IMG/VR virus record: IMGVR_UViG_3300028569_000020
Span: 30,543-94,542 of that record
Source of the DNA: a virus
Direction: 5' to 3' (one strand)
DNA: 64,000 nt
Positions 1 through 64,000 of this stretch are shown here, in pieces. The notes below the pieces were generated by a model that ran no database searches, had not been told where the DNA came from, and was given only the letters and a program-made list of their open reading frames with translations. Position numbers and translations under genes: made by a program. Positions within the stretch are counted from its first letter, which is position 1. Every line of letters begins with the position of its first letter.

Positions 1-3000
1 GTTTTATTTCTCAAAATGGATTTGCTTGGAGATATGCAGTAGCATATCCAGATCAAAATGGTATTCCTGGTAAAGGAAGAATCAATTTAACAGTAGGAAG
101 TAGTATTGTTACTGGAAATTTATCAACAAGATTTTTAACTGAAATCCAAGTTGGTTGGTATATTAAAGTAGCAAACAATAATTACAAAGTAATCAATATA
201 TCATCAAATGATCAATTAACATTAGACGCTCCGATAAGTAGCGGAAATGGTGCTTTACTATCAATTTATAAAATCATTCCACCAAAGGAAAGAATTTTCT
301 TATCACCGTATACACAAAACTGCTCCTGCATATCAAAATTAGGTAGAGCAGTTTTTGATCCAGTTACTCAAACATATGACGCAACTAAAACTAGAGCTGG
401 AGGTTTATTAGCAGATGGCGCTCAGTTAGATTCAAATAGTCCGTTAGAATCTATGGTCGTTGATGCATTTACACAAGTTGTATTTGGATCTATTGGATTC
501 CACATGAAAAATGATGCTTACTCTCAATTAGTATCTGTTTTCCAAGTTTTTGGAAGTGTTGGTGTGCTTTGCGAGTCTGGTGGTTACGCTTCAATTACAA
601 ACTCAGCCACAAATTTTGGTTTTGAAGGATTAAAAGCAGTTGGATTTTCTGATAATGTATTGCCAATATTTGCTAATGGACGAGTTTCAGCAATACAAAA
701 TATTACAAAAACTGATATAAACCAAGCGCCAAGTGAAATTATTAGTACCACTTTTTCTTCTGCTGCAGGAAACACAAAAGTAAGAGTTAGTATTGAAGTT
801 TCTATTAATAATATTAGTAAATTTGAAAGAGGGCAAGCGGTAACTATTTCTGAGCATATTTCTACGCCAGTAATTAATGGAGTGTCACGAATTATTGATA
901 CAGTAGATTTTCAAAGTAATATAATTACTTTCGTTTTGGATACAGCGTGGAATAGTAATTACGTAAATACTTCTGGTACAAGCACAGGTCAGATTATAAT
1001 TGCTAGCGGATCAGTATTTACAAAAGTTAGTGTAACTGGATATCAAGCGCCGCCAATTCCAAATTTTATTATAAAAATTCCTGGACTTGGATTAGATCCA
1101 AATCAAAATCAACAAACTGTAGGAGAATTAATTTCATATACTCCTGGAGTAAATACAGAATTCACTACCAATTTTCCACTATCAAATGCACAAGTTGCGG
1201 CAGTAGCAAATAATGCGCAAATTGAATTATTTGCACCATCTTCAGTAAACAGTTCTGGACATACTTTTGAATATGTTGGATCTGGTATTAATTATACTGC
1301 TTTTCCACAAAACGGTGGAATAAATATTCCCCGTACTCAAAGTGTAGAAGTTAATTCAGGAAAATGTTATGTAAGTGCTACAGATCAAAGTGGCAACTTT
1401 AGTGTAGGCCCATTTTTTAATGTTGACCTAAAAAGCGGAAAAGTTACATTTTCTGGATCTGTTGCTCTGGGAGTGTTAGATTCTTTGCAACTTAAAGGAT
1501 CACCTGGAGTACCTATTTTTAAATTTTCCCCTGATAATAATTTAGGCGGAGCAACTGGATCGGCAGATACGGTTTTACCAACACAAAAAGCAGTAAGAGA
1601 TTATATCAGTAAATCTTCTGTATTAGGAAACTTTGTTGGTTTAAACAAAGGTACTGCTCAAATACCTGGATTGATAGTACAATTAGATTCAACTGGTAAG
1701 ATTGATGTTTCTCAATTACCAGCTGCACAACAATTTGTAGTATATACTATAGAAACAGAAATTGAAAGACTACAAGATTATATTCCTATTTCAAATAAAA
1801 CATTAGTATCAAATACTACATTTACTATAACTTTAAATAGTGTTATCGGTCTAACGGATGGACTTTTACTATCAGGAAATAATATACCGACAAACACAAG
1901 AATTAGTATTGGTGGAATTGATGTAGTAAATAAAGTAATTACGGTTAATCAATCATTACCAACTTTGAGTGTTGGACAAAATATTGGGTTTATTGGCAAC
2001 GCAATAAAAGCTGGCGATATAGCAATTCAAAAAAATGAAATAGATGGTAATCCAAATACAGTTTTACAGACTTGGATTTCTACTGGTTTACCAGCGACAG
2101 ATCCTAATAATTGGGAATTGTTGTCATTAAACCAATTAGATGCTGTCGCAATTGTATCTGGTATTATTTCTCCATCTAGATTAGGAACAGGAACTCCTAA
2201 TGAAGATACGTATTTAAGTGGTATTAGTAAATATACTCCAGTTGTAAAAGGTATTTCGCTACCAGCAAATTCAGCAATTACTGCATCTGGCAACAAGGAA
2301 ATTATAAAAAAAATTGGAGTCGCAAAAAATATTTCTTCTGCCACTTGGAATTCATCAACCAATAAAATTACTTTCAATACTACAACTTCACATCTATTAA
2401 ATAATAATGATGTAGTAGAAGTTGAAGTTATTCAACCAGATACTTTTAATGGCACATATACAGTAACAATTATTGATACAGATACATTTACTGTTAACAA
2501 AACAACAAATCCTGGTAGTTATCTTGGTGGTGGTCAAGTAACATATGGAGAATTACAACAAAGCGGATTTGTTGAATTAAATGTGCAGTCAGCTTCATAT
2601 TCATCAGGTCAAACTACAGGATCTAGTTCTATTGGAGTAGCAAGATATAAGTTTAGTCTTTTTGATATCAATCCACAAAATGTGATTGATTTAAAAGAAA
2701 AAAGTATTACACTTGGTAAATTACAAAATATTGTTCCTCGATCTATTTTAGGAAACGTAGGAAATACAGCATCAAACCCCGACGAAATACTTATCGGTGT
2801 TGGTATATCTGGTGTAACTACTTTCAAAATTACTTTAAATGCAAATAGGTATCAAGTCACAGATTCAAACATTTCACAAAATTTGGGAGTATTGCCTGAT
2901 TTACAAATGATTCCTGGAAAGGAATATGTTTTTGATTTGGGTGATATAACTGGGCATCCATTTAATATTGTTACTTCGCCTGGAGCAATCGGTGCTAATC

Positions 3001-3470
3001 TATACACAACTGGTGTAGTTGGTAATGGCAACACATCAAATAGTATTGTAACCTTTACGGTGCCACAAAATGTTCCACCGTTTTTATACTATCAATCAGG
3101 AATTAATGCTGATAATTATGGTATATTAAAAGTAGTAAAGATTTCTGATACTTTAGAAGTAGTAAATTCAACATCTTCTGCTACTATAACTTTAGATAGT
3201 TTTGGTGTTACTAACATAAACACAGCAAAATATCTTATTCAAATTAAAAATAATGTAAATAATTATTTTCACTCAACCGAATTAATGTTATTACACGATG
3301 GTAATGATGTTTATCTATCAGAATATTCTACAATACACAACAATAGATTACTTGGTGCATTCAGTGCAGATATTTTTAGTGGTAACGTTAGATTACGTTA
3401 CACCCCAGCATTTGATGGTAATGATTATTTAAACAATATCATTATTCAAAAAAACTACGTAATTAGTTGA
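1..3470 (+). CDS. Virion structural protein, tail-fibre/baseplate type (5' end outside window)
   Basis: The frame is open from base 3, so the start lies upstream; at least 1155 residues are encoded here. The composition is Ser/Thr/Asn/Gly-rich and beta-type, with no enzymatic motif. A segment at about nt 1345-1600 (CYVSATDQSGNF, then VLPTQKAVRDYI) is paralogous to one near the C-terminus of the 1727-residue protein at 9860-15043. The last 80 residues (YLIQIKNN, LMLLHDGNDV, FSADI) resemble the C-terminus of the protein at 6825-8297. These are modules of T4-like cyanophage tail fibre and baseplate-associated proteins. The exact T4 counterpart cannot be assigned. Structural role is confident, precise position in the virion is inference. 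Confidence 0.8.
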   Translation, partial: FISQNGFAWRYAVAYPDQNGIPGKGRINLTVGSSIVTGNLSTRFLTEIQVGWYIKVANNNYKVINISSNDQLTLDAPISSGNGALLSIYKIIPPKERIFLSPYTQNCSCISKLGRAVFDPVTQTYDATKTRAGGLLADGAQLDSNSPLESMVVDAFTQVVFGSIGFHMKNDAYSQLVSVFQVFGSVGVLCESGGYASITNSATNFGFEGLKAVGFSDNVLPIFANGRVSAIQNITKTDINQAPSEIISTTFSSAAGNTKVRVSIEVSINNISKFERGQAVTISEHISTPVINGVSRIIDTVDFQSNIITFVLDTAWNSNYVNTSGTSTGQIIIASGSVFTKVSVTGYQAPPIPNFIIKIPGLGLDPNQNQQTVGELISYTPGVNTEFTTNFPLSNAQVAAVANNAQIELFAPSSVNSSGHTFEYVGSGINYTAFPQNGGINIPRTQSVEVNSGKCYVSATDQSGNFSVGPFFNVDLKSGKVTFSGSVALGVLDSLQLKGSPGVPIFKFSPDNNLGGATGSADTVLPTQKAVRDYISKSSVLGNFVGLNKGTAQIPGLIVQLDSTGKIDVSQLPAAQQFVVYTIETEIERLQDYIPISNKTLVSNTTFTITLNSVIGLTDGLLLSGNNIPTNTRISIGGIDVVNKVITVNQSLPTLSVGQNIGFIGNAIKAGDIAIQKNEIDGNPNTVLQTWISTGLPATDPNNWELLSLNQLDAVAIVSGIISPSRLGTGTPNEDTYLSGISKYTPVVKGISLPANSAITASGNKEIIKKIGVAKNISSATWNSSTNKITFNTTTSHLLNNNDVVEVEVIQPDTFNGTYTVTIIDTDTFTVNKTTNPGSYLGGGQVTYGELQQSGFVELNVQSASYSSGQTTGSSSIGVARYKFSLFDINPQNVIDLKEKSITLGKLQNIVPRSILGNVGNTASNPDEILIGVGISGVTTFKITLNANRYQVTDSNISQNLGVLPDLQMIPGKEYVFDLGDITGHPFNIVTSPGAIGANLYTTGVVGNGNTSNSIVTFTVPQNVPPFLYYQSGINADNYGILKVVKISDTLEVVNSTSSATITLDSFGVTNINTAKYLIQIKNNVNNYFHSTELMLLHDGNDVYLSEYSTIHNNRLLGAFSADIFSGNVRLRYTPAFDGNDYLNNIIIQKNYVIS

Positions 3471-3476
3471 CAAGTG

Positions 3477-3490
3477 TGCTATAATAAATA
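3477..3490 (+). promoter_or_regulatory. Composite extended -10 / late octamer
   Basis: TGCTATAAT (3477-3485) is an extended -10 box. It runs directly into AATAAATA (3483-3490), giving TATAATAAATA. A TTGACA at 3467-3472 is only 7 bp from the -10 and is too close to act as its -35. Likely promoter for the small gene at 3514; the same composite string recurs at 46491-46501. Confidence 0.45.
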
Positions 3491-3513
3491 TACCGTGTTG
3501 TTATTAAAAACCT

Positions 3514-3720
3514 ATGGACACTACTGCATTGAAAGAAAATTTTGATAATCAATTAAAAGAAATTGACGAAAAACTGACTCAAATTCAAAGTGAATTAAAC
3601 AAAGCGCAAGAGTATAAATTAAAACTTCAAGGAGGTTTAGAAACTCTTGAATTATTAGAAAAACAAACTGAAGAATCAGAAATTGAAGATCTAGGTGATT
3701 TACCAGAAGAGACAATTTAA
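3514..3720 (+). CDS. Small coiled-coil protein, unknown function
   Basis: Sixty-eight residues, highly charged, with Leu/Ile heptad spacing through most of its length (LKENFDNQLKEIDEKLTQIQ and onward) and an acidic tail. It predicts as a single helix or coiled coil with no membrane segment. It has its own upstream promoter-like element and is followed within 11 bases by a strong hairpin terminator, so it may be a one-gene transcript between two fibre genes. A second small coiled-coil gene sits at 6014-6235 in the same block; both could be fibre assembly helpers or trimerising pieces, but that is inference. I do not recognise the family. Confidence 0.7.
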   Translation: MDTTALKENFDNQLKEIDEKLTQIQSELNKAQEYKLKLQGGLETLELLEKQTEESEIEDLGDLPEETI

Positions 3721-3730
3721 CATTAATGAT

Positions 3731-3763
3731 ACCCCTCGTATAAATAAATGCGAGGGGTTTTTT
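3731..3763 (+). terminator. Rho-independent terminator with late promoter in its loop
   Basis: Perfect 8-bp stem ACCCCTCG (3731-3738) / CGAGGGGT (3751-3758) with a 12-base loop, followed by six T (3758-3763). The loop contains TATAAATA. It terminates transcripts of the 3514 gene and anything reading through from upstream. Confidence 0.85.
3739..3746 (+). promoter_or_regulatory. T4-type late promoter octamer TATAAATA
   Basis: Exact TATAAATA in the hairpin loop. By analogy with T4, initiation would fall about 6 bases downstream (near 3752), inside the 3' arm of the hairpin. The late RNA would lack the 5' arm and could not fold the terminator. Drives the gene at 3777. Confidence 0.7.
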
Positions 3764-3776
3764 GTGGGAAAAATTA

Positions 3777-4109
3777 ATGGCGGCTATTCCTATTAACTTA
3801 GTAGTGGAGCAAAAAGCAGACTTTGAAGCAACATTTAATATTACTTCTGTAAACAATGTAGCTTTAAATTTAACTGGTTACACTGCAGAGTCTAAAATTA
3901 AAAAACATTATTCTTCAACTAGTGTAAATAACTTTGGTGTTACGTTTTTAAGTAGGCTCGATGGGAAGTTAAAACTATCTATGAGTAGTTTTGCTACTAG
4001 TCTTCTAAAACCAGGAAGATATTCATATGATATTTTAATTATTTCTTCTGGTGGTGTAAAAACTAGAGTTGTAGAAGGGCAAGTAACAGTAACTCCTGGT
4101 ATTAGTTAA
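3777..4109 (+). CDS. Virion protein, baseplate-upper/BppU-like domain
   Basis: 110 residues starting at ATG 3777 (MAAIPINLVVEQ). An upstream in-frame TTG at 3762 lies in the terminator T-tract and is rejected as a start. The pattern (QKADFEATF, LNLTGYTAESKI, LKPGRYSYDILI, VEGQVTVTPGIS) is the compact beta-sandwich arrangement seen in small phage baseplate/fibre-anchoring proteins with a BppU N-terminal-type fold. Its stop overlaps the next start (TAATG), so the pair is translationally coupled. The structural role is well supported by the late promoter and neighbours; the fold is inferred by eye. Confidence 0.65.
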   Translation: MAAIPINLVVEQKADFEATFNITSVNNVALNLTGYTAESKIKKHYSSTSVNNFGVTFLSRLDGKLKLSMSSFATSLLKPGRYSYDILIISSGGVKTRVVEGQVTVTPGIS

Positions 4110-4450
4110 TGGCAGAAGAATTTCAAGTTTCTATGAGTTATAATAATGTTACTAGCGTTACATTAGAATCATCAACAAACACACAAGTATCAACTTCATA
4201 TATCGTGGCAGATAACTTAGATGATTTAGGTAATGTAGATACTTCTGCATTAGATAAAATAGGAAATAGCACTAACCATTATGTTATGGTATATGACGGC
4301 GTTGCAAAAAAATATAAATTTGTAAATCCAGATGTTGTTTTATCTTCTGCAGCTACCGAACCTACTCAACCTGGATTACCTCAAGATTTTATAAATGAAT
4401 TAGATATAGTGATGGACAATAAAGTAAATCTTGATGGTGGAACGTTTTAA
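4109..4450 (+). CDS. Small virion/tail-fibre associated protein ending in DGGTF
   Basis: 113 residues, start overlapping the previous stop. It contains the fragment HYVMVYDGVAKKYKFVNPD, a short beta element frequent in marine T4-like fibre proteins. It ends in VNLDGGTF; the next gene, unrelated in its body, ends in LVDGGTF. The shared terminal DGGTF suggests a common docking or assembly tag for two partners of the same structure. No enzymatic motif. Function inferred from location and the shared tail only. Confidence 0.65.
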   Translation: MAEEFQVSMSYNNVTSVTLESSTNTQVSTSYIVADNLDDLGNVDTSALDKIGNSTNHYVMVYDGVAKKYKFVNPDVVLSSAATEPTQPGLPQDFINELDIVMDNKVNLDGGTF

Positions 4451-4461
4451 TTATTCTGTTT

Positions 4462-4469
4462 AATAAATA
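4462..4469 (+). promoter_or_regulatory. Late promoter octamer AATAAATA
   Basis: TAATAAATA in the 50-base spacer, 31 bases before the ATG at 4501. A leader with AGGA-type ribosome binding sequence follows. Confidence 0.55.
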
Positions 4470-4500
4470 GTAAAAGAAATAGTATCGATAGGATATTTAA

Positions 4501-5997
4501 ATGGCAGCACCAACAATTAAATTCAAAAGGGGCTTGCAAGCAAATTTGCCTGCGTTGGCAGCTGGAGAACCAGCATTCGTAAGCGATGAATATAATTTTT
4601 ACTTGGGTCTAGATGGCAACGCTAACACTAACAAATTTTTTGGTAGTTCTAGATATTGGGTAAAAGAGACTGCTTCGGTTGGGCAGTCTGTTAAATTGCA
4701 CTCAAAAACTGGTGCTGGCGGCGGCGGCAGTGTTTTATTAAAAGCTCCAGATACATCAGCAGTAGATACTACATATACTCTTCCTGCTGCTCCTACAGAA
4801 AATTATTTTCTCAAAACTAATGCTAGTGGAGTCCTTACGTGGGCAGAAGTTGTAAGTAACTTAACTATTGCAGCTGATAGTGGCACAGCGGATAGTGTCA
4901 ACACAGGAGAAACTATTACGTTTACTGGTGGAGAAGGTATTGATACCTCAGTAACAAATAACGTAATTACTATTGCTGCAGAGTTAGCAACTAGTGCGAA
5001 TGCTGGTGTTGCTACTTTCTCTGCCACAGACTTTCTGGTTACTGCTGGAGATGTAACTCTTGTACACGAAGCAGTTCAAGATATCGTTGGTGCCATGGTG
5101 GTCTCCAACTCCGAATCTGGTATTTCTGTAACATATGATGATCCTAATCATAAGTTAGATTTCAACGTTGCTGATTTTACCGTTACTCTTGCTGGTGATT
5201 TGAGTGGTAGCGTAACTATCACCGATCTTGCCAGTGGCACTCTAACAGCAACAATCGTAGCAAATTCAGTTGCTCTTGGCACTGATACAACTGGTCAATA
5301 CGCTTCTACAATTAGTGGTGGATCTGGATTAACCGCAACAGATGCGGGTGCTGATGATGCCACTGCTTACACAATTGCGGTTGGTGCTGGTGAAGGTATT
5401 ACAGTTAATGCTGATGACGTTGCTTTAAAGAACGGCACCAACTTAGTAAATAATACTGTAATCGGTTGGGACGATACTAATAATCAATTAGTAAACTCAC
5501 CAGTTACTTACAGTAGTAACGATGTTGCGATTGCTGGTGACTTAACTGTTACTGGTAACGATATTAAATCAAGTGGTGGCACAACTGCCCTGACTCTTTC
5601 TGGAGCAAACGTAACAGTCGCTGGTAATCTCACGGTTTCTGGTAGCACAACTACTGTTAACTCAACCATCACAACATTTGATGACCCTGTTTTAGAATTG
5701 GGTTTGGTTTCTGGTAGTGCGCCTACGACGGCAACCTCAATTGACCTTGGTTTGAGATTCCACTATTATGATTCTTCTGCTAAGACATCTTCGATGTTTT
5801 GGGATGGAAACGCTGGATTTATCTTTGTAGATGCTACAACGGAAGCTGCTGGACCACAACTAACAGGCACGTTGGCACATGTCCAACTAAAAGGTCTTTG
5901 GATGGGTGCTTACGGCACCGCAACCAATCAAGTTTTGAATAATAACAGCGGCACCTTCGAGTTAATCAATACACTCGTTGATGGCGGTACATTCTAA
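4501..5997 (+). CDS. Tail fibre protein with tropism-determinant-like N-terminus
   Basis: 498 residues. The N-terminus (IKFKRGLQANLPALAAGEPA, then LGLDG) matches the short beta domain found at the start of many phage fibre and tropism-determinant proteins. The middle is a low-complexity Ala/Thr/Val beta repeat (LSGSVTITDLASGTL type). The segment GNLTVSGSTTTVNSTITTFD is shared with the proteins at 6825 and 9860. It ends in LVDGGTF, like its upstream neighbour. GC and codon use look higher than in the flanking genes, consistent with high expression or a different origin. Likely a fibre shaft or collar fibre; host-receptor contact is inference. Confidence 0.75.
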   Translation: MAAPTIKFKRGLQANLPALAAGEPAFVSDEYNFYLGLDGNANTNKFFGSSRYWVKETASVGQSVKLHSKTGAGGGGSVLLKAPDTSAVDTTYTLPAAPTENYFLKTNASGVLTWAEVVSNLTIAADSGTADSVNTGETITFTGGEGIDTSVTNNVITIAAELATSANAGVATFSATDFLVTAGDVTLVHEAVQDIVGAMVVSNSESGISVTYDDPNHKLDFNVADFTVTLAGDLSGSVTITDLASGTLTATIVANSVALGTDTTGQYASTISGGSGLTATDAGADDATAYTIAVGAGEGITVNADDVALKNGTNLVNNTVIGWDDTNNQLVNSPVTYSSNDVAIAGDLTVTGNDIKSSGGTTALTLSGANVTVAGNLTVSGSTTTVNSTITTFDDPVLELGLVSGSAPTTATSIDLGLRFHYYDSSAKTSSMFWDGNAGFIFVDATTEAAGPQLTGTLAHVQLKGLWMGAYGTATNQVLNNNSGTFELINTLVDGGTF

Positions 5998-6013
5998 ATA
6001 TAAAGAGTAAATT

Positions 6014-6235
6014 ATGTCAAATGATGTTGAGATTGATTACGCTTCATTAATTCAAGTTTATCAAAAACGATTATCGGATTCGATACAACAAAATATTATT
6101 CTGGAGACTAGAGGTAATATTCTAACACAGACAGTAAATTCTCTCAGAGAAAAAATTACCGAGTTAGAAGAAAGTAAATCCACTAGTACAACGAAGAAAA
6201 AAACAGTAAATACTGTTTCAGAAGACTTTACATAA
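6014..6235 (+). CDS. Small coiled-coil protein
   Basis: 73 residues, mostly one amphipathic helix (LIQVYQKRLSDSIQQNIILE and then VNSLREKITELEES), then a Ser/Thr/Lys tail. No membrane segment or cysteine. It lies between two fibre genes and probably shares their transcript, 16 bases after the previous stop. A role in fibre assembly or trimerisation is plausible because of the coiled coil, but is not shown. Family not recognised. Confidence 0.65.
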   Translation: MSNDVEIDYASLIQVYQKRLSDSIQQNIILETRGNILTQTVNSLREKITELEESKSTSTTKKKTVNTVSEDFT

Positions 6236-6276
6236 AGTCTGCCCTCCGCTAAATAGCACCACTGAGAGGAAGCCAT

Positions 6277-6807
6277 ATGGCAGCACCTAAAATTAGAATT
6301 AAACGTACTGCTGTACCTGGGAAACTTCCTGAGGTGGGGCAGCTTGACTTAGGTGAACTAGCCATTAATACTTTTGAAGGTAAGTTATTCCTCAAGAAAA
6401 ATCGTGATGGCGTAGAATCGATTATTGATGTTGGCGGTGCTACTAGTCTCGCTGGCAATAGTGGCGAATTTCAATTCAATAATAATGGAGCATATGGTGC
6501 GTCAACCAATTTGTCTTGGGATGGATATTATGTAACTGCGACTAATTTAAAACTATTGGGCACTCTGACTGCTAGTGGCAGCACAGGGTCAGCGGGTAAT
6601 GTTCTAGCAACAACAGGAGCTGGAGTTCAATGGGTTGAGATTCCTGGTCTTGCTTTGTTTCCGACTGGCGATTACAATGCCAACTCAAATCCTAATAATC
6701 CGCTTGAAAACACAGTGGATGCTTTTGGTATATCTACAATTGCGTTTTGGGATTGTATGGGACCAGAAGGCAAAATATATCAAGTTGATTTAGAAACTAC
6801 AGTATAA
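6277..6807 (+). CDS. Short tail-fibre protein with tropism-determinant-like N-terminus
   Basis: 176 residues. The N-terminal 45 residues (KLPEVGQLDLGELAINTFEG, then KLFLKK) are a clear version of the phage fibre N-terminal domain also present at 4501. A glycine-rich linker (GSTGSAGNVLATTGAGVQWV) follows, then a unique C-terminal 60 residues with IAFWDCMGPEGKIYQVDL. A CTAAATA octamer-like element at 6249-6255 lies 21 bases before the start, and an AGAGGA ribosome site precedes the ATG. Structural role confident, binding target unknown. Confidence 0.7.
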   Translation: MAAPKIRIKRTAVPGKLPEVGQLDLGELAINTFEGKLFLKKNRDGVESIIDVGGATSLAGNSGEFQFNNNGAYGASTNLSWDGYYVTATNLKLLGTLTASGSTGSAGNVLATTGAGVQWVEIPGLALFPTGDYNANSNPNNPLENTVDAFGISTIAFWDCMGPEGKIYQVDLETTV

Positions 6808-6824
6808 TATTATAGGAAAAAATA

Positions 6825-8297
6825 ATGGCAACCCAAGTACAGTTTAGAAGAGGCACGGCAACACAAAATAATAATTTTACTGGTGTTGCTGGAGAGTTAT
6901 CAGTAAATTTAAGTAACTATTCTCTTCGTCTGCACGATGGTGTAACTGCTGGTGGTTATGAAATAGCACGGGCAAATATGTCCAACGCAAATTTCGGAGC
7001 GACTGTTTTACCTTCCAGCAATACTACTTACAATCTTGGATCTGCTTCATTTAAATTTGCTAATATTTTTTCACAAACATTTACTGGTGCTTTAGTTGGC
7101 AATGCTGATAGCGCAACTAAATTAATAACAGCAAGAAATATTAACGGTGTTGCTTTTGATGGCACCCAAAACATCACCATCGAAGCAGCAATTGATAAAA
7201 CTCTTACTATCGGTAATGGATTATCGGGCACACTATTTGATGGTAGTGCTGATGTAACGGTTGCTATTAAAAATGGAGATAATCTTTCACAAAATAAATT
7301 AACGAAGTGGAATGATACAGATAATCAATTTACTAATTCTATTATTGATGATGATGGTGCTTTAGCAACTGTATCTGGCAACTTAACTATTACTGGAAAT
7401 TTGCTTGTTAGTGGTCTTACTACTACTATTAGCACAACTGATTTAGCAGTTACTGATAAGGTAATTATTATTGGCAGCGGCACCACAACAGCAGCAGCTG
7501 CTGATGGATCTGGTTTTAATATTGGCACCACTGGCGTAACACTGACATATAATCATGGTTATACTTCGTGGTCATCAACGGAAAGTTGGAATCTTGTTGA
7601 AGGAAAAACTTATAAGATTAATGGCACTACTGTAATAGGGTCAACTGCCCTTGGTAGTAATATTGTTTCATCCAGTCTAACATCGGTAGGAACAATCACA
7701 ACAGGAGTTTGGAATGCTACGATAGTATCTCCTACCTATGGTGGCACAGGAGTAAATAACGGCACTAAAACGATTACTCTTGGGGGTGATTTTACTCATA
7801 GCGGTGCTCATACTTTAGGATTAACAACCATCGCAAATACCAGTTTAACTTTACCAACAACTGGCACTCTTGCTACTTTAAATAATGTAGAAACTTTAAC
7901 AAATAAAACTTTAGATAATCCAACTTTATTGAATCCAACATTAGGAAATGCTGCTGTAACTACAGTATTACTTAATGAAGTTGCTGTTTATGCGTCCGCT
8001 GCAAACACTACAACAGCAACAACGCAATACACTATTCTTCCTCTTTCTGCGACTACATACTCTTCAGTGGAATATTTGATTCAAGCAAAATCTGGAAGCA
8101 ACACACACGTATCAAAACTTCTTTTGATACACAACGGCACTGACGTAACAATAACTGAGCAAAATAGTTTAACATCTGATGTATACTTAGCATCATATTC
8201 AGCTGATATTAATTCTACCAATATTCGTCTTTTAGTTACACCAGCATCAGCAACTGCTACTACTGTCAAAGTAGTAGCAACTGCTATTAAATCATAA
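6825..8297 (+). CDS. Tail fibre protein, modular
   Basis: 490 residues. It starts with an RRGTATQNNNFTGVAGELSV module typical of phage fibre N-termini. It continues with the module VSGLTTTISTTDLAVTDKVI shared with the 9860 protein. Next come the YGGTGVNN and LTNKTLDNPTLLNPTLG repeats that recur in many caudovirus fibres. It ends with a domain (VEYLIQAKSG, KLLLIHNGTDV, ASYSADI) shared with the C-terminus of the protein ending at 3470. The gene is thus a mosaic of modules also found in its neighbours. No chaperone or peptidase motif was seen. Confidence 0.75.
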   Translation: MATQVQFRRGTATQNNNFTGVAGELSVNLSNYSLRLHDGVTAGGYEIARANMSNANFGATVLPSSNTTYNLGSASFKFANIFSQTFTGALVGNADSATKLITARNINGVAFDGTQNITIEAAIDKTLTIGNGLSGTLFDGSADVTVAIKNGDNLSQNKLTKWNDTDNQFTNSIIDDDGALATVSGNLTITGNLLVSGLTTTISTTDLAVTDKVIIIGSGTTTAAAADGSGFNIGTTGVTLTYNHGYTSWSSTESWNLVEGKTYKINGTTVIGSTALGSNIVSSSLTSVGTITTGVWNATIVSPTYGGTGVNNGTKTITLGGDFTHSGAHTLGLTTIANTSLTLPTTGTLATLNNVETLTNKTLDNPTLLNPTLGNAAVTTVLLNEVAVYASAANTTTATTQYTILPLSATTYSSVEYLIQAKSGSNTHVSKLLLIHNGTDVTITEQNSLTSDVYLASYSADINSTNIRLLVTPASATATTVKVVATAIKS

Positions 8298-8300
8298 ATA
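8293..8300 (+). promoter_or_regulatory. Late promoter octamer CATAAATA
   Basis: Overlaps the stop codon of the previous fibre gene and lies 32 bases before the ATG at 8333. A GGGGAGAG ribosome site follows. Confidence 0.55.
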
Positions 8301-8332
8301 TTTCTAACACTATACGGGGAGAGTGATCCGTT

Positions 8333-9061
8333 ATGGCTACGTACAACAAAGAATTTACCGTAAAAAACGGGCTGGTTGTTGAAAATAACAACGCAGTAAA
8401 ATTAAGCACCAATGTAGGCACACTTAGATTTGTGTCTCTTAAAGCTCCATCCAGTTTAACTGGAAATTATACACTAACATTTCCAGTTGATGATGGCGCA
8501 GCAAATGAGATGCTCATTACCGATGGTAATGGTATACTTTCTTGGGGAAAAGTTAATACCATTAACATGTTACCTAACTCGGTAACTCCAACAATTTTAG
8601 AAAATACTGGAGATTTTATAATAAATTCTTTAAGTTTAAATAGAATAAAAGCAACTGGTGATATCATTATTGACCCAAATAATGATAACGGCGTTACGGG
8701 TATAGTGGAGATTAAAGGAGATCTTATTGTTAGAGGCAGTAATAATATTTCTGCAGGAGCAAGTTATAATATAGAGACACAAGATTTTTTAGCACAAGTA
8801 TCAGGTAGATACCTTGTAAACACATCAGTATATTCAGAAGATATTACTGTAACTTTACCCGTATCTCCTAATGTAGGAAATACTATTTCTTTTGCCGACA
8901 CGGCAAATACATGGGACGCTTATAATGTTATTTTAGATGCAGGGTTAGGCAAAACATTTCAAGATAAAACTGGCGATGTAGATAGCCCATATATTTTAGA
9001 CGTTGCTGGTGTTGCGGTAACAATTGTTTGGACAGGATCATTGTGGAAAGTATTTGCATAA
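8333..9061 (+). CDS. Tail-fibre/virion structural protein
   Basis: 242 residues. The N-terminus (YNKEFTVKNGLVVENNNAVK) and the block SLTGNYTLTFPVDDGAANEM followed by LITDGNGILSWGKV are typical of marine T4-like fibre proteins; the latter reappears as LPAAPTENYFLKTNASGVLT followed by W in the 4501 protein. The C-terminal half (ITVTLPVSPNVGNTISFADT) has a beta-helix or beta-prism character. No catalytic signature. Transcribed from the octamer at 8293; two further octamers follow it. Confidence 0.7.
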   Translation: MATYNKEFTVKNGLVVENNNAVKLSTNVGTLRFVSLKAPSSLTGNYTLTFPVDDGAANEMLITDGNGILSWGKVNTINMLPNSVTPTILENTGDFIINSLSLNRIKATGDIIIDPNNDNGVTGIVEIKGDLIVRGSNNISAGASYNIETQDFLAQVSGRYLVNTSVYSEDITVTLPVSPNVGNTISFADTANTWDAYNVILDAGLGKTFQDKTGDVDSPYILDVAGVAVTIVWTGSLWKVFA

Positions 9062-9073
9062 GTAAAAAATTAT

Positions 9074-9099
9074 TATAAATACTTTTGACAATATAAATA
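9074..9099 (+). promoter_or_regulatory. Tandem late promoter octamers
   Basis: Two exact TATAAATA copies, 9074-9081 and 9092-9099, 18 bp apart start to start, in the 72-base spacer before the gene at 9134. It is the only tandem pair in an intergenic spacer of this window. Confidence 0.6.
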
Positions 9100-9133
9100 A
9101 AATTGATTTAGATAACTCATACTGGGGTTTTAG

Positions 9134-9799
9134 ATGGCACTTTATTTAAGTGAATCACAATCAAGTAGTTCTGGCGGTGGAGGTGGAAGTATGTATTCAT
9201 ACTTCAATACTTCAAATCGATTTACTTTTCATGCGCTTTCAAGAAATTCTGATGGTATGTTGGTTTACACCAAAACAAACACAGCGGATACAGATTCTAT
9301 TGACGTTTTTAACGTTGATGGTACGCAACAATTAGATCTTATGAATGCAATTGACAATGTAGTTGAGGTCGGTGCTGTACAATCATTATCATTCATATCT
9401 GGTGGTATTCCAGTTGATACTGATGCTAATGTTACTTATACAGTGCTTGATTTAACAGGTAATGCAGATGGAGAAGGATTAAATTCTGGTGGTGGGGTAG
9501 GATTAAACTTATTAATCACTAGAAATTCATTAGGATTGATTTCAAACATTGAAATTCATAATCGTGGCGCTTTTTTCAGTCCAAATGAAACGGTAACTGT
9601 TTCATCTTCTAAAATTAATGACGTTACAGATTTAACTATTCAAGTTAAGACAATCGTTAAATCTTTCAGTAATGATGAAAACAATGATAAATACCAACAG
9701 TATAAGTTTGATGCAAGAAAGATAACATATTTCGTTGATGACGAAGGTTATTTTGTTGCTAGATTTGGCACTTACGATTATACTGTAGGACCAAAATAA
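9134..9799 (+). CDS. Virion structural protein, unknown fold
   Basis: 221 residues. A Ser/Gly-rich N-terminal linker (SSSSGGGGGSMYSYFNTSNR) is followed by a beta-rich body. The C-terminus (DARKITYFVDDEGYFVARFG then TYDY) looks like a small beta domain. No known motif. It sits between tandem late promoters and the giant 9860 gene, so it is probably an abundant late product, perhaps a fibre connector. The Gly-Ser linker suggests a flexible hinge. Function otherwise unknown. Confidence 0.6.
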   Translation: MALYLSESQSSSSGGGGGSMYSYFNTSNRFTFHALSRNSDGMLVYTKTNTADTDSIDVFNVDGTQQLDLMNAIDNVVEVGAVQSLSFISGGIPVDTDANVTYTVLDLTGNADGEGLNSGGGVGLNLLITRNSLGLISNIEIHNRGAFFSPNETVTVSSSKINDVTDLTIQVKTIVKSFSNDENNDKYQQYKFDARKITYFVDDEGYFVARFGTYDYTVGPK

Positions 9800-9800
9800 T

Positions 9801-9825
9801 TGCCAATCTTGGCACAAACGTTTTT
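9801..9825 (+). terminator. Weak hairpin with T-run
   Basis: TGCCA / TGGCA short stem (9801-9814) followed seven bases later by TTTTT (9821-9825). The short stem and the gap to the T-run make this marginal; it may be attenuating or may do nothing. Confidence 0.25.
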
Positions 9826-9859
9826 CTATCCAACACGGATTCAATAAGGGAATTAAAAA

Positions 9860-12800
9860 ATGGCTGATTTTAGACTAGGTAGATTAAAATTTAACTGGAG
9901 AGGTTCATGGGCATCTTCTACTGCCTATGTAATTGACGACATTATTTCCTTTAAGGGAAATACCTACGTCTGTGTCGTTAATCACACATCGGCATCATCT
10001 CAAACATCCTGGGCATCCACAGATTTAAATATTGCCACACCAAGATGGCAGTTGCATGTCCCTGGTGTACGGATAATGGGATTGTGGACAGCAAATACAT
10101 TTTATGCAGTAAATGATTTGATTAGTTACGGAGCAAATCAATATCTTTGTGTTACTAACCATACATCAGCTGCAAACGAAACTTTATTCTATTCAAATAT
10201 ATCCAACTGGTCTCTTTATACTTCGGGAATAACGTATAAAGGAGATTGGAATTCTAGTGTGTGGTACAAATTGAATGATATAGTTAAATACGGCAATACT
10301 TTATATTTAACCATATCATCTCACACATCAGGAATTTCGTTTGATTTAACAAAATTTGGTATTTACTTAGAATCTATTAAATTTGAAGATACTTGGAATG
10401 GTGGTGGAGAATATCAACCAGGAGATATTGTAACCTTTGGTGGTTATGCTTACATTGCAAAAACTATTAACACTAATAGGCAACCAAATATCTATAATGT
10501 ATCTACTGCTCCAGGTGGAGGACCCGCTATAGCAGATTGGAATATTGTAACAACTGGTTTTGACACCAAAGGAGAATACAATAATTCTTCAATCTATGTT
10601 CCTGGTGATCTTGTGCAATTTGGTGGCAACACTTATGTAAAAATTGCTACTGGTGCAGCTGGTGTTTATCCAACAAACACTGCTGCATGGGATCAAGTTG
10701 GCCGAGGTTTAAATTGGAGAGGTCCATGGACTTCGAGCGCAATATATCAAGTTAATGATGTCGTTTCTAAATCTTCTGCTAGTTGGGTTAACTTAACTGC
10801 TCACAATACTAACATCGATCCAGTTGCTGACGGTGGTGCTAATTGGCAAGCAGTTGCTCAAGGAGAATCAACATTAACTCTGCAAGATCCTGGAGATATT
10901 CTTTATAGAAATGCTGCTGGTGCTAACGTTAATTTGCCAATCGGCACAAACGGAAAAATTTTAACTGTATCGGCAACTGGTTTACCAAATTGGGAAAGAA
11001 ATAATTCATGTGCTAATGTTTTTTACGTAGCAACTGATGGTGTAGATAGTGCATCATATGGTAAAAATATTTCTAAACCATGGTCAACTTTAAGATATGC
11101 ATTATCACAACTTCCAGTAGGAAATACACATAATGTAAATACAGTTTATGTTAAGTCTGGTACTTATGCAGAGCAACTTCCATTAATAGTACCTCCATAT
11201 ACTTCCATTATTGGAGATGACCTTCGTTCTACAATTATCAAACCGATTGCAACTGGAGTAGCATACACAACTCCTTTAGCGGTTACTCGTGTTGACGCTA
11301 ATACATTTACAGTTAATTCTGGACCTTCAAATTATACTGGTGCACACACATTTGTAAGTGCAATCACAAATGGTATAACAAGAGGTGCTGGTACAGCAGC
11401 TGCTGTTTCTGGCACAATTACTGCATTGAATGCAACTTACAATCCAACATCTGGTCTTGTAGCAATTACATCAACTGCACACGGATTAGTAACTGGAAAT
11501 ACCGCATTATTTGCTCCAGATTGCTTAGTATTCAAATGTGCTCGTGATAATTACACAGCAAATCATAGTTATCCATCATCTACTGGTATGTCACTTGACT
11601 CAGTGCCAGTTGAAAATAGATTCTCTACTATGTTTTATGTTTCAGAATCTACTATTCTGAGAGATTTGGTTATGACAGGAATGGAAGGATTCACTCCTGC
11701 AGGAGGAGTAGATGCTCCTGATATTACTCAAGCAATTGTCAGAGGTGTATTCTTACGACTTAATCCTAATGTGCCAATTACTGGCAAATCACCATATATT
11801 TCACAATGCTCTGCATTCTCTGGTAGACCAGCAGGAAGCGCAACATATTGCACAGGCGGTGTCGGAGCAATTATCGACAAATCTGTCTATGGATCTGATG
11901 TATCAAACGGATCAATGCTGTTTGATTCCTTTACTCAATTCAATGATTTGGGAGTAGGATTCTGGTGTAAAGATCAAGGTAATGCAGAAATTGTTTCTTC
12001 CTTCACATATTATTGTCACGTCGGTTATACTTGCACAGGAGGCGGAAGAATTCGCTCTCTTGTTGGTAATAACTCATGGGGTAACTACGGTGCTGTTGCT
12101 TCTGGATTCGATACAACAGAAACTGCAGTTACAGGTACAGTTAGAGGGCAAAGACTTAATTTTGTATATGCAGAAAACAGTCCATTATTTAAACAGACTG
12201 AGCAAGTTGCTCAAAGCACTTTCGGATCTGCAGATTATGCACTTGCTTTAATTTTATATGTGCAGTCGAATTATTTAATTATAGAGCCAATTACAGGTAC
12301 ATTTGCAAATTCTAAACCAATTACAGGAGTTGGCGCAGCAGGTGTTGTTCCTTCTTCAGCAGTTGCTACAACCGCTGCTGGTGGCGCTACACCTGCTTTA
12401 GAAGGTGTTAAGGGTAAAATCTTCCCACTAACTAATCTAGCGGTTGTGGGTGGATCAGCAGTGCTTCCAAAGATTACTGGCGCTACTAAATTCTTAAATG
12501 TATCTGGTGCTTCGCAATATAATGATAGTGGATATTTTGTTATTAAGGAAGTAGTAGATTCTTCAACTGCAACGAATATTTTTATCTCTAATCTAAGACA
12601 GTTTGATGTGCCTGGTACTCATCCTACTTCGCTTAATATAGCGTCGATGAGTAGATCATCTAACGTTGCAACCATTGTTTGCTCTGCATCTCATGGTATG
12701 ACTACTGGTGACAAAGTTGTTGTTACTATTGCATCTGCTGTTGCTACTGCTAGACAATTTGCTACTGGATATGATGCATCAGATAACGGAATTATAAAAG

Positions 12801-15043
12801 GAATTCTTGGTGGAGTTTTACAAAGAACTACTGTAACCGTTACTACTGGTAATACATTTACTTATTCTAATACTGGAAGTGACATTACAATTGCAAGTGG
12901 AGATGCTAGACTTACTGATTCTAAGGTTTATAGATCTAATAAAACTGGAGGAAGCACTCCCTCATTACATTCTGGTGGTGCAGCAGTAGATCTTTATAAT
13001 GTTTCTTCTCAAACTGGTGTTTTAAACAAAGTTGGTACTTCTGGTCTCGCTGGTGGCGATACTGAAGTTTCATTTGATGATGAAACTGGTCCAAATTTTC
13101 TTGCTGCCGCATCTGCTGGAGCAAATAACTTTTTACTTATTGATAATGAATTATGTAATATTACTGCTGTTGGGGCATCAAGTATTACTATTACAAGAGC
13201 TCAACAAGGAACTGCTGCAGCGCAGCACGTTGACGGTAGCATAATTTTCTATGTAACAAAAACTTCAAACAGCACTACTTTACGAGGTGACGTTGATACG
13301 GCAACATTAGATGCTCCGTTATTCTCAATCTCAGGATTTGATGCTAACGACATTGTAAAAATTGATAATGAATTTTTCCGTGTTACTTCGGTAAATACAC
13401 CACTGGTTGGTAGAGCAACAATTATTTTCTCTCAACCAAAAAATATTATTACTAATAATGGTCAAGGAGTAGAAATTCGTTTGCGCTATTCACAAGTGCG
13501 TATGACAGGTCATGACTTCTTGCAAATAGGCACTGGTGGTAAATCTACTACTAATTGGCCTGGCACACCAATAAATACGCCAATACAAAATAATGAAGTT
13601 GTAGAAAATTTCCCTGGAAGATGTTATTATGTTTCATCTGACCAAGATGGTAACTTCCGAGTTGGTGAATTCTTTACCGTTGAGCAGGCAACAGGTACTG
13701 CAACACTTGATGCTACTGCTTTTAACTTAAGCGGTTTGTCTTCATTACGTCTTGGCACATTAGGTGCTGAGTTGGGAGTTTCTATTAATGAATTTTCTTC
13801 TGACATACTGTTAGGCGCTGATTTCTCTAGAGATTCTGCGGTGCCAACTCAGCTTGCTGTTAAAACTTATGTAGACAATCAAACTGGTAGTGGTATCTCA
13901 AGACTTGCTCCAAATCTATCTGTTGCTACAGCAGCATCAGTTGGCACTACCGCCACATTAACTACTTTTGCTACGCACAATATTTACCAAGGCGATATTG
14001 TTGTAATATCAGGAGCAGCTCAAGCAAATTATAATGGAACGTTTACAGTAACGGCAATCAATGTTGGTGCTAAGACAATTACATATACCATGTCTGGTAG
14101 TGCTTTGTCTCCTGCCACAGGAACCATTAACATAGAAAGAAAACAAAAAGTAGTTTCTGATCTTAATATTGTTGGTGAATTTAATATTAGACCAACTTGG
14201 AATACTGCTTCTAGCACTCAAGCATTATTAATTGATGCAACTAACACACTATCAGGTGCTGGCACTACATTAATTGACGCTAAAGTTGGTGGCACAAGTA
14301 AATTCTTTGTTGACAAAGATGGAAATGTTACCGCTGGTGGTAGTTTAACTGTTGCTGGCACGACAACTACTATTAATTCAACTGATTTATCAATTACAGA
14401 TAAAATAATTATTGTTGCAAGTGGAGCAACAAATGCTTCTACAGCAAATGATTCTGGATTACAACTTGGATCAAGCAACTTAAGTTTCAAATTTGATAAT
14501 GCAAACAGCAAATGGAATCTACCAAACGCTGGATTAAATATAGGAGGTACGTTAGAAATTAGCGGCACCTCTGTATTATCATCTTCAACACTTGGATCTG
14601 GTATTCTTAATTCATCACTTACAAGTATTGGCACTTTATCTACATTAAATGTAACAGGTAATTCTAAGATTGCGTCTGTAACAGAAAAAACTGAGATTAG
14701 AGCTGCTAGTCAGAGTGGCACTCAAACATATAGTTATAATGATGCTGCTATTTTCTATCATCCTTCAGTTGGTGGAAATATTACTGTAGCACTAACTAAC
14801 ATTCCAACTGATGCTTCTAAATCACATTCTGTTGCAATTGTCTTTACCCAAGGTGGCACTGCATATAACATTTCTACTGCGGTTGGTGTAAATGGAGCAT
14901 CGATTACTTGTAAATGGAGCGATGCTCTGCAACCAACAGGCACTGCTAGTAGATCAGATGTTTGGAATTTTACAATTATCAACACAAGTACAACTGCCAC
15001 ACCTAGTTACACTGTGATTGGATCAAAATCCACTTTTGGTTAA
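9860..15043 (+). CDS. Giant tail fibre/baseplate adhesin with six N-terminal binding repeats
   Basis: 1727 residues, the largest gene here. Residues about 10-335 hold six repeats of the form W-x-G-x-W-x5-Y-x2-N/G-D-x-V/I-x4-G-x2-Y, resembling chitin/cellulose-binding CBM5/12-type modules. Around residue 390 (VFYVATDGVDSASYGK, PWSTLRYAL, VYVKSGTYAEQLPLIVPPYT) begins a right-handed beta-helix of pectate-lyase-like type. Near nt 13620 lies the segment CYYVSSDQDGNFRVGEFFTV paralogous to the protein ending at 3470, followed by the TTTINSTDLSITDKIIIV module shared with 6825. No catalytic residues were recognised. Polysaccharide or host-surface binding is inferred from the repeats. Confidence 0.8.
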   Translation: MADFRLGRLKFNWRGSWASSTAYVIDDIISFKGNTYVCVVNHTSASSQTSWASTDLNIATPRWQLHVPGVRIMGLWTANTFYAVNDLISYGANQYLCVTNHTSAANETLFYSNISNWSLYTSGITYKGDWNSSVWYKLNDIVKYGNTLYLTISSHTSGISFDLTKFGIYLESIKFEDTWNGGGEYQPGDIVTFGGYAYIAKTINTNRQPNIYNVSTAPGGGPAIADWNIVTTGFDTKGEYNNSSIYVPGDLVQFGGNTYVKIATGAAGVYPTNTAAWDQVGRGLNWRGPWTSSAIYQVNDVVSKSSASWVNLTAHNTNIDPVADGGANWQAVAQGESTLTLQDPGDILYRNAAGANVNLPIGTNGKILTVSATGLPNWERNNSCANVFYVATDGVDSASYGKNISKPWSTLRYALSQLPVGNTHNVNTVYVKSGTYAEQLPLIVPPYTSIIGDDLRSTIIKPIATGVAYTTPLAVTRVDANTFTVNSGPSNYTGAHTFVSAITNGITRGAGTAAAVSGTITALNATYNPTSGLVAITSTAHGLVTGNTALFAPDCLVFKCARDNYTANHSYPSSTGMSLDSVPVENRFSTMFYVSESTILRDLVMTGMEGFTPAGGVDAPDITQAIVRGVFLRLNPNVPITGKSPYISQCSAFSGRPAGSATYCTGGVGAIIDKSVYGSDVSNGSMLFDSFTQFNDLGVGFWCKDQGNAEIVSSFTYYCHVGYTCTGGGRIRSLVGNNSWGNYGAVASGFDTTETAVTGTVRGQRLNFVYAENSPLFKQTEQVAQSTFGSADYALALILYVQSNYLIIEPITGTFANSKPITGVGAAGVVPSSAVATTAAGGATPALEGVKGKIFPLTNLAVVGGSAVLPKITGATKFLNVSGASQYNDSGYFVIKEVVDSSTATNIFISNLRQFDVPGTHPTSLNIASMSRSSNVATIVCSASHGMTTGDKVVVTIASAVATARQFATGYDASDNGIIKGILGGVLQRTTVTVTTGNTFTYSNTGSDITIASGDARLTDSKVYRSNKTGGSTPSLHSGGAAVDLYNVSSQTGVLNKVGTSGLAGGDTEVSFDDETGPNFLAAASAGANNFLLIDNELCNITAVGASSITITRAQQGTAAAQHVDGSIIFYVTKTSNSTTLRGDVDTATLDAPLFSISGFDANDIVKIDNEFFRVTSVNTPLVGRATIIFSQPKNIITNNGQGVEIRLRYSQVRMTGHDFLQIGTGGKSTTNWPGTPINTPIQNNEVVENFPGRCYYVSSDQDGNFRVGEFFTVEQATGTATLDATAFNLSGLSSLRLGTLGAELGVSINEFSSDILLGADFSRDSAVPTQLAVKTYVDNQTGSGISRLAPNLSVATAASVGTTATLTTFATHNIYQGDIVVISGAAQANYNGTFTVTAINVGAKTITYTMSGSALSPATGTINIERKQKVVSDLNIVGEFNIRPTWNTASSTQALLIDATNTLSGAGTTLIDAKVGGTSKFFVDKDGNVTAGGSLTVAGTTTTINSTDLSITDKIIIVASGATNASTANDSGLQLGSSNLSFKFDNANSKWNLPNAGLNIGGTLEISGTSVLSSSTLGSGILNSSLTSIGTLSTLNVTGNSKIASVTEKTEIRAASQSGTQTYSYNDAAIFYHPSVGGNITVALTNIPTDASKSHSVAIVFTQGGTAYNISTAVGVNGASITCKWSDALQPTGTASRSDVWNFTIINTSTTATPSYTVIGSKSTFG
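9890..10870 (+). repeat. Six tandem coding repeats (about 160 bp each)
   Basis: Protein-level repeat units begin near nt 9893, 10081, 10240, 10384, 10565 and 10713. Each carries a Trp/Gly start, a Y..ND or Y..GD core and a terminal Gly-x2-Tyr. DNA identity between units is low, so the duplication is old or under diversifying selection. Confidence 0.65.
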
Positions 15044-15082
15044 TAAACATTCAATATAACTACTATACGGAGAAATAAAAAA

Positions 15083-16933
15083 ATGAGCCCTATAATTGGA
15101 AGTTTTACGAGCGGAAGAGCTTTTGGTAAATTAAAATCGGGAGGTGGTGGAATTCCATCTGAATATTTTTCAGTTAACGGATACAATTTGATTTCTGGAA
15201 TTAGTGGATCGGTAAATTCAGAATGGGAAAAAGTATATTCTACTCCTGGATCATATACATATCAACACCCACCGACAGCAACTGAAGCATATGTTTTAAT
15301 TGTTGGTGGCGGTGCAGGTGGCGGAGCATATCATGCAGGTGGTGGGGGAGCAGGTGGAGTAGTATATGGAAAAATTAATTTAACAGCGGCAGGATCAACT
15401 GCAGTTGTAGTTGGAGATAGAGGTAGAGGTGGCCAGCGGGATGGTAATGGTAGTAATGATGGAGAGCAAGGAGCAGATAGTCAATTTGGTACTTTTGTTG
15501 CTAAGGGTGGTGGTGGCGGTCGGTGGAGATGTACTTCTGTAGACGGTGGATCTGGAGGTGGTGGAGGACATCACGCAAGTAGTCAATGTGGGCAGAGTGA
15601 GAGAATGAGTGTTTCGACTCAACCTTCTTATAGTGGTATGCGTACACTTGGCCATGGTGGGGGACATGGACAGAATGGCCATGGTGCTGGCGGTGGTGGT
15701 GGTGCTGGACGTGCTGGAGATCTTTCTATTACTGGTGGTAGAAATGGTCAAGGTGGAGCAGGTACTTTCTTATTGGGTAGAGGTATTGCTGGCGGTGGAG
15801 GTGGAGGTGCTTACAGTGGACAACTTAACGTTGCCATGCCAGGTGGATCTGGTGGTGGTGGACATGGAAGAACTGAAAATGTATCAGCAGATCAAGCAAC
15901 TTCTCATGGTTCTGGGGGTGGCGGAGGTGGTCACACTTCTGGATCTGGTGGATCTGGATCTGTTGGATTGGTTGCTATTAAATTACATGCTGGAGAATCG
16001 ATTGGACAACTAATTTCAAACACATATTTTTCAAATAATGGTTTTAGTTTAGTTAGTGGCAGTGGAGGAAATGCTACTTATAGAAAAGATTTTACATCTG
16101 CATCATCTTTCACATTTACTGCTCCAGATGTTAATGGCACAGCCAGGATCATTTTAGTTGGTGGAGGTGGTCAATCTGCTGCAGCTCATGCTGGCGGTGG
16201 TGGCGGTGGTGGAGTTGTAATAGGAAATTATTCTTTTACAGCAAATCAAAGTATTAATGGTATTGTTGGTCCTGGAGGTAGTGCGGGCACATCCTATGGA
16301 GGTCCTGGTAATAATGGAGGTAATTCTACATTTGGTATCTGGACTGCTCTAGGTGGTGGTGGTGGCGACGGAACTAACTCAAGTCAAGGTGCCAACGCTG
16401 GTGGTTCTGGAGGAGGTGGAGGTCCTTCTTCTGGTGCTCCTAACAGCGGACATACTGCTGGAGGTGGATCTAATCAACCTGGACAATCTAATCCTGGAGC
16501 ATATTATAACTTAGGACATGCGGGAGGTGCAGGTAATATAGTATATGGCGCTCATGCATCTGGCGGTGGTGGAGGAGCAGGAGGGCACGGACATATTAGT
16601 AATGGAACTGCATCGGGTGGTACTCATTCTAAAGCAAATGCAGACGGTGGAATGGGATATTATTCACCGTTTTTAAATACTCATTGGGGTGGCGGCGGCG
16701 GCGGCGGCGGTCATAATGGTAATGCTTGGAATGCAGGCGGAACAGGAGGACTTGGCGGCGGCGGTGATGGATCAGGTGAGGGTGGCAAAGGTGGTGCAGG
16801 TGGTAATAATACAGGAGGAGGTGGAGGTGGATCTGGTCACGGAAGTGGTGATGGATCGGCATCTGCTGGCGGCAGTGGTGTTTGTATTGTTTTACTACGA
16901 GCAGATGCCGTCGCATCTAGGATTCCCGAATAA
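15083..16933 (+). CDS. Polyglycine-rich distal adhesin, two tandem domains
   Basis: 616 residues, with many GGGG runs. It contains an internal duplication. Domain 1 (nt about 15150-15990) starts YFSVNGYNLISG, passes SYTYQHPP, then VLIVGGGAGGG and HAGGGGAGGVV. Domain 2 (nt about 16020-16920) repeats this as YFSNNGFSLVSG, SFTFTAPD, ILVGGGGQSAA and HAGGGGGGGVV. Both end in a G-rich stretch plus a hydrophobic strand (VGLVAIKL; VCIVLLRA). Polyglycine-II helix bundles form the receptor-binding tip in the gp38 adhesins of T4-like phages such as S16. That role is inferred here from composition and from its place last in the fibre block. Confidence 0.75.
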   Translation: MSPIIGSFTSGRAFGKLKSGGGGIPSEYFSVNGYNLISGISGSVNSEWEKVYSTPGSYTYQHPPTATEAYVLIVGGGAGGGAYHAGGGGAGGVVYGKINLTAAGSTAVVVGDRGRGGQRDGNGSNDGEQGADSQFGTFVAKGGGGGRWRCTSVDGGSGGGGGHHASSQCGQSERMSVSTQPSYSGMRTLGHGGGHGQNGHGAGGGGGAGRAGDLSITGGRNGQGGAGTFLLGRGIAGGGGGGAYSGQLNVAMPGGSGGGGHGRTENVSADQATSHGSGGGGGGHTSGSGGSGSVGLVAIKLHAGESIGQLISNTYFSNNGFSLVSGSGGNATYRKDFTSASSFTFTAPDVNGTARIILVGGGGQSAAAHAGGGGGGGVVIGNYSFTANQSINGIVGPGGSAGTSYGGPGNNGGNSTFGIWTALGGGGGDGTNSSQGANAGGSGGGGGPSSGAPNSGHTAGGGSNQPGQSNPGAYYNLGHAGGAGNIVYGAHASGGGGGAGGHGHISNGTASGGTHSKANADGGMGYYSPFLNTHWGGGGGGGGHNGNAWNAGGTGGLGGGGDGSGEGGKGGAGGNNTGGGGGGSGHGSGDGSASAGGSGVCIVLLRADAVASRIPE

Positions 16934-16962
16934 TTGACAAAAATCAACAGATGTGATATAAT
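16934..16962 (+). promoter_or_regulatory. Perfect-consensus sigma70-type promoter
   Basis: TTGACA (16934-16939), 17-bp spacer, TATAAT (16957-16962), with an extended TG at 16954-16955. It lies 24 bases before the oxygenase ATG. It is a host-type promoter embedded in an otherwise ATAAATA-controlled late region, suggesting early or constitutive expression of the oxygenase/halogenase pair. Confidence 0.85.
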
Positions 16963-16986
16963 TTAATTATACATACTACATTTTAT

Positions 16987-17550
16987 ATGATTAAAATAAT
17001 AGATAATGTAATCTCGTCTAGGTATCGAAATAACATAGAAGCAATTTTTTTTAGTGATGATTGTTATTGGAATTTCAATACCAACGTTTCTGGAGATAAT
17101 AAAACAAAACAAGTTGGATTATCACATCAAATAATATACAATTTTAAACATCACAGCAAACATGTAGATTTTCTATTACCATTAGTATTCGAAATTTCTG
17201 ATAAATCAAATGTAAATTTTGATGCTATTCTACAAGCAAGAGCATTTTTGCAACCAGCTTCTACTTGTGAATATGATAATGATGTTTTTCATGTAGATGT
17301 TTTTAGAAATCATATGGTATTTTTATATTATGTAAATGATTCTGACGGCGATACTATCATTCTAAATAAAAAATATGGTGACGAGCAACCTTCTTTTCTT
17401 GACCGAAATTATAGAAAAGAAGATATCTTGGAAAAGGTAACTCCTAAAAAAGGAAGAGTTGTAGTCTTTGACGGTCATCACTATCACGCAGCTGGAATAC
17501 CCCAGACATCACATAGGTGCATTTTAAATTTTAACGTAGTAAAGCATTAA
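16987..17550 (+). CDS. 2OG-Fe(II) dioxygenase (prolyl-4-hydroxylase-like)
   Basis: 187 residues. Double-stranded beta-helix signature: H102-x-D104 (FHVDVFRNHM), then GRVVVFDGHHYHAAG with distal His 167 (H164/H165 are alternatives), and Arg177 as the likely 2-oxoglutarate carboxylate ligand. Members oxidise protein or small-molecule substrates using Fe(II), O2 and 2-oxoglutarate. Very AT-rich. It is directly preceded by a consensus sigma70 promoter and followed 90 bases later by the halogenase, so the two probably act in one pathway. The substrate is unknown; small phage oxygenases of this type are common in marine T4-like phages. Function class confident, role inferred. Confidence 0.8.
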   Translation: MIKIIDNVISSRYRNNIEAIFFSDDCYWNFNTNVSGDNKTKQVGLSHQIIYNFKHHSKHVDFLLPLVFEISDKSNVNFDAILQARAFLQPASTCEYDNDVFHVDVFRNHMVFLYYVNDSDGDTIILNKKYGDEQPSFLDRNYRKEDILEKVTPKKGRVVVFDGHHYHAAGIPQTSHRCILNFNVVKH

Positions 17551-17640
17551 ATAATGCACAATGTAAATACGTTTTAAATATTAACTATTTTTAATCGTAT
17601 AAATTATTAATATAACTTCATCATTATTCTGGAGAAAAAT

Positions 17641-19230
17641 ATGGCTTGGAAATCAGATAAAATTGTTATTATTGGAGGAGGATCTGCAGGATGGATGAGC
17701 GCATCAACATTAGTTAGATTCTTTCCAAATAAAGATATTACGGTTATAGAAAGTCCCGATATTCCAACAGTTGGAGTTGGAGAAAGTACTCTAGGATTTA
17801 TTAGAGCATGGACATCTTCTTTAGGAATTGACGAAAAAGATTTTATGAAGCACACTGATGCCTCATATAAATTAAGTATTAAATTTACAGATTTTTATAA
17901 AAAAAATTCAGGAGGATTTCATTATCCATTTGGTACTCCACATTTCACTGATAAAAATTTTCTTGGATTGCGAGATTGGGATTTAAAAAAACATTATTAT
18001 CCTGATACTCGAGTACAAGATTATTGTAGAACATTTTTTCCTGCAATGGCTTTGATAGAAAATAATAAAATTAGTCAAAATGAAGGTGGAGAATTTGGAG
18101 CATTTAGATTTGACAATGACGTAGCATATCACTTTGATTCTGTTAAATTTTCAATTTGGCTACGAGATAATTATGCTTTACCCAGAGGAGTAAAACATAT
18201 TAAAGCAACAGTTAAAAACGTTGTTACTGATGATAGTGGGGTAAAAGAAGTTATTCTTGATAGCGGAGATGTAATCACCGCTGATTTATTTGTTGATTGC
18301 ACTGGATGGAAAAGTATGCTTTTGGGCGATGCTTTAAAAGTTCCTTTCACTTCATATAATGATATTATTCCAAATAATAGAGCATGGGCAACTCAGGTGC
18401 CTTATATAAATCCAGAAGAAGAAATGGAACCATATACAAATTGCACAGCAATTGATAATGGTTGGGTTTGGAATATTCCACTATTTACCAGAATTGGTAC
18501 AGGATATGTTTATAGCGACAAATATATTTCTAAAGAAGATGCCTTAAATCAATTTAAAAATCATCTTAAAACTAAGATGACAATTGTTGATGCCAATAGA
18601 ATTACTGATGATTTAAACTTTAAAGATATTGAAATGAGAATTGGTATTCATGATAGACCATGGGAAAAAAATGTAGTTTCTATTGGATTAGCATGTGGAT
18701 TTATAGAACCATTAGAAAGTAATGGTCTTCTTACAATACACGAATTTTTATTAAAATTAGTAAAATATTTAAACAGAGAAATTATTTCTCAATGGGATAT
18801 TGATAGTTATAATACTGGCACAAAAAGATTTTTCAGAACTTTTGCTGAATTTGTTGCTTTACATTACGCATTAAGTGCAAGAAACGATACTGAATATTGG
18901 AATGATGTCACTAGTAAAAGTTTTTCTCCATCTATGGTTGATTTAGTACCTTCAATGGTAGAAGGATTTGCGGATATGTCATCTAAAAAATTTGATGTTA
19001 GCGATTTTAATAATACTGCAGGAATCCATTGTTTAGCTCATGGGATGAGATATGATACTATTGATGAATCAGTAATTGCACAATGGTCACATTATAATAA
19101 GCACGTAGATTATAAAAAAATAACAGATGAATTAATTCCTATATGGAATAAAGAGCAAAGACAATGGAAGCGAGAAGCAGAAGATTGTCCCACTGTTTAT
19201 GAATATTTGAAAAATAATATTCATAATTAA
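17641..19230 (+). CDS. prnA: FAD-dependent tryptophan halogenase family protein
   Basis: 529 residues, full length for the family. FAD-binding GGGSAG at residues 12-17. The lysine of the halogenase active site is K77 in ASYKLSIKF. The diagnostic WxWxIP motif is WVWNIP at 275-280. FIEPLES at 354-360 carries the glutamate (E359) equivalent to the PrnA catalytic Glu. All residues needed to form HOCl and a lysine chloramine are therefore present. A flavin reductase would have to come from the host. Substrate may be tryptophan or another indole; phage members are uncharacterised as far as I know. It follows the 2OG oxygenase in the same promoter-terminator unit. More AT-rich than the neck genes downstream. 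Confidence 0.88.
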   Translation: MAWKSDKIVIIGGGSAGWMSASTLVRFFPNKDITVIESPDIPTVGVGESTLGFIRAWTSSLGIDEKDFMKHTDASYKLSIKFTDFYKKNSGGFHYPFGTPHFTDKNFLGLRDWDLKKHYYPDTRVQDYCRTFFPAMALIENNKISQNEGGEFGAFRFDNDVAYHFDSVKFSIWLRDNYALPRGVKHIKATVKNVVTDDSGVKEVILDSGDVITADLFVDCTGWKSMLLGDALKVPFTSYNDIIPNNRAWATQVPYINPEEEMEPYTNCTAIDNGWVWNIPLFTRIGTGYVYSDKYISKEDALNQFKNHLKTKMTIVDANRITDDLNFKDIEMRIGIHDRPWEKNVVSIGLACGFIEPLESNGLLTIHEFLLKLVKYLNREIISQWDIDSYNTGTKRFFRTFAEFVALHYALSARNDTEYWNDVTSKSFSPSMVDLVPSMVEGFADMSSKKFDVSDFNNTAGIHCLAHGMRYDTIDESVIAQWSHYNKHVDYKKITDELIPIWNKEQRQWKREAEDCPTVYEYLKNNIHN

Positions 19231-19233
19231 TTT

Positions 19234-19270
19234 AAAACCCTTCTTATAAATACATAAGAAGGGTTTTTTT
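19234..19270 (+). terminator. Strong terminator with late promoter at its apex
   Basis: Perfect 14-bp stem 19234-19247 / 19254-19267 (AAAACCCTTCTTAT and complement) with a six-base loop and seven T (19264-19270). It ends the halogenase unit. Confidence 0.9.
19245..19252 (+). promoter_or_regulatory. Late promoter octamer TATAAATA across the hairpin apex
   Basis: Exact octamer spanning the last stem bases and the loop. Predicted start near 19258 would place AGAAGGG of the 3' arm in the leader of gp13 and remove the 5' arm from the RNA. Same arrangement as at 3731-3763. Confidence 0.75.
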
Positions 19271-19276
19271 GTATTC

Positions 19277-20089
19277 ATGTCCAAGTCTCAACCAGCTACA
19301 AGAGAAGAGTTGAAAGAATACTGTCTTCGTAGATTGGGAGCTCCTGTTCTGGAAATTAACGTTGACGAAGATCAGATTGAAGATCTTATTGATATGTCTT
19401 TACAGTATTTTAATGAGCGACATTCTGATGGTGTTGAAAAAATGTTTCTTAAACATAAATTCACTGAAGCAGATGTAACAAGATTTCAAACAAGTAATGC
19501 TATCACCACTTCTTCAAATGGTGACACATGGGAAGAGCGTAATAATTACTTAGAGGTGCCAGATCACATTATTGGAGTAGAAAGATTATTCTCGTTTGTT
19601 TCTTCTTCTATTCGTGGTGATTTATTTGGTATAGAATATCAAATGTTTCTTAATGATCTTTATGCATTTGGATCTCTTGATATTTTAAACTATTACATGA
19701 CAAAATCATATCTAGAAACATTGGATATGGTTTTAAATACTGGGTCTATGATTCAGTTACGATATACCAAACGTCAAAATCGTTTGTATATTGATTACGA
19801 GCCTAAAACTATCACCAAAGATAGAATCATTGTTGTTGAATGTTATCGAGCACTCAACCCAAATGATTATGTAAAAATATTTAATGATAGTTTTTTAAAA
19901 CGTTATATTTCTGCACAAATTAAAAAACAATGGGGGCAAAACCTTATCAAATTTAATGGAGTGCAACTTCCTGGTGGAGTTTCTCTTAATGGAGAAAAAT
20001 TATACGAAGAAGGAAAAGCGGAAATTGCTGATATTGAAAACAAAATGCAATCGGAATATGAATTACCACCAAACTTTTTGACAGGTTAA
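19277..20089 (+). CDS. gp13: Neck protein gp13
   Basis: 270 residues; T4 gp13 is 309. Recognised from its place first in the 13-14-15-16-17 cluster and from features of the family: an N-terminal helix (REELKEYCLRRLGAPVLEIN), a central beta region, and a C-terminal segment with KKQWGQNLIKFNGVQLPGGV. gp13 forms, with gp14, the head-completion ring to which the tail attaches. Transcribed from the octamer inside the preceding terminator. ATG 19277 is the only reasonable start. No anomalies. Confidence 0.88.
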   Translation: MSKSQPATREELKEYCLRRLGAPVLEINVDEDQIEDLIDMSLQYFNERHSDGVEKMFLKHKFTEADVTRFQTSNAITTSSNGDTWEERNNYLEVPDHIIGVERLFSFVSSSIRGDLFGIEYQMFLNDLYAFGSLDILNYYMTKSYLETLDMVLNTGSMIQLRYTKRQNRLYIDYEPKTITKDRIIVVECYRALNPNDYVKIFNDSFLKRYISAQIKKQWGQNLIKFNGVQLPGGVSLNGEKLYEEGKAEIADIENKMQSEYELPPNFLTG

Positions 20090-20090
20090 T

Positions 20091-21005
20091 ATGGCAAAAA
20101 GTGTATATTTTCCACAACACGGTGGAATATCTCCAGAGCAAACTTTAATACAAGATTTAGTTGATGAGCAATTAAAATTATTTGGTGCTGAGGTTTTTTA
20201 TATTCCTCGCCAAATGCTCATTGATAGATCTTTAGGAGACGTAGTGATGTCTCGATTTAAAGAAGCATATTTAATTGAAATGTATCTTGTAAACGTAGAA
20301 GGTTTTGGTGCACAATCAGAATTTATTTCTAAGTTTGGTTTACGAGTTACAGATGAGATTACGTTTATTGTTTCACAACGTCGTTGGGAAGATGTAGTAA
20401 GTAAATCAATTACTTTGAAAGTGCCACCAAGACCAAATGAAGGAGATTTAATTTATTATTCTTTAACTGATGATTTTTATGAAATCAAATTTGTAGAAAG
20501 AGAATCACCATTCTACCAGTTAGGAAAAATTTATTATTTTACGATGACAGCTGAAATTTATGAAGCAGGTAACGCAATATTTGAAACAGGAAATGCAAAT
20601 CTTGATAGCATTAGTAAAAGTAATCAAGATGCATATCTATTCCCAGTATATTTAAAAGTTAATGGTACAGGCAATTACAACATACAAGAAAAAGTTAATC
20701 AAACATATACACCACCAAATTCGCTTACTCCTGTTACAGTAACAGCTACTGTTGCTGATTGGGAACCAGCACAACGGTTATTGAAACTAACATATATAAA
20801 TGGTAATCTAGCACCCAATGTGAGTTTGATCGGACAAACCAGTGGTGCTACACATGTCGTTGATAGTTTCTCTACAATCGATATAGAATTAGAAAACAAT
20901 GATTTTGCACAAAATAAATACTTTGAAGATTCGGCAGACGATCTCATTGATTTCGAGGAAGGAAATCCGTTTGGTGAATTTGGAGATATCGGAGGATCAT
21001 TCTAA
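20091..21005 (+). CDS. gp14: Neck protein gp14
   Basis: 304 residues (T4 256), one base after the gp13 stop. The start MAKSVYFPQHGG is typical for cyanophage gp14. It contains the segment FIVSQRRWEDVV and acidic residues near the C-terminus. It forms the neck/head-completion complex with gp13. A region near residues 200-280 (NSLTPVTVTATVADWEPAQR) looks like an added beta module compared with the shorter T4 protein. Its stop overlaps the gp15 start (TAATG). Assignment rests on order, size and motifs. Confidence 0.85.
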   Translation: MAKSVYFPQHGGISPEQTLIQDLVDEQLKLFGAEVFYIPRQMLIDRSLGDVVMSRFKEAYLIEMYLVNVEGFGAQSEFISKFGLRVTDEITFIVSQRRWEDVVSKSITLKVPPRPNEGDLIYYSLTDDFYEIKFVERESPFYQLGKIYYFTMTAEIYEAGNAIFETGNANLDSISKSNQDAYLFPVYLKVNGTGNYNIQEKVNQTYTPPNSLTPVTVTATVADWEPAQRLLKLTYINGNLAPNVSLIGQTSGATHVVDSFSTIDIELENNDFAQNKYFEDSADDLIDFEEGNPFGEFGDIGGSF

Positions 21006-21805
21006 TGTTAGGTAATCATTTTTATCATTCATGCATTAAAAAAACAGTTGTTGGATTTGGCACACTGTTTAATAATATTCAAATAATTAAAAGAGATCCA
21101 CAATCTGGTGTGGAAATAGAGCGTCAAAAAGTTGCTATTGCTTATGGTCCAAAAAATAAATATCTTGCTAGATTAGAGCAAAATGCAGATGTAGGTCGTA
21201 AAGTTGGTATTACATTACCAAGAATTTCTTTTGAAATGACTTCAATAAATTATGATCCATCTAGAAAAACAAGTCCAATTTTAAAATATTTAAAAGAATC
21301 TGGATCTAGCACTGGAGTAAAAACACAATATATGCCAGTGCCTTATAATATTGGATTTCAGTTAGGCATTATATCAAAATCACAAGACGATGCTTTACAA
21401 ATTATAGAACAAATTTTACCATACTTTCAACCATCTTTTAATATCAGTATTGAGATGATTCCAGAAATGGATGAAAGTAGAGATATTGCTTATGTATTAA
21501 ATTCTATTAATTATGATGATGAATATGAAGACGACTTTTTAGTAAGACGAAGCATAGTATACACTTTAGAATTTACAGCAAAAAGTTATCTTTACGGTCC
21601 AGTTGTTAATGCTGATATTATTCGCAAAGCAATTGTTGATACTTCACTTGGTAATTTAGCAGTACATAAACGATCTATAAGATATACAGTAGAGCCAGAA
21701 GCATTAACAGATATTAATAATGATGGCACAATAAACAATACTGATACTTTATTGCTTACTCCAGATGATGACTTTGGATTTAATGAGGGTATAACATTGT
21801 TATGA
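21005..21805 (+). CDS. gp15: Tail sheath stabiliser and completion protein gp15
   Basis: 266 residues (T4 272). The start MLGNHFYHSCIKKTVVGFGT followed by LFNNIQI is characteristic of gp15, the ring closing the head-proximal end of the tail. The N-terminus is conserved, with later strands LEFTAKSYLYGPV. The C-terminal tail is Asp/Asn-rich (INNDGTINNTDTLLLTPDDD) and resembles a dockerin-like calcium loop, though not a complete EF-hand. Overlaps gp14 and gp16 by a few bases. Confidence 0.88.
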   Translation: MLGNHFYHSCIKKTVVGFGTLFNNIQIIKRDPQSGVEIERQKVAIAYGPKNKYLARLEQNADVGRKVGITLPRISFEMTSINYDPSRKTSPILKYLKESGSSTGVKTQYMPVPYNIGFQLGIISKSQDDALQIIEQILPYFQPSFNISIEMIPEMDESRDIAYVLNSINYDDEYEDDFLVRRSIVYTLEFTAKSYLYGPVVNADIIRKAIVDTSLGNLAVHKRSIRYTVEPEALTDINNDGTINNTDTLLLTPDDDFGFNEGITLL

Positions 21806-22206
21806 GTAAATTTAATAATAACATGGAAGAGATCTTTGATATAGAAACAGCAAAATTAGATGAAAAAATTATACCCATCACTACAGAAAACCATGATATA
21901 GAAAAAGATTATAATTATACAAGAGGAGAGTTGTATAACCTTCTCAGCAAGGGTCAGGAAGCGGTGCAAGGCGCATTGGAGGTTGCACAAGAATCAGGGC
22001 ACCCAAGAGCGTATGAGGTTGCTGTAAACGCTATAAAGCAAGTATCAGACATAGCTGATAAATTAATCGATCTACAACAGAAGATGAAAAATTTAAACAA
22101 AGATGAATCTAAAAAAAGTCCAACTTCTGTAACTAACAATGCAATTTTTCTAGGAAGCACAGCAGACCTTCAACAAATGCTGAAGCGAGGAAAGGTAGAA
22201 GAATAA
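21802..22206 (+). CDS. gp16: Small terminase subunit gp16
   Basis: 134 residues (T4 164), ATGA overlap with gp15. Largely helical with a central coiled-coil hairpin (GELYNLLSKGQEAVQGALEV, VSDIADKLIDLQQKMKNLNK), as in gp16, which forms rings that recognise concatemeric DNA and regulate gp17. The C-terminal NNAIFLGSTADLQQMLKRGK matches the conserved gp16 tail. The expected partner gp17 follows after four small genes. Confidence 0.85.
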   Translation: MSKFNNNMEEIFDIETAKLDEKIIPITTENHDIEKDYNYTRGELYNLLSKGQEAVQGALEVAQESGHPRAYEVAVNAIKQVSDIADKLIDLQQKMKNLNKDESKKSPTSVTNNAIFLGSTADLQQMLKRGKVEE

Positions 22207-22209
22207 ATA
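22202..22209 (+). promoter_or_regulatory. Late promoter octamer AATAAATA
   Basis: Overlaps the gp16 stop codon, 20 bases before the ATG at 22230. It would drive the small genes and gp17 separately from gp13-gp16. Confidence 0.5.
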
Positions 22210-22229
22210 TAACATAAAAGGTATATCAT

Positions 22230-22505
22230 ATGAGACTTAAAATTTTAGGAACGGAAGTAGCTCTTCCAACATCTGCTGGCACTGCGATTACTGTAGGCGG
22301 AGCAACAGAAGTTCGTTTAATGCACGATGCTCAAGGTAATACAGCTCACTTAGTTACTATCACTGATGGCGAAGCTTCTCCAACAACAGTAGCAACATTT
22401 AGCATGTCTCCAGCAGAGACATTGGTTATTCGTAAATTACCAACACAAAAAATATTTGCTTCTAATGATGATGTAAGAGCTGTCGCTGTTTCTTATCAGG
22501 GATGA
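22230..22505 (+). CDS. Small beta-rich conserved protein
   Basis: 91 residues, predicted all beta (alternating hydrophobic pattern: LKILGTEVALPT, AHLVTITDGEAS, ATFSMSPAETLVIRKLP, AVAVSYQG). No cysteines or enzymatic motif. Small proteins of this look are found in marine T4-like genomes between gp16 and gp17 and may be virion decoration or host-interaction proteins, but no function is established to my knowledge. Its stop overlaps the start of a 22-codon ORF by ATGA, so it heads a chain of coupled micro-genes leading to gp17. Confidence 0.7.
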   Translation: MRLKILGTEVALPTSAGTAITVGGATEVRLMHDAQGNTAHLVTITDGEASPTTVATFSMSPAETLVIRKLPTQKIFASNDDVRAVAVSYQG

Positions 22506-22570
22506 AAACTTTTACTGAGTTACGAGAGCATCTCAACGCATACGAAACTTCCATGGAATTGTTAATATGA
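22502..22570 (+). CDS. 22-residue micro-ORF
   Basis: Begins MKTFTELREHLNAYE and ends after LLI. Both ends overlap neighbours by ATGA. It predicts as a short amphipathic helix. The start MKTF-x-EL occurs on other small cyanophage proteins. It may be a real peptide or only a translational relay to the next gene. Too short to judge by composition. Confidence 0.4.
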   Translation: MKTFTELREHLNAYETSMELLI

Positions 22571-22656
22571 CTAATATATTAATTACTGCGATTTCTTTAT
22601 ACGCAATTATTTTTACATCAATATACTGGGCTTTATCAGAAGCTTACATTAAATAA
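22567..22656 (+). CDS. 29-residue single-pass membrane micropeptide
   Basis: Begins MTNILITAISLYAIIF and ends LSEAYIK. Most of it is one hydrophobic segment, consistent with a single transmembrane helix. Starts in the ATGA of the previous ORF and ends one base before the ATG of the next, so the spacing is gene-like. Function unknown. Confidence 0.45.
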   Translation: MTNILITAISLYAIIFTSIYWALSEAYIK

Positions 22657-22657
22657 T

Positions 22658-22897
22658 ATGAACACTAAACAATGCTCTAAATGTGGTGCTTGCTGGATGG
22701 GAGGTCAACATTATTGGTCTGGCACTGGTAAACTTGGCAATGAAACAGAATTAGCATCATTGGTATGTGACATGGTTAATTCAGATGAATGTATTAACCC
22801 AGCAAAAGGCACTACAACTGGTGATGGATGGGCAAAAAGATTCGAAGCATTAGAATCATTTGAAAGAGATATGGAGAAATTAAAAGATTATGAATGA
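22658..22897 (+). CDS. Cysteine-rich small protein, possible zinc site
   Basis: 79 residues. C6-x2-C9-x2-C12 at the N-terminus (KQCSKCGACWMGGQHYW) plus C37 and C45 (VCDMVNSDECINP) suggest one metal site. The C-terminal third is an acidic/basic helix (AKRFEALESFERDMEKLKDY). The family looks familiar from T4-like cyanophages but has no function I can name. It overlaps the gp17 start by eight bases. Its position directly before the terminase could mean a packaging accessory role, but that is speculation. Confidence 0.65.
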   Translation: MNTKQCSKCGACWMGGQHYWSGTGKLGNETELASLVCDMVNSDECINPAKGTTTGDGWAKRFEALESFERDMEKLKDYE

Positions 22898-24554
22898 CGC
22901 AGTTTATTTGGGTAATCCAAATTTAAAAAAAGCAAACACATCAATTAACTTTACAAAAAAACAAATACAAGAGTTTATTAAATGTAAAGATAATCCAGTG
23001 TATTTTGCTAGAGAATATATGAAAATTGTTTCTCTTGATGAAGGTCTTGTACCATTTAAACTGTATGACTTTCAAGAAAAGTTAATTGATAATTTTCATA
23101 ATAATAGATTTAATATTGCAAAGTTGCCTAGACAAACGGGAAAATCAACTACAGTTATTTCTTATCTATTACATTATGCATTGTTTAATGACAATGTAAA
23201 GATTGCGATTCTAGCAAACAAGGCAGAAACTTCTAGAGAATTATTATCTCGTTTGCAACTAGCATACGAGAATCTTCCTAAGTGGATGCAAATGGGAGTT
23301 TTAGAATGGAATAAAGGATCTATGCAGTTAGAAAATAATAGTAAAATTATTGCTGCTTCAACATCTTCTAGCGCCGTTAGAGGAAACTCATTTAATATTA
23401 TCTTTCTTGATGAGTTTGCGTTTATTCCAAATCATATTGCAGAGCAATTCTTTAGCTCTGTGTATCCTACTATCTCATCTGGTAAGACCACAAAAGTTAT
23501 TATTATTTCTACCCCACAGGGTATGAATATGTTTTACAAGTTATGGCACGATGCAGAGCGTGGCAAAAATGGTTACGTGCCTCTGGAAGTGCACTGGTCT
23601 CAAGTGCCTGGTAGAGATGCAGCTTGGAAAGAAGAAACAATTAGAAACACTTCTGCTCGTCAATTTACTCAAGAATTCGAATGCGAATTTTTAGGGTCAG
23701 TTGATACTCTTATATCTGCTGCTAAGTTACGGTCTATGGTTTTTGAAGATCCCATACAAGATAATAGTAAGGGTCTTAAAGTATACGAAAAAGTAATTGC
23801 AGAAAAAGATTACATCATAACAGTTGATGTATCTCGTGGTACATGCAATGATTACTCCGCTTTTGTTGTATTTGATATCACTACTTTGCCTTGGAAAATA
23901 GTTGCTAAGTATAGAAATAATGAAATTAAACCAATTTTATTTCCTAACATTATAGATCAAGTTGCTCGCAATTATAACAAAGCATATATTCTTATTGAGA
24001 TAAACGACATTGGAGAACAAGTTGGTAATATTCTTCACTACGATTTAGAATATCCAAATGTATTAATGTGCGCTATGCGTGGTAGAGCAGGTCAGATTGT
24101 AGGTCAAGGATTCTCTGGCACTAAATCTCAACTAGGTTTGAAGATGTCTAAGGTGACTAAAAAAATTGGATGCTCTAATTTAAAAACCTTGATTGAAGAT
24201 GATAAGTTAATAATCACGGATTACGAAATCATTAGTGAGTTAACTACATTCATTCAAAAAAATCAATCTTTTGAAGCAGATGACGGTCACAATGATGACT
24301 TAGTAATGTGTTTAGTTATATTTGCATGGTTAGCAGTGCAACCGTATTTCAAAGAAATGACTGATAATGATGTCAGGAAAAGAATATATGATGATCAAGC
24401 AAATCAAATAGAACAAGATATGGCACCATTTGGATTTGTTTCGAATGGATTAGAAGAATTAGAATCTAAATTTGTTGATGAAAATGGAGATGTTTGGCAT
24501 CTAGATGAATACGGAGATGTAGCTACAGACGTATCATATATGATGAATTACTGA
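22890..24554 (+). CDS. gp17: Large terminase subunit gp17
   Basis: 554 residues (T4 610). ATPase domain: Walker A RQTGKST at 81-87 (the classic R-Q-x-G-K-S/T of gp17) and Walker B IIFLDE at 170-175. The coupling region is IIISTPQGMNMFYKL. Nuclease domain (RNase H-like): D313 in TVDVSRGTCNDYSAF, E370 in ILIEIND, and the terminal acidic pair in GHNDD (466-470). It packages DNA through gp20 and cuts headfuls. No intron or homing-endonuclease insertion is visible. The stop overlaps the next start (TGATG). Confidence 0.95.
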   Translation: MNDAVYLGNPNLKKANTSINFTKKQIQEFIKCKDNPVYFAREYMKIVSLDEGLVPFKLYDFQEKLIDNFHNNRFNIAKLPRQTGKSTTVISYLLHYALFNDNVKIAILANKAETSRELLSRLQLAYENLPKWMQMGVLEWNKGSMQLENNSKIIAASTSSSAVRGNSFNIIFLDEFAFIPNHIAEQFFSSVYPTISSGKTTKVIIISTPQGMNMFYKLWHDAERGKNGYVPLEVHWSQVPGRDAAWKEETIRNTSARQFTQEFECEFLGSVDTLISAAKLRSMVFEDPIQDNSKGLKVYEKVIAEKDYIITVDVSRGTCNDYSAFVVFDITTLPWKIVAKYRNNEIKPILFPNIIDQVARNYNKAYILIEINDIGEQVGNILHYDLEYPNVLMCAMRGRAGQIVGQGFSGTKSQLGLKMSKVTKKIGCSNLKTLIEDDKLIITDYEIISELTTFIQKNQSFEADDGHNDDLVMCLVIFAWLAVQPYFKEMTDNDVRKRIYDDQANQIEQDMAPFGFVSNGLEELESKFVDENGDVWHLDEYGDVATDVSYMMNY

Positions 24555-24781
24555 TGGACTTAGAAGATCAAGTTTCTTTATCACATTTACTTTTTAAAGA
24601 AAGAAAATGTAGTATTTGCAGGGAAGTTAAAGATTTATTATCAGATTATTATCCTATTCGTAAGTTAAAAAGACATTTACCATCTTCATATTCTTACGAA
24701 TGTAAGTCATGTGCAGCGCAAAGAATTATATCATTACGAAATGGACAGTATCTTCCTGAAGAAAGATATCCTAACTGGTAA
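24554..24781 (+). CDS. Small zinc-ribbon protein
   Basis: 75 residues with C19-x2-C22 (CSICREVKDL) and C50-x2-C53 (YECKSCAAQR), the four-cysteine zinc ribbon that usually precedes HNH nuclease domains in phages. No HNH histidine/asparagine core follows, so it is either a stand-alone DNA/RNA-binding ribbon or the remnant of an HNH homing endonuclease next to gp17, a frequent homing target. It starts within the gp17 stop, so it is co-translated with the terminase. Confidence 0.65.
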   Translation: MDLEDQVSLSHLLFKERKCSICREVKDLLSDYYPIRKLKRHLPSSYSYECKSCAAQRIISLRNGQYLPEERYPNW

Positions 24782-24782
24782 T

Positions 24783-24802
24783 GTTCGTGCATAGTTCGTG
24801 CA
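24783..24802 (+). repeat. Direct repeat GTTCGTGCA x2
   Basis: GTTCGTGCA at 24783-24791 and 24794-24802, two bases apart, in the spacer before gp18 and upstream of the late octamer. Possible protein-binding site or chance. Confidence 0.4.
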
Positions 24803-24830
24803 AATTTTACTGTTTTGAAATCATCTTTTT

Positions 24831-24838
24831 AATAAATA
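24831..24838 (+). promoter_or_regulatory. Late promoter octamer AATAAATA before gp18
   Basis: TAATAAATA lies between the arms of an inverted repeat (GAAATCAT 24817-24824 and ATGATTTC 24853-24860, extendable by a T5/A5 pairing). 37 bases before the gp18 ATG; AGGGAGA ribosome site. Confidence 0.6.
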
Positions 24839-24875
24839 TTTGTAGATCAAAAATGATTTCTATAGGGAGATAAAT

Positions 24876-26534
24876 ATGGCTGGTCAAGTATCACCTGGAA
24901 TTGTATTAAGAGAACGTGATTTAACTAACTCAGTAGCAGTAGCTACTCAAGCAAATACTGCTGCTATTGTTGGCGTCTTTGAAAAAGGACCAGTAAATGT
25001 AATTACCTCAATAACATCAGAAAAGCAATTAGTCGATACATTCGGCAGACCAAATTCAAATAATTTTGAAGATTGGTATGTTGCATCAACATTTTTAAGT
25101 TACGGTGGACAACTTCAAGTAGTTAGAGTAGCAGATTCAGCATTAAAAAATGCTGTTACTGACTATGATACACAAGCTCCAAATGCTCCACTAATTACTT
25201 CTTTCTCTGATTTTGAAGCACAGAAAGGAACAACAACATATAAATTTGCTGCTCGCACTGCTGGCACTTGGGGCAGTTCGCTTAAGGTATCTATTATTGA
25301 TGGTAGTGTATCGTCAACCGCTTATGCGACTGCAACATATCATGGAATTTCTAAATGGTCTTCTATTGCAGCAAGACCAACAGATACAGATACTTGCCAC
25401 GTTGTGGTTGTTGATGAAGGCGGTGTTATTACAGGTACCCCAGGCACATTATTAGAAAGTTTTATATTTACTTCTAGAGTTGCAACTGCAGTAAACACAG
25501 AAGGAGAAACAAACTTTTATCCTAATGTAATTAATAGAAGATCAAGATATGTTTTTGCTGACGAAACGGTTGCCGCAGGTGATTTAGATTTCTCTTTAGA
25601 TGGAGGAGCAGACGGATATCAAGCAGCAACTTCTGCTTTAGAAGCAGCATATGCAAAATTTGAAAATGTTGAAGATATCACAATCGATTTTATTCTTGGT
25701 GGTGGTAGTATTTCTTACGGAGCAACACCAGGAGATGCAACAAAAACTAAAGCATTAAAGGCAATTTCAATTGCTGCAAACAGAAAAGACTGTGTTGCTT
25801 TCATCTCACCTTATAGATCATTTGTTAGTTTGTCAGATTCTTCTGCACAAAAAGATGCAATCATTGCATACTTCAGTAATATAACTAGCACTTCATACGC
25901 AGTGTTTGATAGTGGATATAAGTATATCTACGACCGTTACAATGATGTATATCGTTATATTCCTTGTAACGGAGATGTTGCTGGATTGTGTGTGCAAACA
26001 TCAGCAACTCTTGAAGATTGGTTTTCACCAGCTGGACTTCAAAGAGGAAATTTAAGAAATGCTATTAAACTAGCATACACTCCATCTAAAACTGATAGAG
26101 ACGAATTATATCAAAACAGAATTAATCCAATCACATCATTTCCTGGTCAAGGAATTGTGTTGTTTGGTGACAAAACTGCTCTTGGTACTCCAAGTGCTTT
26201 TGATAGAATTAACGTGCGTCGTTTATTCCTTGCGCTTGAAAGAAGAATTGGATCTGTTGCAAAAACAGTATTGTTTGAATTAAACGATGAGACCACAAGA
26301 AATTCATTCTTTACTACTGTCAACACTTACATGACTGAAGTACAAGCAAAACGTGGTGTTACTGATTATTTGGTTGTTTGTGATGATACAAACAACACAC
26401 CAGATGTAATTGATAGAAATGAATTTGTTGCTGAAATTTATGTAAAACCATCAAGATCAATTAACTATATTACTATTACATTTGTTGCTACTAAAACAGG
26501 AACTTCATTTGCTGAAGTAACAGGTCAAGTTTAA
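24876..26534 (+). CDS. gp18: Tail sheath protein gp18
   Basis: 552 residues (T4 659). The start AGQVSPGIVLRERDLTNSVA and the segment GVFEKGPVN are canonical for contractile sheath proteins. The C-terminal domain (RRLFLALERRIGSVAKTVLF, NRNEFVAEIYVKPSRSINYI) supplies the strands that interlock sheath subunits. It contracts to drive the tube through the host envelope. Shorter than T4 because the protease-resistant surface domain is reduced, as usual in cyanophages. Single-gene late promoter and strong ribosome site fit a high-copy product. Confidence 0.95.
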   Translation: MAGQVSPGIVLRERDLTNSVAVATQANTAAIVGVFEKGPVNVITSITSEKQLVDTFGRPNSNNFEDWYVASTFLSYGGQLQVVRVADSALKNAVTDYDTQAPNAPLITSFSDFEAQKGTTTYKFAARTAGTWGSSLKVSIIDGSVSSTAYATATYHGISKWSSIAARPTDTDTCHVVVVDEGGVITGTPGTLLESFIFTSRVATAVNTEGETNFYPNVINRRSRYVFADETVAAGDLDFSLDGGADGYQAATSALEAAYAKFENVEDITIDFILGGGSISYGATPGDATKTKALKAISIAANRKDCVAFISPYRSFVSLSDSSAQKDAIIAYFSNITSTSYAVFDSGYKYIYDRYNDVYRYIPCNGDVAGLCVQTSATLEDWFSPAGLQRGNLRNAIKLAYTPSKTDRDELYQNRINPITSFPGQGIVLFGDKTALGTPSAFDRINVRRLFLALERRIGSVAKTVLFELNDETTRNSFFTTVNTYMTEVQAKRGVTDYLVVCDDTNNTPDVIDRNEFVAEIYVKPSRSINYITITFVATKTGTSFAEVTGQV

Positions 26535-26567
26535 ATTTATAAACATCATCACAAAAGGTAAAAAATA

Positions 26568-27161
26568 ATGGCAATCACTAGTAGCGTAAGTACATTTTTA
26601 AACACAGTAAAACAAGGAGTTAAGAATAACTTATTCCTAGTAAGTTTTGCTTATCCAGGAAGCCTCACTGAAGGAGCAGGTTTAGATACTACAAATTTGC
26701 TTTGCAAATCTGCTGCACTTCCAGCTTCAAATTTAGGTGTTATCGAAGTTCCTTTTAGAGGAAGAACAGTAAAAATTGCAGGAGATAGAACATTTGACAC
26801 TTGGACTGCTACATTTATTAATGATCGAAATTTTGCAATCCGTCATGGATTTGAAAAATGGATGGAAAATATTAATAAACACGAAGGAAATACTGCTGCT
26901 GCTTTTCAACCAGATAATGGTCCTACTGGTTACATGGCAGATTTAATAGTCAAACAATTAGAAAGAGAAGCCTCAGACGGTGGTGCTGTATTAAGAGAAT
27001 ATTTATTTAAAAGTTGTTTCCCAACTAATATTTCACAAATTGATCTTGCTTATGATAGTAACGATCAAATTGAAGACTTTACTGTTGAATTCCAAATTCA
27101 ATATTGGACAGCAGTTAACGGAACAGGGACAACTGTAACGGGCGGCGGAAAAATTGTCTAA
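26568..27161 (+). CDS. gp19: Tail tube protein gp19
   Basis: 197 residues (T4 163). The segment LLCKSAALPASNLGVIEVPF followed by RGRTVKIAGDR and the later FRHGFEKWMEN-like IRHGFEKWMENINKHEG are hallmarks of the myovirus tube fold. C-terminal strands VEFQIQYWTA. It forms the inner tube inside gp18. A weak octamer variant TATAAACA lies in the 33-base spacer. About 30 residues longer than T4 gp19, in loops. Confidence 0.93.
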   Translation: MAITSSVSTFLNTVKQGVKNNLFLVSFAYPGSLTEGAGLDTTNLLCKSAALPASNLGVIEVPFRGRTVKIAGDRTFDTWTATFINDRNFAIRHGFEKWMENINKHEGNTAAAFQPDNGPTGYMADLIVKQLEREASDGGAVLREYLFKSCFPTNISQIDLAYDSNDQIEDFTVEFQIQYWTAVNGTGTTVTGGGKIV

Positions 27162-27167
27162 TAAATA
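27160..27167 (+). promoter_or_regulatory. Late promoter octamer AATAAATA before gp20
   Basis: TAATAAATA overlapping the gp19 stop codon, 21 bases before the gp20 ATG. Confidence 0.5.
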
Positions 27168-27188
27168 GTGTATCAGTAATGTTTTAAA

Positions 27189-28820
27189 ATGAGTCAACTA
27201 TTTGGATTTTCGATTAACGGGGTTGTTTCAAAACCAAAAGGACAATCCCCAATTCCACCAAGTCAAGATGATGGAGTAGCTACAGTTGCTGGTGGTTATT
27301 TTGGTCATTATGTAGACATAGAAGGAATAGCGCGTAATGAGTTTGATCTCATTAGGCGCTATCGTGATATGGCATTGCACCCAGAAGTTGATAGTGCGGT
27401 AGATGAAATTGTCAATGAAGCAATTGTGAGTAATGAAAATCAATCATCAGTTTCTATTGAGTTATCTAATTTAGAAGTTGGTGATGGAATTAAAAATAAA
27501 ATTAGAACAGAATTTAATTATGTAAAAAAACTTTTAAATTTTGATAAAAAAGGACATGAAATATTTCGTGGTTGGTATGTTGATGGAAGATCTTATTATC
27601 ACAAAGTAGTAGATTTAGCAAATCCAAAAGCAGGTATTACTGAATTAAGATTTATTGATCCGCTAAAAATTAAAAAAGTAAAACAAAGAATACAAGATAG
27701 AGAAAGAAATAGTCAGCAACTATTAAGCAGAGGAGATATAGCACAAACTGCTGATGCTTATGACTTTGGAGAATTTGTAGAATATTACCTTTACAACCCA
27801 AAAGGATTTATTAGCTTTGCTGGTGGACCAGATCCAATGCAAGGTGGTATGAGATTTGCTGCTGACTCCATTACATTCGCTCCATGTGGATTGATGGATT
27901 TAAACAAAAAAATGAATCTTAGTTATCTACACAAATCAATCAAAGCACTCAATCAAATACGTATGATTGAAGATTCTTTGGTTATCTACAGAATGTCTCG
28001 TGCTCCAGAAAGAAGAATTTTTTATATTGATGTCGGCAATTTACCTAAAGTAAAAGCAGAGCAATACTTACGAGAGACAATGAATCGTTATCGTAATAAA
28101 TTAGTATACGATGCACAAACAGGAGAAATCCGTGATGATAAAAAGCATATGTCAATGCTTGAAGATTTCTGGTTACCTCGCCGTGAAGGTGGTAGAGGAA
28201 CTGAAATCACTACATTACCAGGCGGTCAAAATCTTGGTGAACTCAAGGATGTTGAGTATTTCAAAAAGAAGCTTTACAACTCACTCAACCTACCACCTTC
28301 CCGCCTTACGGATGACAACAAAGGGTTTAATCTTGGTAAGACCACCGAAGTTTTACGGGATGAATTAAAGTTTAATAAATTTGTCGGTAGACTTCGCAAA
28401 AAATTTGCTTTTATTTTTCATGATGTTCTTAGAACACAATTAATCTTAAAAGGAATTATCACACCAGAAGACTGGGAAGATATGGAAGAAAACATTCAGT
28501 ATGATTTTCTTTTTGATAATCATTTTTCTGAATTAAGAGACGCAGAGTTAATGAATACTCGTCTTGACATTCTAATGAAAGTAGATCCTTTTGTTGGAAA
28601 ATATTATTCTATTGAATATGTAAGAAAGCAAATTCTAAGACAATCGGATATAGAATTTGAAGAAATCGATAAACAAATGAAACTTGATATTGGAAGTGGA
28701 ATGACTGCTGATCCAATACACACTAATAAAATGAATGCTCAAGCACTTGAAATTTCCGCAACACCGCCACCACCACCCACAGCACCAAAAGCATCTGTAA
28801 GTAGTAGTTCAGATAAATAA
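27189..28820 (+). CDS. gp20: Portal protein gp20
   Basis: 543 residues (T4 524). Conserved segments: VDEIVNEAIVSN, LNQIRMIEDSLVIYRMSRAP, ERRIFYIDVGNLPKVKAEQY, FWLPRREGGRGTEI and LPGGQNLGELKDVEYF. This is the gene used worldwide as the g20 cyanophage marker. The dodecameric portal initiates head assembly and is the channel for gp17-driven packaging. The C-terminus has a proline-rich tail (ATPPPPPTAPKAS). Start at ATG 27189 follows TTTTAAA without a strong ribosome site. Confidence 0.96.
   Translation: MSQLFGFSINGVVSKPKGQSPIPPSQDDGVATVAGGYFGHYVDIEGIARNEFDLIRRYRDMALHPEVDSAVDEIVNEAIVSNENQSSVSIELSNLEVGDGIKNKIRTEFNYVKKLLNFDKKGHEIFRGWYVDGRSYYHKVVDLANPKAGITELRFIDPLKIKKVKQRIQDRERNSQQLLSRGDIAQTADAYDFGEFVEYYLYNPKGFISFAGGPDPMQGGMRFAADSITFAPCGLMDLNKKMNLSYLHKSIKALNQIRMIEDSLVIYRMSRAPERRIFYIDVGNLPKVKAEQYLRETMNRYRNKLVYDAQTGEIRDDKKHMSMLEDFWLPRREGGRGTEITTLPGGQNLGELKDVEYFKKKLYNSLNLPPSRLTDDNKGFNLGKTTEVLRDELKFNKFVGRLRKKFAFIFHDVLRTQLILKGIITPEDWEDMEENIQYDFLFDNHFSELRDAELMNTRLDILMKVDPFVGKYYSIEYVRKQILRQSDIEFEEIDKQMKLDIGSGMTADPIHTNKMNAQALEISATPPPPPTAPKASVSSSSDK
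28812..28819 (+). promoter_or_regulatory. Late promoter octamer GATAAATA
   Basis: Within the last codons of gp20, 21 bases before the ATG at 28841. Confidence 0.4.
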
Positions 28821-28840
28821 TTATTTAATGGTTAAATCAC

Positions 28841-29035
28841 ATGGAAACTATTGATATTGTTAATGCTATTGCTTCTGGAAACAAACTAGATGCAATGGAT
28901 AAAATTAACGATCATTTATATTCAAAAGCATCAGATGCTATGAAATCTTACAAAGAAATTTTAGCACAATCTTTCTTCGCTTCTGCTGGAGAAGAATTAG
29001 ATAACGAAACTCCAGAAGAAGGTAACGAAGAATGA
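28841..29035 (+). CDS. gp67: Prohead core protein, gp67-like
   Basis: 64 residues, the right place (between gp20 and gp21) and size (T4 gp67 is 80). Helical N-terminus (IVNAIASGNKLDAMDKINDH) and strongly acidic C-terminus (DNETPEEGNEE), as in gp67, an acidic core component later degraded by gp21. No gp68 counterpart is present between it and gp21. Overlaps gp21 by ATGA. Assignment rests on synteny and composition rather than on a diagnostic motif. Confidence 0.65.
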   Translation: METIDIVNAIASGNKLDAMDKINDHLYSKASDAMKSYKEILAQSFFASAGEELDNETPEEGNEE

Positions 29036-29676
29036 AACTAATTACAGAAAGTATCGAAGATATAGAAGTATTAGTAGAAGAAAAAAACGGTGTTAAAAAT
29101 CTTTATATTGAAGGAGTATTTCTTCAAGGAGATATTAAAAACCGCAACGGTCGTGTATATCCTTTTGATATATTAGAGAGAGAAGTAAGTAGGTATAACG
29201 AGAATTATGTTATTGCTGGTCGTGCTCTTGGTGAATTAGGTCACCCAGATGGTCCTACAGTAAACTTAGATAGAGTTTCTCACAAAATTATTTCACTTAA
29301 ATCAGAAGGCAGTAATTTTATTGGTAAGGCGCAAATTCTTTCTACACCAATGGGAAGTATTGCCAAATCTCTTTTGGAGTCTGGTGTTAAGTTAGGAGTT
29401 TCTTCTAGAGGGATGGGATCCATGGAAGAAAGAAATGGTGCTAGTTATGTGCGTGATGATTTTATGCTAGCAACTGCTGCTGATATTGTGGCTGATCCTT
29501 CCGCACCTGATGCCTTTGTGAATGGAATTATGGAAGGAAAAGAATGGGTTTGGGATAACGGTTTGTTAAAAGAAGCAAAAGTTGCTAAATACAAGAAGTA
29601 TATTTCTGAATCTGCTAGGAAAAATATAGAAGAAAAATCACTAAAAGTCTTTGAAGACTTTATGTTTAATTTATAA
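29032..29676 (+). CDS. gp21: Prohead core protease gp21
   Basis: 214 residues (T4 212). Herpes-assemblin-type serine protease fold: the catalytic histidine lies in ALGELGHPDGPTVNLDRVSH and the serine in LGVSSRGMGSMEER, with conserved VADPSAPDAFVNG. It degrades the scaffold and trims gp23 after L/I-x-E sites. A second Ser follows the first in VSSRG and either could be the nucleophile. Full length. Confidence 0.94.
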   Translation: MKLITESIEDIEVLVEEKNGVKNLYIEGVFLQGDIKNRNGRVYPFDILEREVSRYNENYVIAGRALGELGHPDGPTVNLDRVSHKIISLKSEGSNFIGKAQILSTPMGSIAKSLLESGVKLGVSSRGMGSMEERNGASYVRDDFMLATAADIVADPSAPDAFVNGIMEGKEWVWDNGLLKEAKVAKYKKYISESARKNIEEKSLKVFEDFMFNL

Positions 29677-29680
29677 AATT

Positions 29681-29688
29681 AATAAATA
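29681..29688 (+). promoter_or_regulatory. Late promoter octamer AATAAATA before gp22
   Basis: In the 52-base spacer; an AGGGGAAG ribosome site follows before the gp22 ATG. Confidence 0.6.
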
Positions 29689-29728
29689 ATTGTAGAATAA
29701 TCGTATACCTGTATAGGGGAAGCCAAAG

Positions 29729-30859
29729 ATGTCCGATATGTTAAACGAAAAGTTTGGGGAATTTATTGCTGAAACTGGTGATCCAATGCCATCAGTTGGA
29801 AGTTCTGTTGTACCTGGTAGTGCCACCGCTAGTGGCTACATGAAACCAGTAACAGGTCAATCAAGCACAGCAGTAAATGCTAATGCTTCAAACGGAAAAG
29901 ATCCAATGCCAACAGTGCCAACTTCAGTTGTGCCTGGTCAATCAACAGAAGATGATGGTGGATCTACTTTTGAAAAACCAGAAGGCGAAGATAATCCTGG
30001 TGCTAAAGCAGCGTCACACAACAAAAAAGTTGCTGACGGTCATGTAACTCGTGACACTCATCAAGATCCAATGCCTTCTCTAAAATCATCAGGTTATCAA
30101 ATTCCAGGTGGACCTAATAATACCAAAGTATTTGGTATGGAAGAAATCGATTATTCATCTGATGATGACATCGAAGCTCTCGTAGAAGGAGAAGTAATTT
30201 CAGAGACATTCAAAGAAAAAGCAAAAACAATCTTTGAAGCTGCAGTCAAATCAAAAATTGCTGAGCAAGTAAATTCAATTCAAGAGCAATACACAAACAG
30301 ACTTTCGGAAGAAGTAGAAACCATTAAAGTTTCTCTTTCTGGAAAAGTAGATGAAGTCCTCAACTACGCTATTCAAAATTGGGTAGAAGAAAACGTAGTT
30401 GCCATCGATACAGGTCTCAAGCTAGAAATTGCTGAGAACTTTATGAGAGGTCTTAAATCAGTTTTTGAAGATAACTATCTCGATATTCCTGATGACAAAA
30501 TAGATGTTGTCGAATCATTGAATACCGAACTTTGTGAAATGGAGGAGCGCCTGACCGAACAGCTTGAGCGCAATATTGAATTACATAATCGTCTTTCTGG
30601 ATCTAGCAAAACTGTAATTTTAAATCAAATTTCTGAAGGTCTTGCTGATACACAAAAAGAAAAACTAGCTTCATTAGCAGAAGGTATTGAGTTTGTTTCG
30701 GAAGAAAATTTTGTTAAGAAACTTTCAACTCTTAAGGAATCATATTTCCCTAAATCTGTTACTAAAGAAATAGTAGACGAAACCCCAGTAGATGGTGAAG
30801 GTCAAGACCTGTCACCTTCAATGCAGTCCTACATGTCTGCCATTGCTCGCTGGTCATAA
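29729..30859 (+). CDS. gp22: Scaffold/prohead core protein gp22
   Basis: 376 residues (T4 269). N-terminal 130 residues are low complexity with repeats of DPMP-S/T (DPMPSVGSSVVPGSA, DPMPTVPTSVVPGQS, DPMPSLKSSG), three copies that look like a cyanophage-specific extension. The remainder is a long charged helix (KEKAKTIFEAAVKSKIAEQV and on) as in T4 gp22. It ends SYMSAIARWS, the conserved gp22 C-terminus. It forms the inner scaffold and is degraded by gp21. Confidence 0.9.
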   Translation: MSDMLNEKFGEFIAETGDPMPSVGSSVVPGSATASGYMKPVTGQSSTAVNANASNGKDPMPTVPTSVVPGQSTEDDGGSTFEKPEGEDNPGAKAASHNKKVADGHVTRDTHQDPMPSLKSSGYQIPGGPNNTKVFGMEEIDYSSDDDIEALVEGEVISETFKEKAKTIFEAAVKSKIAEQVNSIQEQYTNRLSEEVETIKVSLSGKVDEVLNYAIQNWVEENVVAIDTGLKLEIAENFMRGLKSVFEDNYLDIPDDKIDVVESLNTELCEMEERLTEQLERNIELHNRLSGSSKTVILNQISEGLADTQKEKLASLAEGIEFVSEENFVKKLSTLKESYFPKSVTKEIVDETPVDGEGQDLSPSMQSYMSAIARWS

Positions 30860-30868
30860 CACTGATAA

Positions 30869-30876
30869 TATAAATA
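30869..30876 (+). promoter_or_regulatory. Late promoter octamer TATAAATA before gp23
   Basis: Exact T4-consensus octamer in the 68-base spacer; the leader ends in AGGAG six bases before the start codon, the strongest ribosome site in the window. Confidence 0.75.
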
Positions 30877-30927
30877 ATAATAATATTATTAACCCAATTT
30901 TTTCCAAACATCCAATAGGAGTTTAAA

Positions 30928-32319
30928 ATGTTTAACGCAGAAATGTTACAGGAAAAGTGGGCACCTGTTCTCAATCATTCAGGAGTCTCAGAGATTGCTG
31001 ATAGACACAGAAAAGCTGTTACCGCTGTCCTTTTAGAAAATCAAGAAAAATTCATGCGTGAAGAGCGCGGCATCCTCAATGAGGTTGGCGTAAACTTTGC
31101 AGGCGCAACAAATATGACAGGTGCTGCATCAAACACTGGCGCTATCGCTGGTTTTGATCCTGTGCTTATCAGCTTAATCCGCAGAGCAATGCCTAACCTC
31201 GTTGCATATGATATCTGTGGCGTACAACCAATGAGCGGTCCTACTGGACTTATCTTCGCTATGAAAGCGAAGTATGAGAATCAAGGAGGCGAAGAAGCAT
31301 TCTACAACGAGCCTGATGCAGGTTTCTCTGGTGGATCAGATGCTTCCCAAGGCGCTTACGGTGTGCGTAACCAGGCTGGCACTGGCGGAGACATGGAGGG
31401 TAACAACCCTGCAGTTCTTAACGATTCTAGCCCTGGCACATATGAGCTCGGATCTAAGTTAACTCGTGCTCAGTCTGAAGGACTTGGCGAATCTGGCGCC
31501 CTCTTCCGTGAGATGGCATTCAGTATCGAAAAGACTTCGGTTACTGCAAAATCAAGAGCACTCAAGGCAGAATACACTCTAGAGCTTGCACAAGACCTCA
31601 AGGCTATTCATGGTCTTGATGCTGAGCAAGAGCTTGCTAACATTCTCTCTTCAGAGATTCTTGCCGAAATCAACCGCGAAATTATTCGCACCGTTTATTT
31701 CGTTGCTAAGAAAGGTGCTCAGCACAATGTTGCAACTCCTGGTGTATTTGATCTCGATGTTGATTCCAACGGTCGTTGGATGGCAGAGAAGTTCAAAGGT
31801 CTTCTATTCCAAATTGATCGCGATGCTAATGCTATCGCTCAAGAAACACGTAGAGGTAAGGGCAACTTCATCATCTGCTCAGCAGACGTTGCTTCCGCTC
31901 TTAACTTAACTGGCGCTTTAGATTACGCTCCTGCTCTCAGCACTTCAATGAATGTTGATGACACTGGAAACGTATTCGCTGGCACACTCAACGGTCGTGT
32001 TAAAGTATACATCGATCCATTCGGTGGTCCTTCATATACTCAAAGTAATGCCTCTAAGCACTACTACGTGATGGGTTATAAAGGCACCTCACCTTATGAC
32101 GCTGGACTCTTCTACTGCCCTTACGTGCCCCTTCAGATGGTGCGTAGTATCGGTCAGGATACCTTCCAGCCTAAGATCGGATTCAAGACTCGCTATGGCA
32201 TGGTTGCTAACCCATTCGTTACCGTTGACGGTGCTTTTGGATCTGCTCCTACAGGCGAGACAATGAATGCAAATTCAAACCAGTACTACAGAAGAGTACA
32301 AATCATCAACATCAACTGA
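30928..32319 (+). CDS. gp23: Major capsid protein gp23
   Basis: 463 residues (T4 521). Conserved NLVAYDICGVQPMSGPTGLI followed by FAMKAKY is the g23 marker region. A gp21 processing site is likely after LNE at residues 50-52, giving a mature protein of about 411 residues. HK97-type fold. Codons end in C or G more often than in neighbouring genes, as expected for the most highly translated phage gene. Own exact late promoter, strong ribosome site and downstream terminator. No gp24 vertex paralogue appears next to it. Confidence 0.97.
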   Translation: MFNAEMLQEKWAPVLNHSGVSEIADRHRKAVTAVLLENQEKFMREERGILNEVGVNFAGATNMTGAASNTGAIAGFDPVLISLIRRAMPNLVAYDICGVQPMSGPTGLIFAMKAKYENQGGEEAFYNEPDAGFSGGSDASQGAYGVRNQAGTGGDMEGNNPAVLNDSSPGTYELGSKLTRAQSEGLGESGALFREMAFSIEKTSVTAKSRALKAEYTLELAQDLKAIHGLDAEQELANILSSEILAEINREIIRTVYFVAKKGAQHNVATPGVFDLDVDSNGRWMAEKFKGLLFQIDRDANAIAQETRRGKGNFIICSADVASALNLTGALDYAPALSTSMNVDDTGNVFAGTLNGRVKVYIDPFGGPSYTQSNASKHYYVMGYKGTSPYDAGLFYCPYVPLQMVRSIGQDTFQPKIGFKTRYGMVANPFVTVDGAFGSAPTGETMNANSNQYYRRVQIININ

Positions 32320-32337
32320 TTCAGTTTGTTGAATTCA

Positions 32338-32364
32338 AAGACTCCCGAAAGGGGGTCTTTTTTT
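32338..32364 (+). terminator. Terminator after gp23
   Basis: AAGACTCCC / GGGGGTCTT stem (32338-32346 / 32351-32359, one G-U) with a GAAA loop and seven T (32358-32364). Confidence 0.9.
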
Positions 32365-32369
32365 ATGCG

Positions 32370-32377
32370 AATAAATA
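32370..32377 (+). promoter_or_regulatory. Late promoter octamer AATAAATA before gp3
   Basis: Begins six bases after the gp23 terminator T-tract and 21 bases before the gp3 ATG, so transcription stops and restarts within 15 bases. Confidence 0.6.
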
Positions 32378-32390
32378 ATAATAAAAGATT

Positions 32391-32906
32391 ATGGGACAGA
32401 CTAAGTGGTATTCAGAGCAACCGAAAAATAGAAATTTTCTTGCTCCAGTAGGATTTAAGATGGAATTAGATCTATTTGTAGGCGTAGATTTTTTCTGTCA
32501 ACGAGCAAATATTCCTGATATAACATTACCGTATACTGAAGTGCCAACAAGGTTTAGAAGTTTCCCTATCGCTTCTGCTGGAGGAATACAAACAGGCGAT
32601 TTAAATTTAACATTTATTATTGATGAAGAATTAAAAAATTATATGACTATTCAAAACTGGATAAAGAAAAATGGATTATACGAAGAGCATAGTAATTCAG
32701 AAGCAGAGTATTCTGGAGGAAGATTAGAAATCACAACAAGTAATTTTAATATTGCTGCATATGTTTCATACGAAAATCTTTTTCCAATATCTTTATCTGA
32801 TGTTAGATTTGATGTATCCGACACAGACGTAGAATACTTTACTGCCGAAGCATCATTTAAATACACTTCTTTTGAAATTAGAAATAAACGTAATATAAAA
32901 TTATGA
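32391..32906 (+). CDS. gp3: Tail completion and sheath stabiliser gp3
   Basis: 171 residues (T4 176). The order gp23-gp3-uvsY-uvsW is standard in T4-like cyanophages. The segment FFCQRANIPDITLPYTEVPT resembles the tube protein (CKSAALPASNLGVIEVPF in gp19), consistent with gp3 capping the tube with a tube-like fold. Terminates the tail at the head-proximal end. Overlaps uvsY by ATGA, linking a late structural gene to a recombination gene in one transcript. Confidence 0.82.
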   Translation: MGQTKWYSEQPKNRNFLAPVGFKMELDLFVGVDFFCQRANIPDITLPYTEVPTRFRSFPIASAGGIQTGDLNLTFIIDEELKNYMTIQNWIKKNGLYEEHSNSEAEYSGGRLEITTSNFNIAAYVSYENLFPISLSDVRFDVSDTDVEYFTAEASFKYTSFEIRNKRNIKL

Positions 32907-33376
32907 AATTTGATCATTTGAAAACACTTTTTAATCATGTTAAATCAGAATGGCAAGCAGACTCACATATAGACTTTGAATTTAAAAATAAACAATACTC
33001 AGCAGACCTAGCACAAATTTCTTTAGACATTCCTTATCAGCACAACAAATACTTAAACTTCTACACAGACTTCTCAACAGAAAAAACGGCACTGGAATTT
33101 CAGTATCGCATAAAGTTAAAAGAGAAACGAGAATACTATCAAGGAGAAGCAGACCCAGAGATATACAAAGAAAAACCTTTTGGGCAATCTATCAAGACCT
33201 CAGAAAAAATGAAAGTTTATCTAGAGGCAGACGAAGATTTAATTAATATAGAAATAAAAATAGAGTTTATTAGTAAGGCTTTATTCTTCTTAGATAATAT
33301 TCTTAAGATGATATCAAACAGGTCTTTCCAAATCAAAAATGCCATCGAATGGGAAAAATTCATCAACGGTAACTAA
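32903..33376 (+). CDS. uvsY: Recombination mediator UvsY
   Basis: 157 residues (T4 137). The C-terminal FQIKNAIEWEKFINGN and the central YQHNKYLNFYTDFSTEKTAL identify the UvsY family. It loads UvsX onto gp32-coated single-stranded DNA. Highly charged. Placed between gp3 and uvsW with an ATGA/TAATGA overlap on each side. The function is known from T4; the assignment here rests on motif and synteny. Confidence 0.9.
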   Translation: MKFDHLKTLFNHVKSEWQADSHIDFEFKNKQYSADLAQISLDIPYQHNKYLNFYTDFSTEKTALEFQYRIKLKEKREYYQGEADPEIYKEKPFGQSIKTSEKMKVYLEADEDLINIEIKIEFISKALFFLDNILKMISNRSFQIKNAIEWEKFINGN

Positions 33377-34839
33377 TGAATAAAATTGTAGTTAAAAAGA
33401 AAAACGAAGTCTTTTTACAAATTTCTGCAGATCCTGGAATACACATGGAATTATCAGACTACTTTATGTTTGATGTTCCTAACGCTAAATTTATGCCACT
33501 CTACAGAAACAAAATGTGGGATGGAAAAGTAAGATTATATTCTCCTGGTAACGGAGAATTATATTGTGGACTGGCGGATCATCTAAGAGAATGGGCATCT
33601 TTTAAAAATTACGATTTACTTTTTGAAGACAATAAATTTTATGGTAGCGTTGATGAAAAAGATGAGTTGGTATCTTTAGAAGGCGTAAAATATTTTATGG
33701 ATAAAATTTGTGTAAAACACAAACCAAGAGATTATCAATATAAAGCTGTTTACGAAGCTTTAAAACACAATAGAAAACTTTTGTTATCACCAACAGCATC
33801 AGGTAAGTCATTAATGATTTATTCTTTGGTGCGATATTACATTGCTAATCACAAACGTATTTTAATTATTGTGCCAACAACATCTTTAGTTGAGCAAATG
33901 TATTCTGACTTTGAGGATTATGGTTGGGATGCAGAAGAGCATTGCAAAAAAGTATATGGTGGTAAAGACAAAAATACAGATAAAGAAGTAATTATTTCTA
34001 CATGGCAATCAATTTATAAATTTCCTAAAAGATATTTTGATGATTTTCAATGTGTGATAGGAGATGAAGCGCATTTATTTAAATCAAAATCTTTAATCAG
34101 TATCATGACAAAACTACATGAAGCAAAATATAGATTTGGTTTTACTGGTACGCTTGATGGATCTGCTACACATAAATGGGTGCTTGAAGGATTGTTTGGT
34201 CCCTGCGCACAAGTTACAAAAACAGATAAGCTAATTAAAGAAGGACACTTATCTGAATTTCAAATTAAAATTCTTTTGTTAAAACACGAATCACAAATGT
34301 TTTTTACTTACCAAGAAGAAATTGATTATTTAATAGATAATCAAAAACGTAATAATTTAATTAAAAATTTAGTCAAAGATTTAAAAGGAAACACGTTGGT
34401 CTTATTTAATTATGTTGAGCGTCATGGAATGCCTTTATATGAGAAGATAAATAGTAGCGTAAGTAAAGAAAGAAAAGTTTTCTTTGTTTATGGTGGAGTG
34501 GATACAGAAGAAAGAGAAAGGATTAGAAGTATTACAGAGCAAGAAACTGACGCTATTATCATTGCTTCCTACGGTACATTTAGCACTGGAATTAATATTA
34601 AAAGATTACACAATATTGTGTTTGCTTCTCCATCAAAATCAAGAGTAAGAAATTTACAGTCTATTGGTAGAGTATTACGTAAAGGAGAAGGAAAAGAGAT
34701 AGCTACTCTTTATGATATTGCTGATGACATATCTGAAAAACCTCATAAAAATTATACGTTAAAACATTTAGAAGAAAGAATCAACATTTATAAAGAAGAA
34801 AACTTCAAGTATGAAATTATAAAAATTAACATAGGGTAA
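33376..34839 (+). CDS. uvsW: Recombination/replication helicase UvsW
   Basis: 487 residues (T4 503). Superfamily 2 helicase: Walker A PTASGKS at 139-145, DEAH at 230-233 (IGDEAHLFKSKSL), motif III FTGTLDG, and motif VI QSIGRVLRKGEGK. The N-terminal double-stranded-DNA-binding region is present. It unwinds branched DNA and R-loops and switches replication from origin- to recombination-dependent. Full length and intact. Confidence 0.95.
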   Translation: MNKIVVKKKNEVFLQISADPGIHMELSDYFMFDVPNAKFMPLYRNKMWDGKVRLYSPGNGELYCGLADHLREWASFKNYDLLFEDNKFYGSVDEKDELVSLEGVKYFMDKICVKHKPRDYQYKAVYEALKHNRKLLLSPTASGKSLMIYSLVRYYIANHKRILIIVPTTSLVEQMYSDFEDYGWDAEEHCKKVYGGKDKNTDKEVIISTWQSIYKFPKRYFDDFQCVIGDEAHLFKSKSLISIMTKLHEAKYRFGFTGTLDGSATHKWVLEGLFGPCAQVTKTDKLIKEGHLSEFQIKILLLKHESQMFFTYQEEIDYLIDNQKRNNLIKNLVKDLKGNTLVLFNYVERHGMPLYEKINSSVSKERKVFFVYGGVDTEERERIRSITEQETDAIIIASYGTFSTGINIKRLHNIVFASPSKSRVRNLQSIGRVLRKGEGKEIATLYDIADDISEKPHKNYTLKHLEERINIYKEENFKYEIIKINIG

Positions 34840-34841
34840 TC

Positions 34842-35234
34842 ATGGAAGAAGAATTTTATGCATCAATAAAATTAATGTCAGGTGAAGAAATAGTAGCAAA
34901 AGTTTCTTACGATGCAGATGAAGATGTACTAATAATTGAAAATCCTCGTAAAGTAAATACTGTAGACTTAAGAAGTAAAGGCGGAAACGCAAAAGGATTT
35001 ACTTTTGAAAGTTGGATATCGGCAACCTATGATGAATTGTTTATAATAAAAAAAGATCATATTCTCACTATAACTCAGTTAGATTCTAAGATAGAAAAGT
35101 TTTATATAAAATATTTGTTAAAAGAAAACGATAATGATTATTCTACCAAAGTCGATGTTAAGGATCAAAAAGGATATTTAACATCAATCAAAGAAGCCCG
35201 TAGAGTACTTGAAGATCTTTATAATAGAAGTTAA
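34842..35234 (+). CDS. Small protein with Sm/SH3-like barrel (paralogue of 46611 and 46918 genes)
   Basis: 130 residues. The N-terminus (YASIKLMSGEEIVAKVSYDA then EDVLIIENPRKV) has the strand-turn-strand pattern of Sm-like folds. Two other proteins here share it: LVTNIGERIIAGV at 46611 and LLKSNESIIAEV at 46918. The C-terminal part is helical (IKEARRVLEDLYN). It follows uvsW by two bases and is followed by an intergenic promoter. RNA binding would be a natural guess for the fold but no evidence beyond pattern exists. Confidence 0.6.
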   Translation: MEEEFYASIKLMSGEEIVAKVSYDADEDVLIIENPRKVNTVDLRSKGGNAKGFTFESWISATYDELFIIKKDHILTITQLDSKIEKFYIKYLLKENDNDYSTKVDVKDQKGYLTSIKEARRVLEDLYNRS

Positions 35235-35293
35235 ACACCTTTGAAACTCCACATCGTTAATTATACAGCAATTCTCTGGGTCTGTCAAGCCCC

Positions 35294-35322
35294 TTGCAAA
35301 ATCCATGATTTCATGTTACAAT
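35294..35322 (+). promoter_or_regulatory. Sigma70-type promoter for gp55
   Basis: TTGCAA (35294-35299), 17-bp spacer, TACAAT (35317-35322) with an extended TG at 35314-35315. In the 109-base gap before gp55, the largest gap in this block. No late octamer lies in this gap, so the late sigma gene would be read before late transcription starts. Confidence 0.65.
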
Positions 35323-35343
35323 ATAGGTAAAGAATTAATTTAA

Positions 35344-35877
35344 ATGGCAAAAAGAAAAACTGAAAACTATGTCAACAACAGAGATTTTTTAGATTCTTTA
35401 ATGATCTATCGTAAAATGGTAGAGCAAGATTTCTTTGAAAAAAATGACAGGTATCCAGATAAACAAGATAGATCAAAGAATTGGGAAGGTAAGCCTAGAG
35501 TACCTCATTATATTGGAGAGTGCTTTCTGAAAATTGCTACTCACCTATCATACAAACCAAACTTTGTAAACTATATGTTTAGAGAAGATATGATATGTGA
35601 CGGCATTGAAAATTGTCTTCAATATATTCATAACTTTGATCCAGGAAAATCTACTAATCCTTTTGCTTATTTTACACAAATTATTTACTTTGCTTTCTTG
35701 CGCCGTATTTCAAAAGAAAAGAAACAACTAGAGATCAAATCAAAGATACTAGAAAGATCTGGGTTTGATGAAGTATTACATATGGATAGCCACACTGGTG
35801 ATATGATAGGATATAATGGTATCTCGTCAGATATGAATAGCATTAAGGAAACTCTTGAAATGAGATCTAAACGATGA
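35344..35877 (+). CDS. gp55: Late-transcription sigma factor gp55
   Basis: 177 residues (T4 185). The core CDGIENCLQYIHNFDPGKST followed by NPFAYFTQIIYFAFLRRISK (residues about 85-124) is the signature of gp55, a minimal sigma resembling region 2. It directs host RNA polymerase to ATAAATA-type late promoters, activated by the gp45 clamp (gene at 42556). The window contains many such octamers, and its own promoter is sigma70-like, which fits the expected cascade. Overlaps gp47 by ATGA. Confidence 0.95.
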   Translation: MAKRKTENYVNNRDFLDSLMIYRKMVEQDFFEKNDRYPDKQDRSKNWEGKPRVPHYIGECFLKIATHLSYKPNFVNYMFREDMICDGIENCLQYIHNFDPGKSTNPFAYFTQIIYFAFLRRISKEKKQLEIKSKILERSGFDEVLHMDSHTGDMIGYNGISSDMNSIKETLEMRSKR

Positions 35878-36923
35878 CGATTGCTCTTATAACGGATCAG
35901 CATCTTGACGGAAGAAAAGGTAGTATTGCTTTTTGGGAATACTTTCAAAAGTTTTATGACGATGTATTCTTTCCTACGCTAGAAAAGCATAACATCAAAA
36001 CAATCATTGACTTAGGAGATACCTTTGACAATCGTAAAGGTATTGATTTCAGTGTATGGAATCGTGTGCGTCGTAACTACTTTGAGCGTCTGGAAGATAT
36101 GGGTATCTTCGTTCATATGATTCTTGGTAATCATTGTGTCTACTACAAGAATACAAACGAGATTAACTCACCAGAGCTTCTACTTAAAGATTTCAACAAC
36201 ATCGAAATTTATGCTGAGCCAGAAGCAGTGATGATAGACGGCACTAAGATTCTAATGTTGCCTTGGATCAACTCAAACAACTATGATGATGCCATGAAGC
36301 ATCTTGAAGACACCAGTGCTGAGATTGTAATGGGTCACTTAGAGCTAGATGGATTCGAAGTAAATTCTGGTATGAAACACGAAGGTGGTATGAAACCAGA
36401 AATCTTCTCTAAATTCAAACAAGTATTCTCAGGTCACTTTCATCATAAATCAACAAAAGGTAATGTCACTTACTTAGGTAATCCTTACCAGATGTTTTGG
36501 AATGATTATAAAGACGAGCGAGGATTTCATCTCTATGAACCAAAAACAAATAAACTCAAGCGGGTCAAGAACCCTTATGAGATTTTCCAAAAAATCTATT
36601 ACAATGATTCTACTGATTCTCATCTCAGCTTCGATACCAGTATCTGTAAAAATTCTTTTGTCAAGATTATAGTAGATAGTAAAAAAGATTATCTAGCATT
36701 TGAAAAATTTGTTGATACAATCTTTTCTCAACAACCTCATGATGTAAAGATTATAGAAACTTTAGTCAATGACACTACTGAAGATATTGATGAAAACCTT
36801 GAGATTAAAGATACATTAACTCTTCTCAATGAATACATTGACGAAGTGGAGTTAACCGTCAATAAAGATAAACTCAAAAACCTGATGAAGACACTATATA
36901 TTGAAAGTTGTGAGGTAGTATGA
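35874..36923 (+). CDS. gp47: Recombination endonuclease subunit gp47 (Mre11/SbcD type)
   Basis: 349 residues (T4 339). Calcineurin-like phosphoesterase motifs: D8-x-H10 (ITDQHLDG), GDTFDNR, GNH (MILGNHCVYY), and later GHLELDG and SGHFHHKS. With gp46 it resects double-strand ends to feed UvsX. Codons are less AT-biased than in uvsW. Complete and intact. Confidence 0.95.
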   Translation: MTIALITDQHLDGRKGSIAFWEYFQKFYDDVFFPTLEKHNIKTIIDLGDTFDNRKGIDFSVWNRVRRNYFERLEDMGIFVHMILGNHCVYYKNTNEINSPELLLKDFNNIEIYAEPEAVMIDGTKILMLPWINSNNYDDAMKHLEDTSAEIVMGHLELDGFEVNSGMKHEGGMKPEIFSKFKQVFSGHFHHKSTKGNVTYLGNPYQMFWNDYKDERGFHLYEPKTNKLKRVKNPYEIFQKIYYNDSTDSHLSFDTSICKNSFVKIIVDSKKDYLAFEKFVDTIFSQQPHDVKIIETLVNDTTEDIDENLEIKDTLTLLNEYIDEVELTVNKDKLKNLMKTLYIESCEVV

Positions 36924-37193
36924 ATGTTTTTAATCTGCTTGCAGGATCATCCAGAAGGAGTTTATTCTGTGATATCGGAAGATGGAGAACATGTCATTTT
37001 ATTCTTTGAAGAAGAAGAAGATGCTGAGCGATATTTGGGATTACTTATTGATAACGATAATACTACTAACTTACCAAAATTAGAAATTAACGAAACTGAT
37101 ATTGACATTGCATCAAAAATATGCGAGAATAAAGGATACTGTTACACTATAGTTACTCCTAACGATTTTATAATACCTCCCACAAATACATGA
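36924..37193 (+). CDS. DUF3110-like small protein
   Basis: 89 residues. The arrangement EGVYSVISEDGEHVILFFEE followed by EEDAERYLGLL and the acid/hydrophobic second half (LEINETDIDIASKICENKGY) matches the DUF3110 pattern, a family known chiefly from cyanobacteria, plants and their phages. Function unknown. It is wedged between gp47 and gp46 with no spacer on one side and an overlap on the other, so it is co-expressed with the resection nuclease. Its presence is one of the better host clues in the window. Confidence 0.65.
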   Translation: MFLICLQDHPEGVYSVISEDGEHVILFFEEEEDAERYLGLLIDNDNTTNLPKLEINETDIDIASKICENKGYCYTIVTPNDFIIPPTNT

Positions 37194-38914
37194 TAATTTT
37201 CAAGACGATTAAATGGAAAAACTTTCTCTCGACAGGAAATCAATTTACTGAAGTTGAATTAACAAAAGAAAAAAGCACAATTATTCTGGGAGCAAATGGA
37301 GCTGGTAAGAGCACCATTTTAGATGCTCTCACTTTTGCTTTGTTTGCTAAACCATTTAGAAAAATTAACAAACCTCAATTACTTAATTCAATTAATCAGA
37401 CTGATTGTGTAACTGAGTTAGAATTTGATATTGGTAATAATAAATACAAAGTGGTGCGTGGCATAAAACCAGCAAAGTTTGAAATTTATCAAAATGGTGA
37501 AGCACTAAATCAAGACGCTTCTGTTGTAGATCAACAGAAACACTTTGAGCAGACTATTTTGAAAATGAATTATAAATCATTTACTCAAATTGTAGTGCTG
37601 GGCTCATCAACTTTTATTCCTTTCATGCGTTTGTCTTTGTCAGCTCGCAGAGAAATCATCGAAGATATTCTTGACATTCAAATCTTCTCGACTATGAATG
37701 TCAATTTAAAAGAAAAATTTAAAATTATTAATGATGAATTAAAAGATCACGAATATAATCTATCGCTTATCAAAGAAAAAATTGATATGCAGAAAAATTT
37801 TATGATTGACTTGGAAAAAAAGAATAAAGAAGATATTGTAGAAAAAGAAAAACGAAAGGAAACTTTGCTAATTGAAGCATTAAATCATGAAACCGAAATC
37901 ATCAGCAACGACGAGACAATCAACAAAAAGACATTTGCCGTTTCAGACACAAAGAAAATTAAGGCAACGATCTCTAAGGTTGATTCGATCAAGAACAAAA
38001 TTACAACCAAGCAAAAGTCATATAATAAAGAAAAAATATTCTTTCAGCAGAATGATTCGTGCCCGACATGTGGGCAATCGATTGAGGAGCATTTTAAACA
38101 GGAGAAGATCACGCTTCTCTCGGATAAACTTGTTGAGGTGGAGAAAGCTATGTCTGATTTGGGACAACAACTTTCCGATCTCCAAAGTCAAGAAGATACC
38201 TTTATTCTTTTGATTGATGAAATTAATGATCTCAATCAAAAAAATAAACACTTAACGAATGACATTAAATCACTTCATAGAAGAATTGAGGAGTTGGACG
38301 ACGATATCGGAAAACTGCGGGATTCGGATGTCAATCAACGGGAGCAGTTTTCAATACTTAAATCACTCGACGAAAAAGGCAAGCGAATCCAAGAAACGGT
38401 TTCAGAAACAAAAGAAGAAAAAGATTGTTTACTCACCGCATCGCAACTCCTCAAAGACTCGGGCATCAAAACGAGAATCATCAAAAAATATTTACCGACA
38501 ATGAATAAACTTATCAATGATTATCTTGATAAGATGGAGTTTTCTACATCATTTATGTTAAACGAAAACTTTGAAGAAATAATCAAATCACGTTATAGGG
38601 ATGAATTTAGTTATGAATCTTTCAGCGAAGGAGAGAAAGCTCGTATTGATATCGCTTTGTTGCTTACTTGGCGCTCTGTTGCTAAACTTAAAAATAGCGT
38701 TGACACTAACCTCCTTATTTTAGATGAAATCTTTGATGGGTCATTAGATCAATCTGGCAACAGTGACTTAAGCTGGATTCTACAAACCTTTGATGAGAAG
38801 ACAAATGTATTTGTAATTTCTCATCGTGATAATATGACAGATAAATTCAATCGCTGCTTGCGATTTGATAAGCATAAGAATTTCTCATACGTCACGGAAG
38901 AAACATCCGAATAA
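37190..38914 (+). CDS. gp46: Recombination endonuclease subunit gp46 (Rad50/SbcC type)
   Basis: 574 residues (T4 560). Walker A GANGAGKS at 34-41, two coiled-coil arms, a zinc hook C291-P-T-C294 followed by GQS, the ABC signature FSEGEKARIDIALLLTWRS and Walker B LLILDEIFDGSLD. ATP-driven partner of gp47. The coiled-coil/hook region (about nt 37885-38510) has noticeably more G/C-ending codons (TCG, ACG, CTC, GAC) than the two ATPase halves, hinting at a replaced middle. The frame is intact throughout. Confidence 0.95.
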   Translation: MIIFKTIKWKNFLSTGNQFTEVELTKEKSTIILGANGAGKSTILDALTFALFAKPFRKINKPQLLNSINQTDCVTELEFDIGNNKYKVVRGIKPAKFEIYQNGEALNQDASVVDQQKHFEQTILKMNYKSFTQIVVLGSSTFIPFMRLSLSARREIIEDILDIQIFSTMNVNLKEKFKIINDELKDHEYNLSLIKEKIDMQKNFMIDLEKKNKEDIVEKEKRKETLLIEALNHETEIISNDETINKKTFAVSDTKKIKATISKVDSIKNKITTKQKSYNKEKIFFQQNDSCPTCGQSIEEHFKQEKITLLSDKLVEVEKAMSDLGQQLSDLQSQEDTFILLIDEINDLNQKNKHLTNDIKSLHRRIEELDDDIGKLRDSDVNQREQFSILKSLDEKGKRIQETVSETKEEKDCLLTASQLLKDSGIKTRIIKKYLPTMNKLINDYLDKMEFSTSFMLNENFEEIIKSRYRDEFSYESFSEGEKARIDIALLLTWRSVAKLKNSVDTNLLILDEIFDGSLDQSGNSDLSWILQTFDEKTNVFVISHRDNMTDKFNRCLRFDKHKNFSYVTEETSE

Positions 38915-38921
38915 TTTATCA

Positions 38922-38944
38922 GGGGTTGCTTCGGCACCCCTTTT
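38922..38944 (+). terminator. Terminator overlapping a promoter
   Basis: GGGGTTGC (38922-38929) / GCACCCC (38934-38940), TTCG tetraloop, one bulged T, then TTTT. The -35 of the next promoter lies inside its stem and loop. Confidence 0.75.
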
Positions 38945-38954
38945 GTCGTATAGT
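38926..38954 (+). promoter_or_regulatory. Sigma70-type promoter within the terminator
   Basis: TTGCTT (38926-38931), 17-bp spacer, TATAGT (38949-38954). Expected start near 38961, leaving a leader of about 16 bases before ATG 38977. Confidence 0.6.
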
Positions 38955-38976
38955 AGGTTTAACGCAAAAGAAACCA

Positions 38977-41088
38977 ATGCTGAATATGGAAGTCAAGGGC
39001 AATCTAGCCCGACTGCTGGCAACCGAAAATCTAATCGTGGAGCATAGGCAGGTTGAGACCGCTATGTTTAACATCAAAGATCGTGTGCTGACTCTACCTA
39101 TGTGGGACGTGGCATCACCCAACGTATACGACATGCTGGTGGGTCATGAGGTGGGTCACGCTCTCTATACCCCAGATGAGTATGGTGAAGACCATCAAGT
39201 GCCACAGTCCTATCTCAACGTGGTGGAGGATGCTCGTATTGAAAAAATGATGAAGCGTAAGTTTCCTGGTCTTGCTCGTAACTTCTACGATGCTTATCAA
39301 GAGTTAAATTCTCAAGATTTCTTTGAGATAGGTGATCGTGCTATGGATACCTATGCTTTGATTGATCGTATTAATCTTTATTTTAAGATAGGTATTCACG
39401 CTAGTATGCTAATACCATTCAATGACAAAGAAAAATCACTAGTCGATATGGTTTCTCAATCAGAAACTTTTCCACAGGTAGTAGAAGCTGCTCGTCAGAT
39501 TCTTATATACACTAAAGAGCAAGAAAAAGAAAAGATTAAAATTGATGCTGAAAATAAAGAATCTACTCAAGGTAAGAGCGATAACACTTCAAGCAAAGGT
39601 GCGGCAAACGAAAATCAAGATGAAGAAACAATACGCGATCAAAATGAAAATCAAAATAATGATTACGATCATCCTGATATCTCTGGCACTGGTGGTAATA
39701 TGGGAGGCACAGAGAATTTAGAATCTGAAACTGATAGAGCATTTTCCGAAAAACAAAGACAACTTAATTCTACTCAATCTAAAACAATTGATTATGTTGA
39801 GTTACCACCATTGGATATTAATACGTTTGTTGTTTCTAATAAACAAGTAACGAAAGATTGTAATGAAGCATATGGCGAGCAGTCTGCTGAATTGTTTAAT
39901 ACTATTGATGGAGATTATCAAACCTTTCGTAGCGAATCTCAACGTGAGGTAAATTATCTAGTGAAAGAGTTTGAGATGCGTAAGTCAGCAGATCAATATG
40001 CTCGCTCTAGCACTTCGAAGACTGGTATTCTTGATACTCAGAAACTTCATACTTACAAATGGAATGAAGATGTATTTAAAAAAATCAATATAGTGCCTGA
40101 TGGTAAGAGTCACGGTTTGATTTTTATTCTTGACTGGTCTGGGTCTATGGCTAATTGTTTACAAGATACTGTTAAACAACTTCTTAACCTTGCTTGGTTT
40201 TGTAAGAAGGTCCAGATTCCTTTTGATATCTATGCCTTTACTAACGATTACTGGTATAACAAATCATATGATTATACTACAATGACACGCTCTAAATCTC
40301 ACCAGCATCATAAAGAAGTTTCTGGATACGTTAGTATTGAAGAAAGCTTTCGTCTTCTGAATATCGTTTCAAGTAATAATCGTAATGGTAAAGATCTAGA
40401 AGCACAACTTAAAAACTTCTGGCGTCTGTCTTCTAGTTATACTAGTTACTATCAACCAGCTGGTTATAGCTTGTCTGGCACTCCTTTAAACGAATCTATA
40501 ATTGCTTTGACTGCTCTTATTCCAGACTTTCAGAAACGTAATAAAGTCCAAAAAACTAATGTTGTTATTTTAACTGATGGTGAAGCTCAATCCATTAATT
40601 ATCTTATGGAATATAATCGTGGATCTTCTGTAAAGATTGGTAAAAATTATATTGATAGTGATTGTATGTTGCGTGATCGTAAGACTGGTCGTATATATCC
40701 TCGTTTTAATTCTTTATACTATCAAGCAGATATGACTACTTCTGTTTTTCTTGAATGTATTCGTGATCGTCATCCAGATGTTAATTTGATTGGTATTCGT
40801 CTTATCAATGGTAGACGCCTTTCTGATATGTGTAATGACGGAAAAACTAAAACTCCTTATGAAGAAATCCAAAAACAATGGAAAAAATCTAAATCTGTTG
40901 AGCTAGTTAATTATATGGGTTATCAATCCTTATACGTGATGGCACTTGATGGTCTTTCTTCTTCTAGTCATTTTGATGTGGATGAGAATGCTACCGATAG
41001 ACAAATCGGTGCTGCTTTCACAAAGTCACTTGTCAAGAAAGGAGTCAATAAGAAAATGCTGACTTCCTTTGCTTCACTCATCAGTTAA
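38977..41088 (+). CDS. VWA-domain protein with HExxH metallopeptidase-like N-terminus (CobT-like partner)
   Basis: 703 residues from ATG 38977; the longer in-frame TTG at 38926 lies in the terminator and upstream of the promoter start, so it is rejected. HEVGH at 57-61 with a downstream NVVEDARIE (81-89) forms a gluzincin-type zinc site. An acidic Asn/Gln/Asp-rich linker spans about 200-260. A VWA domain follows with MIDAS DWSGS at 386-390 and VVILTDGEAQS later. Such VWA proteins work with MoxR-type AAA ATPases, and one follows directly. Whether the zinc site cuts protein or is structural is unknown. Confidence 0.75.
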   Translation: MLNMEVKGNLARLLATENLIVEHRQVETAMFNIKDRVLTLPMWDVASPNVYDMLVGHEVGHALYTPDEYGEDHQVPQSYLNVVEDARIEKMMKRKFPGLARNFYDAYQELNSQDFFEIGDRAMDTYALIDRINLYFKIGIHASMLIPFNDKEKSLVDMVSQSETFPQVVEAARQILIYTKEQEKEKIKIDAENKESTQGKSDNTSSKGAANENQDEETIRDQNENQNNDYDHPDISGTGGNMGGTENLESETDRAFSEKQRQLNSTQSKTIDYVELPPLDINTFVVSNKQVTKDCNEAYGEQSAELFNTIDGDYQTFRSESQREVNYLVKEFEMRKSADQYARSSTSKTGILDTQKLHTYKWNEDVFKKINIVPDGKSHGLIFILDWSGSMANCLQDTVKQLLNLAWFCKKVQIPFDIYAFTNDYWYNKSYDYTTMTRSKSHQHHKEVSGYVSIEESFRLLNIVSSNNRNGKDLEAQLKNFWRLSSSYTSYYQPAGYSLSGTPLNESIIALTALIPDFQKRNKVQKTNVVILTDGEAQSINYLMEYNRGSSVKIGKNYIDSDCMLRDRKTGRIYPRFNSLYYQADMTTSVFLECIRDRHPDVNLIGIRLINGRRLSDMCNDGKTKTPYEEIQKQWKKSKSVELVNYMGYQSLYVMALDGLSSSSHFDVDENATDRQIGAAFTKSLVKKGVNKKMLTSFASLIS

Positions 41089-41104
41089 TCTAATCAATCA
41101 GGGG

Positions 41105-41133
41105 TTGCGCTTCCATCTCTTTTCCTCTATAAT
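41105..41133 (+). promoter_or_regulatory. Sigma70-type promoter before the MoxR gene
   Basis: TTGCGC (41105-41110), 17-bp spacer, TATAAT (41128-41133). It shares AGGGGTTGC and CTTTT at identical spacing with the 38.9 kb promoter, but the hairpin complement is lost here. Confidence 0.65.
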
Positions 41134-41156
41134 AACTACATACAAAACAACTCATC

Positions 41157-42248
41157 ATGAAAAACTTTGAAGTCTCTCCACTCATTGACCGTTTCGGTCA
41201 GGTGGTTACCACTGCTGACCTTCGTGGCTATGCTACGGAAATTGGTATTGGATACCAAACACTCACAAAAAAACTAGAATCATTTAAAATTCAACGTGGT
41301 CTATGGCATCTAACTGCTGTGGAAAAACTTGAAGAAGTATTTAACCAACCTGCTGCGACCACTATGTCTGATCCCGCTCGGGAAGAAATGAATCTTATTC
41401 CTGCTAAAGACTCTACTTTTGTCCCGTTTGGGAATTTTGTAGACGTGAAAAAAATCCTTGCTAGCAAACAATACTACCCTATTTTTATCACTGGTCTGTC
41501 TGGTAACGGTAAGACTTTCAGTGTAGAGCAGGCGTGTGCTACTTTGAAGCGTGAGTTGATTCGTGTAAACATTACTATTGAAACTGATGAAGATGATCTT
41601 ATTGGGGGTTTCCGCCTTGTTAATGGCGAGACAGTGTGGCACAATGGACCCGTCATCCAAGCCCTTGAGCGTGGCGCAATCCTACTTCTCGATGAGGTGG
41701 ATCTCGCATCTAATAAAATCCTTTGCCTTCAATCAGTTTTAGAAGGTAAAGGTGTCTTTCTGAAAAAGATTGGTAAGTATGTAAACCCTACTGCTGGGTT
41801 TAATATAGTTGCTACTGCTAACACGAAAGGTAAGGGTAGTGAAGACGGTCGTTTCATTGGCACTAATATGCTTAACGAAGCTTTCCTTGAGCGTTTTCCT
41901 GTAACCTTCGAGCAAGCATACCCCAATGCTAAAGTTGAAACTTCTATTCTTAAAAAAGTAGCAGAATCAATTGATTGCTATGATGCTGAGTTTGTTGATC
42001 GTCTAGTTGCTTGGGCTGATATTATACGCAAAACTTTCTATGATGGTGGAGTTGATGAAGTCATCTCTACTCGTCGTTTAGTTCATATCATTCGTGCCTT
42101 TGGTATTTTTGGTAAGCGTAAGAAAGCGATTGATGTTTGTGTTGCTCGTTTTGATGATGAAACTAAACAATCATTTCTAGAGTTATACTCTAAGATTGAT
42201 GCTTCTATTGATGAAGAAACTATTTTAACTAAGGAGATTACTGAATAA
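41157..42248 (+). CDS. cobS: MoxR-type AAA ATPase, cyanophage CobS
   Basis: 363 residues. Walker A GLSGNGKT at 113-120, Walker B AILLLDE near 174-180, an ED-rich DEDDLIGGFRL before WHNGPVIQALERGAIL, and sensor FNIVATANTKGKGSEDG. This is the gene annotated cobS in many cyanophages because of similarity to the cobaltochelatase subunit. The N-terminal 70 residues contain a small helical domain (YATEIGIGYQTLTKKLESFK) not needed for the ATPase. With the VWA/zinc protein upstream it makes a MoxR-VWA pair, so a chaperone-like role on an unknown client is as likely as cobalt insertion. Confidence 0.85.
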   Translation: MKNFEVSPLIDRFGQVVTTADLRGYATEIGIGYQTLTKKLESFKIQRGLWHLTAVEKLEEVFNQPAATTMSDPAREEMNLIPAKDSTFVPFGNFVDVKKILASKQYYPIFITGLSGNGKTFSVEQACATLKRELIRVNITIETDEDDLIGGFRLVNGETVWHNGPVIQALERGAILLLDEVDLASNKILCLQSVLEGKGVFLKKIGKYVNPTAGFNIVATANTKGKGSEDGRFIGTNMLNEAFLERFPVTFEQAYPNAKVETSILKKVAESIDCYDAEFVDRLVAWADIIRKTFYDGGVDEVISTRRLVHIIRAFGIFGKRKKAIDVCVARFDDETKQSFLELYSKIDASIDEETILTKEITE

Positions 42249-42559
42249 TGAATTGGAAATATAATGAAGAACAAATTTTAAAAGATATTGAGGATTATGT
42301 AATTAGCACATATAGCAGTCACTACTGTGGAAGTAACGAGGCATATAAAGATATTCAAACAATTGATTTGATGGCAGCAAAAGAGCTAGCACCAGATTTT
42401 TGTCAGGCGAATATTCTTAAGTATGGCTCACGTTATGGAGCAAAAAGTGGGCACAACAAAAAAGACTTGCTAAAAGTCATACATTATGCTATGCTGTTAC
42501 TACACTTCGATTCGCACTACACACGAATCGATAATGGATTATCCGAATTTAAATTATGA
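42248..42559 (+). CDS. DUF3310-like small protein
   Basis: 103 residues. The segment DFCQANILKYGSRYGAKSGH followed by NKKDLLKVIHYAMLLL matches the N-x2-KY-x2-R-x2-K-x5-DL-x-K pattern of DUF3310 (often labelled SaV-like or nucleotide kinase-like in phages). Function not established. It is nested between cobS and the sliding clamp with start/stop overlaps on both sides, so it is expressed with the replisome genes. Confidence 0.65.
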   Translation: MNWKYNEEQILKDIEDYVISTYSSHYCGSNEAYKDIQTIDLMAAKELAPDFCQANILKYGSRYGAKSGHNKKDLLKVIHYAMLLLHFDSHYTRIDNGLSEFKL

Positions 42560-43218
42560 GTACTGTTGCACTTTCCAAGACTACCATTGACATTCTAAAA
42601 AACTTCTGCACAATTAATACTTCGATTGTGATTAAAGAAGGAAACATTCTTCGCACTATGAGTAATGAAGAAAATATTCTTGCTTCTGTAACAGTAGAAG
42701 AAAGTTTTCCTCAAACTTTTGCTATCTATGATCTTAGTCAGTTTCTTGCTGGCTTGTCCTTATTTGACAGTCCAAGTTTAGTATTTGATAATGAAGATTA
42801 TCTTACTATTAAATCTGGTCGTAGTCGTGTGAAATATTATTTCAGTGATCCTGAAATTACACTGAAAACTGCTCCTGATAAAAAGGTAAATTATCCAGGA
42901 TCTGATGTTACATTTTCTTTGACAGCAAACGATATTTTATCACTCAACAAAGCATCTAACGTATATAAACTTCCTGATTTTGTTATCGATACAGATGAAG
43001 AAATTTTATTATCTGTTAGAGATTTAGAAAATGATACCTCACATGTTTATGATATTACTGTAAACGGTGAGTTTGATGGAAAACATAATCTTCATCTTAA
43101 AGTAGAAAATCTTAGATTGATGTCTGGTGATTATAACGTGGGCGCATCTAAACATTCAATTACAGAATGGAAGCATACTAACTTTGACTTGACTTACTAT
43201 ATTGCTTTGGAGCCTTGA
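42556..43218 (+). CDS. gp45: Sliding clamp gp45
   Basis: 220 residues (T4 228). Clamp-fold pattern with MSNEENILASVTVEESFPQT, YDLSQFLAGLSLFD and the terminal LTYYIALEP. The trimer tethers gp43 and also activates gp55-dependent late transcription. It starts the gp45-gp44-(dam)-gp62-regA replication operon, each gene overlapping the next. Assignment rests on position, size and conserved start (TIDILKNFCTINTSIVIKEG). Confidence 0.92.
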   Translation: MSTVALSKTTIDILKNFCTINTSIVIKEGNILRTMSNEENILASVTVEESFPQTFAIYDLSQFLAGLSLFDSPSLVFDNEDYLTIKSGRSRVKYYFSDPEITLKTAPDKKVNYPGSDVTFSLTANDILSLNKASNVYKLPDFVIDTDEEILLSVRDLENDTSHVYDITVNGEFDGKHNLHLKVENLRLMSGDYNVGASKHSITEWKHTNFDLTYYIALEP

Positions 43219-44159
43219 TGAAAAATTTCCTGTGGGTGGAGGAATATCGTCCTCATACTATTGAAGATTGTATCCTCCCTACTTCGTTAAAGAAAGTATT
43301 TACTGGATTCATTGAGCAAGGAGAGATTTCTAATCTTCTGCTTTCTGGTCCTCCTGGTGTTGGTAAAACTACTGTTGCTAAAGCATTGTGTCAACAACTT
43401 AACTTGAGTTACATTGTTATCAACGGATCAGATGAAGGTCGTTTTCTTGACACTATTAGAACTCGTGTCAAGCAGTTTGCTTCGACTATCAGTATGACGA
43501 GCGGTGGTAAACACAAAGTTGTTATTATCGACGAAGCAGATAATACTACACATGATGTACAGTTATCTCTTCGTGCTTTTATTGAAGAATTTCATAGCAA
43601 CTGCCGTTTTATTTTTACTTGTAACTTCATCAACAAAATTGTAGAGCCTCTTCATTCTCGGTGTACAGTCGTTGACTTTCGTATTAAGAAGGGAGAGGAG
43701 CAGAAGTTACAGGCACAGTTCTTTGACCGCCTTAAGGGCATCCTAGACACCTCTGGTGTGACTTATGATGACAAGGTGGTAGTCAAACTGATTCAGCGTT
43801 ACTATCCAGACTGGCGCCGCCTTCTAAACGAGGCACAGCGCCATTCAGCAGGTGGATCACTTGACACTGCCGTGCTTTGTGACATCGCTGATATTAATTT
43901 AGATGATTTAATTCGTGCAATGAAGAATAAAGAATTCACTACTGTGCGAAAATGGGTAGTTAACAATATGGACAGTGATCCAAATATTATTATTCGTAAA
44001 ATATATAATGCACTAGTTGAGGTTATTGAAGGATCTTCTATTCCTCCTGCTGTGTTGGTGCTTGCTAAGTATCAGTATCAGATTGCGTTTGTAGCTGACC
44101 AAGAGATTAATCTTCTCGCTTGTCTAACTGAGATTATGGTTGAGTGTAAGTTTAAATGA
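43218..44159 (+). CDS. gp44: Clamp loader large subunit gp44
   Basis: 313 residues from ATG 43218; an in-frame TTG at 43215 precedes it but TGATG coupling favours the ATG. AAA+ motifs: Walker A GPPGVGKTT (44-52), Walker B IIDEAD (103-108), SRC sensor at 147-149 (LHSRCTVVDF). With gp62 it opens gp45 and loads it onto primed DNA. A stretch at nt about 43690-43880 has distinctly higher GC than the rest of the gene. Confidence 0.95.
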   Translation: MKNFLWVEEYRPHTIEDCILPTSLKKVFTGFIEQGEISNLLLSGPPGVGKTTVAKALCQQLNLSYIVINGSDEGRFLDTIRTRVKQFASTISMTSGGKHKVVIIDEADNTTHDVQLSLRAFIEEFHSNCRFIFTCNFINKIVEPLHSRCTVVDFRIKKGEEQKLQAQFFDRLKGILDTSGVTYDDKVVVKLIQRYYPDWRRLLNEAQRHSAGGSLDTAVLCDIADINLDDLIRAMKNKEFTTVRKWVVNNMDSDPNIIIRKIYNALVEVIEGSSIPPAVLVLAKYQYQIAFVADQEINLLACLTEIMVECKFK

Positions 44160-45055
44160 GTTCTAAAAAACAACTCAAAACTTGTTTAAGGTATCCTGGC
44201 GGCAAATCTCGTGCTGCTAAATATCTTCTTTCTAAATTTCCAAAAGATATCATTGAATACCGTGAGCCTTTTCTTGGTGGTGGTAGTGTTGCTCTTGCAT
44301 TCTCAAAAAAACATCCACATATCCCTGTGTGGGTGAACGACCTTTATAATCCTTTATATACTTTTTGGTGTATTCTGCGTGATGAAGCAGACGAGCTATG
44401 TGAGTGTATTAAAAGATACAAGGAAGACTACGGCACACCAGATCTCGCTCGTGGTCTTTTTACTCTTATGAAGGATCAACTCAATCATCCAGAGGCAGAA
44501 GATTTTTATCGTGCTGTTGCCTTCTACATTATTAATAAGTGTAGTTTTTCTGGTCTGACTGAATCGTCATCTTTTTCCGAGCAAGCTAGCATCAGTAACT
44601 TCTCAATGAGTGGTATCAATAAACTTTTAAGATATTCTAAACTGATTCAGAATTGGAAGATTACTAACAATAACTACTGGGATATGATGCTGACACCAGC
44701 ACCAGTAAATACATTCTGGTTTTTTGACCCTCCTTATGATATCAAAGATAATCTCTATGGTAACAAGGGAGCTCTTCACAAGGGATTTAATCATCAAGAG
44801 TTTCATGCGTATATGACACAAGGTAATATACAAGATAAGTGGATGATTACATACAACTCAAATCCCACCTTACATGAATGGTATAAAGATTATACTCAAA
44901 CTAAATGGGATTTGACTTATACTATGCGTTCTGTAGGTGACTACATGAATGAGCAAAAAGACCGCGCAGAACTTTTGATTACTAACTATGCCAACACCAA
45001 GCCTATCCGAATATCTGACTTCTGTCAATCAGACGAAGAAGAATATAATAATTGA
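44156..45055 (+). CDS. dam: Dam-type DNA adenine N6-methyltransferase
   Basis: 299 residues. Class alpha N6-adenine MTase: RYPGGKS (12-18), SAM-binding EPFLGGGS (37-44), NDLY (61-64) and catalytic DPPY (191-194, in WFFDPPYDIK). Target would be GATC or similar. It may protect phage DNA from host nucleases or mark it. It is inserted between gp44 and gp62, which are adjacent in T4; its last 68 bases overlap the gp62 start region. Codon use blends with the neighbours. Confidence 0.9.
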   Translation: MSSKKQLKTCLRYPGGKSRAAKYLLSKFPKDIIEYREPFLGGGSVALAFSKKHPHIPVWVNDLYNPLYTFWCILRDEADELCECIKRYKEDYGTPDLARGLFTLMKDQLNHPEAEDFYRAVAFYIINKCSFSGLTESSSFSEQASISNFSMSGINKLLRYSKLIQNWKITNNNYWDMMLTPAPVNTFWFFDPPYDIKDNLYGNKGALHKGFNHQEFHAYMTQGNIQDKWMITYNSNPTLHEWYKDYTQTKWDLTYTMRSVGDYMNEQKDRAELLITNYANTKPIRISDFCQSDEEEYNN

Positions 45056-45374
45056 TAATGAATCAGAAAAAGCATACCCACCTTTTATTATCAACAAGTG
45101 TCTTGCTGCTTTCCATGATACTATTTTATTTTCAAACGAGATGAATATGTATCCTCATCTAGATAAGAAGATGCAGTATGACTTTCTGATAAATAGTATC
45201 AATCCGAGGAAGCGTTTTAGTCCTTGGGAAAGAAAAGCTTTGATCGATAATCTTGAAGTAGTTAAAGAATATTATGGGTATAATACCGATAAAGCTTTAC
45301 AAGCATTAAGAATTCTATCTAAGGATCAACTTGAAGATATTAAACGTTTAGTAAATAAAGGTGGAAAAAAATGA
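44988..45374 (+). CDS. gp62: Clamp loader small subunit gp62
   Basis: 128 residues (T4 187; cyanophage forms are shorter). Recognised by KAYPPFIINKCLAAFHDTIL, FSNEMNMYPHLDKKMQYDFL and RKRFSPWERK. The N-terminal LSEYLTSVNQTKKN, conserved in the family, is encoded inside the 3' end of dam, so ATG 44988 is accepted despite the 68-base overlap. Pairs with gp44. Overlaps regA by a few bases. Confidence 0.88.
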   Translation: MPTPSLSEYLTSVNQTKKNIIIDNESEKAYPPFIINKCLAAFHDTILFSNEMNMYPHLDKKMQYDFLINSINPRKRFSPWERKALIDNLEVVKEYYGYNTDKALQALRILSKDQLEDIKRLVNKGGKK

Positions 45375-45799
45375 CTATTGATGTGGAAGTTAAATGGAAT
45401 CAATCTGATATGATTGAAGTAACTCTTAACGAACCCGATGATTTCTTAAAGGTGAGAGAGACTCTTACTCGTATTGGAGTTGCCTCTCGTAAAGAAAAAA
45501 TTATTTACCAATCATGTCATATCTTACATAAGCAAGGCAAGTATTATATTGTTCACTTCAAGGAGTTGTTTGCTCTTGATGGAAAAAATACTAACCTATC
45601 AGTGAATGATCTTCAACGTAGAAATAGGATTATTCAACTTCTCTCTGATTGGGGATTAGTTACGCTCATCACTCCAGATGCTATTAGTGATGTTGCTCCA
45701 CTCAATCAAATAAAAGTATTAGCTTTCAAAGAAAAAGAAGAATGGACTTTAGAAAGCAAGTATAATATCGGAAGAAAAAAACCAGATGAAAACGGTTAA
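45371..45799 (+). CDS. regA: Translational repressor RegA
   Basis: 142 residues (T4 122). The family is visible in EPDDFLKVRETLTRIGVASR followed by KEKIIYQSCHILHKQGKYYI and VHFKELFALDGK. RegA binds start-codon regions of early phage mRNAs and represses them. It lies in the canonical place after gp62. Extra C-terminal residues (WTLESKYNIGRKKPDENG) extend past T4 RegA. Overlaps the next micro-gene by 14 bases. Confidence 0.93.
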   Translation: MTIDVEVKWNQSDMIEVTLNEPDDFLKVRETLTRIGVASRKEKIIYQSCHILHKQGKYYIVHFKELFALDGKNTNLSVNDLQRRNRIIQLLSDWGLVTLITPDAISDVAPLNQIKVLAFKEKEEWTLESKYNIGRKKPDENG

Positions 45800-45920
45800 A
45801 GTTTTATTCTTAACTCCTGCTAAAAAAGCAGAGTGGTTTATTATTCCGTGGGGAAAATTTTATTTAGATTGGTATCGTAACTTAGGGTATACTATACTGA
45901 TGACCGAAGTAACCGAATAG
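45786..45920 (+). CDS. 44-residue hypothetical protein
   Basis: Starts MKTVKVLFLTPAKKAEWFII and ends ILMTEVTE. Overlaps the regA end by 14 bases in another frame, as do many genes here, and is followed by a promoter region. It is aromatic-rich (three Trp, two Tyr, three Phe in 44 residues). No signal or membrane segment. A real small gene is likely, from position and composition; function unknown. Confidence 0.5.
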   Translation: MKTVKVLFLTPAKKAEWFIIPWGKFYLDWYRNLGYTILMTEVTE

Positions 45921-45965
45921 ATTTGTAGAGAATACCGCCTCAGTTATTTTCAATGTAAAACAATA

Positions 45966-45971
45966 TATAAT
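45966..45971 (+). promoter_or_regulatory. Possible -10 box before hsp20
   Basis: TATAAT in ATATATAATATG. The best -35 candidates (GTTATT or TTATTT) are weak. It lies 58 bases before the hsp20 start. Confidence 0.35.
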
Positions 45972-46029
45972 ATGAAAGAGATGCTTTCGAGGTCTCTTAT
46001 TAACACTCGCTTATTAAAGGAGAACAATT

Positions 46030-46479
46030 ATGAATCCGACTACCTGGCAACTATACGCCCCATTTGGAATAGGATTAGATAGTGTATTCACTCGTCTTGA
46101 CTCAATGTCAACTCATAACACAAACTACCCACCATACAACATCATCAAAAACGATGCCGCTAATTACGAAATTGAAATCGCTCTGGCTGGATTTAAAGCA
46201 GAGGAGATCGAAATATCTACAGAACAGAACATTCTCCGAATTGCCTCTAGGGTTGAGAAACGAGATTCTGAAAGAACATATTTACATAAAGGACTTTCCA
46301 AACGCTCGTTCTCAAATACCTGGCAACTTGGTGATGATGTTAGAGTATCCTCTGTAGATTTTGCTGATGGGTTATTGAAAATTTCATTAGAAAAAATTAT
46401 TCCAGAGCATCAGAAGAGAACAATTTACGATATTGGAAAACCAAAAAAACAATTTTTGGTAGAAGAAATAGGATGCTAA
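46030..46479 (+). CDS. hsp20: Small heat shock protein Hsp20
   Basis: 149 residues. Alpha-crystallin domain from about 35 to 138: YNIIKNDAANYEIEIALAGF, then KAEEIEISTEQNILRIASRV, and the family signature region with FADGLLKISLEKIIPE. An I-x-I/V-like tail is not obvious (KKQFLVEEIGC). ATP-independent holdase; present in nearly all T4-like cyanophages. Preceded by a strong AAAGGAG ribosome site. Its own upstream promoter-like box and the following terminator make it a near-independent unit. Confidence 0.92.
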   Translation: MNPTTWQLYAPFGIGLDSVFTRLDSMSTHNTNYPPYNIIKNDAANYEIEIALAGFKAEEIEISTEQNILRIASRVEKRDSERTYLHKGLSKRSFSNTWQLGDDVRVSSVDFADGLLKISLEKIIPEHQKRTIYDIGKPKKQFLVEEIGC

Positions 46480-46493
46480 AAGAAATGTATTAT

Positions 46494-46501
46494 AATAAAT
46501 A
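46494..46501 (+). promoter_or_regulatory. Late promoter octamer AATAAATA
   Basis: Within TATAATAAATA (46491-46501), the only intergenic late octamer inside the replication block. A terminator follows 34 bases later, so its transcript would be short unless it reads through. Confidence 0.45.
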
Positions 46502-46506
46502 ATAAC

Positions 46507-46579
46507 GGCTACCCCTTTTCTATCGTTGTCGCTTGGAGTTGATGCTGGCAAAATCCAGCCTTGACTCCCTTTTCTTTTT
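46507..46579 (+). ncRNA. Candidate short late RNA ending in the 46.5 kb terminator
   Basis: Bounded by the predicted start of the 46494 octamer and a strong hairpin/T-tract terminator, about 73 nt, with no ORF. The 5' part (to about 46534) is single-stranded by eye and C/T-rich. Could be a regulatory RNA or only a leader. Not matched to any known family. Confidence 0.3.
46535..46579 (+). terminator. Terminator overlapping a promoter
   Basis: GGAGTTGATGCTGG (46535-46548) pairs with CCAGCCTTGACTCC (46555-46568) with two G-U pairs and one mismatch; loop CAAAAT; then CTTTTCTTTTT-type tract to 46579. Confidence 0.75.
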
Positions 46580-46589
46580 ATGATATAAT
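46561..46589 (+). promoter_or_regulatory. Sigma70-type promoter in the terminator 3' arm
   Basis: TTGACT (46561-46566), 17-bp spacer, TATAAT (46584-46589) with an extended TG at 46581-46582. The -35 is entirely inside the hairpin's 3' arm. Drives the 46611-46918-gp43 group. Confidence 0.75.
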
Positions 46590-46610
46590 AAGAGCACCCT
46601 TTAAAATATT

Positions 46611-46952
46611 ATGATTCCTAGAATTTTAGTTACAAACATTGGAGAAAGAATTATTGCTGGTGTATCTGAAGTTAAAGATAGCACAACCGATAAAAATCTT
46701 TGCTTACTTATTAAATGCCCTTATATTCTTTTTGTGAATCCTAAAGAAGATAACCCAACCGAATATTCGGTCAGCTTTAATAAGTGGAATCCATTCTCTT
46801 CTGACAATAAATTTCATATTCCTTATCAGTATATTGTCTCATTAGGAGAAGTTGAAGAAGATCTGTTAAAAGTTTATTTGCAAAAATTTGGTGAAGAATT
46901 ATATGGAGGCGAAGAAAATGTTGAATCCGAAGTTGATATTACTGAAGAGTAA
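46611..46952 (+). CDS. Sm/SH3-like barrel small protein
   Basis: 113 residues. The N-terminal LVTNIGERIIAGVSEVKDST and LLIKCPYILFVNP follow the strand pattern also seen at 34842 and 46918. The middle WNPFSSDNKFHIPYQYIVSL ends in a strand, then an acidic tail. It is the first gene after a strong sigma70-type promoter and directly upstream of the DNA polymerase genes. A regulatory or RNA-binding role for the replication group is possible but unproven. Confidence 0.6.
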   Translation: MIPRILVTNIGERIIAGVSEVKDSTTDKNLCLLIKCPYILFVNPKEDNPTEYSVSFNKWNPFSSDNKFHIPYQYIVSLGEVEEDLLKVYLQKFGEELYGGEENVESEVDITEE

Positions 46953-47289
46953 TGAATCTATTATTGCTGAGGTAGAAGAGTTAGATGTAGAAATTGGATT
47001 ACCTGATTGCAAGTTAATTAATCCGTTTGTTGTTAGCACCGATTACATTTATGAAGGCGAGGAAAGGTGGATTGCAAATTTACCTGCAGATGATATAATT
47101 GGCAAACCTTGCCAAAAGAGAGTTGCGCTTGAGCGTTGGCCGTGGTATACTGATCAAAGAGAAATTGTTTTCATCTCGGATAATATTTTGACTATTCTTA
47201 GTCCTAATGCCGAATTGTTAAAAGCATATATCGATGTGATACCACCAGAGCAACTACAGGAGACTGAAGAAACTGATGAAATTTTATAA
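46918..47289 (+). CDS. Sm/SH3-like barrel small protein
   Basis: 123 residues from ATG 46918, chosen because GGAGG sits eight bases upstream; earlier in-frame TTG/ATG codons at 46888/46903 are less likely. The N-terminus LILLKSNESIIAEVEELDVE is paralogous to the 46611 and 34842 proteins. It continues with WPWYTDQREIVFISDNILTI, a second strand pair, and an acidic tail. Overlaps the 46611 gene by 35 bases and gp43 by 14. Function unknown. Confidence 0.6.
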   Translation: MLNPKLILLKSNESIIAEVEELDVEIGLPDCKLINPFVVSTDYIYEGEERWIANLPADDIIGKPCQKRVALERWPWYTDQREIVFISDNILTILSPNAELLKAYIDVIPPEQLQETEETDEIL

Positions 47290-49768
47290 GAATATTGAGC
47301 AAGTAGGCAATAAAATTTTAATTCGTGCTCAGGAAAACGGCACAGATGTAATGTATAGAGAGGAGTTTAATCCCTCTCTTTTTGTTTCTTCAGACAAAGA
47401 ATCAGATTATAAAAGTCTTGATGGTAGAAACCTACGTCGTATACAACCTGGCACTATTGCTGATTGCAGACAATTTGTTAATCAATACGAAGGAGTTGAA
47501 GAATTTGAAATTCATGGAAATACTAGGTATTTGTATCAATATATAAATGAAAAATATCCAAGTGATGAGATCAAATATGATTCTTCTTTAATCCGAGTAT
47601 TCACACTTGATATTGAAACAGGTGCTGAAAATGGATTTCCAAATATCGAAACTGCAGATCAAGAGATTCTGCTTATTTCTTTACGTGATTCTTTTACAAA
47701 TCGTATTGTTGTCTGGGGATCAAAAAGCTTTACGAATGAAGATAAACAAGTTGATTACATGCATTGTGACAACGAAATAAAACTTCTTTCTTGCTTTCTC
47801 AAATGGTGGCAGGAAAATACACCTGATGTTGTAACTGGTTGGAATATACAACTATTTGATATTCCATACATCTGCAATCGCATGAATCGTATTCTTGGAG
47901 AAAAACATACGAAATTACTTTCTCCTTGGAAATTAGTTTCTGGTCGTGAAATTTATATCAAGGGGCGTAAAAACTTTGCGTATGATATTACAGGTGTTGC
48001 TTGTTTAGATTATCTTGAGTTGTATAAGAAGTTTACTTATACCAATCAAGAGTCATATCGTCTCGATCATATTGCTTCTGTAGAACTTGATGCTAAGAAA
48101 CTTGATCACTCTGAGTTTGATACCTTTAAGGAATTCTATACTAAAGATTGGGATAAGTTTGTTAAGTATAATATAATTGACGTGCGTCTTGTAGATCAGT
48201 TAGAAGATAAAATGAAGTTGATTGAGCTTGCGTTTACTATGGCATATGATGCCAAGGTAAATTATGAGGATGTATATTCTCAGGTGCGTATGTGGGATAA
48301 TATTATCTACATCTATCTTGATAAGATGAAGATTGCTATTCCACCAAAACATCAATCTTCAAAAAACGCTCAGTATGCTGGTGCTTACGTTAAAGAACCA
48401 GTGCCTGGTATGTATGACTGGGTAGTTTCGTTTGACCTTAACTCTCTATATCCGCATTTGATTATGCAGTATAATCTTTCTCCTGAGACGCTGCTGCCTC
48501 ACCGCAGTAGCGTCAACGTGGATATGCTACTGGATAAAGCGTTTGATACTTCAGACCTCTCAGGGGAGACCCTGTGTGCCAACGGGACGCACTACACCAC
48601 CAAGCACGAAGGGTTTCTTCCCAAGCTGATGAAGAAGATATACGAAGATCGCACCATCTATAAAAAGAAGATGCTTGCTGCTAAACAGCAGTATGAAAAC
48701 AAACCAACGATTGAGTTGAAGAAAGAGATTTCTCGTTGTAACAACATTCAGATGGCACGTAAGATTCAACTCAACTCTGCCTATGGCGCGATTGGTAACG
48801 AGCACTTTCGTTATTACAAACTTGAAATCGCTGAAGCAATCACACTATCAGGTCAGCTTGCTATTCGCTGGATTGGTAATAAGATGAATGCTTATCTGAA
48901 TAAGATTCTAAAAACAAAAGGTGCTGACTATGTTATTGCTTCTGACACTGATTCTATGTATCTTAATCTGGGTCCTTTGGTTGACAAGATATACAAAGGC
49001 AGAGAGAAAACTCCTGAAGGCATTGTCTCGTTCCTTGATAAGATCTGTGCTGTGGAACTTGAAAAGTATATTGAAGATTCTTACAAAGAATTGGCAGAAT
49101 ACCTCAACGCCTACGCACAGATGATGACAATGAAGCGAGAGAATATTGCCGAGCGTGGTTTCTGGACCGCCAAGAAACGCTATGTTCTTAACGTATGGGA
49201 TAGTGAAGGTGTGCGTTATAACGCAGCAAAGATGAAAATCTGTGGTATGGAAACCGCAAGGTCTTCCACTCCTTCTTACTTTAGAGACAAGCTGATACAA
49301 GCATACACAATTATCATTACAAAAACAAATGATGAGTTGATTGAGTTTATCGATAACATCAAAGATGACACTAAAGACCAGAACTATCTCAACATTGCTT
49401 TTCCTCGTGGTTGTAATGGGTTACAAAAATATAAAAAAAATAATGGTGTCTATGCTAAAGGTTGCCCTATTCAGGTGCGTGGTGCTTTGCTGTATAACTA
49501 TCATATAAAAAATAAAAACTTAGAGCACAAGTATCCGTTGATTCAAGAAGGAGAAAAAATTAAATTTTTGTATTTAAAAACGCCAAATCCTATTGGAGAA
49601 AATACTATTGCTTTTTTTCAAAGACTTCCTAATGAGTTTAATTTGGAGAAGTATGTTGATTACTCCACACAGTTTGAAAAATCATTTCTCGAACCACTGA
49701 AAACTGTGCTAGAATGTATTGGATGGCAATACGAACGTCGTGGTTCGCTTACAAGTTTCTTTAGTTGA
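47276..49768 (+). CDS. gp43: DNA polymerase gp43 (family B)
   Basis: 830 residues (T4 898). Exonuclease motif I D112-I-E114 (TLDIETG), the same positions as in T4; motif II D195 (WNIQLFDIP); motif III YNIIDVRLVD. Polymerase motif A DLNSLYPHLI, motif B KIQLNSAYGA, motif C D557-T-D559 (SDTDSMYL). The C-terminal GSLTSFFS resembles the clamp-binding peptide of T4 gp43. A higher-GC patch lies at nt about 48480-48620. Undivided, no intron or intein. Confidence 0.97.
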   Translation: MKFYKNIEQVGNKILIRAQENGTDVMYREEFNPSLFVSSDKESDYKSLDGRNLRRIQPGTIADCRQFVNQYEGVEEFEIHGNTRYLYQYINEKYPSDEIKYDSSLIRVFTLDIETGAENGFPNIETADQEILLISLRDSFTNRIVVWGSKSFTNEDKQVDYMHCDNEIKLLSCFLKWWQENTPDVVTGWNIQLFDIPYICNRMNRILGEKHTKLLSPWKLVSGREIYIKGRKNFAYDITGVACLDYLELYKKFTYTNQESYRLDHIASVELDAKKLDHSEFDTFKEFYTKDWDKFVKYNIIDVRLVDQLEDKMKLIELAFTMAYDAKVNYEDVYSQVRMWDNIIYIYLDKMKIAIPPKHQSSKNAQYAGAYVKEPVPGMYDWVVSFDLNSLYPHLIMQYNLSPETLLPHRSSVNVDMLLDKAFDTSDLSGETLCANGTHYTTKHEGFLPKLMKKIYEDRTIYKKKMLAAKQQYENKPTIELKKEISRCNNIQMARKIQLNSAYGAIGNEHFRYYKLEIAEAITLSGQLAIRWIGNKMNAYLNKILKTKGADYVIASDTDSMYLNLGPLVDKIYKGREKTPEGIVSFLDKICAVELEKYIEDSYKELAEYLNAYAQMMTMKRENIAERGFWTAKKRYVLNVWDSEGVRYNAAKMKICGMETARSSTPSYFRDKLIQAYTIIITKTNDELIEFIDNIKDDTKDQNYLNIAFPRGCNGLQKYKKNNGVYAKGCPIQVRGALLYNYHIKNKNLEHKYPLIQEGEKIKFLYLKTPNPIGENTIAFFQRLPNEFNLEKYVDYSTQFEKSFLEPLKTVLECIGWQYERRGSLTSFFS

Positions 49769-49774
49769 GGTATT

Positions 49775-50782
49775 ATGAGTTTTTTACAATCTGTTATTAA
49801 GGAGTTAGATAATGAACACGCAAATATAGTTGAAGATTCTATTGTATGCAAAACATTTGTGGACACTGGCAGTTACATACTGAATGCTCTTATTAGCGGA
49901 AGTATCTTTGGTGGGTTACCATCAAATAAAATTACTGCTTTAGCAGGAGAATCAGGCACAGGTAAAACATTCTTTGCTCTATCACTTGTTAAAAACTTTC
50001 TTGATACTAATCCAGAAGCGCAAGTAATATATTTTGAATCAGAATCAGCTATTGAAAAAGATATGTTGTCTGAGCGTGGTATTGATATCAAACGAGTTGG
50101 GTTGGTGCCTGTTACCACAGTACAAGAGTTTCGCACTCAGAGTATCAAAGTAGTAGATCAGTATATGAAACTTAAGAAGGAGGCTAGACCTCCATTGCTT
50201 TTTGTGCTAGACTCTTTGGGAATGCTGTCAACTACCAAAGAAGTGCAGGATGCTACTGATGGTAAAGAAACTCGTGACATGACTCGTGCTCAGGTTATCA
50301 AATCTATCTTTAGAATCCTATCACTTAAACTAGGTCAAGCTGAGATTCCACTGATTGTTACTAATCATACATATGAAGTAGTCGGTGCTTATGTGCCAAC
50401 CAAAGAAATGGGCGGCGGCAGTGGTCTGAAGTATTCTGCTTCTAGTATTCTTTTCCTTTCTAAAAAGAAAGAGAAAGATGGCACTGAAGTTATCGGTAAC
50501 ATCATCAAAGTCAAGGCACAGAAGTCACGCTTCACCAAAGAAAACTCGTTAATAGAAACAAGGTTATATTATGATTCACGAGGTCTTGATAAGTATTATG
50601 GATTATTAGAGTTGGGTGAGAAGCATGGAGTATTTGAGAGAGTAGGTAATCGTATTAAAGTTGGTGAGGCTAATGTATATCCTTCAGTCATTTATAAAGA
50701 ACCTGAAAAATATTTCACTCCAGAAATCTTACAAGCATTAGATGAATGTGCCAAGAAAGAGTTTTTGTATGGTAGTGAATAA
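49775..50782 (+). CDS. uvsX: RecA-like recombinase UvsX
   Basis: 335 residues (T4 391). Walker A GESGTGKT at 58-65, Walker [13 protein letters not shown], and loop region [13 protein letters not shown]. It performs strand invasion with UvsY. Six bases after gp43, overlapping gp41 by one base (TAATG). The C-terminal ~50 residues present in T4 are shortened, as in other cyanophage UvsX. Confidence 0.95.
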
Positions 50783-52158
50783 TGAGTGAAAGAATCGAAA
50801 CAACAATTCTGCGTAATCTTCTCTGCAACGAACCGTTTTATAGAAAGGTTGTTCCTTTTGTAAAACCAGATTACTTCAATGAGATACACGAAAAGATAAT
50901 TTACGAAGAGGTTTGGAATTTTGCGAATAACTATGAGATGCTACCAACAGCAGAAGTTCTTATTATTAATTTAGAAAGCAGGAAAGATTTAAATGAAGAA
51001 GTATATCAAAATGCTGTTAAGACGATTCAAGGTCTTACCAATGCTCCAGTCGAACACAACTGGTTGCTTGACACCACAGAAAAGTGGTGTAAAGACAGAG
51101 CCATCTATCTCGCACTCTTGGAGTCTATCAAAATCGCAGATGGAGGCGATAGCAAAGTTTCACCAGATGCGATCCCCGCCATACTCCAAGAGGCCCTGGC
51201 AGTATCTTTCGACGAACATGTAGGGCATGACTACGTACAAAATGCAGAAGAAAGATATGAATTTTATCATTTAAAAGAATCTAAAATACCTTTTGATTTA
51301 GAAAAATTTAATTCTATCACAAAGGGTGGTATTCCCAATAAAACATTAAACGTTGTGCTTGCTGGCACTGGTGTTGGTAAGTCATTGTTTATGTGCCATT
51401 GTGCTGCCAGTTGTTTACAACAAGGCAAAAATGTTTTATACATTACTCTTGAAATGGCAGAAGAAAAAATTGCTGAGCGGATTGATGCTAATCTGTTGAA
51501 TGTAAATATTAAAGATATTGGTGATATACCAGAAAGTATCTTTACTTCTCGTATTCGTGAAATTGGTAAGAAAACACAAGGCCGTCTTATCATTAAAGAA
51601 TATCCAACCGCTGCAGCTCATGCGGGTCATTTTAAAGGATTACTAAATGAATTGTCATTAAAGAAATCATTTAAACCTGATATTATTTTTATCGATTATT
51701 TAAACATCTGCTCTTCGTCTAGATACAAAGGCGCTATTGTAAACTCATACACATATGTCAAGGCGATTGCAGAAGAACTTAGAGGAATGGCAGTCGAACA
51801 CAACGTGCCCATTGTCACTGCCACACAAACCACTAGGAGTGGTTTTGGTAATAGCGATGTCGATCTCACTGATACCAGTGAATCTTTTGGCTTGCCAGCT
51901 ACTGCTGACTTTATGTTTGCTCTCATCTCTACAGAGGATCTGGAAAAAAATGGTCACATTTTAGTTAAACAATTAAAAAATCGTTATAACGATCCTACCT
52001 TCAATAAAAGATTTTTGATTGGAGTTGACAGATCCAAGATGAAGTTGTATAATGTAGATGTTGCTGATACATCTTCGATTATTATTGATGATGAAGAATA
52101 TGAAGAGCAACCAAAAGCAAAAAACAAATTTAGCAAGTTTACCGAATTTATTGTATGA
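50782..52158 (+). CDS. gp41: Replicative DNA helicase gp41
   Basis: 458 residues (T4 475). DnaB-type: N-terminal helical region, Walker A AGTGVGKS at 194-201, catalytic glutamate in LYITLEMAEEK, Walker B DIIFIDYLNIC, and the TQTTRSGFG sensor. It unwinds DNA 5'-3' and works with primase gp61 (gene at 59512, separated here from gp41). Overlaps mazG by ATGA. A higher-GC patch is seen near nt 51070-51230. Confidence 0.95.
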   Translation: MSERIETTILRNLLCNEPFYRKVVPFVKPDYFNEIHEKIIYEEVWNFANNYEMLPTAEVLIINLESRKDLNEEVYQNAVKTIQGLTNAPVEHNWLLDTTEKWCKDRAIYLALLESIKIADGGDSKVSPDAIPAILQEALAVSFDEHVGHDYVQNAEERYEFYHLKESKIPFDLEKFNSITKGGIPNKTLNVVLAGTGVGKSLFMCHCAASCLQQGKNVLYITLEMAEEKIAERIDANLLNVNIKDIGDIPESIFTSRIREIGKKTQGRLIIKEYPTAAAHAGHFKGLLNELSLKKSFKPDIIFIDYLNICSSSRYKGAIVNSYTYVKAIAEELRGMAVEHNVPIVTATQTTRSGFGNSDVDLTDTSESFGLPATADFMFALISTEDLEKNGHILVKQLKNRYNDPTFNKRFLIGVDRSKMKLYNVDVADTSSIIIDDEEYEEQPKAKNKFSKFTEFIV

Positions 52159-52565
52159 CAAAGCAAATCGATCTAGATAAGTATACTCAGTTTGTGGATA
52201 GCACTACAAGTTATCCATCTAAAAGCAACGAAGAAATGATTGCTCGTATACAGCAACTAAACGAACGCGATGTTCCTATTGCTCGTCTTATGACTGCTGC
52301 TGTGGGGATGTCTGCTGAAGCAGGAGAGTTTACTGAGATTATTAAGAAGTTAGTTTTTCAAGGTAAAGAATTGACAGAAGAAAATAGAATTCATTTACTT
52401 AAAGAATTAGGTGATGTGTATTGGTATTTCACTCAAGCGATGCTAGGACTGGAGGTTGATTTGAATGAAGTGGTATTAACGAATGTTACAAAACTTTCTG
52501 CACGATATCCTGATGGTGCTTTCGACGTATTCCGTTCGGAAAACCGTGCAGACGGAGACATTTGA
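52155..52565 (+). CDS. mazG: MazG-type nucleotide pyrophosphohydrolase
   Basis: 136 residues. Magnesium-binding E55-x2-E58 (SAEAGEFTEIIKK) and E84-x2-D87 (KELGDVYWYF), the MazG pattern; single-domain form as in cyanophages. It hydrolyses (d)NTPs to monophosphates and has been proposed to act on dNTPs or ppGpp. Last gene of the replisome run; promoter and terminator follow immediately. Confidence 0.92.
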   Translation: MTKQIDLDKYTQFVDSTTSYPSKSNEEMIARIQQLNERDVPIARLMTAAVGMSAEAGEFTEIIKKLVFQGKELTEENRIHLLKELGDVYWYFTQAMLGLEVDLNEVVLTNVTKLSARYPDGAFDVFRSENRADGDI

Positions 52566-52574
52566 TGCTATAAT
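52566..52574 (+). promoter_or_regulatory. Extended -10 promoter before the fusion gene
   Basis: TGCTATAAT (52566-52574) with GTGCAG 17 bp upstream (52546-52551) as a poor -35. Predicted start near 52581 lies inside the 5' part of the terminator hairpin that follows. Confidence 0.45.
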
Positions 52575-52575
52575 G

Positions 52576-52608
52576 GGGGTAACCTAAATAGAGGACAACC
52601 CCTTTTTT
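52576..52608 (+). terminator. Terminator spanning the promoter start
   Basis: GGGGT (52576-52580) / ACCCC (52598-52602) with an inner CCT/AGG (52583-52585 / 52592-52594), then six T (52603-52608). Ends mazG transcripts. Confidence 0.7.
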
Positions 52609-52613
52609 CGTAG

Positions 52614-54389
52614 ATGGCTCAACAGAATAAACACCTAGAGCACTTAGAAGACGAGTTAATCAATTTTGGTTATAGCGGATATGTAGCTTCTAAGGACCTC
52701 ATACAGAATTTCATTGACGAGCTTGGTGGCCGTCCTACTGGTCGTGTGACCGTTACCACCAAGTGGGATGGCGCCCCTGCTATTGTTTGTGGTATTGATC
52801 CAGAATCCAAACAGTTTTTTGTAGGCACCAAGTCAGTATTTAATAAGAAAGAACCGAAGGTAAACTTCACTGACGAAGATATTGAAAAAAATCATGGAGA
52901 GATACCTGACCTTGCTAAGAAGCTTAAGCAATGTTTAAAGTATTTTCCAGAGCTTAAAATAAAAGGAGTGATACAGGGAGACCTTCTTTTTACTGATGAA
53001 GATGTAGCAAGTAAAACTATTGATGGGGAGCGTTACCATACTGCTACGCCAAACACGCTAACCTATGCTTGGCCTGCTGATAGCAAGTTAGGTAAGGCAG
53101 TAAATTCTGCTAAGATTGGAGCAGTGTTTCATACTTATTATAGTGGAGCTGGTCCTATCAATAATATGAATGCTGGATTTGGCGTGAGTCAGTTAAACCT
53201 GAAATCCACTCGTCATGTGTTTTTAGCATCTGCTACGATGGATAACATCAGTGCTAACTCTGGATTAACTCCTGCTGAAGAGCGCACCTTAAAATCTGTT
53301 ATCTCTGTAGGAAATCGTAATGTTGATACTGCTAAACCTTTTCTTGAATTGGTAGCACAGGAAGCAACTAAGCAGTTTACGATAGGATATACGATGAAGC
53401 GGTTTACTAACAGCTACATCAAAGAAGGAAAGAAGATTAATAATGTTAATCGTTTTATGGAGGGATTTGAAAAGGCATTTAAAAAATCTCTCGTTGAAAA
53501 AGTAGATGATTTAAAGTCTGAAAAATCTAAGAATGAATACCGAGAAAAGCTAGCGAATGGTCTTCAATTACTTGGAGCAAATCAGCGGTCGTTTAAGGCA
53601 TTCATTGTTATCTACAATTCATTTACTAACGCTAAAAATCTTATTAACAATAAACTTGCTGGTCTGAGTGACACTAAAGTATTTCTGCGTAGTGGTGATA
53701 CTTTTGTAGTTACCAAACCAGAAGGATTTGTGGCGATTGTTGACGGTCAAGCAATTAAAATTGTTGATCGCTTGGAATTTTCTCGTGCTAACTTCACGCT
53801 GGAGAAGTCTTGGAAACCTCCTACTACTTCTGGTGCTAAGATTGCTGCGTTTACTTTTGGTCGTTTTAATCCTCCTACGACGGGACATGAGTTATTGATA
53901 AATAAAGTCAAGGAGTTTGCCGCTGGGAATGACTACTTTGTTTTTCCTAGTCATACTACTGACAAGAAAGGTAAGAATCCTTTGACCGCAGAGCAAAAAG
54001 TATATCTTATGAAAGAGATGTTTCCTTCTCATAAGGATAACATCATTTTAGATGAAGCTATTCGTGACGCTATCAAAGCTCTCAAGTGGCTTGAAGATAA
54101 AGGATATACCGATGCTATCTTTGTAGTTGGTTCTGATCGTGTGACCGCATTTCAATTTATCAAACAATATAATGGTAAAGATTACAATATGAATACTGTT
54201 GAGATTAGAAGTGCTGGTGAGCGTGATCCAGATGCCGATGATGTATCTGGTATGTCTGCAAGCAAGATGAGAAAGGCAATCGTTGAAGCAGATATGGTAA
54301 CTTTTGAGAGTGGATTGTCAAGCAGTGTTAAAAATAATAGTGAATTTAAGACGATGTATTATCAAGCAGTGTTGGGGGGAATGTCCTAA
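52614..54389 (+). CDS. Fusion of ligase-like nucleotidyltransferase and NMNAT-like nucleotidyltransferase (DUF6267-like N-terminus)
   Basis: 591 residues, two enzymes in one chain. Residues about 1-400 resemble the covalent nucleotidyltransferase fold of ATP ligases and capping enzymes: K50-W-D-G53 as motif I (TTKWDGAPAIV), VIQGDLLF (119-126) as motif III, PEGFVAIVDG (369-378) as IV and IKIVDRLEF (381-389) as V. Residues about 408-591 are a HIGH-type transferase: FGRFNPPTTGH (415-425), VVGSDRV and SASKMRKA (548-555), as in NMN adenylyltransferases. Substrates are unknown. It leads a co-transcribed cassette to 57059. Confidence 0.75.
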   Translation: MAQQNKHLEHLEDELINFGYSGYVASKDLIQNFIDELGGRPTGRVTVTTKWDGAPAIVCGIDPESKQFFVGTKSVFNKKEPKVNFTDEDIEKNHGEIPDLAKKLKQCLKYFPELKIKGVIQGDLLFTDEDVASKTIDGERYHTATPNTLTYAWPADSKLGKAVNSAKIGAVFHTYYSGAGPINNMNAGFGVSQLNLKSTRHVFLASATMDNISANSGLTPAEERTLKSVISVGNRNVDTAKPFLELVAQEATKQFTIGYTMKRFTNSYIKEGKKINNVNRFMEGFEKAFKKSLVEKVDDLKSEKSKNEYREKLANGLQLLGANQRSFKAFIVIYNSFTNAKNLINNKLAGLSDTKVFLRSGDTFVVTKPEGFVAIVDGQAIKIVDRLEFSRANFTLEKSWKPPTTSGAKIAAFTFGRFNPPTTGHELLINKVKEFAAGNDYFVFPSHTTDKKGKNPLTAEQKVYLMKEMFPSHKDNIILDEAIRDAIKALKWLEDKGYTDAIFVVGSDRVTAFQFIKQYNGKDYNMNTVEIRSAGERDPDADDVSGMSASKMRKAIVEADMVTFESGLSSSVKNNSEFKTMYYQAVLGGMS

Positions 54390-56161
54390 TGTCACAATTT
54401 AATTTAAGAAAAGAAACAAGAGATGTTTCTAATTTTATAGATATGGATATTGTAGCATTAAAGTTTAGGCGTATTCATGGAATGATTCGTGTAGCTGCTG
54501 CTAATGCATTCAATAGTCATTATGGAGAAGTAAAAGGATTTGAATATGAAATTGAAGGTGGTGACGGTATAACAGATTCCTCACCTATATTAGAAATTAA
54601 TAAAAAATTTGAAGGTGGCAGATCAACATCTTTGAAATATAAAATTACTTGTGATAATGGAATTCCAGAGTATTGTGATTTGTATTTTAGAACGCCGAGA
54701 GCAGATTTCATTAATCATATGATTTCCTTTATCAATAAAAGAAATGATTTGAAGAATGCAGTTGGTATTACAAACGTGGAATTGAAGACAGAAGATGGGG
54801 GCAAAAATCCTACTTTGTTTATTAAAATGTTACACAGCTATCCTGGATTGGATAAGAAAGGGAAAAAAGTTACCAAGTATTCAACTATCAATTTAAACTT
54901 TTCTCTTAAGTATGCTGGGAAAGATAATAATGCTAAGGCACTTGCCACACTTAAACCAAAGGATGTTGAACCTAAAATTGTTGATGTTTGGTTGACTCCA
55001 GAATTGTTGTATGATAATATAATATCTTATGTTGATGGCAATAAATTTCCATCACAAAGCAATTCATTAAAACAATCTTATAAGAATATTATTATTGATG
55101 CGTATACTAATAAATCTTTGAAAGATAAAGTTGGTATAGCGGCAGATTTATCTTCAGAATTTTTTGAAGTATTATCTGCATTGAAATTAAGTATGCTATT
55201 GAAAGCAAATGTCACAGAATTAAAACAAACACTTGGATTGTCAGATGATGAGACAGTCAAATCAATAGAAGTTAAAATACCAGCAGCAGCAAACGAAGCA
55301 TTGATAGATTATTTTGTTGCAGTGAATGGTAACAAGGAGCATCCATTGCGGATAAGCGTCAAATCAAAAGTGCGGGGATCTTCAACTTCTACAGTTAAAT
55401 TTACAACCGCTTTTGTAAATGAAAGAGAAGTATTACAATGGTTTAATAATATTAAATCAACAGTAACAAAAAATAAACAACTTGGTCAATATACCATTGC
55501 TTCATCTGCTTTGAATTATGATAAAAAGTATTCTGGTAGATTAACAATGTATCCTATCAAAGGATTGCTTCGTCTTTTAACTGGACCTAAATCATCTACA
55601 GTAAGACAAGATTTAAACAGAGTTTTAGATTTGAAAGGATTTACTATTTCTGATTTTATTGATTTACTTAAAAAGACAGATAAAAAAATGGGCACACTAA
55701 AAGTAAATTACGAACCATTTGATAATATTTTTTTAAAAGATTTAGATTTACTAACTAAAGTTAAAACATTACTGGCGCTTAACATTTATGATGAAGGGAG
55801 CAAGAAAAAAAAATTGATTGAATCAATATCATTATCGCAGAAAGAAGCTGCTAAAAAAAATAATGGCAAGTATCCTTTCGCTGTAAATAATTTAGCTTTA
55901 CTATGCGAAAGAGTGCTGGTAGAAACTTCAAAGAAAGACGGACAAACTAAATTAAATTTTTATAAAATGTTTTATGACCAAGTGCTTACAAAAAATCAAG
56001 TAGCATATGCTATGACAAGTAGAGACACTAAAGGTGACGTAGTAAAATTAGAATACTCATTTGTTAGTGCAGTTGACTTTGGTAAATATAAAAACTGGAT
56101 TGCACTAAGAAGTAAAAATTATGGCAACAATATGCAAGACGCACTAGGAATGGCAGTATGA
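54389..56161 (+). CDS. Large uncharacterised protein, possible nuclease fold
   Basis: 590 residues, not recognised. Begins MSQFNLRKETRDVSNFIDMD. It contains FFEVLSALKLS (258-268), then LIDYFVAVNG (305-314) and RISVKSKVRGSS (321-332). An E...D...(S)xK spacing like this recalls PD-(D/E)xK nucleases with the central acid replaced, but it is weak evidence. No membrane segment; Lys/Asn-rich; AT-rich. It overlaps the fusion gene by TAATG and the next gene by ATGA, so the three are produced together. Could also be a virion-packaged protein. Confidence 0.55.
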   Translation: MSQFNLRKETRDVSNFIDMDIVALKFRRIHGMIRVAAANAFNSHYGEVKGFEYEIEGGDGITDSSPILEINKKFEGGRSTSLKYKITCDNGIPEYCDLYFRTPRADFINHMISFINKRNDLKNAVGITNVELKTEDGGKNPTLFIKMLHSYPGLDKKGKKVTKYSTINLNFSLKYAGKDNNAKALATLKPKDVEPKIVDVWLTPELLYDNIISYVDGNKFPSQSNSLKQSYKNIIIDAYTNKSLKDKVGIAADLSSEFFEVLSALKLSMLLKANVTELKQTLGLSDDETVKSIEVKIPAAANEALIDYFVAVNGNKEHPLRISVKSKVRGSSTSTVKFTTAFVNEREVLQWFNNIKSTVTKNKQLGQYTIASSALNYDKKYSGRLTMYPIKGLLRLLTGPKSSTVRQDLNRVLDLKGFTISDFIDLLKKTDKKMGTLKVNYEPFDNIFLKDLDLLTKVKTLLALNIYDEGSKKKKLIESISLSQKEAAKKNNGKYPFAVNNLALLCERVLVETSKKDGQTKLNFYKMFYDQVLTKNQVAYAMTSRDTKGDVVKLEYSFVSAVDFGKYKNWIALRSKNYGNNMQDALGMAV

Positions 56162-56442
56162 AATCACTCAAAGAATTATTACAAATATCTAAACAGAAAG
56201 CATACATGCTCGGCAATATGTTTGCTGAAGGCGATATTATTAAAAACACAAACGGACAAGTAGGAAAGATTCATAGACGTGGAGTTAACTATGTTATTGC
56301 TGTCACTGAAGAAGGCGAGATGTTTAGAACTTGGGTGAAGGATATTAAAGAACATTGTGGGTGTGAAGAAAAAAAAGAAACTACAGCACAAGATACAATC
56401 AAGACATTTATAAATAAGAATAAAAGGCAGCCTAAAAAATGA
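56158..56442 (+). CDS. Small basic protein with KOW/SH3-like strand pair
   Basis: 94 residues. Central segment MFAEGDIIKNTNGQVGKIHR followed by RGVNYVIAVTEEGEMFRTWV has the beta pattern of a small barrel with a conserved G-x-V-G-K-I turn. Then HCGCEEKKE with two Cys, and a Lys-rich tail. A late-octamer match TATAAATA (56409-56416) lies in its 3' end before the next gene. Recurs in marine T4-like phages as a hypothetical; function unknown. Confidence 0.6.
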   Translation: MKSLKELLQISKQKAYMLGNMFAEGDIIKNTNGQVGKIHRRGVNYVIAVTEEGEMFRTWVKDIKEHCGCEEKKETTAQDTIKTFINKNKRQPKK

Positions 56443-57059
56443 AACCTCTTCACCACGATGATTACTCCAAAACATTAATGGAGAGAGCTATTGCTAATAT
56501 GACTGACATGTGGTCTTATGGCATAAACGAAGACGATAAAAAATGTTGCAATAAAACTGGTGCTGGTAGTTCATGCCCGATGCATGGAGATGCAGATTGC
56601 AATTCTTCTAAAAAAAATAGGAAAGAAGAATTTGAAATTTTAGAATATCATGAAATTGAAGTTGATGGGGAAACCATTATTATTGAAAAAACTAAAATGG
56701 ATGGCGTTGATGATAACGGATCTAAGACATGCTGGAAAGGATATAAGAAGCAAGGCACCAAAAGTAAAGGTGGTAAAGAAGTTAATAATTGTGTGAAATC
56801 TGGATACGAACCAGAAGGAGATACGATTGAAGAAAAGAAAGATATGCCTGGTGGTCAAGAGAAGATTGATGCTAACAAAAATGGTAAGGTAGACGCTCAT
56901 GACTTTGCAATTCTTCGCAATAAAAGAAGCAAAAAAACAGTAAAGGAAATGTGGGAGCTTGCTGTAGAAGCAAAAGCACAAATTGAAGTGATGCCCGAGT
57001 TAGATGATAAAGATCCAGCTAACGTAAAGAAGAAAGAAAAGAAAGAAAAAAGTTGTTAA
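56439..57059 (+). CDS. Cysteine-rich protein with EF-hand-like loop
   Basis: 206 residues. N-terminal cluster CCNKTGAGSSCPMHGDADC (five Cys, one His) suggests a metal site. Next is TCWKGYKKQGTKSKGGKEVN followed by NC, a motif I know from several cyanophage proteins. Residues DANKNGKVDAHDF fit an EF-hand or dockerin calcium loop (D-x-N-x-N-G-x-V-x3-D). The C-terminus is Lys/Glu-rich. Last gene of the 52.6-57.1 kb cassette. Function unknown; calcium binding is inferred from the loop. Confidence 0.65.
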   Translation: MKPLHHDDYSKTLMERAIANMTDMWSYGINEDDKKCCNKTGAGSSCPMHGDADCNSSKKNRKEEFEILEYHEIEVDGETIIIEKTKMDGVDDNGSKTCWKGYKKQGTKSKGGKEVNNCVKSGYEPEGDTIEEKKDMPGGQEKIDANKNGKVDAHDFAILRNKRSKKTVKEMWELAVEAKAQIEVMPELDDKDPANVKKKEKKEKSC

Positions 57060-57070
57060 GATATCGAAAT

Positions 57071-57078
57071 AATAAATA
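57071..57078 (+). promoter_or_regulatory. Late promoter octamer AATAAATA
   Basis: In the 49-base spacer, 30 bases before ATG 57109, followed by a CGGAG ribosome site. Confidence 0.55.
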
Positions 57079-57108
57079 GAATCGGTCCACCCCATAACGG
57101 AGATTATT

Positions 57109-57288
57109 ATGTCTATCGCAATCGCATGGTTAGTTGCTAATCAAGCACTTGTAGCAACTGTATTATTTGCAGTTTCTGAAGCACTTGGTGCGAATTCAAA
57201 AATCAAGGCAAACGGTATTCTTTCACTTCTTATTATTCAGGGTCAAAAACTTCTGAAAGATAAAGGCGCAAAAGATTTTACCCCTTGA
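57109..57288 (+). CDS. 59-residue hydrophobic protein
   Basis: Begins MSIAIAWLVANQALVATVLF and continues AVSEALGANSKIKANG, then LSLLIIQGQKLLK, ending KDKGAKDFTP. One long hydrophobic segment (about residues 3-25) and a second weaker one (about 37-46) with a Lys-rich tail would fit a small membrane protein. Late promoter plus ribosome site before, strong terminator after, so it is a single-gene transcript. Comparable short proteins occur in T4-like cyanophages. A holin-like role is possible only by shape and timing; no lysin gene is adjacent. Confidence 0.6.
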   Translation: MSIAIAWLVANQALVATVLFAVSEALGANSKIKANGILSLLIIQGQKLLKDKGAKDFTP

Positions 57289-57310
57289 TATTCGTCTAGC
57301 ATATATTGAG

Positions 57311-57335
57311 GGGATGCTTCGGCATCCCTTTTTTT
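57311..57335 (+). terminator. Terminator abutting a late promoter
   Basis: GGGATGC (57311-57317) / GCATCCC (57322-57328), TTCG tetraloop, seven T (57329-57335). The last T is the first base of the next octamer. Confidence 0.92.
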
Positions 57336-57342
57336 ATAAATA
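57335..57342 (+). promoter_or_regulatory. Late promoter octamer TATAAATA
   Basis: Exact octamer beginning in the terminator T-tract; AGGGAGA ribosome site precedes ATG 57379. Confidence 0.7.
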
Positions 57343-57378
57343 CTCTTAGATATAAGACCTACAACAGGGAGAGACATC

Positions 57379-57981
57379 ATGCCTCTATGGGGAAAAACAG
57401 ATAGCCAAAACGATAAACCAAAGTGGTATACCACTTTAGGAAGTATGGATACGGCAAACAGACAATTAATTTTTATAGATAATACAGAAGCTTCCTTAGA
57501 AGTTAATAGAGCAAGAGGATTTAATTCTCCTGGTTGGTGGTCATACTTTACAGTAGAGCAATCTGATGGTACTCTTCGTTATAGAGGACAAGAATGTTTA
57601 GTTGCTATTTCACAAACAGCAGCAAATGCTAGTGATCAAGCAGATGATGCTGTTGCTGCAGATTCTGCTCCAACACCAATTACAATTTCAGCACAACCTG
57701 CTAATGTTACTGGTGCTGCTACTCCATTCACAGGCACCTTTGCGGTTACTGCTGCTGGGCAAGCAACACTACAGTATCAGTGGCAGCGTCAAGCAGCAAG
57801 TGCTACAACTTGGACAAACATTACTAATGCTGGAGTATTCTCTACTGCTACTACTGACACACTCACCCTTACTGCTGCTAGCAAAGCAGTGTATGATGGT
57901 TATAAATTCCGTGTGAGAATTACTTCTGCTGGTGGAGCAGTTACTGTAATTTCTAATTCTGCTTCAATCACATATGCATAA
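57379..57981 (+). CDS. Virion protein with C-terminal Ig-like domain
   Basis: 200 residues. The N-terminus MPLWGKTDSQNDKPKWY is characteristic of a conserved marine T4-like structural protein. Residues about 105-200 form an Ig-like beta sandwich: ISAQPANVTGAATPFTGTFA, YQWQRQAASATTWTNI, then LTLTAASKAVYDGYKFRVRI. Such domains decorate heads and tails and may bind carbohydrate loosely. Own exact late promoter. The Ig half is more GC-rich and Ala/Thr-rich than the N-terminus, consistent with acquisition as a module. Confidence 0.75.
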   Translation: MPLWGKTDSQNDKPKWYTTLGSMDTANRQLIFIDNTEASLEVNRARGFNSPGWWSYFTVEQSDGTLRYRGQECLVAISQTAANASDQADDAVAADSAPTPITISAQPANVTGAATPFTGTFAVTAAGQATLQYQWQRQAASATTWTNITNAGVFSTATTDTLTLTAASKAVYDGYKFRVRITSAGGAVTVISNSASITYA

Positions 57982-57983
57982 TC

Positions 57984-58343
57984 ATGATTATCAATGAGTT
58001 GAATAAAGACACTTGGTTATTCTTTGCTATAAAAAATTATAATAATCCAACTTCGGTTACATATGATGATTTTGAAGAAGATTTAAAAAGATTCAAATAT
58101 ATTAAAAGATTACTTAAACGATATGAAATTGGTGGAGAGTTAAAAACTCATTTAATTTTAAATCATATAATTGTATTGTATAATATATTCAATGATGCGG
58201 CAACTCCATTACTATTTTATAAAATAGAATCTAAGTATTGGGAAATCGTTAAAGCGTTTATGGTTTACTTAGATAGACTACCCACAGAAATAAATACTAA
58301 TGATATAGATGAGCAATGTTTAAAGAACCTCAACCAAATTTAA
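57984..58343 (+). CDS. Conserved hypothetical helical protein
   Basis: 119 residues, largely helical (LKRFKYIKRLLKRYEIGGEL, HLILNHIIVLYNIFNDAATP), with an acidic C-terminus. Seen in the same context (after the Ig-like virion protein) in T4-like cyanophages, without a known role. Two bases after the upstream stop. Its 3' end contains AATAAATA (58289-58296) 20 bases before the next start. No metal or nucleotide motif. Confidence 0.65.
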   Translation: MIINELNKDTWLFFAIKNYNNPTSVTYDDFEEDLKRFKYIKRLLKRYEIGGELKTHLILNHIIVLYNIFNDAATPLLFYKIESKYWEIVKAFMVYLDRLPTEINTNDIDEQCLKNLNQI

Positions 58344-59098
58344 ATGAAATGAAAGCAGGTGATGGAAGTGGTCTTGCTTTACCACCGTCCTTTGTCTTTG
58401 TTAATACTAAAAAAAAGCGAGTCTACAAAAAAAATGATGATGTAAAAATTGATGGGCGTAAAAAAAATGCTCGAAAACTTGTTAGACGAATTTTAACCAA
58501 CCGCACAAAAAGGAACGGAAAAATGGCAGAAGAAATTACTAGTGTGATTAGTGAAGAAGGACAAACTTCTACTGAAAAAGCACAAAAGCAAATTAAACAA
58601 CAAAAGATTCTTAAGAGCAGACAAGAGCTTCAGAAGAAACGCAGTGATGCTAAAGCAAAAATGCAAGACAAGCAAGGAGAAATGGAAACTCTTGTTAAAG
58701 CACGTCTTACTGACTTTAGAAAAAAAGCAGCGGATAAACAGCAAGCAGCTACTAAACAAGTTACTTCACAAAAAAACTCTTATGATCCAAGTGGTAATGT
58801 TATTTCGGAATCAAATCCAAATGCCATTGCAACAGTAGGAGCAAACATTGATGTCTTTTCTCAAGCATATAAAATTGCTCAGGAAGGTAGTTCTTATGGC
58901 AGAAATCCAGAAGTTTCATTTGCTCAGGTAAGATTCCAAGATGGAAACTCAGCTCAGATTAGTTTCTTCGATGCTCAAAAAATTGTAGCTGCTTACGAAG
59001 GACTTAACGATGATAATAGAATTAAATTTTGTGCTTTGTTAAATATGAATCCAGAAACTTACAGTAATGCTCTTCAATTCGCACAGTACAACGTATAA
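58316..59098 (+). CDS. Basic coiled-coil protein, unknown (possible internal restart at 58523)
   Basis: 260 residues from ATG 58316. The N-terminal 70 residues are strongly basic (KKKRVYKKNDDVKIDGRKKN, ARKLVRRILTNRTKRNGK); a long Lys/Gln coiled coil follows (KAQKQIKQQKILKSRQELQK). The last 90 residues form a compact helical domain (PEVSFAQVRFQDGNSAQISF, NPETYSNALQFAQYNV). An internal ATG at 58523 (MAEEITSVI) after GGAACGG could start a shorter product. The basic N-terminus would suit nucleic-acid contact. Overlaps the upstream gene by 28 bases. Not recognised. Confidence 0.65.
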   Translation: MFKEPQPNLNEMKAGDGSGLALPPSFVFVNTKKKRVYKKNDDVKIDGRKKNARKLVRRILTNRTKRNGKMAEEITSVISEEGQTSTEKAQKQIKQQKILKSRQELQKKRSDAKAKMQDKQGEMETLVKARLTDFRKKAADKQQAATKQVTSQKNSYDPSGNVISESNPNAIATVGANIDVFSQAYKIAQEGSSYGRNPEVSFAQVRFQDGNSAQISFFDAQKIVAAYEGLNDDNRIKFCALLNMNPETYSNALQFAQYNV

Positions 59099-59110
59099 AC
59101 AAGAGGTAAC

Positions 59111-59515
59111 ATGTTAGGATTCGGCACCACTTCTAGAAATATCTCAGTTTTAGAAGCAAAATTTTCAATCTACGAAGATCTTTCGAAAGAAATGCTTGAC
59201 AAACTTGAGAGAGCTGTAGATAAAATTAGTGAAGGAAACAATTCTGTTGCTCTTATATTAGAAAGACATGAAAGTAGGTTAGAACAAGCAGACAAAGCAG
59301 ATCTTGCTTTGATGGAATTGATTAGAGATGTGAGACATAAATTAATTGAATTGGAAAAACAAGTTGCTGAGCTTTCTAAATTTCGTTGGATAACCATGGG
59401 GATTGCCACCAGTGCTTTAATCGTGATTGGATCAGCATCTTTCTTTGGAAACATCTTGACACTTGAAAAGAATGATGGTATTATAGATGGAGTAAAGGCA
59501 CCTCTTATACAATGA
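59111..59515 (+). CDS. Membrane-anchored coiled-coil protein (XhlA-like shape)
   Basis: 134 residues: coiled coil about 12-90 (LSKEMLDKLERAVDKISEGN, RDVRHKLIELEKQVAELSKF), then one transmembrane helix about 93-112 (WITMGIATSALIVIGSASFF) and a short tail. This layout resembles haemolysin XhlA/holin-associated and some spanin-like proteins. No lysin lies nearby in the window. A lysis or membrane-tethering role is inference. Overlaps the primase start by ATGA. Confidence 0.6.
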   Translation: MLGFGTTSRNISVLEAKFSIYEDLSKEMLDKLERAVDKISEGNNSVALILERHESRLEQADKADLALMELIRDVRHKLIELEKQVAELSKFRWITMGIATSALIVIGSASFFGNILTLEKNDGIIDGVKAPLIQ

Positions 59516-60504
59516 ATTATATCGACACCAAATACATTAGTTTGGTCTCACCTCAACTGACAAATTTTACCGAAAAGAAAAAATCCTTATATAATTTTAG
59601 ATGCCCATACTGTGGAGATTCTTCAAAAAGTAAAAATAAATCTCGTGGATATTTTTTCGAATATAAAAACAGTTTTGTTTTTAAATGTCACAACTGTGGT
59701 ATCACTAAAGGTTTTGCTAAATTTTTACAAGACATTAGTGTAGGTCTTTATGATCAATATCTTTTAGAAAAATATAAAGAAGGCACTACTGGAAAAGGTC
59801 GGCGCATATCAAATCCCAAATTTGATTTTAAGAAGCCAGAGTTTAAAACTGTAACAAAACAAACAATTTTTGATTCTCTTCCAAAGATATCAGACCTAAA
59901 TACTACACACTTAGCAAAGCAATACCTACTAGACCGAAAGATACCAGAGAAATACTTCTCAAATTTCTATTATGCAGAGGATTTCAATGCTTGGGAGAAT
60001 AACAAAAACACAATTAAAGAAGCACGAATCATACTTCCTCTTACATCAGAAGATGGAAACACATTTGGATATCAAGCAAGGTCTCTTAACAAGAATGCAA
60101 CTCTTCGCTATATCACTACCATCCTGGATAAGCAATACCCTAAACTATTTGGACTTGATCGTATAAACACAGATGAAAATATCTACGTCACAGAGGGTCC
60201 TTTCGACTCTCTTTTCTTGTCTAATGGAATAGCAATGTGTGGCGCTGATGTTGTGCTTGACAAAGTATCTTATCCTACTCATACATTTGTTTATGATAAC
60301 GAACCAAGAAACAAACAGATTGTACAAAGATACGAAAAGTGTATTGAAAAAGGAGAAAGTATTGTAATATGGCCTGATTTAATTAAGCAAAAAGATATTA
60401 ACGATATGGTCTTAGCTGGTTATAACGTGCAGTCGGTGGTAGAGTGCAACACCTATAAAGGTTTAGAAGCAAAAGTAAAATTTAATCTTTGGAAGAAAGT
60501 ATGA
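59512..60504 (+). CDS. gp61: DNA primase gp61
   Basis: 330 residues (T4 342). Zinc finger C31-PY-C34 (FRCPYCGDSSKSK) and C59-HN-C62 (FKCHNCGITKGF). Toprim elements: glutamate in IYVTEGPFDSLF and the acidic FVYDNEPRNKQ. It makes primers for the gp41 helicase/gp43 polymerase. It is separated from gp41 by about 7 kb of accessory and structural genes and instead coupled to nrdA by ATGA. Confidence 0.93.
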   Translation: MNYIDTKYISLVSPQLTNFTEKKKSLYNFRCPYCGDSSKSKNKSRGYFFEYKNSFVFKCHNCGITKGFAKFLQDISVGLYDQYLLEKYKEGTTGKGRRISNPKFDFKKPEFKTVTKQTIFDSLPKISDLNTTHLAKQYLLDRKIPEKYFSNFYYAEDFNAWENNKNTIKEARIILPLTSEDGNTFGYQARSLNKNATLRYITTILDKQYPKLFGLDRINTDENIYVTEGPFDSLFLSNGIAMCGADVVLDKVSYPTHTFVYDNEPRNKQIVQRYEKCIEKGESIVIWPDLIKQKDINDMVLAGYNVQSVVECNTYKGLEAKVKFNLWKKV

Positions 60505-62822
60505 GTAACGGAATAAAAGTTAAAAAACGTGATGGGTCTACTGAATTACTTAACCTCGATAAAATTCATTCAATGGTTGATTGTGCCTGTGGAGGACTCA
60601 GTGGAGTATCCCCATCACAGGTAGAAATTCAATCTGGTATTCAATTTTATGATGGTATACCAACAAACGAAATTCAGGAAATTCTTGTTAGAGCAGCAAG
60701 TGATCTTATTAATCTTGATGCTCCAAACTATCAATTTGTTGCTGCTAGGCTTCTCTTATTTGGATTATATAAACAAGTATTTGGAAATGATTGGAAAAAT
60801 GGTTTTCCTTCGATCAAAGATCATTTGTATTATAATAGTATTACTGGTGCTTCTGATGTATATGATAAAGAAGTAATTGGATATTACTCTGACGATGAAT
60901 GGGATAAAATTGATACCTATATTGATCACAATAGAGATTACTTATTTACTTATGCTGGATTGAGACAAGTAGTAGATAAATATCTCGTACAAGATAGAAG
61001 CAGAAACAGAATTTTTGAGACACCTCAATATGCTTATATGCTTGTAGCAGCAATTATTTTTGCTAAGTATCCTAAAGAAACCAGACTTTCATACGTAAAG
61101 AGATACTATGACGCAATCTCAAAGCACAAAATCAACGTGCCAACCCCTATTCTCGCAGGAGTCAGAACACCACTTCGTCAATTTGCATCTTGTGTTTTGG
61201 TTGATGTTGATGACACCCTCGATAGTATCTTTAGCAGCGATATGGCTATTGGCAAATATGTCTCACAGAGGGCTGGTATCGGTATCAACGCAGGTAGAAT
61301 CCGTGGTCTCAACAGTAAAATCAGAGGAGGAGAAGTTTCTCATACAGGTGTTATCCCATTCCTCAAAAAGTTTGAATCAACTGTTAGATGTTGTACACAA
61401 AACGGGATTCGCGGTGGAAGTGCTACTGTCCACTTTCCAATCTGGCATCAAGAAATAGAAGATATTATTGTTCTTAAAAACAACAAAGGCACCGAAGATA
61501 ATCGAGTTCGTAAATTAGATTATAGTATTCAGATCTCTAAATTATTCTACGAAAGATTTATTAAGAATGAATCAATTTCTCTCTTTTCTCCTCACGATGT
61601 TCCTGGTTTGTCGGACGCTTTTGGCCTTCCTGATTTCGATGATTTGTATATACGTTACGAAACAAATAGTAATACTCCAAGAAAAACTGTCAACGCTCAA
61701 GATCTTATTCTCGATATCTTAAAGGAAAGAGCAGAGACGGGGCGAATCTATATTATGAATATAGATCATTGCAACCAGCATTCCTCTTTCAAAGATAAAA
61801 TTTGGATGAGTAATCTTTGTCAAGAGATTACACTTCCAACTAAACCATTGGATCACATTGATGATCCTAAAGGTGAAATTGCTTTGTGTATTCTTTCTGC
61901 TGTGAATTTGGGAAAAATTAAAGTCAACTCAGAGTTAGAAGAATTATGTGATCTTTCTGTTCGTTCTTTGGATGAATTAATCGACTACCAAGATTATCCT
62001 ATTCATGCAGCACGAATCTCTACTGAGAATCGTCGCTCATTAGGTATTGGTTATATTGGTCTAGCACACTATCTTGCTCGTACTGGGCAGCGTTATGAAG
62101 ACAAACAATCTTGGCAACTCGTGCATGATCTTACAGAAGCATTTCAGTATTATCTACTGAAATCTTCTAATCAACTTGCCAAAGAAAAAGGTAAGTGTGG
62201 ATGGTTTGATCGCACTAAGTATGCTGATGGTATTCTTCCAATAGATACCTATAAGAAAGAAGTAGACGAAATTGTATCGCATAGGTTATATTATGATTGG
62301 GAAGGTCTTCGGGAATCGATCCTGGCTCACGGTCTCAGGAACTCAACACTGTCCGCACAAATGCCTTCGGAGAGCAGTTCCGTTGTGTCAAATGAAACAA
62401 ACGGAATCGAACCACCTAGAGCATACCTGTCTGTTAAAAAATCCAAGAAAGGAGTACTTAAACAAATCGTGCCCCAATATTCGACTCTTAAGAATAACTA
62501 TACGCTCCTTTGGGATATGCCTGGGAATACTGGGTATATTAATATTGTTGCAGTTATGCAGAAATTCTTCGATCAAGCGATTTCTGGAAACTGGTCCTAT
62601 AATCCAGAGCATTACCCAGATAATGAAGTTCCTACTAGCGTAATAGCACAAGATTTTCTCAACACTTATAAGTTTGGTTGGAAAACTTCCTATTATCAAA
62701 ACACATATGATGTCAAAAAAGATTCTGACGATGAAGATCAGAAGAAAGATGTAGAAAATTTATTAAATTCAATTTTAACAAAAGTAGAGGAGGAAGATGA
62801 CTGTGGCAGTTGCAAAATTTAA
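60501..62822 (+). CDS. nrdA: Ribonucleotide reductase class Ia alpha subunit
   Basis: 773 residues from ATG 60501; an in-frame TTG at 60489 is inside gp61 and unnecessary. Active-site C440 in SNLCQEI (E. coli C439), redox partners C231 (FASCVLV; C225) and C463 (LCILSAVN; C462). The tyrosine pair is in TSYYQNTYD, and the C-terminal redox pair is DCGSCKI. It reduces ribonucleoside diphosphates to deoxy forms for phage DNA. The N-terminal ATP-cone (KVKKRDGSTELLNLDKIHSM) is short. Overlaps nrdB by 26 bases. Confidence 0.97.
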   Translation: MSNGIKVKKRDGSTELLNLDKIHSMVDCACGGLSGVSPSQVEIQSGIQFYDGIPTNEIQEILVRAASDLINLDAPNYQFVAARLLLFGLYKQVFGNDWKNGFPSIKDHLYYNSITGASDVYDKEVIGYYSDDEWDKIDTYIDHNRDYLFTYAGLRQVVDKYLVQDRSRNRIFETPQYAYMLVAAIIFAKYPKETRLSYVKRYYDAISKHKINVPTPILAGVRTPLRQFASCVLVDVDDTLDSIFSSDMAIGKYVSQRAGIGINAGRIRGLNSKIRGGEVSHTGVIPFLKKFESTVRCCTQNGIRGGSATVHFPIWHQEIEDIIVLKNNKGTEDNRVRKLDYSIQISKLFYERFIKNESISLFSPHDVPGLSDAFGLPDFDDLYIRYETNSNTPRKTVNAQDLILDILKERAETGRIYIMNIDHCNQHSSFKDKIWMSNLCQEITLPTKPLDHIDDPKGEIALCILSAVNLGKIKVNSELEELCDLSVRSLDELIDYQDYPIHAARISTENRRSLGIGYIGLAHYLARTGQRYEDKQSWQLVHDLTEAFQYYLLKSSNQLAKEKGKCGWFDRTKYADGILPIDTYKKEVDEIVSHRLYYDWEGLRESILAHGLRNSTLSAQMPSESSSVVSNETNGIEPPRAYLSVKKSKKGVLKQIVPQYSTLKNNYTLLWDMPGNTGYINIVAVMQKFFDQAISGNWSYNPEHYPDNEVPTSVIAQDFLNTYKFGWKTSYYQNTYDVKKDSDDEDQKKDVENLLNSILTKVEEEDDCGSCKI

Positions 62823-63981
62823 ACTCAACAACTCACCAAAAGTAGAAGGGATGACCGTGTTCAATACGAATTACGTAGACACCAAAAAGCAACCAATGTT
62901 TTTTGGTGCTCCTTTAGGAATACAAAGGTATGATTCATACAAGTATCCTATTTTTGAAAAACTCACTCAACAACAACTTGGATACTTCTGGAGACCAGAA
63001 GAAATTTCTTTATCGAAAGATAGAGGAGACTACATGACCCTTCGCCCAGAACAGAAACATATCTACACATCTAATTTGAAGTATCAGATTATGCTTGATT
63101 CTGTTCAAGGTCGTGCTCCTGGTATGGCATTTGCTCCTTATTGTTCGTTGCCTGAGTTAGAAGCATGTATGTCTATATGGCAAACAATGGAGATGATTCA
63201 TTCTCGTTCGTATACATATATTATTAAGAATATCTATTCTGATCCATCTGAATTGTTTGATACGATTTTAGATGATGATAACATTATGCTAAGGGCGAAG
63301 AGTGTAACTGAAGCATACGATGATTTCATTCGTGCCGCTCAGGAATATTCATCAGGTAATCAATGGCAACATCAACTTGAAGGAGTAGATACTGCTAAAG
63401 AAACTTTGTATCAACTAAAACGTAAACTTTATAAAGCTATTGTTAATGTCAATATTCTCGAAGGTATCAGATTCTATGTCTCTTTCGCTTGCTCGTTTGC
63501 GTTTGGCGAACTCAAACTTATGGAAGGATCGGCTAAAATTATCTCTCTCATCGCACGAGACGAAAGTCAGCATCTTGTCCTTACTCAAAACATCATCAAC
63601 AAATGGCGTGATGGAGACGATCCAGACATTCTTCAAATCGGTAAAGAAGAAGAGCAGTGGACAGTAGATCAGTTTAGAAAAACTGTAGAAGAAGAGAAAG
63701 CATGGGCTCAATATCTATTCAAAGATGGCAGCATCATTGGATTGAATGACAAACTACTTAACTCATACGTTGAGTATATTGCTAATCGTCGTATGAGAGC
63801 GATTGGTTTGAAGCCTGTGTTTGATACTCCTATGTCAAACAATCCATTGCCTTGGACTCAGCACTGGTTATCATCTAAAGGTCTACAAGTTGCTCCGCAA
63901 CAAACTCAAGTTGAATCGTATGTTATCGGCGGCATTAAGCAAGATGTTAAATCAAATACGTTTTCTGGATTTAAACTTTGA
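62797..63981 (+). CDS. nrdB: Ribonucleotide reductase class Ia beta subunit
   Basis: 394 residues (E. coli 376). Di-iron ligands D101 (LDSVQGR), E132 and H135 (MEMIHSRSY), a Glu in ILEGIRFYVSF, and Glu/His in ARDESQHLV. Radical tyrosine Y139 keeps the E. coli spacing, so this is a tyrosyl-radical type rather than a Tyr-less variant. Partner of NrdA. Complete inside the window; only 19 bases follow the stop and hold no visible feature. Confidence 0.97.
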   Translation: MTVAVAKFKLNNSPKVEGMTVFNTNYVDTKKQPMFFGAPLGIQRYDSYKYPIFEKLTQQQLGYFWRPEEISLSKDRGDYMTLRPEQKHIYTSNLKYQIMLDSVQGRAPGMAFAPYCSLPELEACMSIWQTMEMIHSRSYTYIIKNIYSDPSELFDTILDDDNIMLRAKSVTEAYDDFIRAAQEYSSGNQWQHQLEGVDTAKETLYQLKRKLYKAIVNVNILEGIRFYVSFACSFAFGELKLMEGSAKIISLIARDESQHLVLTQNIINKWRDGDDPDILQIGKEEEQWTVDQFRKTVEEEKAWAQYLFKDGSIIGLNDKLLNSYVEYIANRRMRAIGLKPVFDTPMSNNPLPWTQHWLSSKGLQVAPQQTQVESYVIGGIKQDVKSNTFSGFKL

Positions 63982-64000
63982 AATTTTATAGAATATCTGA

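Follow-up and report, generated by a model that had tools for sequence, protein, structure and literature searches.

Terminators and promoters in the window

Composite stop/restart units, in which the terminator of an upstream gene and the promoter of the downstream one share 30-60 bp, are probably (ca. 0.75, judging from sequence) present at seven gene junctions (sites A-G, Table 1) of the window, i.e., the whole 64-kb stretch analysed here out of the 94.5-kb record of a T4-like cyanophage (Kyanoviridae-type). At all seven sites the promoter is fused to or nested with the terminator, so the original prediction that every visible terminator touches a promoter holds within the window. In each case the predicted start is preceded by the whole, or almost the whole, 5' arm of the hairpin, and the RNA initiated there is therefore unable to form the terminator hairpin.

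Table 1. Elements of the units at sites A-G (window coordinates) and, in the last row, an S-PM2 junction
Site	Element	Position	Strand	Remarks
A	terminator hairpin ACCCCTCGTATAAATAAATGCGAGGGGT, then TTTTTT	3731..3758	+	-18.7 kcal/mol
A	late octamer TATAAATA	3739-3746	+	across 5' arm and loop
A	predicted start	3752	+	within 3' arm; ORF ATG 3777
B	terminator hairpin AAAACCCTTCTTATAAATACATAAGAAGGGTTTT and T-tract	19234..19267	+	-17.2 kcal/mol
B	late octamer TATAAATA	19245-19252	+	within loop; start predicted at 19258, within 3' arm
B	gp13 (neck), downstream gene	ATG 19277	+	
C	terminator, tandem type	32337..32360	+	-15.5 kcal/mol; after gp23 major head protein
C	variant late octamer AATAAATA	32370..32377	+	10 nt after stem; predicted start 32383
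D	terminator AGGGGTTGCTTCGGCACCCCT and TTT	38921..38941	+	-11.4 kcal/mol; after gp46
D	-35-like TTGCTT	38926-38931	+	within hairpin; 17 nt before -10
D	-10 TATAGT	38949..38954	+	17-nt spacer from TTGCTT
E	terminator GGAGTTGATGCTGGCAAAATCCAGCCTTGACTCC	46535..46568	+	-17.9 kcal/mol
E	-35 TTGACT	46561-46566	+	in 3' arm; TTGACT-17-TATAAT with TG
E	extended -10 TGATATAAT	46584..46589	+	
E	phrog_431, gp43 cluster, downstream gene	ATG 46611	+	
F	extended -10 TGCTATAAT	52566..52574	+	abutting 5' side of hairpin; predicted start ~52581
F	terminator GGGGGTAACCTAAATAGAGGACAACCCCT and TTTTTT	52575..52603	+	-11.4 kcal/mol; MazG/cytidyltransferase junction
F	CTAAATA	52584-52590	+	in hairpin loop
G	terminator GAGGGGATGCTTCGGCATCCCTTT	57308..57331	+	-15.0 kcal/mol; T-tract continuous with octamer
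G	late octamer TATAAATA	57335..57342	+	fused to T-tract; predicted start 57348
G	head protein (phrog_613), downstream gene	ATG 57379	+	
S-PM2	junction AATCCCTATCTGATAAATACAGGTAGGGATT	66,786		

The seven hairpin/T-tract terminators are all present where they had been predicted, those at A (under a called ORF) and E (bulged stem) being verified by hand and by folding rather than by a terminator scan, and fold at -11 to -19 kcal/mol. Each shows the sequence features of an intrinsic terminator, i.e., a G+C-rich hairpin with a T-tract, located 3' of a gene (-11.4 to -18.7 kcal/mol); the T-tract of site D (TTTTG) is the shortest of the seven. A search for Rfam RNAs at the window terminators gave none at the gathering threshold and weak chance hits at E only.

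Matches to the late octamer number seven on the + strand of the window and none on the - strand. Of the four octamers originally listed, those at 3739, 19245 and 57335 (sites A, B, and G) are exact copies of TATAAATA, while that at 32370 (site C) is the variant AATAAATA; the late consensus of S-PM2 is NATAAATA (PMC2984593). At A and B the octamer, described at first only as overlapping or adjoining the terminator, is situated inside the hairpin. Site A lies between the tail-fibre region and phrog_1084, site B between a halogenase gene and the neck gene gp13, and structural genes are found 3' of the late-type promoters at B, C, and G. Late starts were placed at octamer end + 6, as borrowed from T4, in which transcription begins ca. 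6 nt past the octamer in a gp55/gp33/gp45-dependent manner (PMC1524935, PMC2988020). The loop of site F holds CTAAATA (from 52584), absent from the original prediction; its putative role as a late promoter has a basis in Aeh1 (PMC1524935) together with its enrichment in the present loci.

The sigma-70-like elements indicated earlier at 38926, 46561, and 52566 are likewise present, with unequal quality when compared with TTGACA- and TATAAT-like hexamers at a spacing of 16-18 nt, or with an extended -10: the promoter at E scores 11/12 with TG, F has an extended -10, and the TTGCTT-17-TATAGT promoter at D, whose -35 is poor, scores just 8/12 and is weak taken alone. In both D and E the -35 lies inside the hairpin and the T-tract serves as the promoter spacer. 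The extended -10 of F directly precedes the hairpin, which places its predicted start past the G-rich 5' arm.

The view that the units insulate temporal classes is only partly supported: G is the one clear early-to-late junction, A and B look like late-late junctions, and D-F are early-type. The units would insulate transcription units rather than temporal classes.

Predicted starts and proposed escape from the unit's own terminator

Folding of the incoming RNA gives -11 to -19 kcal/mol, and of the RNA from each predicted start 0 to -3.4, i.e., the hairpin is lost in the new transcript. Among related loci, three strict-octamer starts fall within 30 nt upstream of the hairpin, three in the 5' arm, all of them in its second half and none in its first, eight in the 3' arm, and 39 within 30 nt downstream of the hairpin. 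A promoter placed ahead of the hairpin, whose own RNA would be terminated, is thus rare (3 strict octamers vs 50 placed otherwise). The frequency of TATAAT peaks 10-19 nt past the stem, so that the -35 falls in the hairpin. The original prediction had missed both the nesting and the start past the 5' arm that exempts the new transcript, features of mechanistic importance.

The RNA polymerase arriving from upstream would transcribe both hairpin arms and the U-tract, and then terminate. The polymerase engaged at the embedded promoter, if this fires in vivo as predicted, would start inside the 3' arm at A, B, and the late promoter of F, just past the 5' arm at the early promoter of F, and downstream of the hairpin at C, D, E, and G; its transcript, devoid of the 5' arm, would be exempt from the terminator. 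The predicted promoter re-uses terminator bases in one of three ways: the loop contains the octamer, the T-tract runs into the octamer, or a -35 is placed in the loop or the 3' arm and the T-tract acts as spacer. The likely benefit would be an end to upstream read-through, and hence less promoter occlusion and polar expression. Such units would account for a stop and a start at one spot in a near-spacerless genome, in hosts expected to lack Rho.

It is possible, although speculative, that a just-terminated polymerase is captured by the promoter beneath it. The corresponding explanation of the layout, that the terminator sits on the promoter so that RNA polymerase still on the DNA re-initiates at once, seems to us doubtful, albeit the best of the alternatives. 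Diffusion and re-initiation after termination have been shown in vitro for E. coli RNA polymerase and should depend on the terminator-promoter distance (PMC6978380, PMC11347151), which is near zero here. In that bacterial recycling, too, terminator-promoter proximity has a proposed functional link, but the elements are separate and up to ca. 1 kb apart (PMC6978380, PMC11347151), whereas those of the cyanophage share bases. A diffusion range of ca. 1 kb makes zero distance unnecessary, the evidence comes from E. coli polymerase, neither the cyanobacterial nor the gp55 one, and self-exemption together with compactness already explains the layout. The units would constitute a ready system to test the re-use of a terminated polymerase by the underlying promoter.

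Comparison with T4 hairpins

It is unlikely, somewhat more so than recycling, that the hairpins of the nested type (A, B, F) act on translation, with the ribosome-binding site hidden in read-through RNA and late transcripts being translated because the 5' strand is missing from them. In T4 gene e, soc, I-TevI, and segB, and in Aeh1 mobE, hairpins at the ribosome site have a late promoter within or close to them, genes e and I-TevI being an exact precedent (PMC2988022, PMC3014915). Those hairpins and the cyanophage ones would alike form only in RNA started upstream, and in both the 5' portion contains the late promoter, so that this strand is absent from late transcripts. Moreover, in several relatives of site B the promoter and the 3'-arm sequence AAGAAGGG are retained while the hairpin is missing; the composite unit is therefore not obligatory, and AAGAAGGG may serve in ribosome binding or as part of a leader. 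However, GAAGGG in the 3' arm of site B ends ca. 14 nt before the ATG, far for a Shine-Dalgarno sequence. The hairpins at A and B, which end 9-18 nt before the ATG, are directly followed by 6-7 T's, and among B junctions those with a 5' arm have more T's in the tract following the 3' arm (p = 0.009), as expected of a terminator. The T4 hairpins mask the ribosome site, whereas the cyanophage ones precede a T-tract and should end upstream transcription; unlike those of T4, they also incorporate sigma-70 promoters, at D, E, and F. Termination and masking of the ribosome-binding site are compatible with each other.

As regards terminators proper, those after gene 23 and between genes 35 and 36 are conserved in T4-like phages (PMC1524935), and in the T4 8/9, 35/36, and alt regions a hairpin and T-tract are followed within 3-7 nt by TATAAATA, which is the layout of site G. 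In contrast to these tandem units, the late motif of A, B, and F is nested in the loop of the hairpin. Tandem units are thus known from T4, as is the promoter-in-hairpin logic from its ribosome-site hairpins, while the nested terminator form is new; no description of terminator-nested promoters in cyanophages was found in the open PMC literature.

Conservation and enrichment in related loci

The layout is preserved in relatives despite changing stem sequences. At site G, hairpin-TTTT-TATAAATA is conserved in 19/19 distinct junctions with 15 different 5' arms. The octamer in the loop of site A is kept in 9/9 junctions whose downstream protein is at least 68% identical, and site C has 41 of 50 relatives with a hairpin and a late-type octamer 5-12 nt past the stem. 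The hairpin and a TATAGT-type -10 are retained in 29/36 junctions at D, the hairpin of E relatives holds TTGACC, TTGACG, or TTGCCC, and junctions of the F type carry CTAAATA in 21/23 cases, with a hairpin detected in 16/23 and a short T-tract among relatives. Pairing of a 5' arm with its own 3' arm exceeds that with an arm swapped from a relative at A (1.00 vs 0.66), B (1.00 vs 0.74), G (0.99 vs 0.77), and C (1.00 vs 0.85), while the values for F (0.97 vs 0.96) say little about covariation, its stem barely varying. An identical unit in every relative is ruled out: nested, tandem, edge, and hairpin-less forms all occur at B, and more distant relatives of A have the octamer and no hairpin.

Co-location was assessed over 5.0 Mb from 426 related loci, with 302 distinct intergenic terminators. 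The terminator zone contains TATAAATA 41 times, against 48 for its 55 letter permutations combined; relative to intergenic DNA, its rate there is 2.14 and that of the permutations 0.27. Promoter matches with a start past the middle of the 5' arm accompany 151/245 co-directional terminators and only 2/46 of those before convergent genes (Fisher p = 3e-14), counts inflated by related genomes, as the loci are not phylogenetically independent, and based on loose sigma-70 calling, which the convergent-gene control bounds. Counted by distinct upstream/downstream gene pairs, 36/61 junction types have a promoter. The permutation and convergent-gene controls rule out chance co-location in AT-rich gaps. 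Nor is the T-rich stretch a general feature of late promoters, the 6 nt upstream containing 4.5 T's with a terminator and 2.5 without. The compact unit free of spacer DNA, as originally proposed, recurs along the genome and is retained among relatives. The intergenic median is 75 nt with a fused unit and 51 nt with the octamer only, so the terminator costs only ca. 24 nt.

Ordinary packing, whereby terminators and promoters merely touch in short gaps (median ca. 53 nt overall), would agree with the many relatives having terminators without promoters and with the terminator-then-promoter order needed at any operon boundary, but it is improbable, and for the nested and G-type units largely refuted, by the depletion of composition-matched motifs in the very zones where TATAAATA is enriched, the scarcity of promoters at convergent junctions, the recurrence of loop octamers and in-hairpin -35s across many junctions, and the continuity of T-tract and octamer in all G relatives while the stems change.

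Occurrence in other phages

As a rule for all terminators, the original prediction fails. The rest of the record contains at least one terminator with no obvious promoter (record 108-139), the junction types given above include many such cases, and in six named cyanophages a promoter is present at 28/62 co-directional terminators, about half lacking one. For T4, RB49, KVP40, and Aeh1 the figure is 23/101. A promoter built into about half of co-directional terminators would provide a testable rule for the transcription units of abundant marine and freshwater viruses.

The chances are about even that cyanomyoviruses possess a general class of self-exempting terminators, with a late or sigma-70 promoter built from the hairpin, each acting as a one-way gate that removes polymerase arriving from upstream and yields its place to a new start, and around which flanking genes are exchanged over evolution. 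After MazG, the nested unit precedes five different downstream gene families. Such a compact self-exempting design could also be of use in cyanobacterial gene circuits.

The loop-nested late motif is seen clearly in cyanophages, a single comparable hairpin (CTAAATA loop) being found in KVP40; several automated nested ('IN') labels for T4, RB49, and Aeh1 were set aside from this comparison. Nested or -35-in-hairpin units occur in the named isolates S-PM2 (Table 1), DSL-LC03, Bellamy, and S-CAM4.

Genomic setting

Profile searches of the window (nucleotides 30,543-94,542 of the 94,542-nt virus record) placed gp13, head closure, gp23, a UvsW-type helicase, gp46, Hsp20, gp43 and MazG among its genes, nearly all of which lie on the + strand. 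Cyanophage records match the window at 60-80% identity, 288 of them in the right-hand 24 kb; on this evidence and that of gene content it belongs among the T4-like cyanophages, and we infer a cyanobacterial host. The window contains no tRNA genes and no Rfam match at the gathering threshold. A tryptophan halogenase-like gene (17641-19230; phrog_2928, 1e-142) is situated within the structural region, and two annotated halogenases are also found in Syn9.

Structure of the terminator-promoter units

The seven hairpin/T-tract terminators of the original prediction are all present and all fold well, each being fused to or nested with a promoter, in several cases the T4-type late octamer TATAAATA. 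The motif in the loop of site F, which in Aeh1 forms the core of the late promoter (PMC1524935), was absent from that prediction.

Terminator-promoter units of the window (sites A-G, window positions) and ATCGTCGCCGC element copies in related cyanophage loci (L-numbers)
Feature	Position	Arrangement
Site A terminator	3731-3758	TATAAATA inside hairpin, spanning end of 5' arm and loop
Site B terminator	19234-19267	TATAAATA inside hairpin, spanning end of 5' arm and loop
Site C terminator	32337-32360	followed by variant octamer AATAAATA at 32370
Site D terminator	38921-38941	TTGCTT within hairpin; TATAGT 17 nt beyond
Site E terminator	46535-46568	TTGACT in 3' arm, T-tract as spacer, then TGATATAAT
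Site F terminator	52575-52603	TGCTATAAT immediately before hairpin; CTAAATA in loop
Site G terminator	57308-57331	T-tract runs unbroken into TATAAATA at 57335
ATCGTCGCCGC, Syn9	L439:14136	
ATCGTCGCCGC, S-PM2	L457:4975	
ATCGTCGCCGC, Bellamy	L485:16418	
ATCGTCGCCGC, other loci	L183, L191-L193, L206, L207, L235, L240, L249, L272, L324, L327	

The T4 late octamer spans -13 to -6 relative to the start (PMC1524935), and with start sites inferred from this spacing all embedded promoters start beyond all or nearly all of the hairpin 5' arm. The computed folding energy at the seven sites is -11.4 to -18.7 kcal/mol for incoming RNA, and 0 to -3.4 kcal/mol over the following stretch for RNA from the embedded start. 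With the start past the 5' arm and the folding energy lost, the terminator should stop an incoming polymerase and spare one starting within it.

The data are best read as a composite unit that works one way: it would end transcription arriving from upstream and start transcription downstream, its own product being exempt from its terminator. Rho is absent from cyanobacteria (PMC13289151), and clean transcript ends are therefore expected to depend mainly on intrinsic signals. Work on recycling of E. coli RNA polymerase (PMC6978380; PMC11347151) would allow direct passage from terminator to promoter, conceivably also at these units. The proposed separation of temporal classes holds only in part: site G is the clearest early-to-late step, while A and B look late-late.

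In T4 gene e and I-TevI, a late promoter lies within the 5' part of a hairpin which arises only in upstream-initiated RNA and hides the ribosome site (PMC2988022; PMC3014915), the same logic as in the window but with a different output. Cyanophage surveys in the open literature list both terminators and promoters (PMC3037559; PMC2984593), and no remark on their overlap was found in them.

Conservation in relatives

Homologous junctions were read site by site in 425 related loci. At site G, hairpin, T-tract and fused octamer are found in 19/19 distinct junctions, with 15 different 5' arms. The octamer-in-loop of site A is present in all nine junctions whose downstream protein is at least 68% identical; the 60 remoter junctions have no hairpin, but 58 retain a late motif. 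The units of sites C and D are kept in 41/50 and 29/36 junctions, respectively, and at site F CTAAATA occurs in 21 of 23 junctions and a hairpin was detected in 16. Pairing, about 1.0 between partner arms, dropped to 0.66 at A, 0.74 at B, 0.77 at G and 0.85 at C when a 5' arm was matched to a 3' arm from a different relative, hence the arms change together.

Site B has a hairpin with a late motif in 16/44 junctions, in three layouts: loop-nested, with the octamer at the 5' edge (L097, L098), and tandem, i.e., hairpin, T-tract, octamer (L099-L101). In others, including L091, L092 and L095, the octamer and the AAGAAGGG leader are present and the 5' arm is absent. Junctions with a 5' arm have a T-richer tract past the 3' arm (p = 0.009, 9 vs 9, phylogenetically uncorrected), which favours termination over ribosome-site masking alone.

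At the gp13 junction (window 19254-19267; L091-L116) the leader AAGAAGGGT after the octamer, about 14 nt upstream of the start codon, is conserved even without a hairpin and may be a late leader or an unusual ribosome-site element.

Co-location of terminators and promoters

The zones of 302 distinct intergenic terminators (from 5.0 Mb) contain TATAAATA 41 times and its 55 letter permutations, combined, 48 times, a number that includes some overlaps with the octamer; measured against intergenic DNA, the octamer has a rate of 2.14 and the permutations one of 0.27. Starts predicted from exact octamers number 3 in the 30 nt upstream, 0 and 3 in the first and second halves of the 5' arm, 8 in the 3' arm and 39 within 30 nt downstream. 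TATAAT is most frequent 10-19 nt past the stem, so that the -35 falls in the hairpin. A promoter match of self-exempting geometry accompanies 151/245 co-directional terminators vs 2/46 before convergent genes (Fisher p = 3e-14), or 36 of 61 when distinct upstream-downstream gene pairs are counted. Late motifs nested in loop or arm involve 15 gene pairs, drawn from 10 gene families upstream and 8 downstream, and a quarter of the exact octamers in co-directional gaps (50/201) have a strong terminator attached. Relatives (L171, for example) also have a class of 31 terminators upstream of Hsp20, 29 of them without a recognised adjacent promoter and having either a different promoter type or another role.

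In named cyanophages such a promoter is found at 28/62 co-directional terminators (Syn9 3/6, S-PM2 5/15, P-SSM4 5/10, Bellamy 5/15, DSL-LC03 5/8, S-CAM4 5/8) and 1/13 before convergent genes, and in T4 (4/10), RB49 (6/22), KVP40 (6/37) and Aeh1 (7/32) at 23/101 and 1/50, respectively. Many terminators thus lack an adjacent promoter, and it is the unit, not its presence at all terminators, that stands from the original prediction. Examples of the unit in isolates are AATCCCTATCTGATAAATACAGGTAGGGATT-TTT in S-PM2, upstream of an ORF with a gp13-like beginning, AAGCTCCCTAAATACAGGGAGCTT-TTTT in DSL-LC03, and AGAGGAACCCTTGACAGGGTTCCTTT-TTTACTATATAAT in Bellamy, with TTGACA in the loop. The tandem form is a general T4-like trait, since T4 itself has hairpin-T-tract-octamer units (8|9, 35|36, alt region); the nested form, as seen here, is mainly a cyanophage one.

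Further elements

The site E terminator region (46500-46568) comprises a conserved ATCGTCGCCGC (or close), then an apical hairpin CTGG-N6-YCAG. The element occurs at terminator-like hairpins in about 16 cyanophage loci (scrambled control, 1); its window and Syn9 copies have no Rfam match, and it may be a protein- or ligand-binding RNA. The nested unit 3' of MazG (52566 onward; L172, L175, L215, L222) precedes at least five different downstream families among relatives; the junction looks like a socket for exchanging genes. Beyond the window, the virus record (G000:C1:4243-4275; in L009) holds a 12/12 sigma-70 promoter, TTGACA-17-TATAAT, whose -35 lies in the loop of a GGGG/CCCC hairpin and which adjoins two GGGGCACCCCTACGGGG hairpin copies and other hairpin-promoter pairs without T-tracts.

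Follow-up and report, generated by a model that had tools for sequence, protein, structure and literature searches.

A cyanophage protein that joins DUF6267, a probable ligase-like domain, to an NMNAT/PPAT-superfamily adenylyltransferase, and capsid-targeting-like sequences among its relatives

The window analysed here is a stretch of 64,000 nucleotides, positions 30543-94542 of a viral record that is itself a 94.5-kb fragment. On its plus strand lies an open reading frame for a protein of 591 amino acids, with an ATG start and exactly where a preliminary description of this DNA had placed it. That description had pointed to KWDG, GRFNPPTTGH and SASKMRKA motifs within this one frame, and all three are present, at residues 50-53, 416-425 and 548-555. 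Pfam divides the protein into DUF6267 (residues 5-398, E 8e-109) and CTP_transf_like (residues 414-553, E 2.4e-7), and the PHROGs agree with this split, assigning the C-terminal half (CTT in the following) to a cytidyltransferase. In the AlphaFold2 model of the whole protein, built from a 91-row alignment, both halves are confidently folded (pLDDT 91.2) and are separated by a disordered linker, residues 395-404. The fusion gene, its two domains and the genes that follow are:

52614..54389, plus strand: 591-aa fusion of DUF6267 and an NMNAT/PPAT-superfamily adenylyltransferase, CTT (ORF, Pfam, AlphaFold2)
52626..53807, plus strand: DUF6267 domain, residues 5-398, a predicted ligase-like nucleotidyltransferase core with an N-terminal HxxHxED helix (Pfam PF19782; AlphaFold2)
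53841..54359, plus strand: NMNAT/PPAT-superfamily adenylyltransferase domain (CTT), residues 410-582 (Pfam PF01467; PHROG; Foldseek; profile against PDB)
54389..56161, plus strand: 590-aa ORF directly downstream of the fusion, a conserved neighbour of the fused gene in the S-PM2 group; present in 33 loci
56158..56442, plus strand: 94-aa ORF like the C-terminal domain of CTT proteins of other phages (PHROG 395 positions 216-296, E 4e-12)
56439..57059, plus strand: 206-aa ORF resembling S-CREM2 ORF160 and S-SZBM1_139, with a common GYK..GTK.KGGKEV..C segment
57379..57981, plus strand: 200-aa 'head protein' (PHROG 613), resembling the virion protein S-SZBM1_136

The order uvsX-gp41-mazG in the window is that of Synechococcus phage S-PM2 (Kyanoviridae), and the fusion protein has 81% identity with the one encoded in the S-PM2 record LN828717; the window derives from an S-PM2-like Kyanoviridae phage. 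In the older S-PM2 record (NC_006820/AJ630128) the gene is split by a frameshift, which in NC_006820.1 gives two ORFs, p141 and p142, at 103025-104804. This split, together with the two separate genes of most cyanophages, could be taken to mean that the fusion is an artefact of annotation, frameshift or assembly. The frame is nevertheless intact in LN828717 and in about 35 complete and independent environmental ORFs, and a fusion is found separately in freshwater loci, so that the probability left to an artefact is negligible. The fusion ORF is real and intact.

The covalent nucleotidyltransferase superfamily is characterised by motifs in the order I, III, IIIa, IV and V, and the motifs seen in DUF6267 follow the same order. 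Their conservation was judged on an alignment of 57 diverse DUF6267 sequences (A4), and the features of this half are:

52632..52652, plus strand: N-terminal motif H7-L-E-H10-L-E12-D13, invariant or near-invariant in A4
52761..52772, plus strand: motif I, K50-W-D-G, with the candidate nucleotide-accepting lysine; K50, D52 and G53 invariant, between strands 46-50 and 56-61
52974..52982, plus strand: motif III-like Q121-G-D123, with Asp where ligases have Glu; invariant in A4, in strand 119-127
53118..53141, plus strand: motif IIIa-like strand (168-177), G169...H173-T-x-Y176; G169, H173 and Y176 invariant
53247..53660, plus strand: alpha-helical insertion, residues 212-349, between motifs IIIa and IV (AlphaFold2 secondary structure)
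53721..53732, plus strand: motif IV, E370-G-F-V; E370, G371 and V373 invariant, a stretch that hhalign pairs with motif IV-V of T4 Rnl1
53754..53771, plus strand: motif V-like I-K382-I-V-D-R386, first Lys kept and second replaced; K382 invariant, R386 above 90%

Thirty columns of the alignment are invariant, among them K50, D52, G53, D123, E370, G371 and K382, and further K73, S74, Q121, G122, H173 and V373, in addition to the N-terminal H7/H10 motif. Because of this invariance, and because the fused ORF is conserved, a chance pattern of motifs can be ruled out. Modelled alone, the DUF6267 half is again predicted with confidence (pLDDT 89.9, pTM 0.86), with K50 at the end of a strand, as part of the K-x-D/H-G pattern of motif I, and motif IV conforms to the E-G-h-V/I pattern. 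The preliminary description had listed motifs I, III, IV and V of these enzymes, the last three corresponding to Q121-G-D123, E370-G-F-V and K382-I-V-D-R; motifs I and IV are indeed canonical, whereas motif III has Asp in place of Glu, a conservative substitution (Q-A-D at the equivalent position of syn9 gp183), and motif V retains only its first lysine; to call the set complete would overstate it. The helical insertion, which has invariant residues of its own (N266 and K341), is shorter in DUF6267 proteins of the syn9, P-SSM2 and S-CREM2 type, which are 295-303 aa long.

With regard to the fold, a Foldseek comparison of the DUF6267 half with the PDB gave nothing significant, the best match (E 0.4) being an unrelated non-ligase. 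Ligases and capping enzymes account for nine of the top 50 matches (E 0.96-3.2, none significant), which represent five enzymes: the vaccinia capping enzyme, T4 Rnl2, TbREL1, the Naegleria Rnl and T4 DNA ligase. These poor E-values are probably explained by the helical bundle (212-349), which attracts coiled coils. In the BFVD structure library, viral RNA ligases follow the DUF6267 relatives at ranks 20, 26, 28, 29 and 48. Furthermore, hhalign pairs the DUF6267 stretch EGFVAI-VDGQAIKI with EGYVAVMKDGSHFKI of T4 Rnl1 over 20 columns (score 27.5, P 0.011), the highest score among 17 control families being 24.5; comparison with the Rnl2 and DNA ligase families gave no match, and phmmer and profile searches of the PDB returned no ligase and nothing else of relevance. 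Since several lines are suggestive and each falls short of proof alone, we consider it likely, rather than settled, that DUF6267 is a divergent RNA-ligase-like covalent nucleotidyltransferase. The preliminary reading of this half as ligase-like, for which a comparison of both predicted halves with known folds had been proposed, thus stands on the invariant motif pattern and on repeated ligase and capping-enzyme matches in two structure libraries, none significant singly; the N-terminal model is confident, with its ligase matches at E > 0.9, while the C-terminal half was placed by Foldseek among PPAT and NaMNAT enzymes. No paper naming the DUF6267 family was found in the literature searched.

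The divergence of motifs III and V, the large insertion with its own invariant N266 and K341 and the lack of a significant ligase match would also suit a DUF6267 that AMPylates a protein, or one that is catalytically dead and serves the NMNAT-like enzyme as a binding or structural partner. The strict invariance of K50, D52, G53, D123, E370 and K382 would be unusual in a dead enzyme, and we regard this pair of options as quite unlikely.

The C-terminal half can be placed more firmly. Its best Foldseek matches are phosphopantetheine (PPAT) and nicotinate-nucleotide (NaMNAT) adenylyltransferases (E 1.6e-4 to 9e-4), and a profile of 36 CTT domains, on which invariance was also judged, finds in the PDB first the Methanocaldococcus NMNAT MJ0541 (E 7.7e-4), then PPAT (0.009) and NadR (0.011). 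The (H/T)xGH and (S/T)SxxxR-type motifs of the NMNAT/PPAT enzymes are present on an alpha/beta fold:

53859..53888, plus strand: GRFNPPTTGH nucleotide-binding motif (HxGH/TxGH type), residues 416-425; R417, P420, G424 and H425 invariant in the 36 CTT domains
54129..54143, plus strand: GSDRV, an NMNAT-like GxDx motif; G506 and D508 invariant
54255..54278, plus strand: SASKMRKA, an ISSTxxR-type motif, residues 548-555; S548 and R553 invariant

NCBIfam models for NMNAT are touched by CTT (2e-5), yet the scores lie far under the equivalog cut-offs (24 against 341.15 for TIGR01526 and 21.2 against 112.45 for TIGR00482). Pfam, Foldseek, the PDB profile and NCBIfam agree on the superfamily, which bears out the preliminary description of this half as NMNAT-like, and membership of CTT in the NMNAT/PPAT superfamily is practically certain. 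As for the reaction, a predicted NMNAT activity is slightly favoured.

In the collected loci, 43 of the 147 DUF6267 ORFs are fused to CTT and 40 adjoin it, and most of the others either have a long CTT protein 0.6-2.6 kb downstream of them or sit at the end of a contig; in P-SSM2 and S-CREM2 the two genes are apart. The fusion is an exception within a very widespread module, whose DUF6267 and CTT genes are elsewhere usually adjacent and separate. On a maximum-likelihood tree the fused state changes three times, each change being forced by well-supported branches, which implies that fusion happened independently at least twice, or once with subsequent losses; fusions are also found, separately, in the freshwater loci L038-L040. 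A Pol-beta-type nucleotidyltransferase (NTP_transf_2) takes the place of DUF6267 as the fusion partner of CTT in a marine lineage (L076:8431-10800 and about 30 more loci), with an adenylate kinase between that fusion and DUF6267. Phage adenylate kinases located between the DUF6267 and CTT genes were observed at L077:7483-8043, L108:6636-7253 and L105:4815-5399 (PF00406, E 3e-40 for L077). Both the kinase and the Pol-beta-type nucleotidyltransferase occur in the operons of the module.

The 590-aa protein encoded directly downstream of the fusion has no confident match in Pfam, PHROG or NCBIfam. The domain type of the following 94-aa protein also forms the end of the S-CREM2 CTT. Proteins of this kind (window 56158-56442, S-PM2 NC_006820 p144, PHROG 4808) carry the label 'ribonucleotide reductase alpha subunit/NrdB', an annotation that is very probably wrong for such small proteins resembling a CTT C-terminus. 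S-CREM2 ORF160 and S-SZBM1_139, the relatives of the 206-aa protein, are both listed in virion proteomes. Large proteins flank DUF6267 in other loci as well as in the window (54389-56161): L048:4595-5938, L150:6881-7966 (Melnitz 15) and L240:32459-33793 (S-SCSM1 ORF90, a virion protein). Several of them start with a capsid-targeting-like tag and contain a short 'SVKK/SLKK' segment that recalls, by eye, restriction-nuclease folds; the idea that the neighbours of nuclease-like appearance (syn9 gp182, the L048 upstream ORF, Melnitz 15 and the window's 54389 ORF) form a single family was considered and rejected, as hhalign lent it no support. Additionally, long CTT proteins with several extra C-terminal modules were seen at L146:9676-11844 (DLP6 AAY80_068), L150:9592-11544 and L134:2536-5148, one such module, GGxKKFYVYVK..RKSFRARH, occurring in L134 and Melnitz 18.

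Many CTT proteins and some DUF6267 proteins have N-termini (MKSFAEFLKEEA, MSKFTDFLTEAT, MKNFTSFITEAL) that resemble MKTYQEFIAEA, the signal of the T4 internal protein IPIII, of which the first ten residues are enough for head targeting, residues 4 and 7 being the main ones for targeting and 8 and 10 for processing (PMC9026906). A strict pattern for this tag is matched by 16 of 94 DUF6267 and 15 of 48 CTT proteins, by seven of 177 direct neighbours and by two of 470 other, distant genes; compared with the latter, Fisher's test gives 1e-11 for DUF6267 and 4e-15 for CTT, both p-values being too small owing to the relatedness of the sequences. The pattern was composed after the sequences had been viewed, and three patterns were tried, all of which gave enrichment, so the independent comparison with virion proteomes carries more weight. 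NMNAT-like proteins have already been reported from the virions of the cyanophages S-CBWM1, S-SZBM1, S-SCSM1 and S-CREM2 (PMC9602691, PMC9146016, PMC10665884). In all three cases checked, the CTT protein reported from the virion bears the tag: S-CREM2 ORF154 (MKNFSSFLTEA), S-SCSM1 ORF91 (MKSFLQFLKEA) and S-SZBM1_140 (MRFRQFIIEA). The stand-alone Pol-beta-type nucleotidyltransferase encoded near CTT in S-CREM2, ORF156 (L145:10513-11226), is likewise part of the virion proteome. DUF6267 itself is missing from the two full virion lists checked, those of S-CREM2 and S-SZBM1, and the DUF6267 proteins of these two phages have no tag (MNKATKPLTHIEHPED and MAKNTHLEHL, respectively), while that of DLP6 is tagged.

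Tag enrichment and the tagged CTT proteins of virions together point to a module that is mainly a head-delivered adenylyl-transfer module, and delivery of the CTT relatives in the head is very likely. The tag is present on the freshwater fusions L038 and L040, and absent from the S-PM2 fusion and from the window protein, which suggests that the version of the S-PM2 group is probably produced inside the cell or packaged by other means; head delivery of the window protein itself seems doubtful. The adenylate kinases of L077, L108 and L105 also begin with a capsid-targeting-like sequence (MKSFKDYIFEALG), which suggests a head-delivered adenylate kinase.

At the level of whole genomes, models of the ATP DNA ligase (PF01068), Rnl1 (PF09511), Rnl2-type (PF09414) and NAD DNA ligase (PF01653) families have no match in S-PM2, S-CREM2, syn9, P-SSM2 or Melnitz, all of which have DUF6267, whereas T4 has its three ligases and no DUF6267. 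The product annotated as 'tRNA ligase' in P-SSM2 (T4-GC 194) was rejected as a ligase, with no RNA or DNA ligase model matching anywhere in that record; by eye it resembles an aminoacyl-tRNA-synthetase-type protein. One could accordingly propose that DUF6267 supplies cyanophages with the replicative DNA ligase that they lack, in the place of T4 gp30, with the NMNAT-like domain as an incidental partner or a source of NAD+, and in the window the fusion gene does come after gp43, uvsX, gp41 and mazG. A simple replacement of this kind loses ground with DLP6 and Vibrio 2.275.O, whose genomes encode a gp30-type ligase as well as DUF6267; moreover, in P-SSM2 and S-CREM2 the DUF6267 gene is set apart from those for replication, the DLP6 protein carries the capsid-targeting tag, and the weak fold matches are mostly to RNA ligases. 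We consider a gp30 replacement improbable.

NadV was found in DLP6 and Vibrio 2.275.O and is absent from the complete records of S-PM2, S-CREM2, syn9, P-SSM2 and Melnitz, the first four of these being cyanophages that thus lack NadV as well as every standard ligase tested. This bears on an NAD+ supply or counter-defence role like that of NARP2, in which the putative NMNAT would restore NAD+ taken by host NADases and DUF6267 would be an auxiliary with another chemistry. The closest relatives of CTT are NMNATs, a fast response would fit delivery in the head, and NAD+ supply is proposed in the cyanophage virion papers; however, the module contains no source of NMN, and according to a survey NadM is always accompanied by NadV in phages (PMC9503650). 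Either these CTT proteins fell outside what the survey counts as NadM, or their function is another one. NARP2-type salvage is lowered by the lack of NadV in the cyanophages tested, and we hold it to be unlikely.

The explanation that we favour, tentatively and at somewhat less than even confidence, is that the fusion protein unites two adenylyl-transfer enzymes of a phage module with a role at the stage of entry, an NAD+-making C-terminal half and a DUF6267 half acting on RNA ends. CTT would most likely join ATP and NMN, or a related phosphate ester, into NAD+ or a related dinucleotide, with release of PPi. With ATP or NAD+ as the donor, DUF6267 would form lysyl-AMP at K50 and hand the AMP on to the end of a nucleic acid. 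The substrate would most likely be RNA, for instance a tRNA that host defence nucleases have cut. In the family as a whole, the module may work early, at about the time when the genome enters the cell: the NMNAT-like protein is tagged, as are DUF6267 or adenylate kinase in certain lineages, and would be carried in the head and enter along with the DNA. A predicted part of DUF6267 in RNA end chemistry is likewise a tentative proposal, slightly short of an even chance, and sealing of RNA ends is suggested by fold resemblance and context. A coupled supply of cofactor by the fused halves is plausible, given how persistently the two are linked and that they were joined independently at least twice (or once, with later losses). 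A bolder version, which we consider very improbable, would have a closed NAD+ cycle on one polypeptide, where DUF6267 as an NAD+-dependent ligase of RNA, or of nucleic acids more generally, frees NMN from which CTT at once remakes NAD+ with ATP, while relatives pack part of this set in the head together with adenylate kinase for AMP recycling and the Pol-beta-type enzyme for mending RNA ends, allowing repair before phage gene expression.

At least 470 phage records encode DUF6267, as do more than 500 environmental contigs, and most of these are of T4-like cyanophages. If it is of the ligase type, those cyanophages would have no other ligase candidate, and the steady pairing of DUF6267 with an NMNAT-like gene would be explained. 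The capsid-targeting sequence offers a simple reason for the recurrence of NMNAT-like proteins in cyanophage virions, and could allow the enzymes that marine T4-like phages deliver with their DNA to be predicted from sequence. What this analysis adds is the interpretation of DUF6267 as ligase-like, together with the capsid-targeting sequence, the adenylate-kinase and Pol-beta companions and the recurrence of the fusion.

In comparison with known systems, the N-terminal half of the window protein is a full-length member of the DUF6267 family (Pfam PF19782; PHROG 455; cyanophage T4-GC 71), for which a ligase-like fold and active site are proposed here for the first time. With T4 Rnl1, Rnl2 and the covalent nucleotidyltransferases, which recur among its weak fold matches, it has in common K-x-D-G, the acidic residue of motif III, EG-h-V, the motif V lysine and a mainly beta core; it differs from them in the Asp of motif III, in K-h-V-D-R instead of K-x-K, in the HxxHxED N-terminal helix, in an inserted helical region of about 135 residues that separates motifs IIIa and IV and in giving no significant profile match. 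CTT shares with NMNAT (NadM/NadR/NadD) and PPAT the GRFxPxxxGH, GxDx and S-x-S-x-x-R motifs and the fold, but its partner is DUF6267 or a Pol-beta-type nucleotidyltransferase instead of a Nudix domain or a kinase. An NMNAT-type enzyme is also what the module has in common with the phage NARP2 and NadV-NadM salvage pathways, NadV being absent from the five genomes named above. The virion NMNAT-like proteins of S-CREM2, S-SCSM1 and S-SZBM1, the three checked, belong to the same CTT family, from which the window protein stands apart in being fused and untagged; the consulted parts of the papers describing them (PMC9602691, PMC9146016, PMC10665884) make no mention of the DUF6267 linkage or of a targeting sequence. 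Finally, the T4 internal proteins IPI, IPII, IPIII and Alt have a short N-terminal capsid-targeting sequence with an hxE cleavage site and are delivered from the head (PMC9026906). Relatives of the window protein are tagged likewise, although the S-PM2 group is without the tag, and in contrast to the T4 proteins the cargo here is a set of nucleotide-transfer enzymes.
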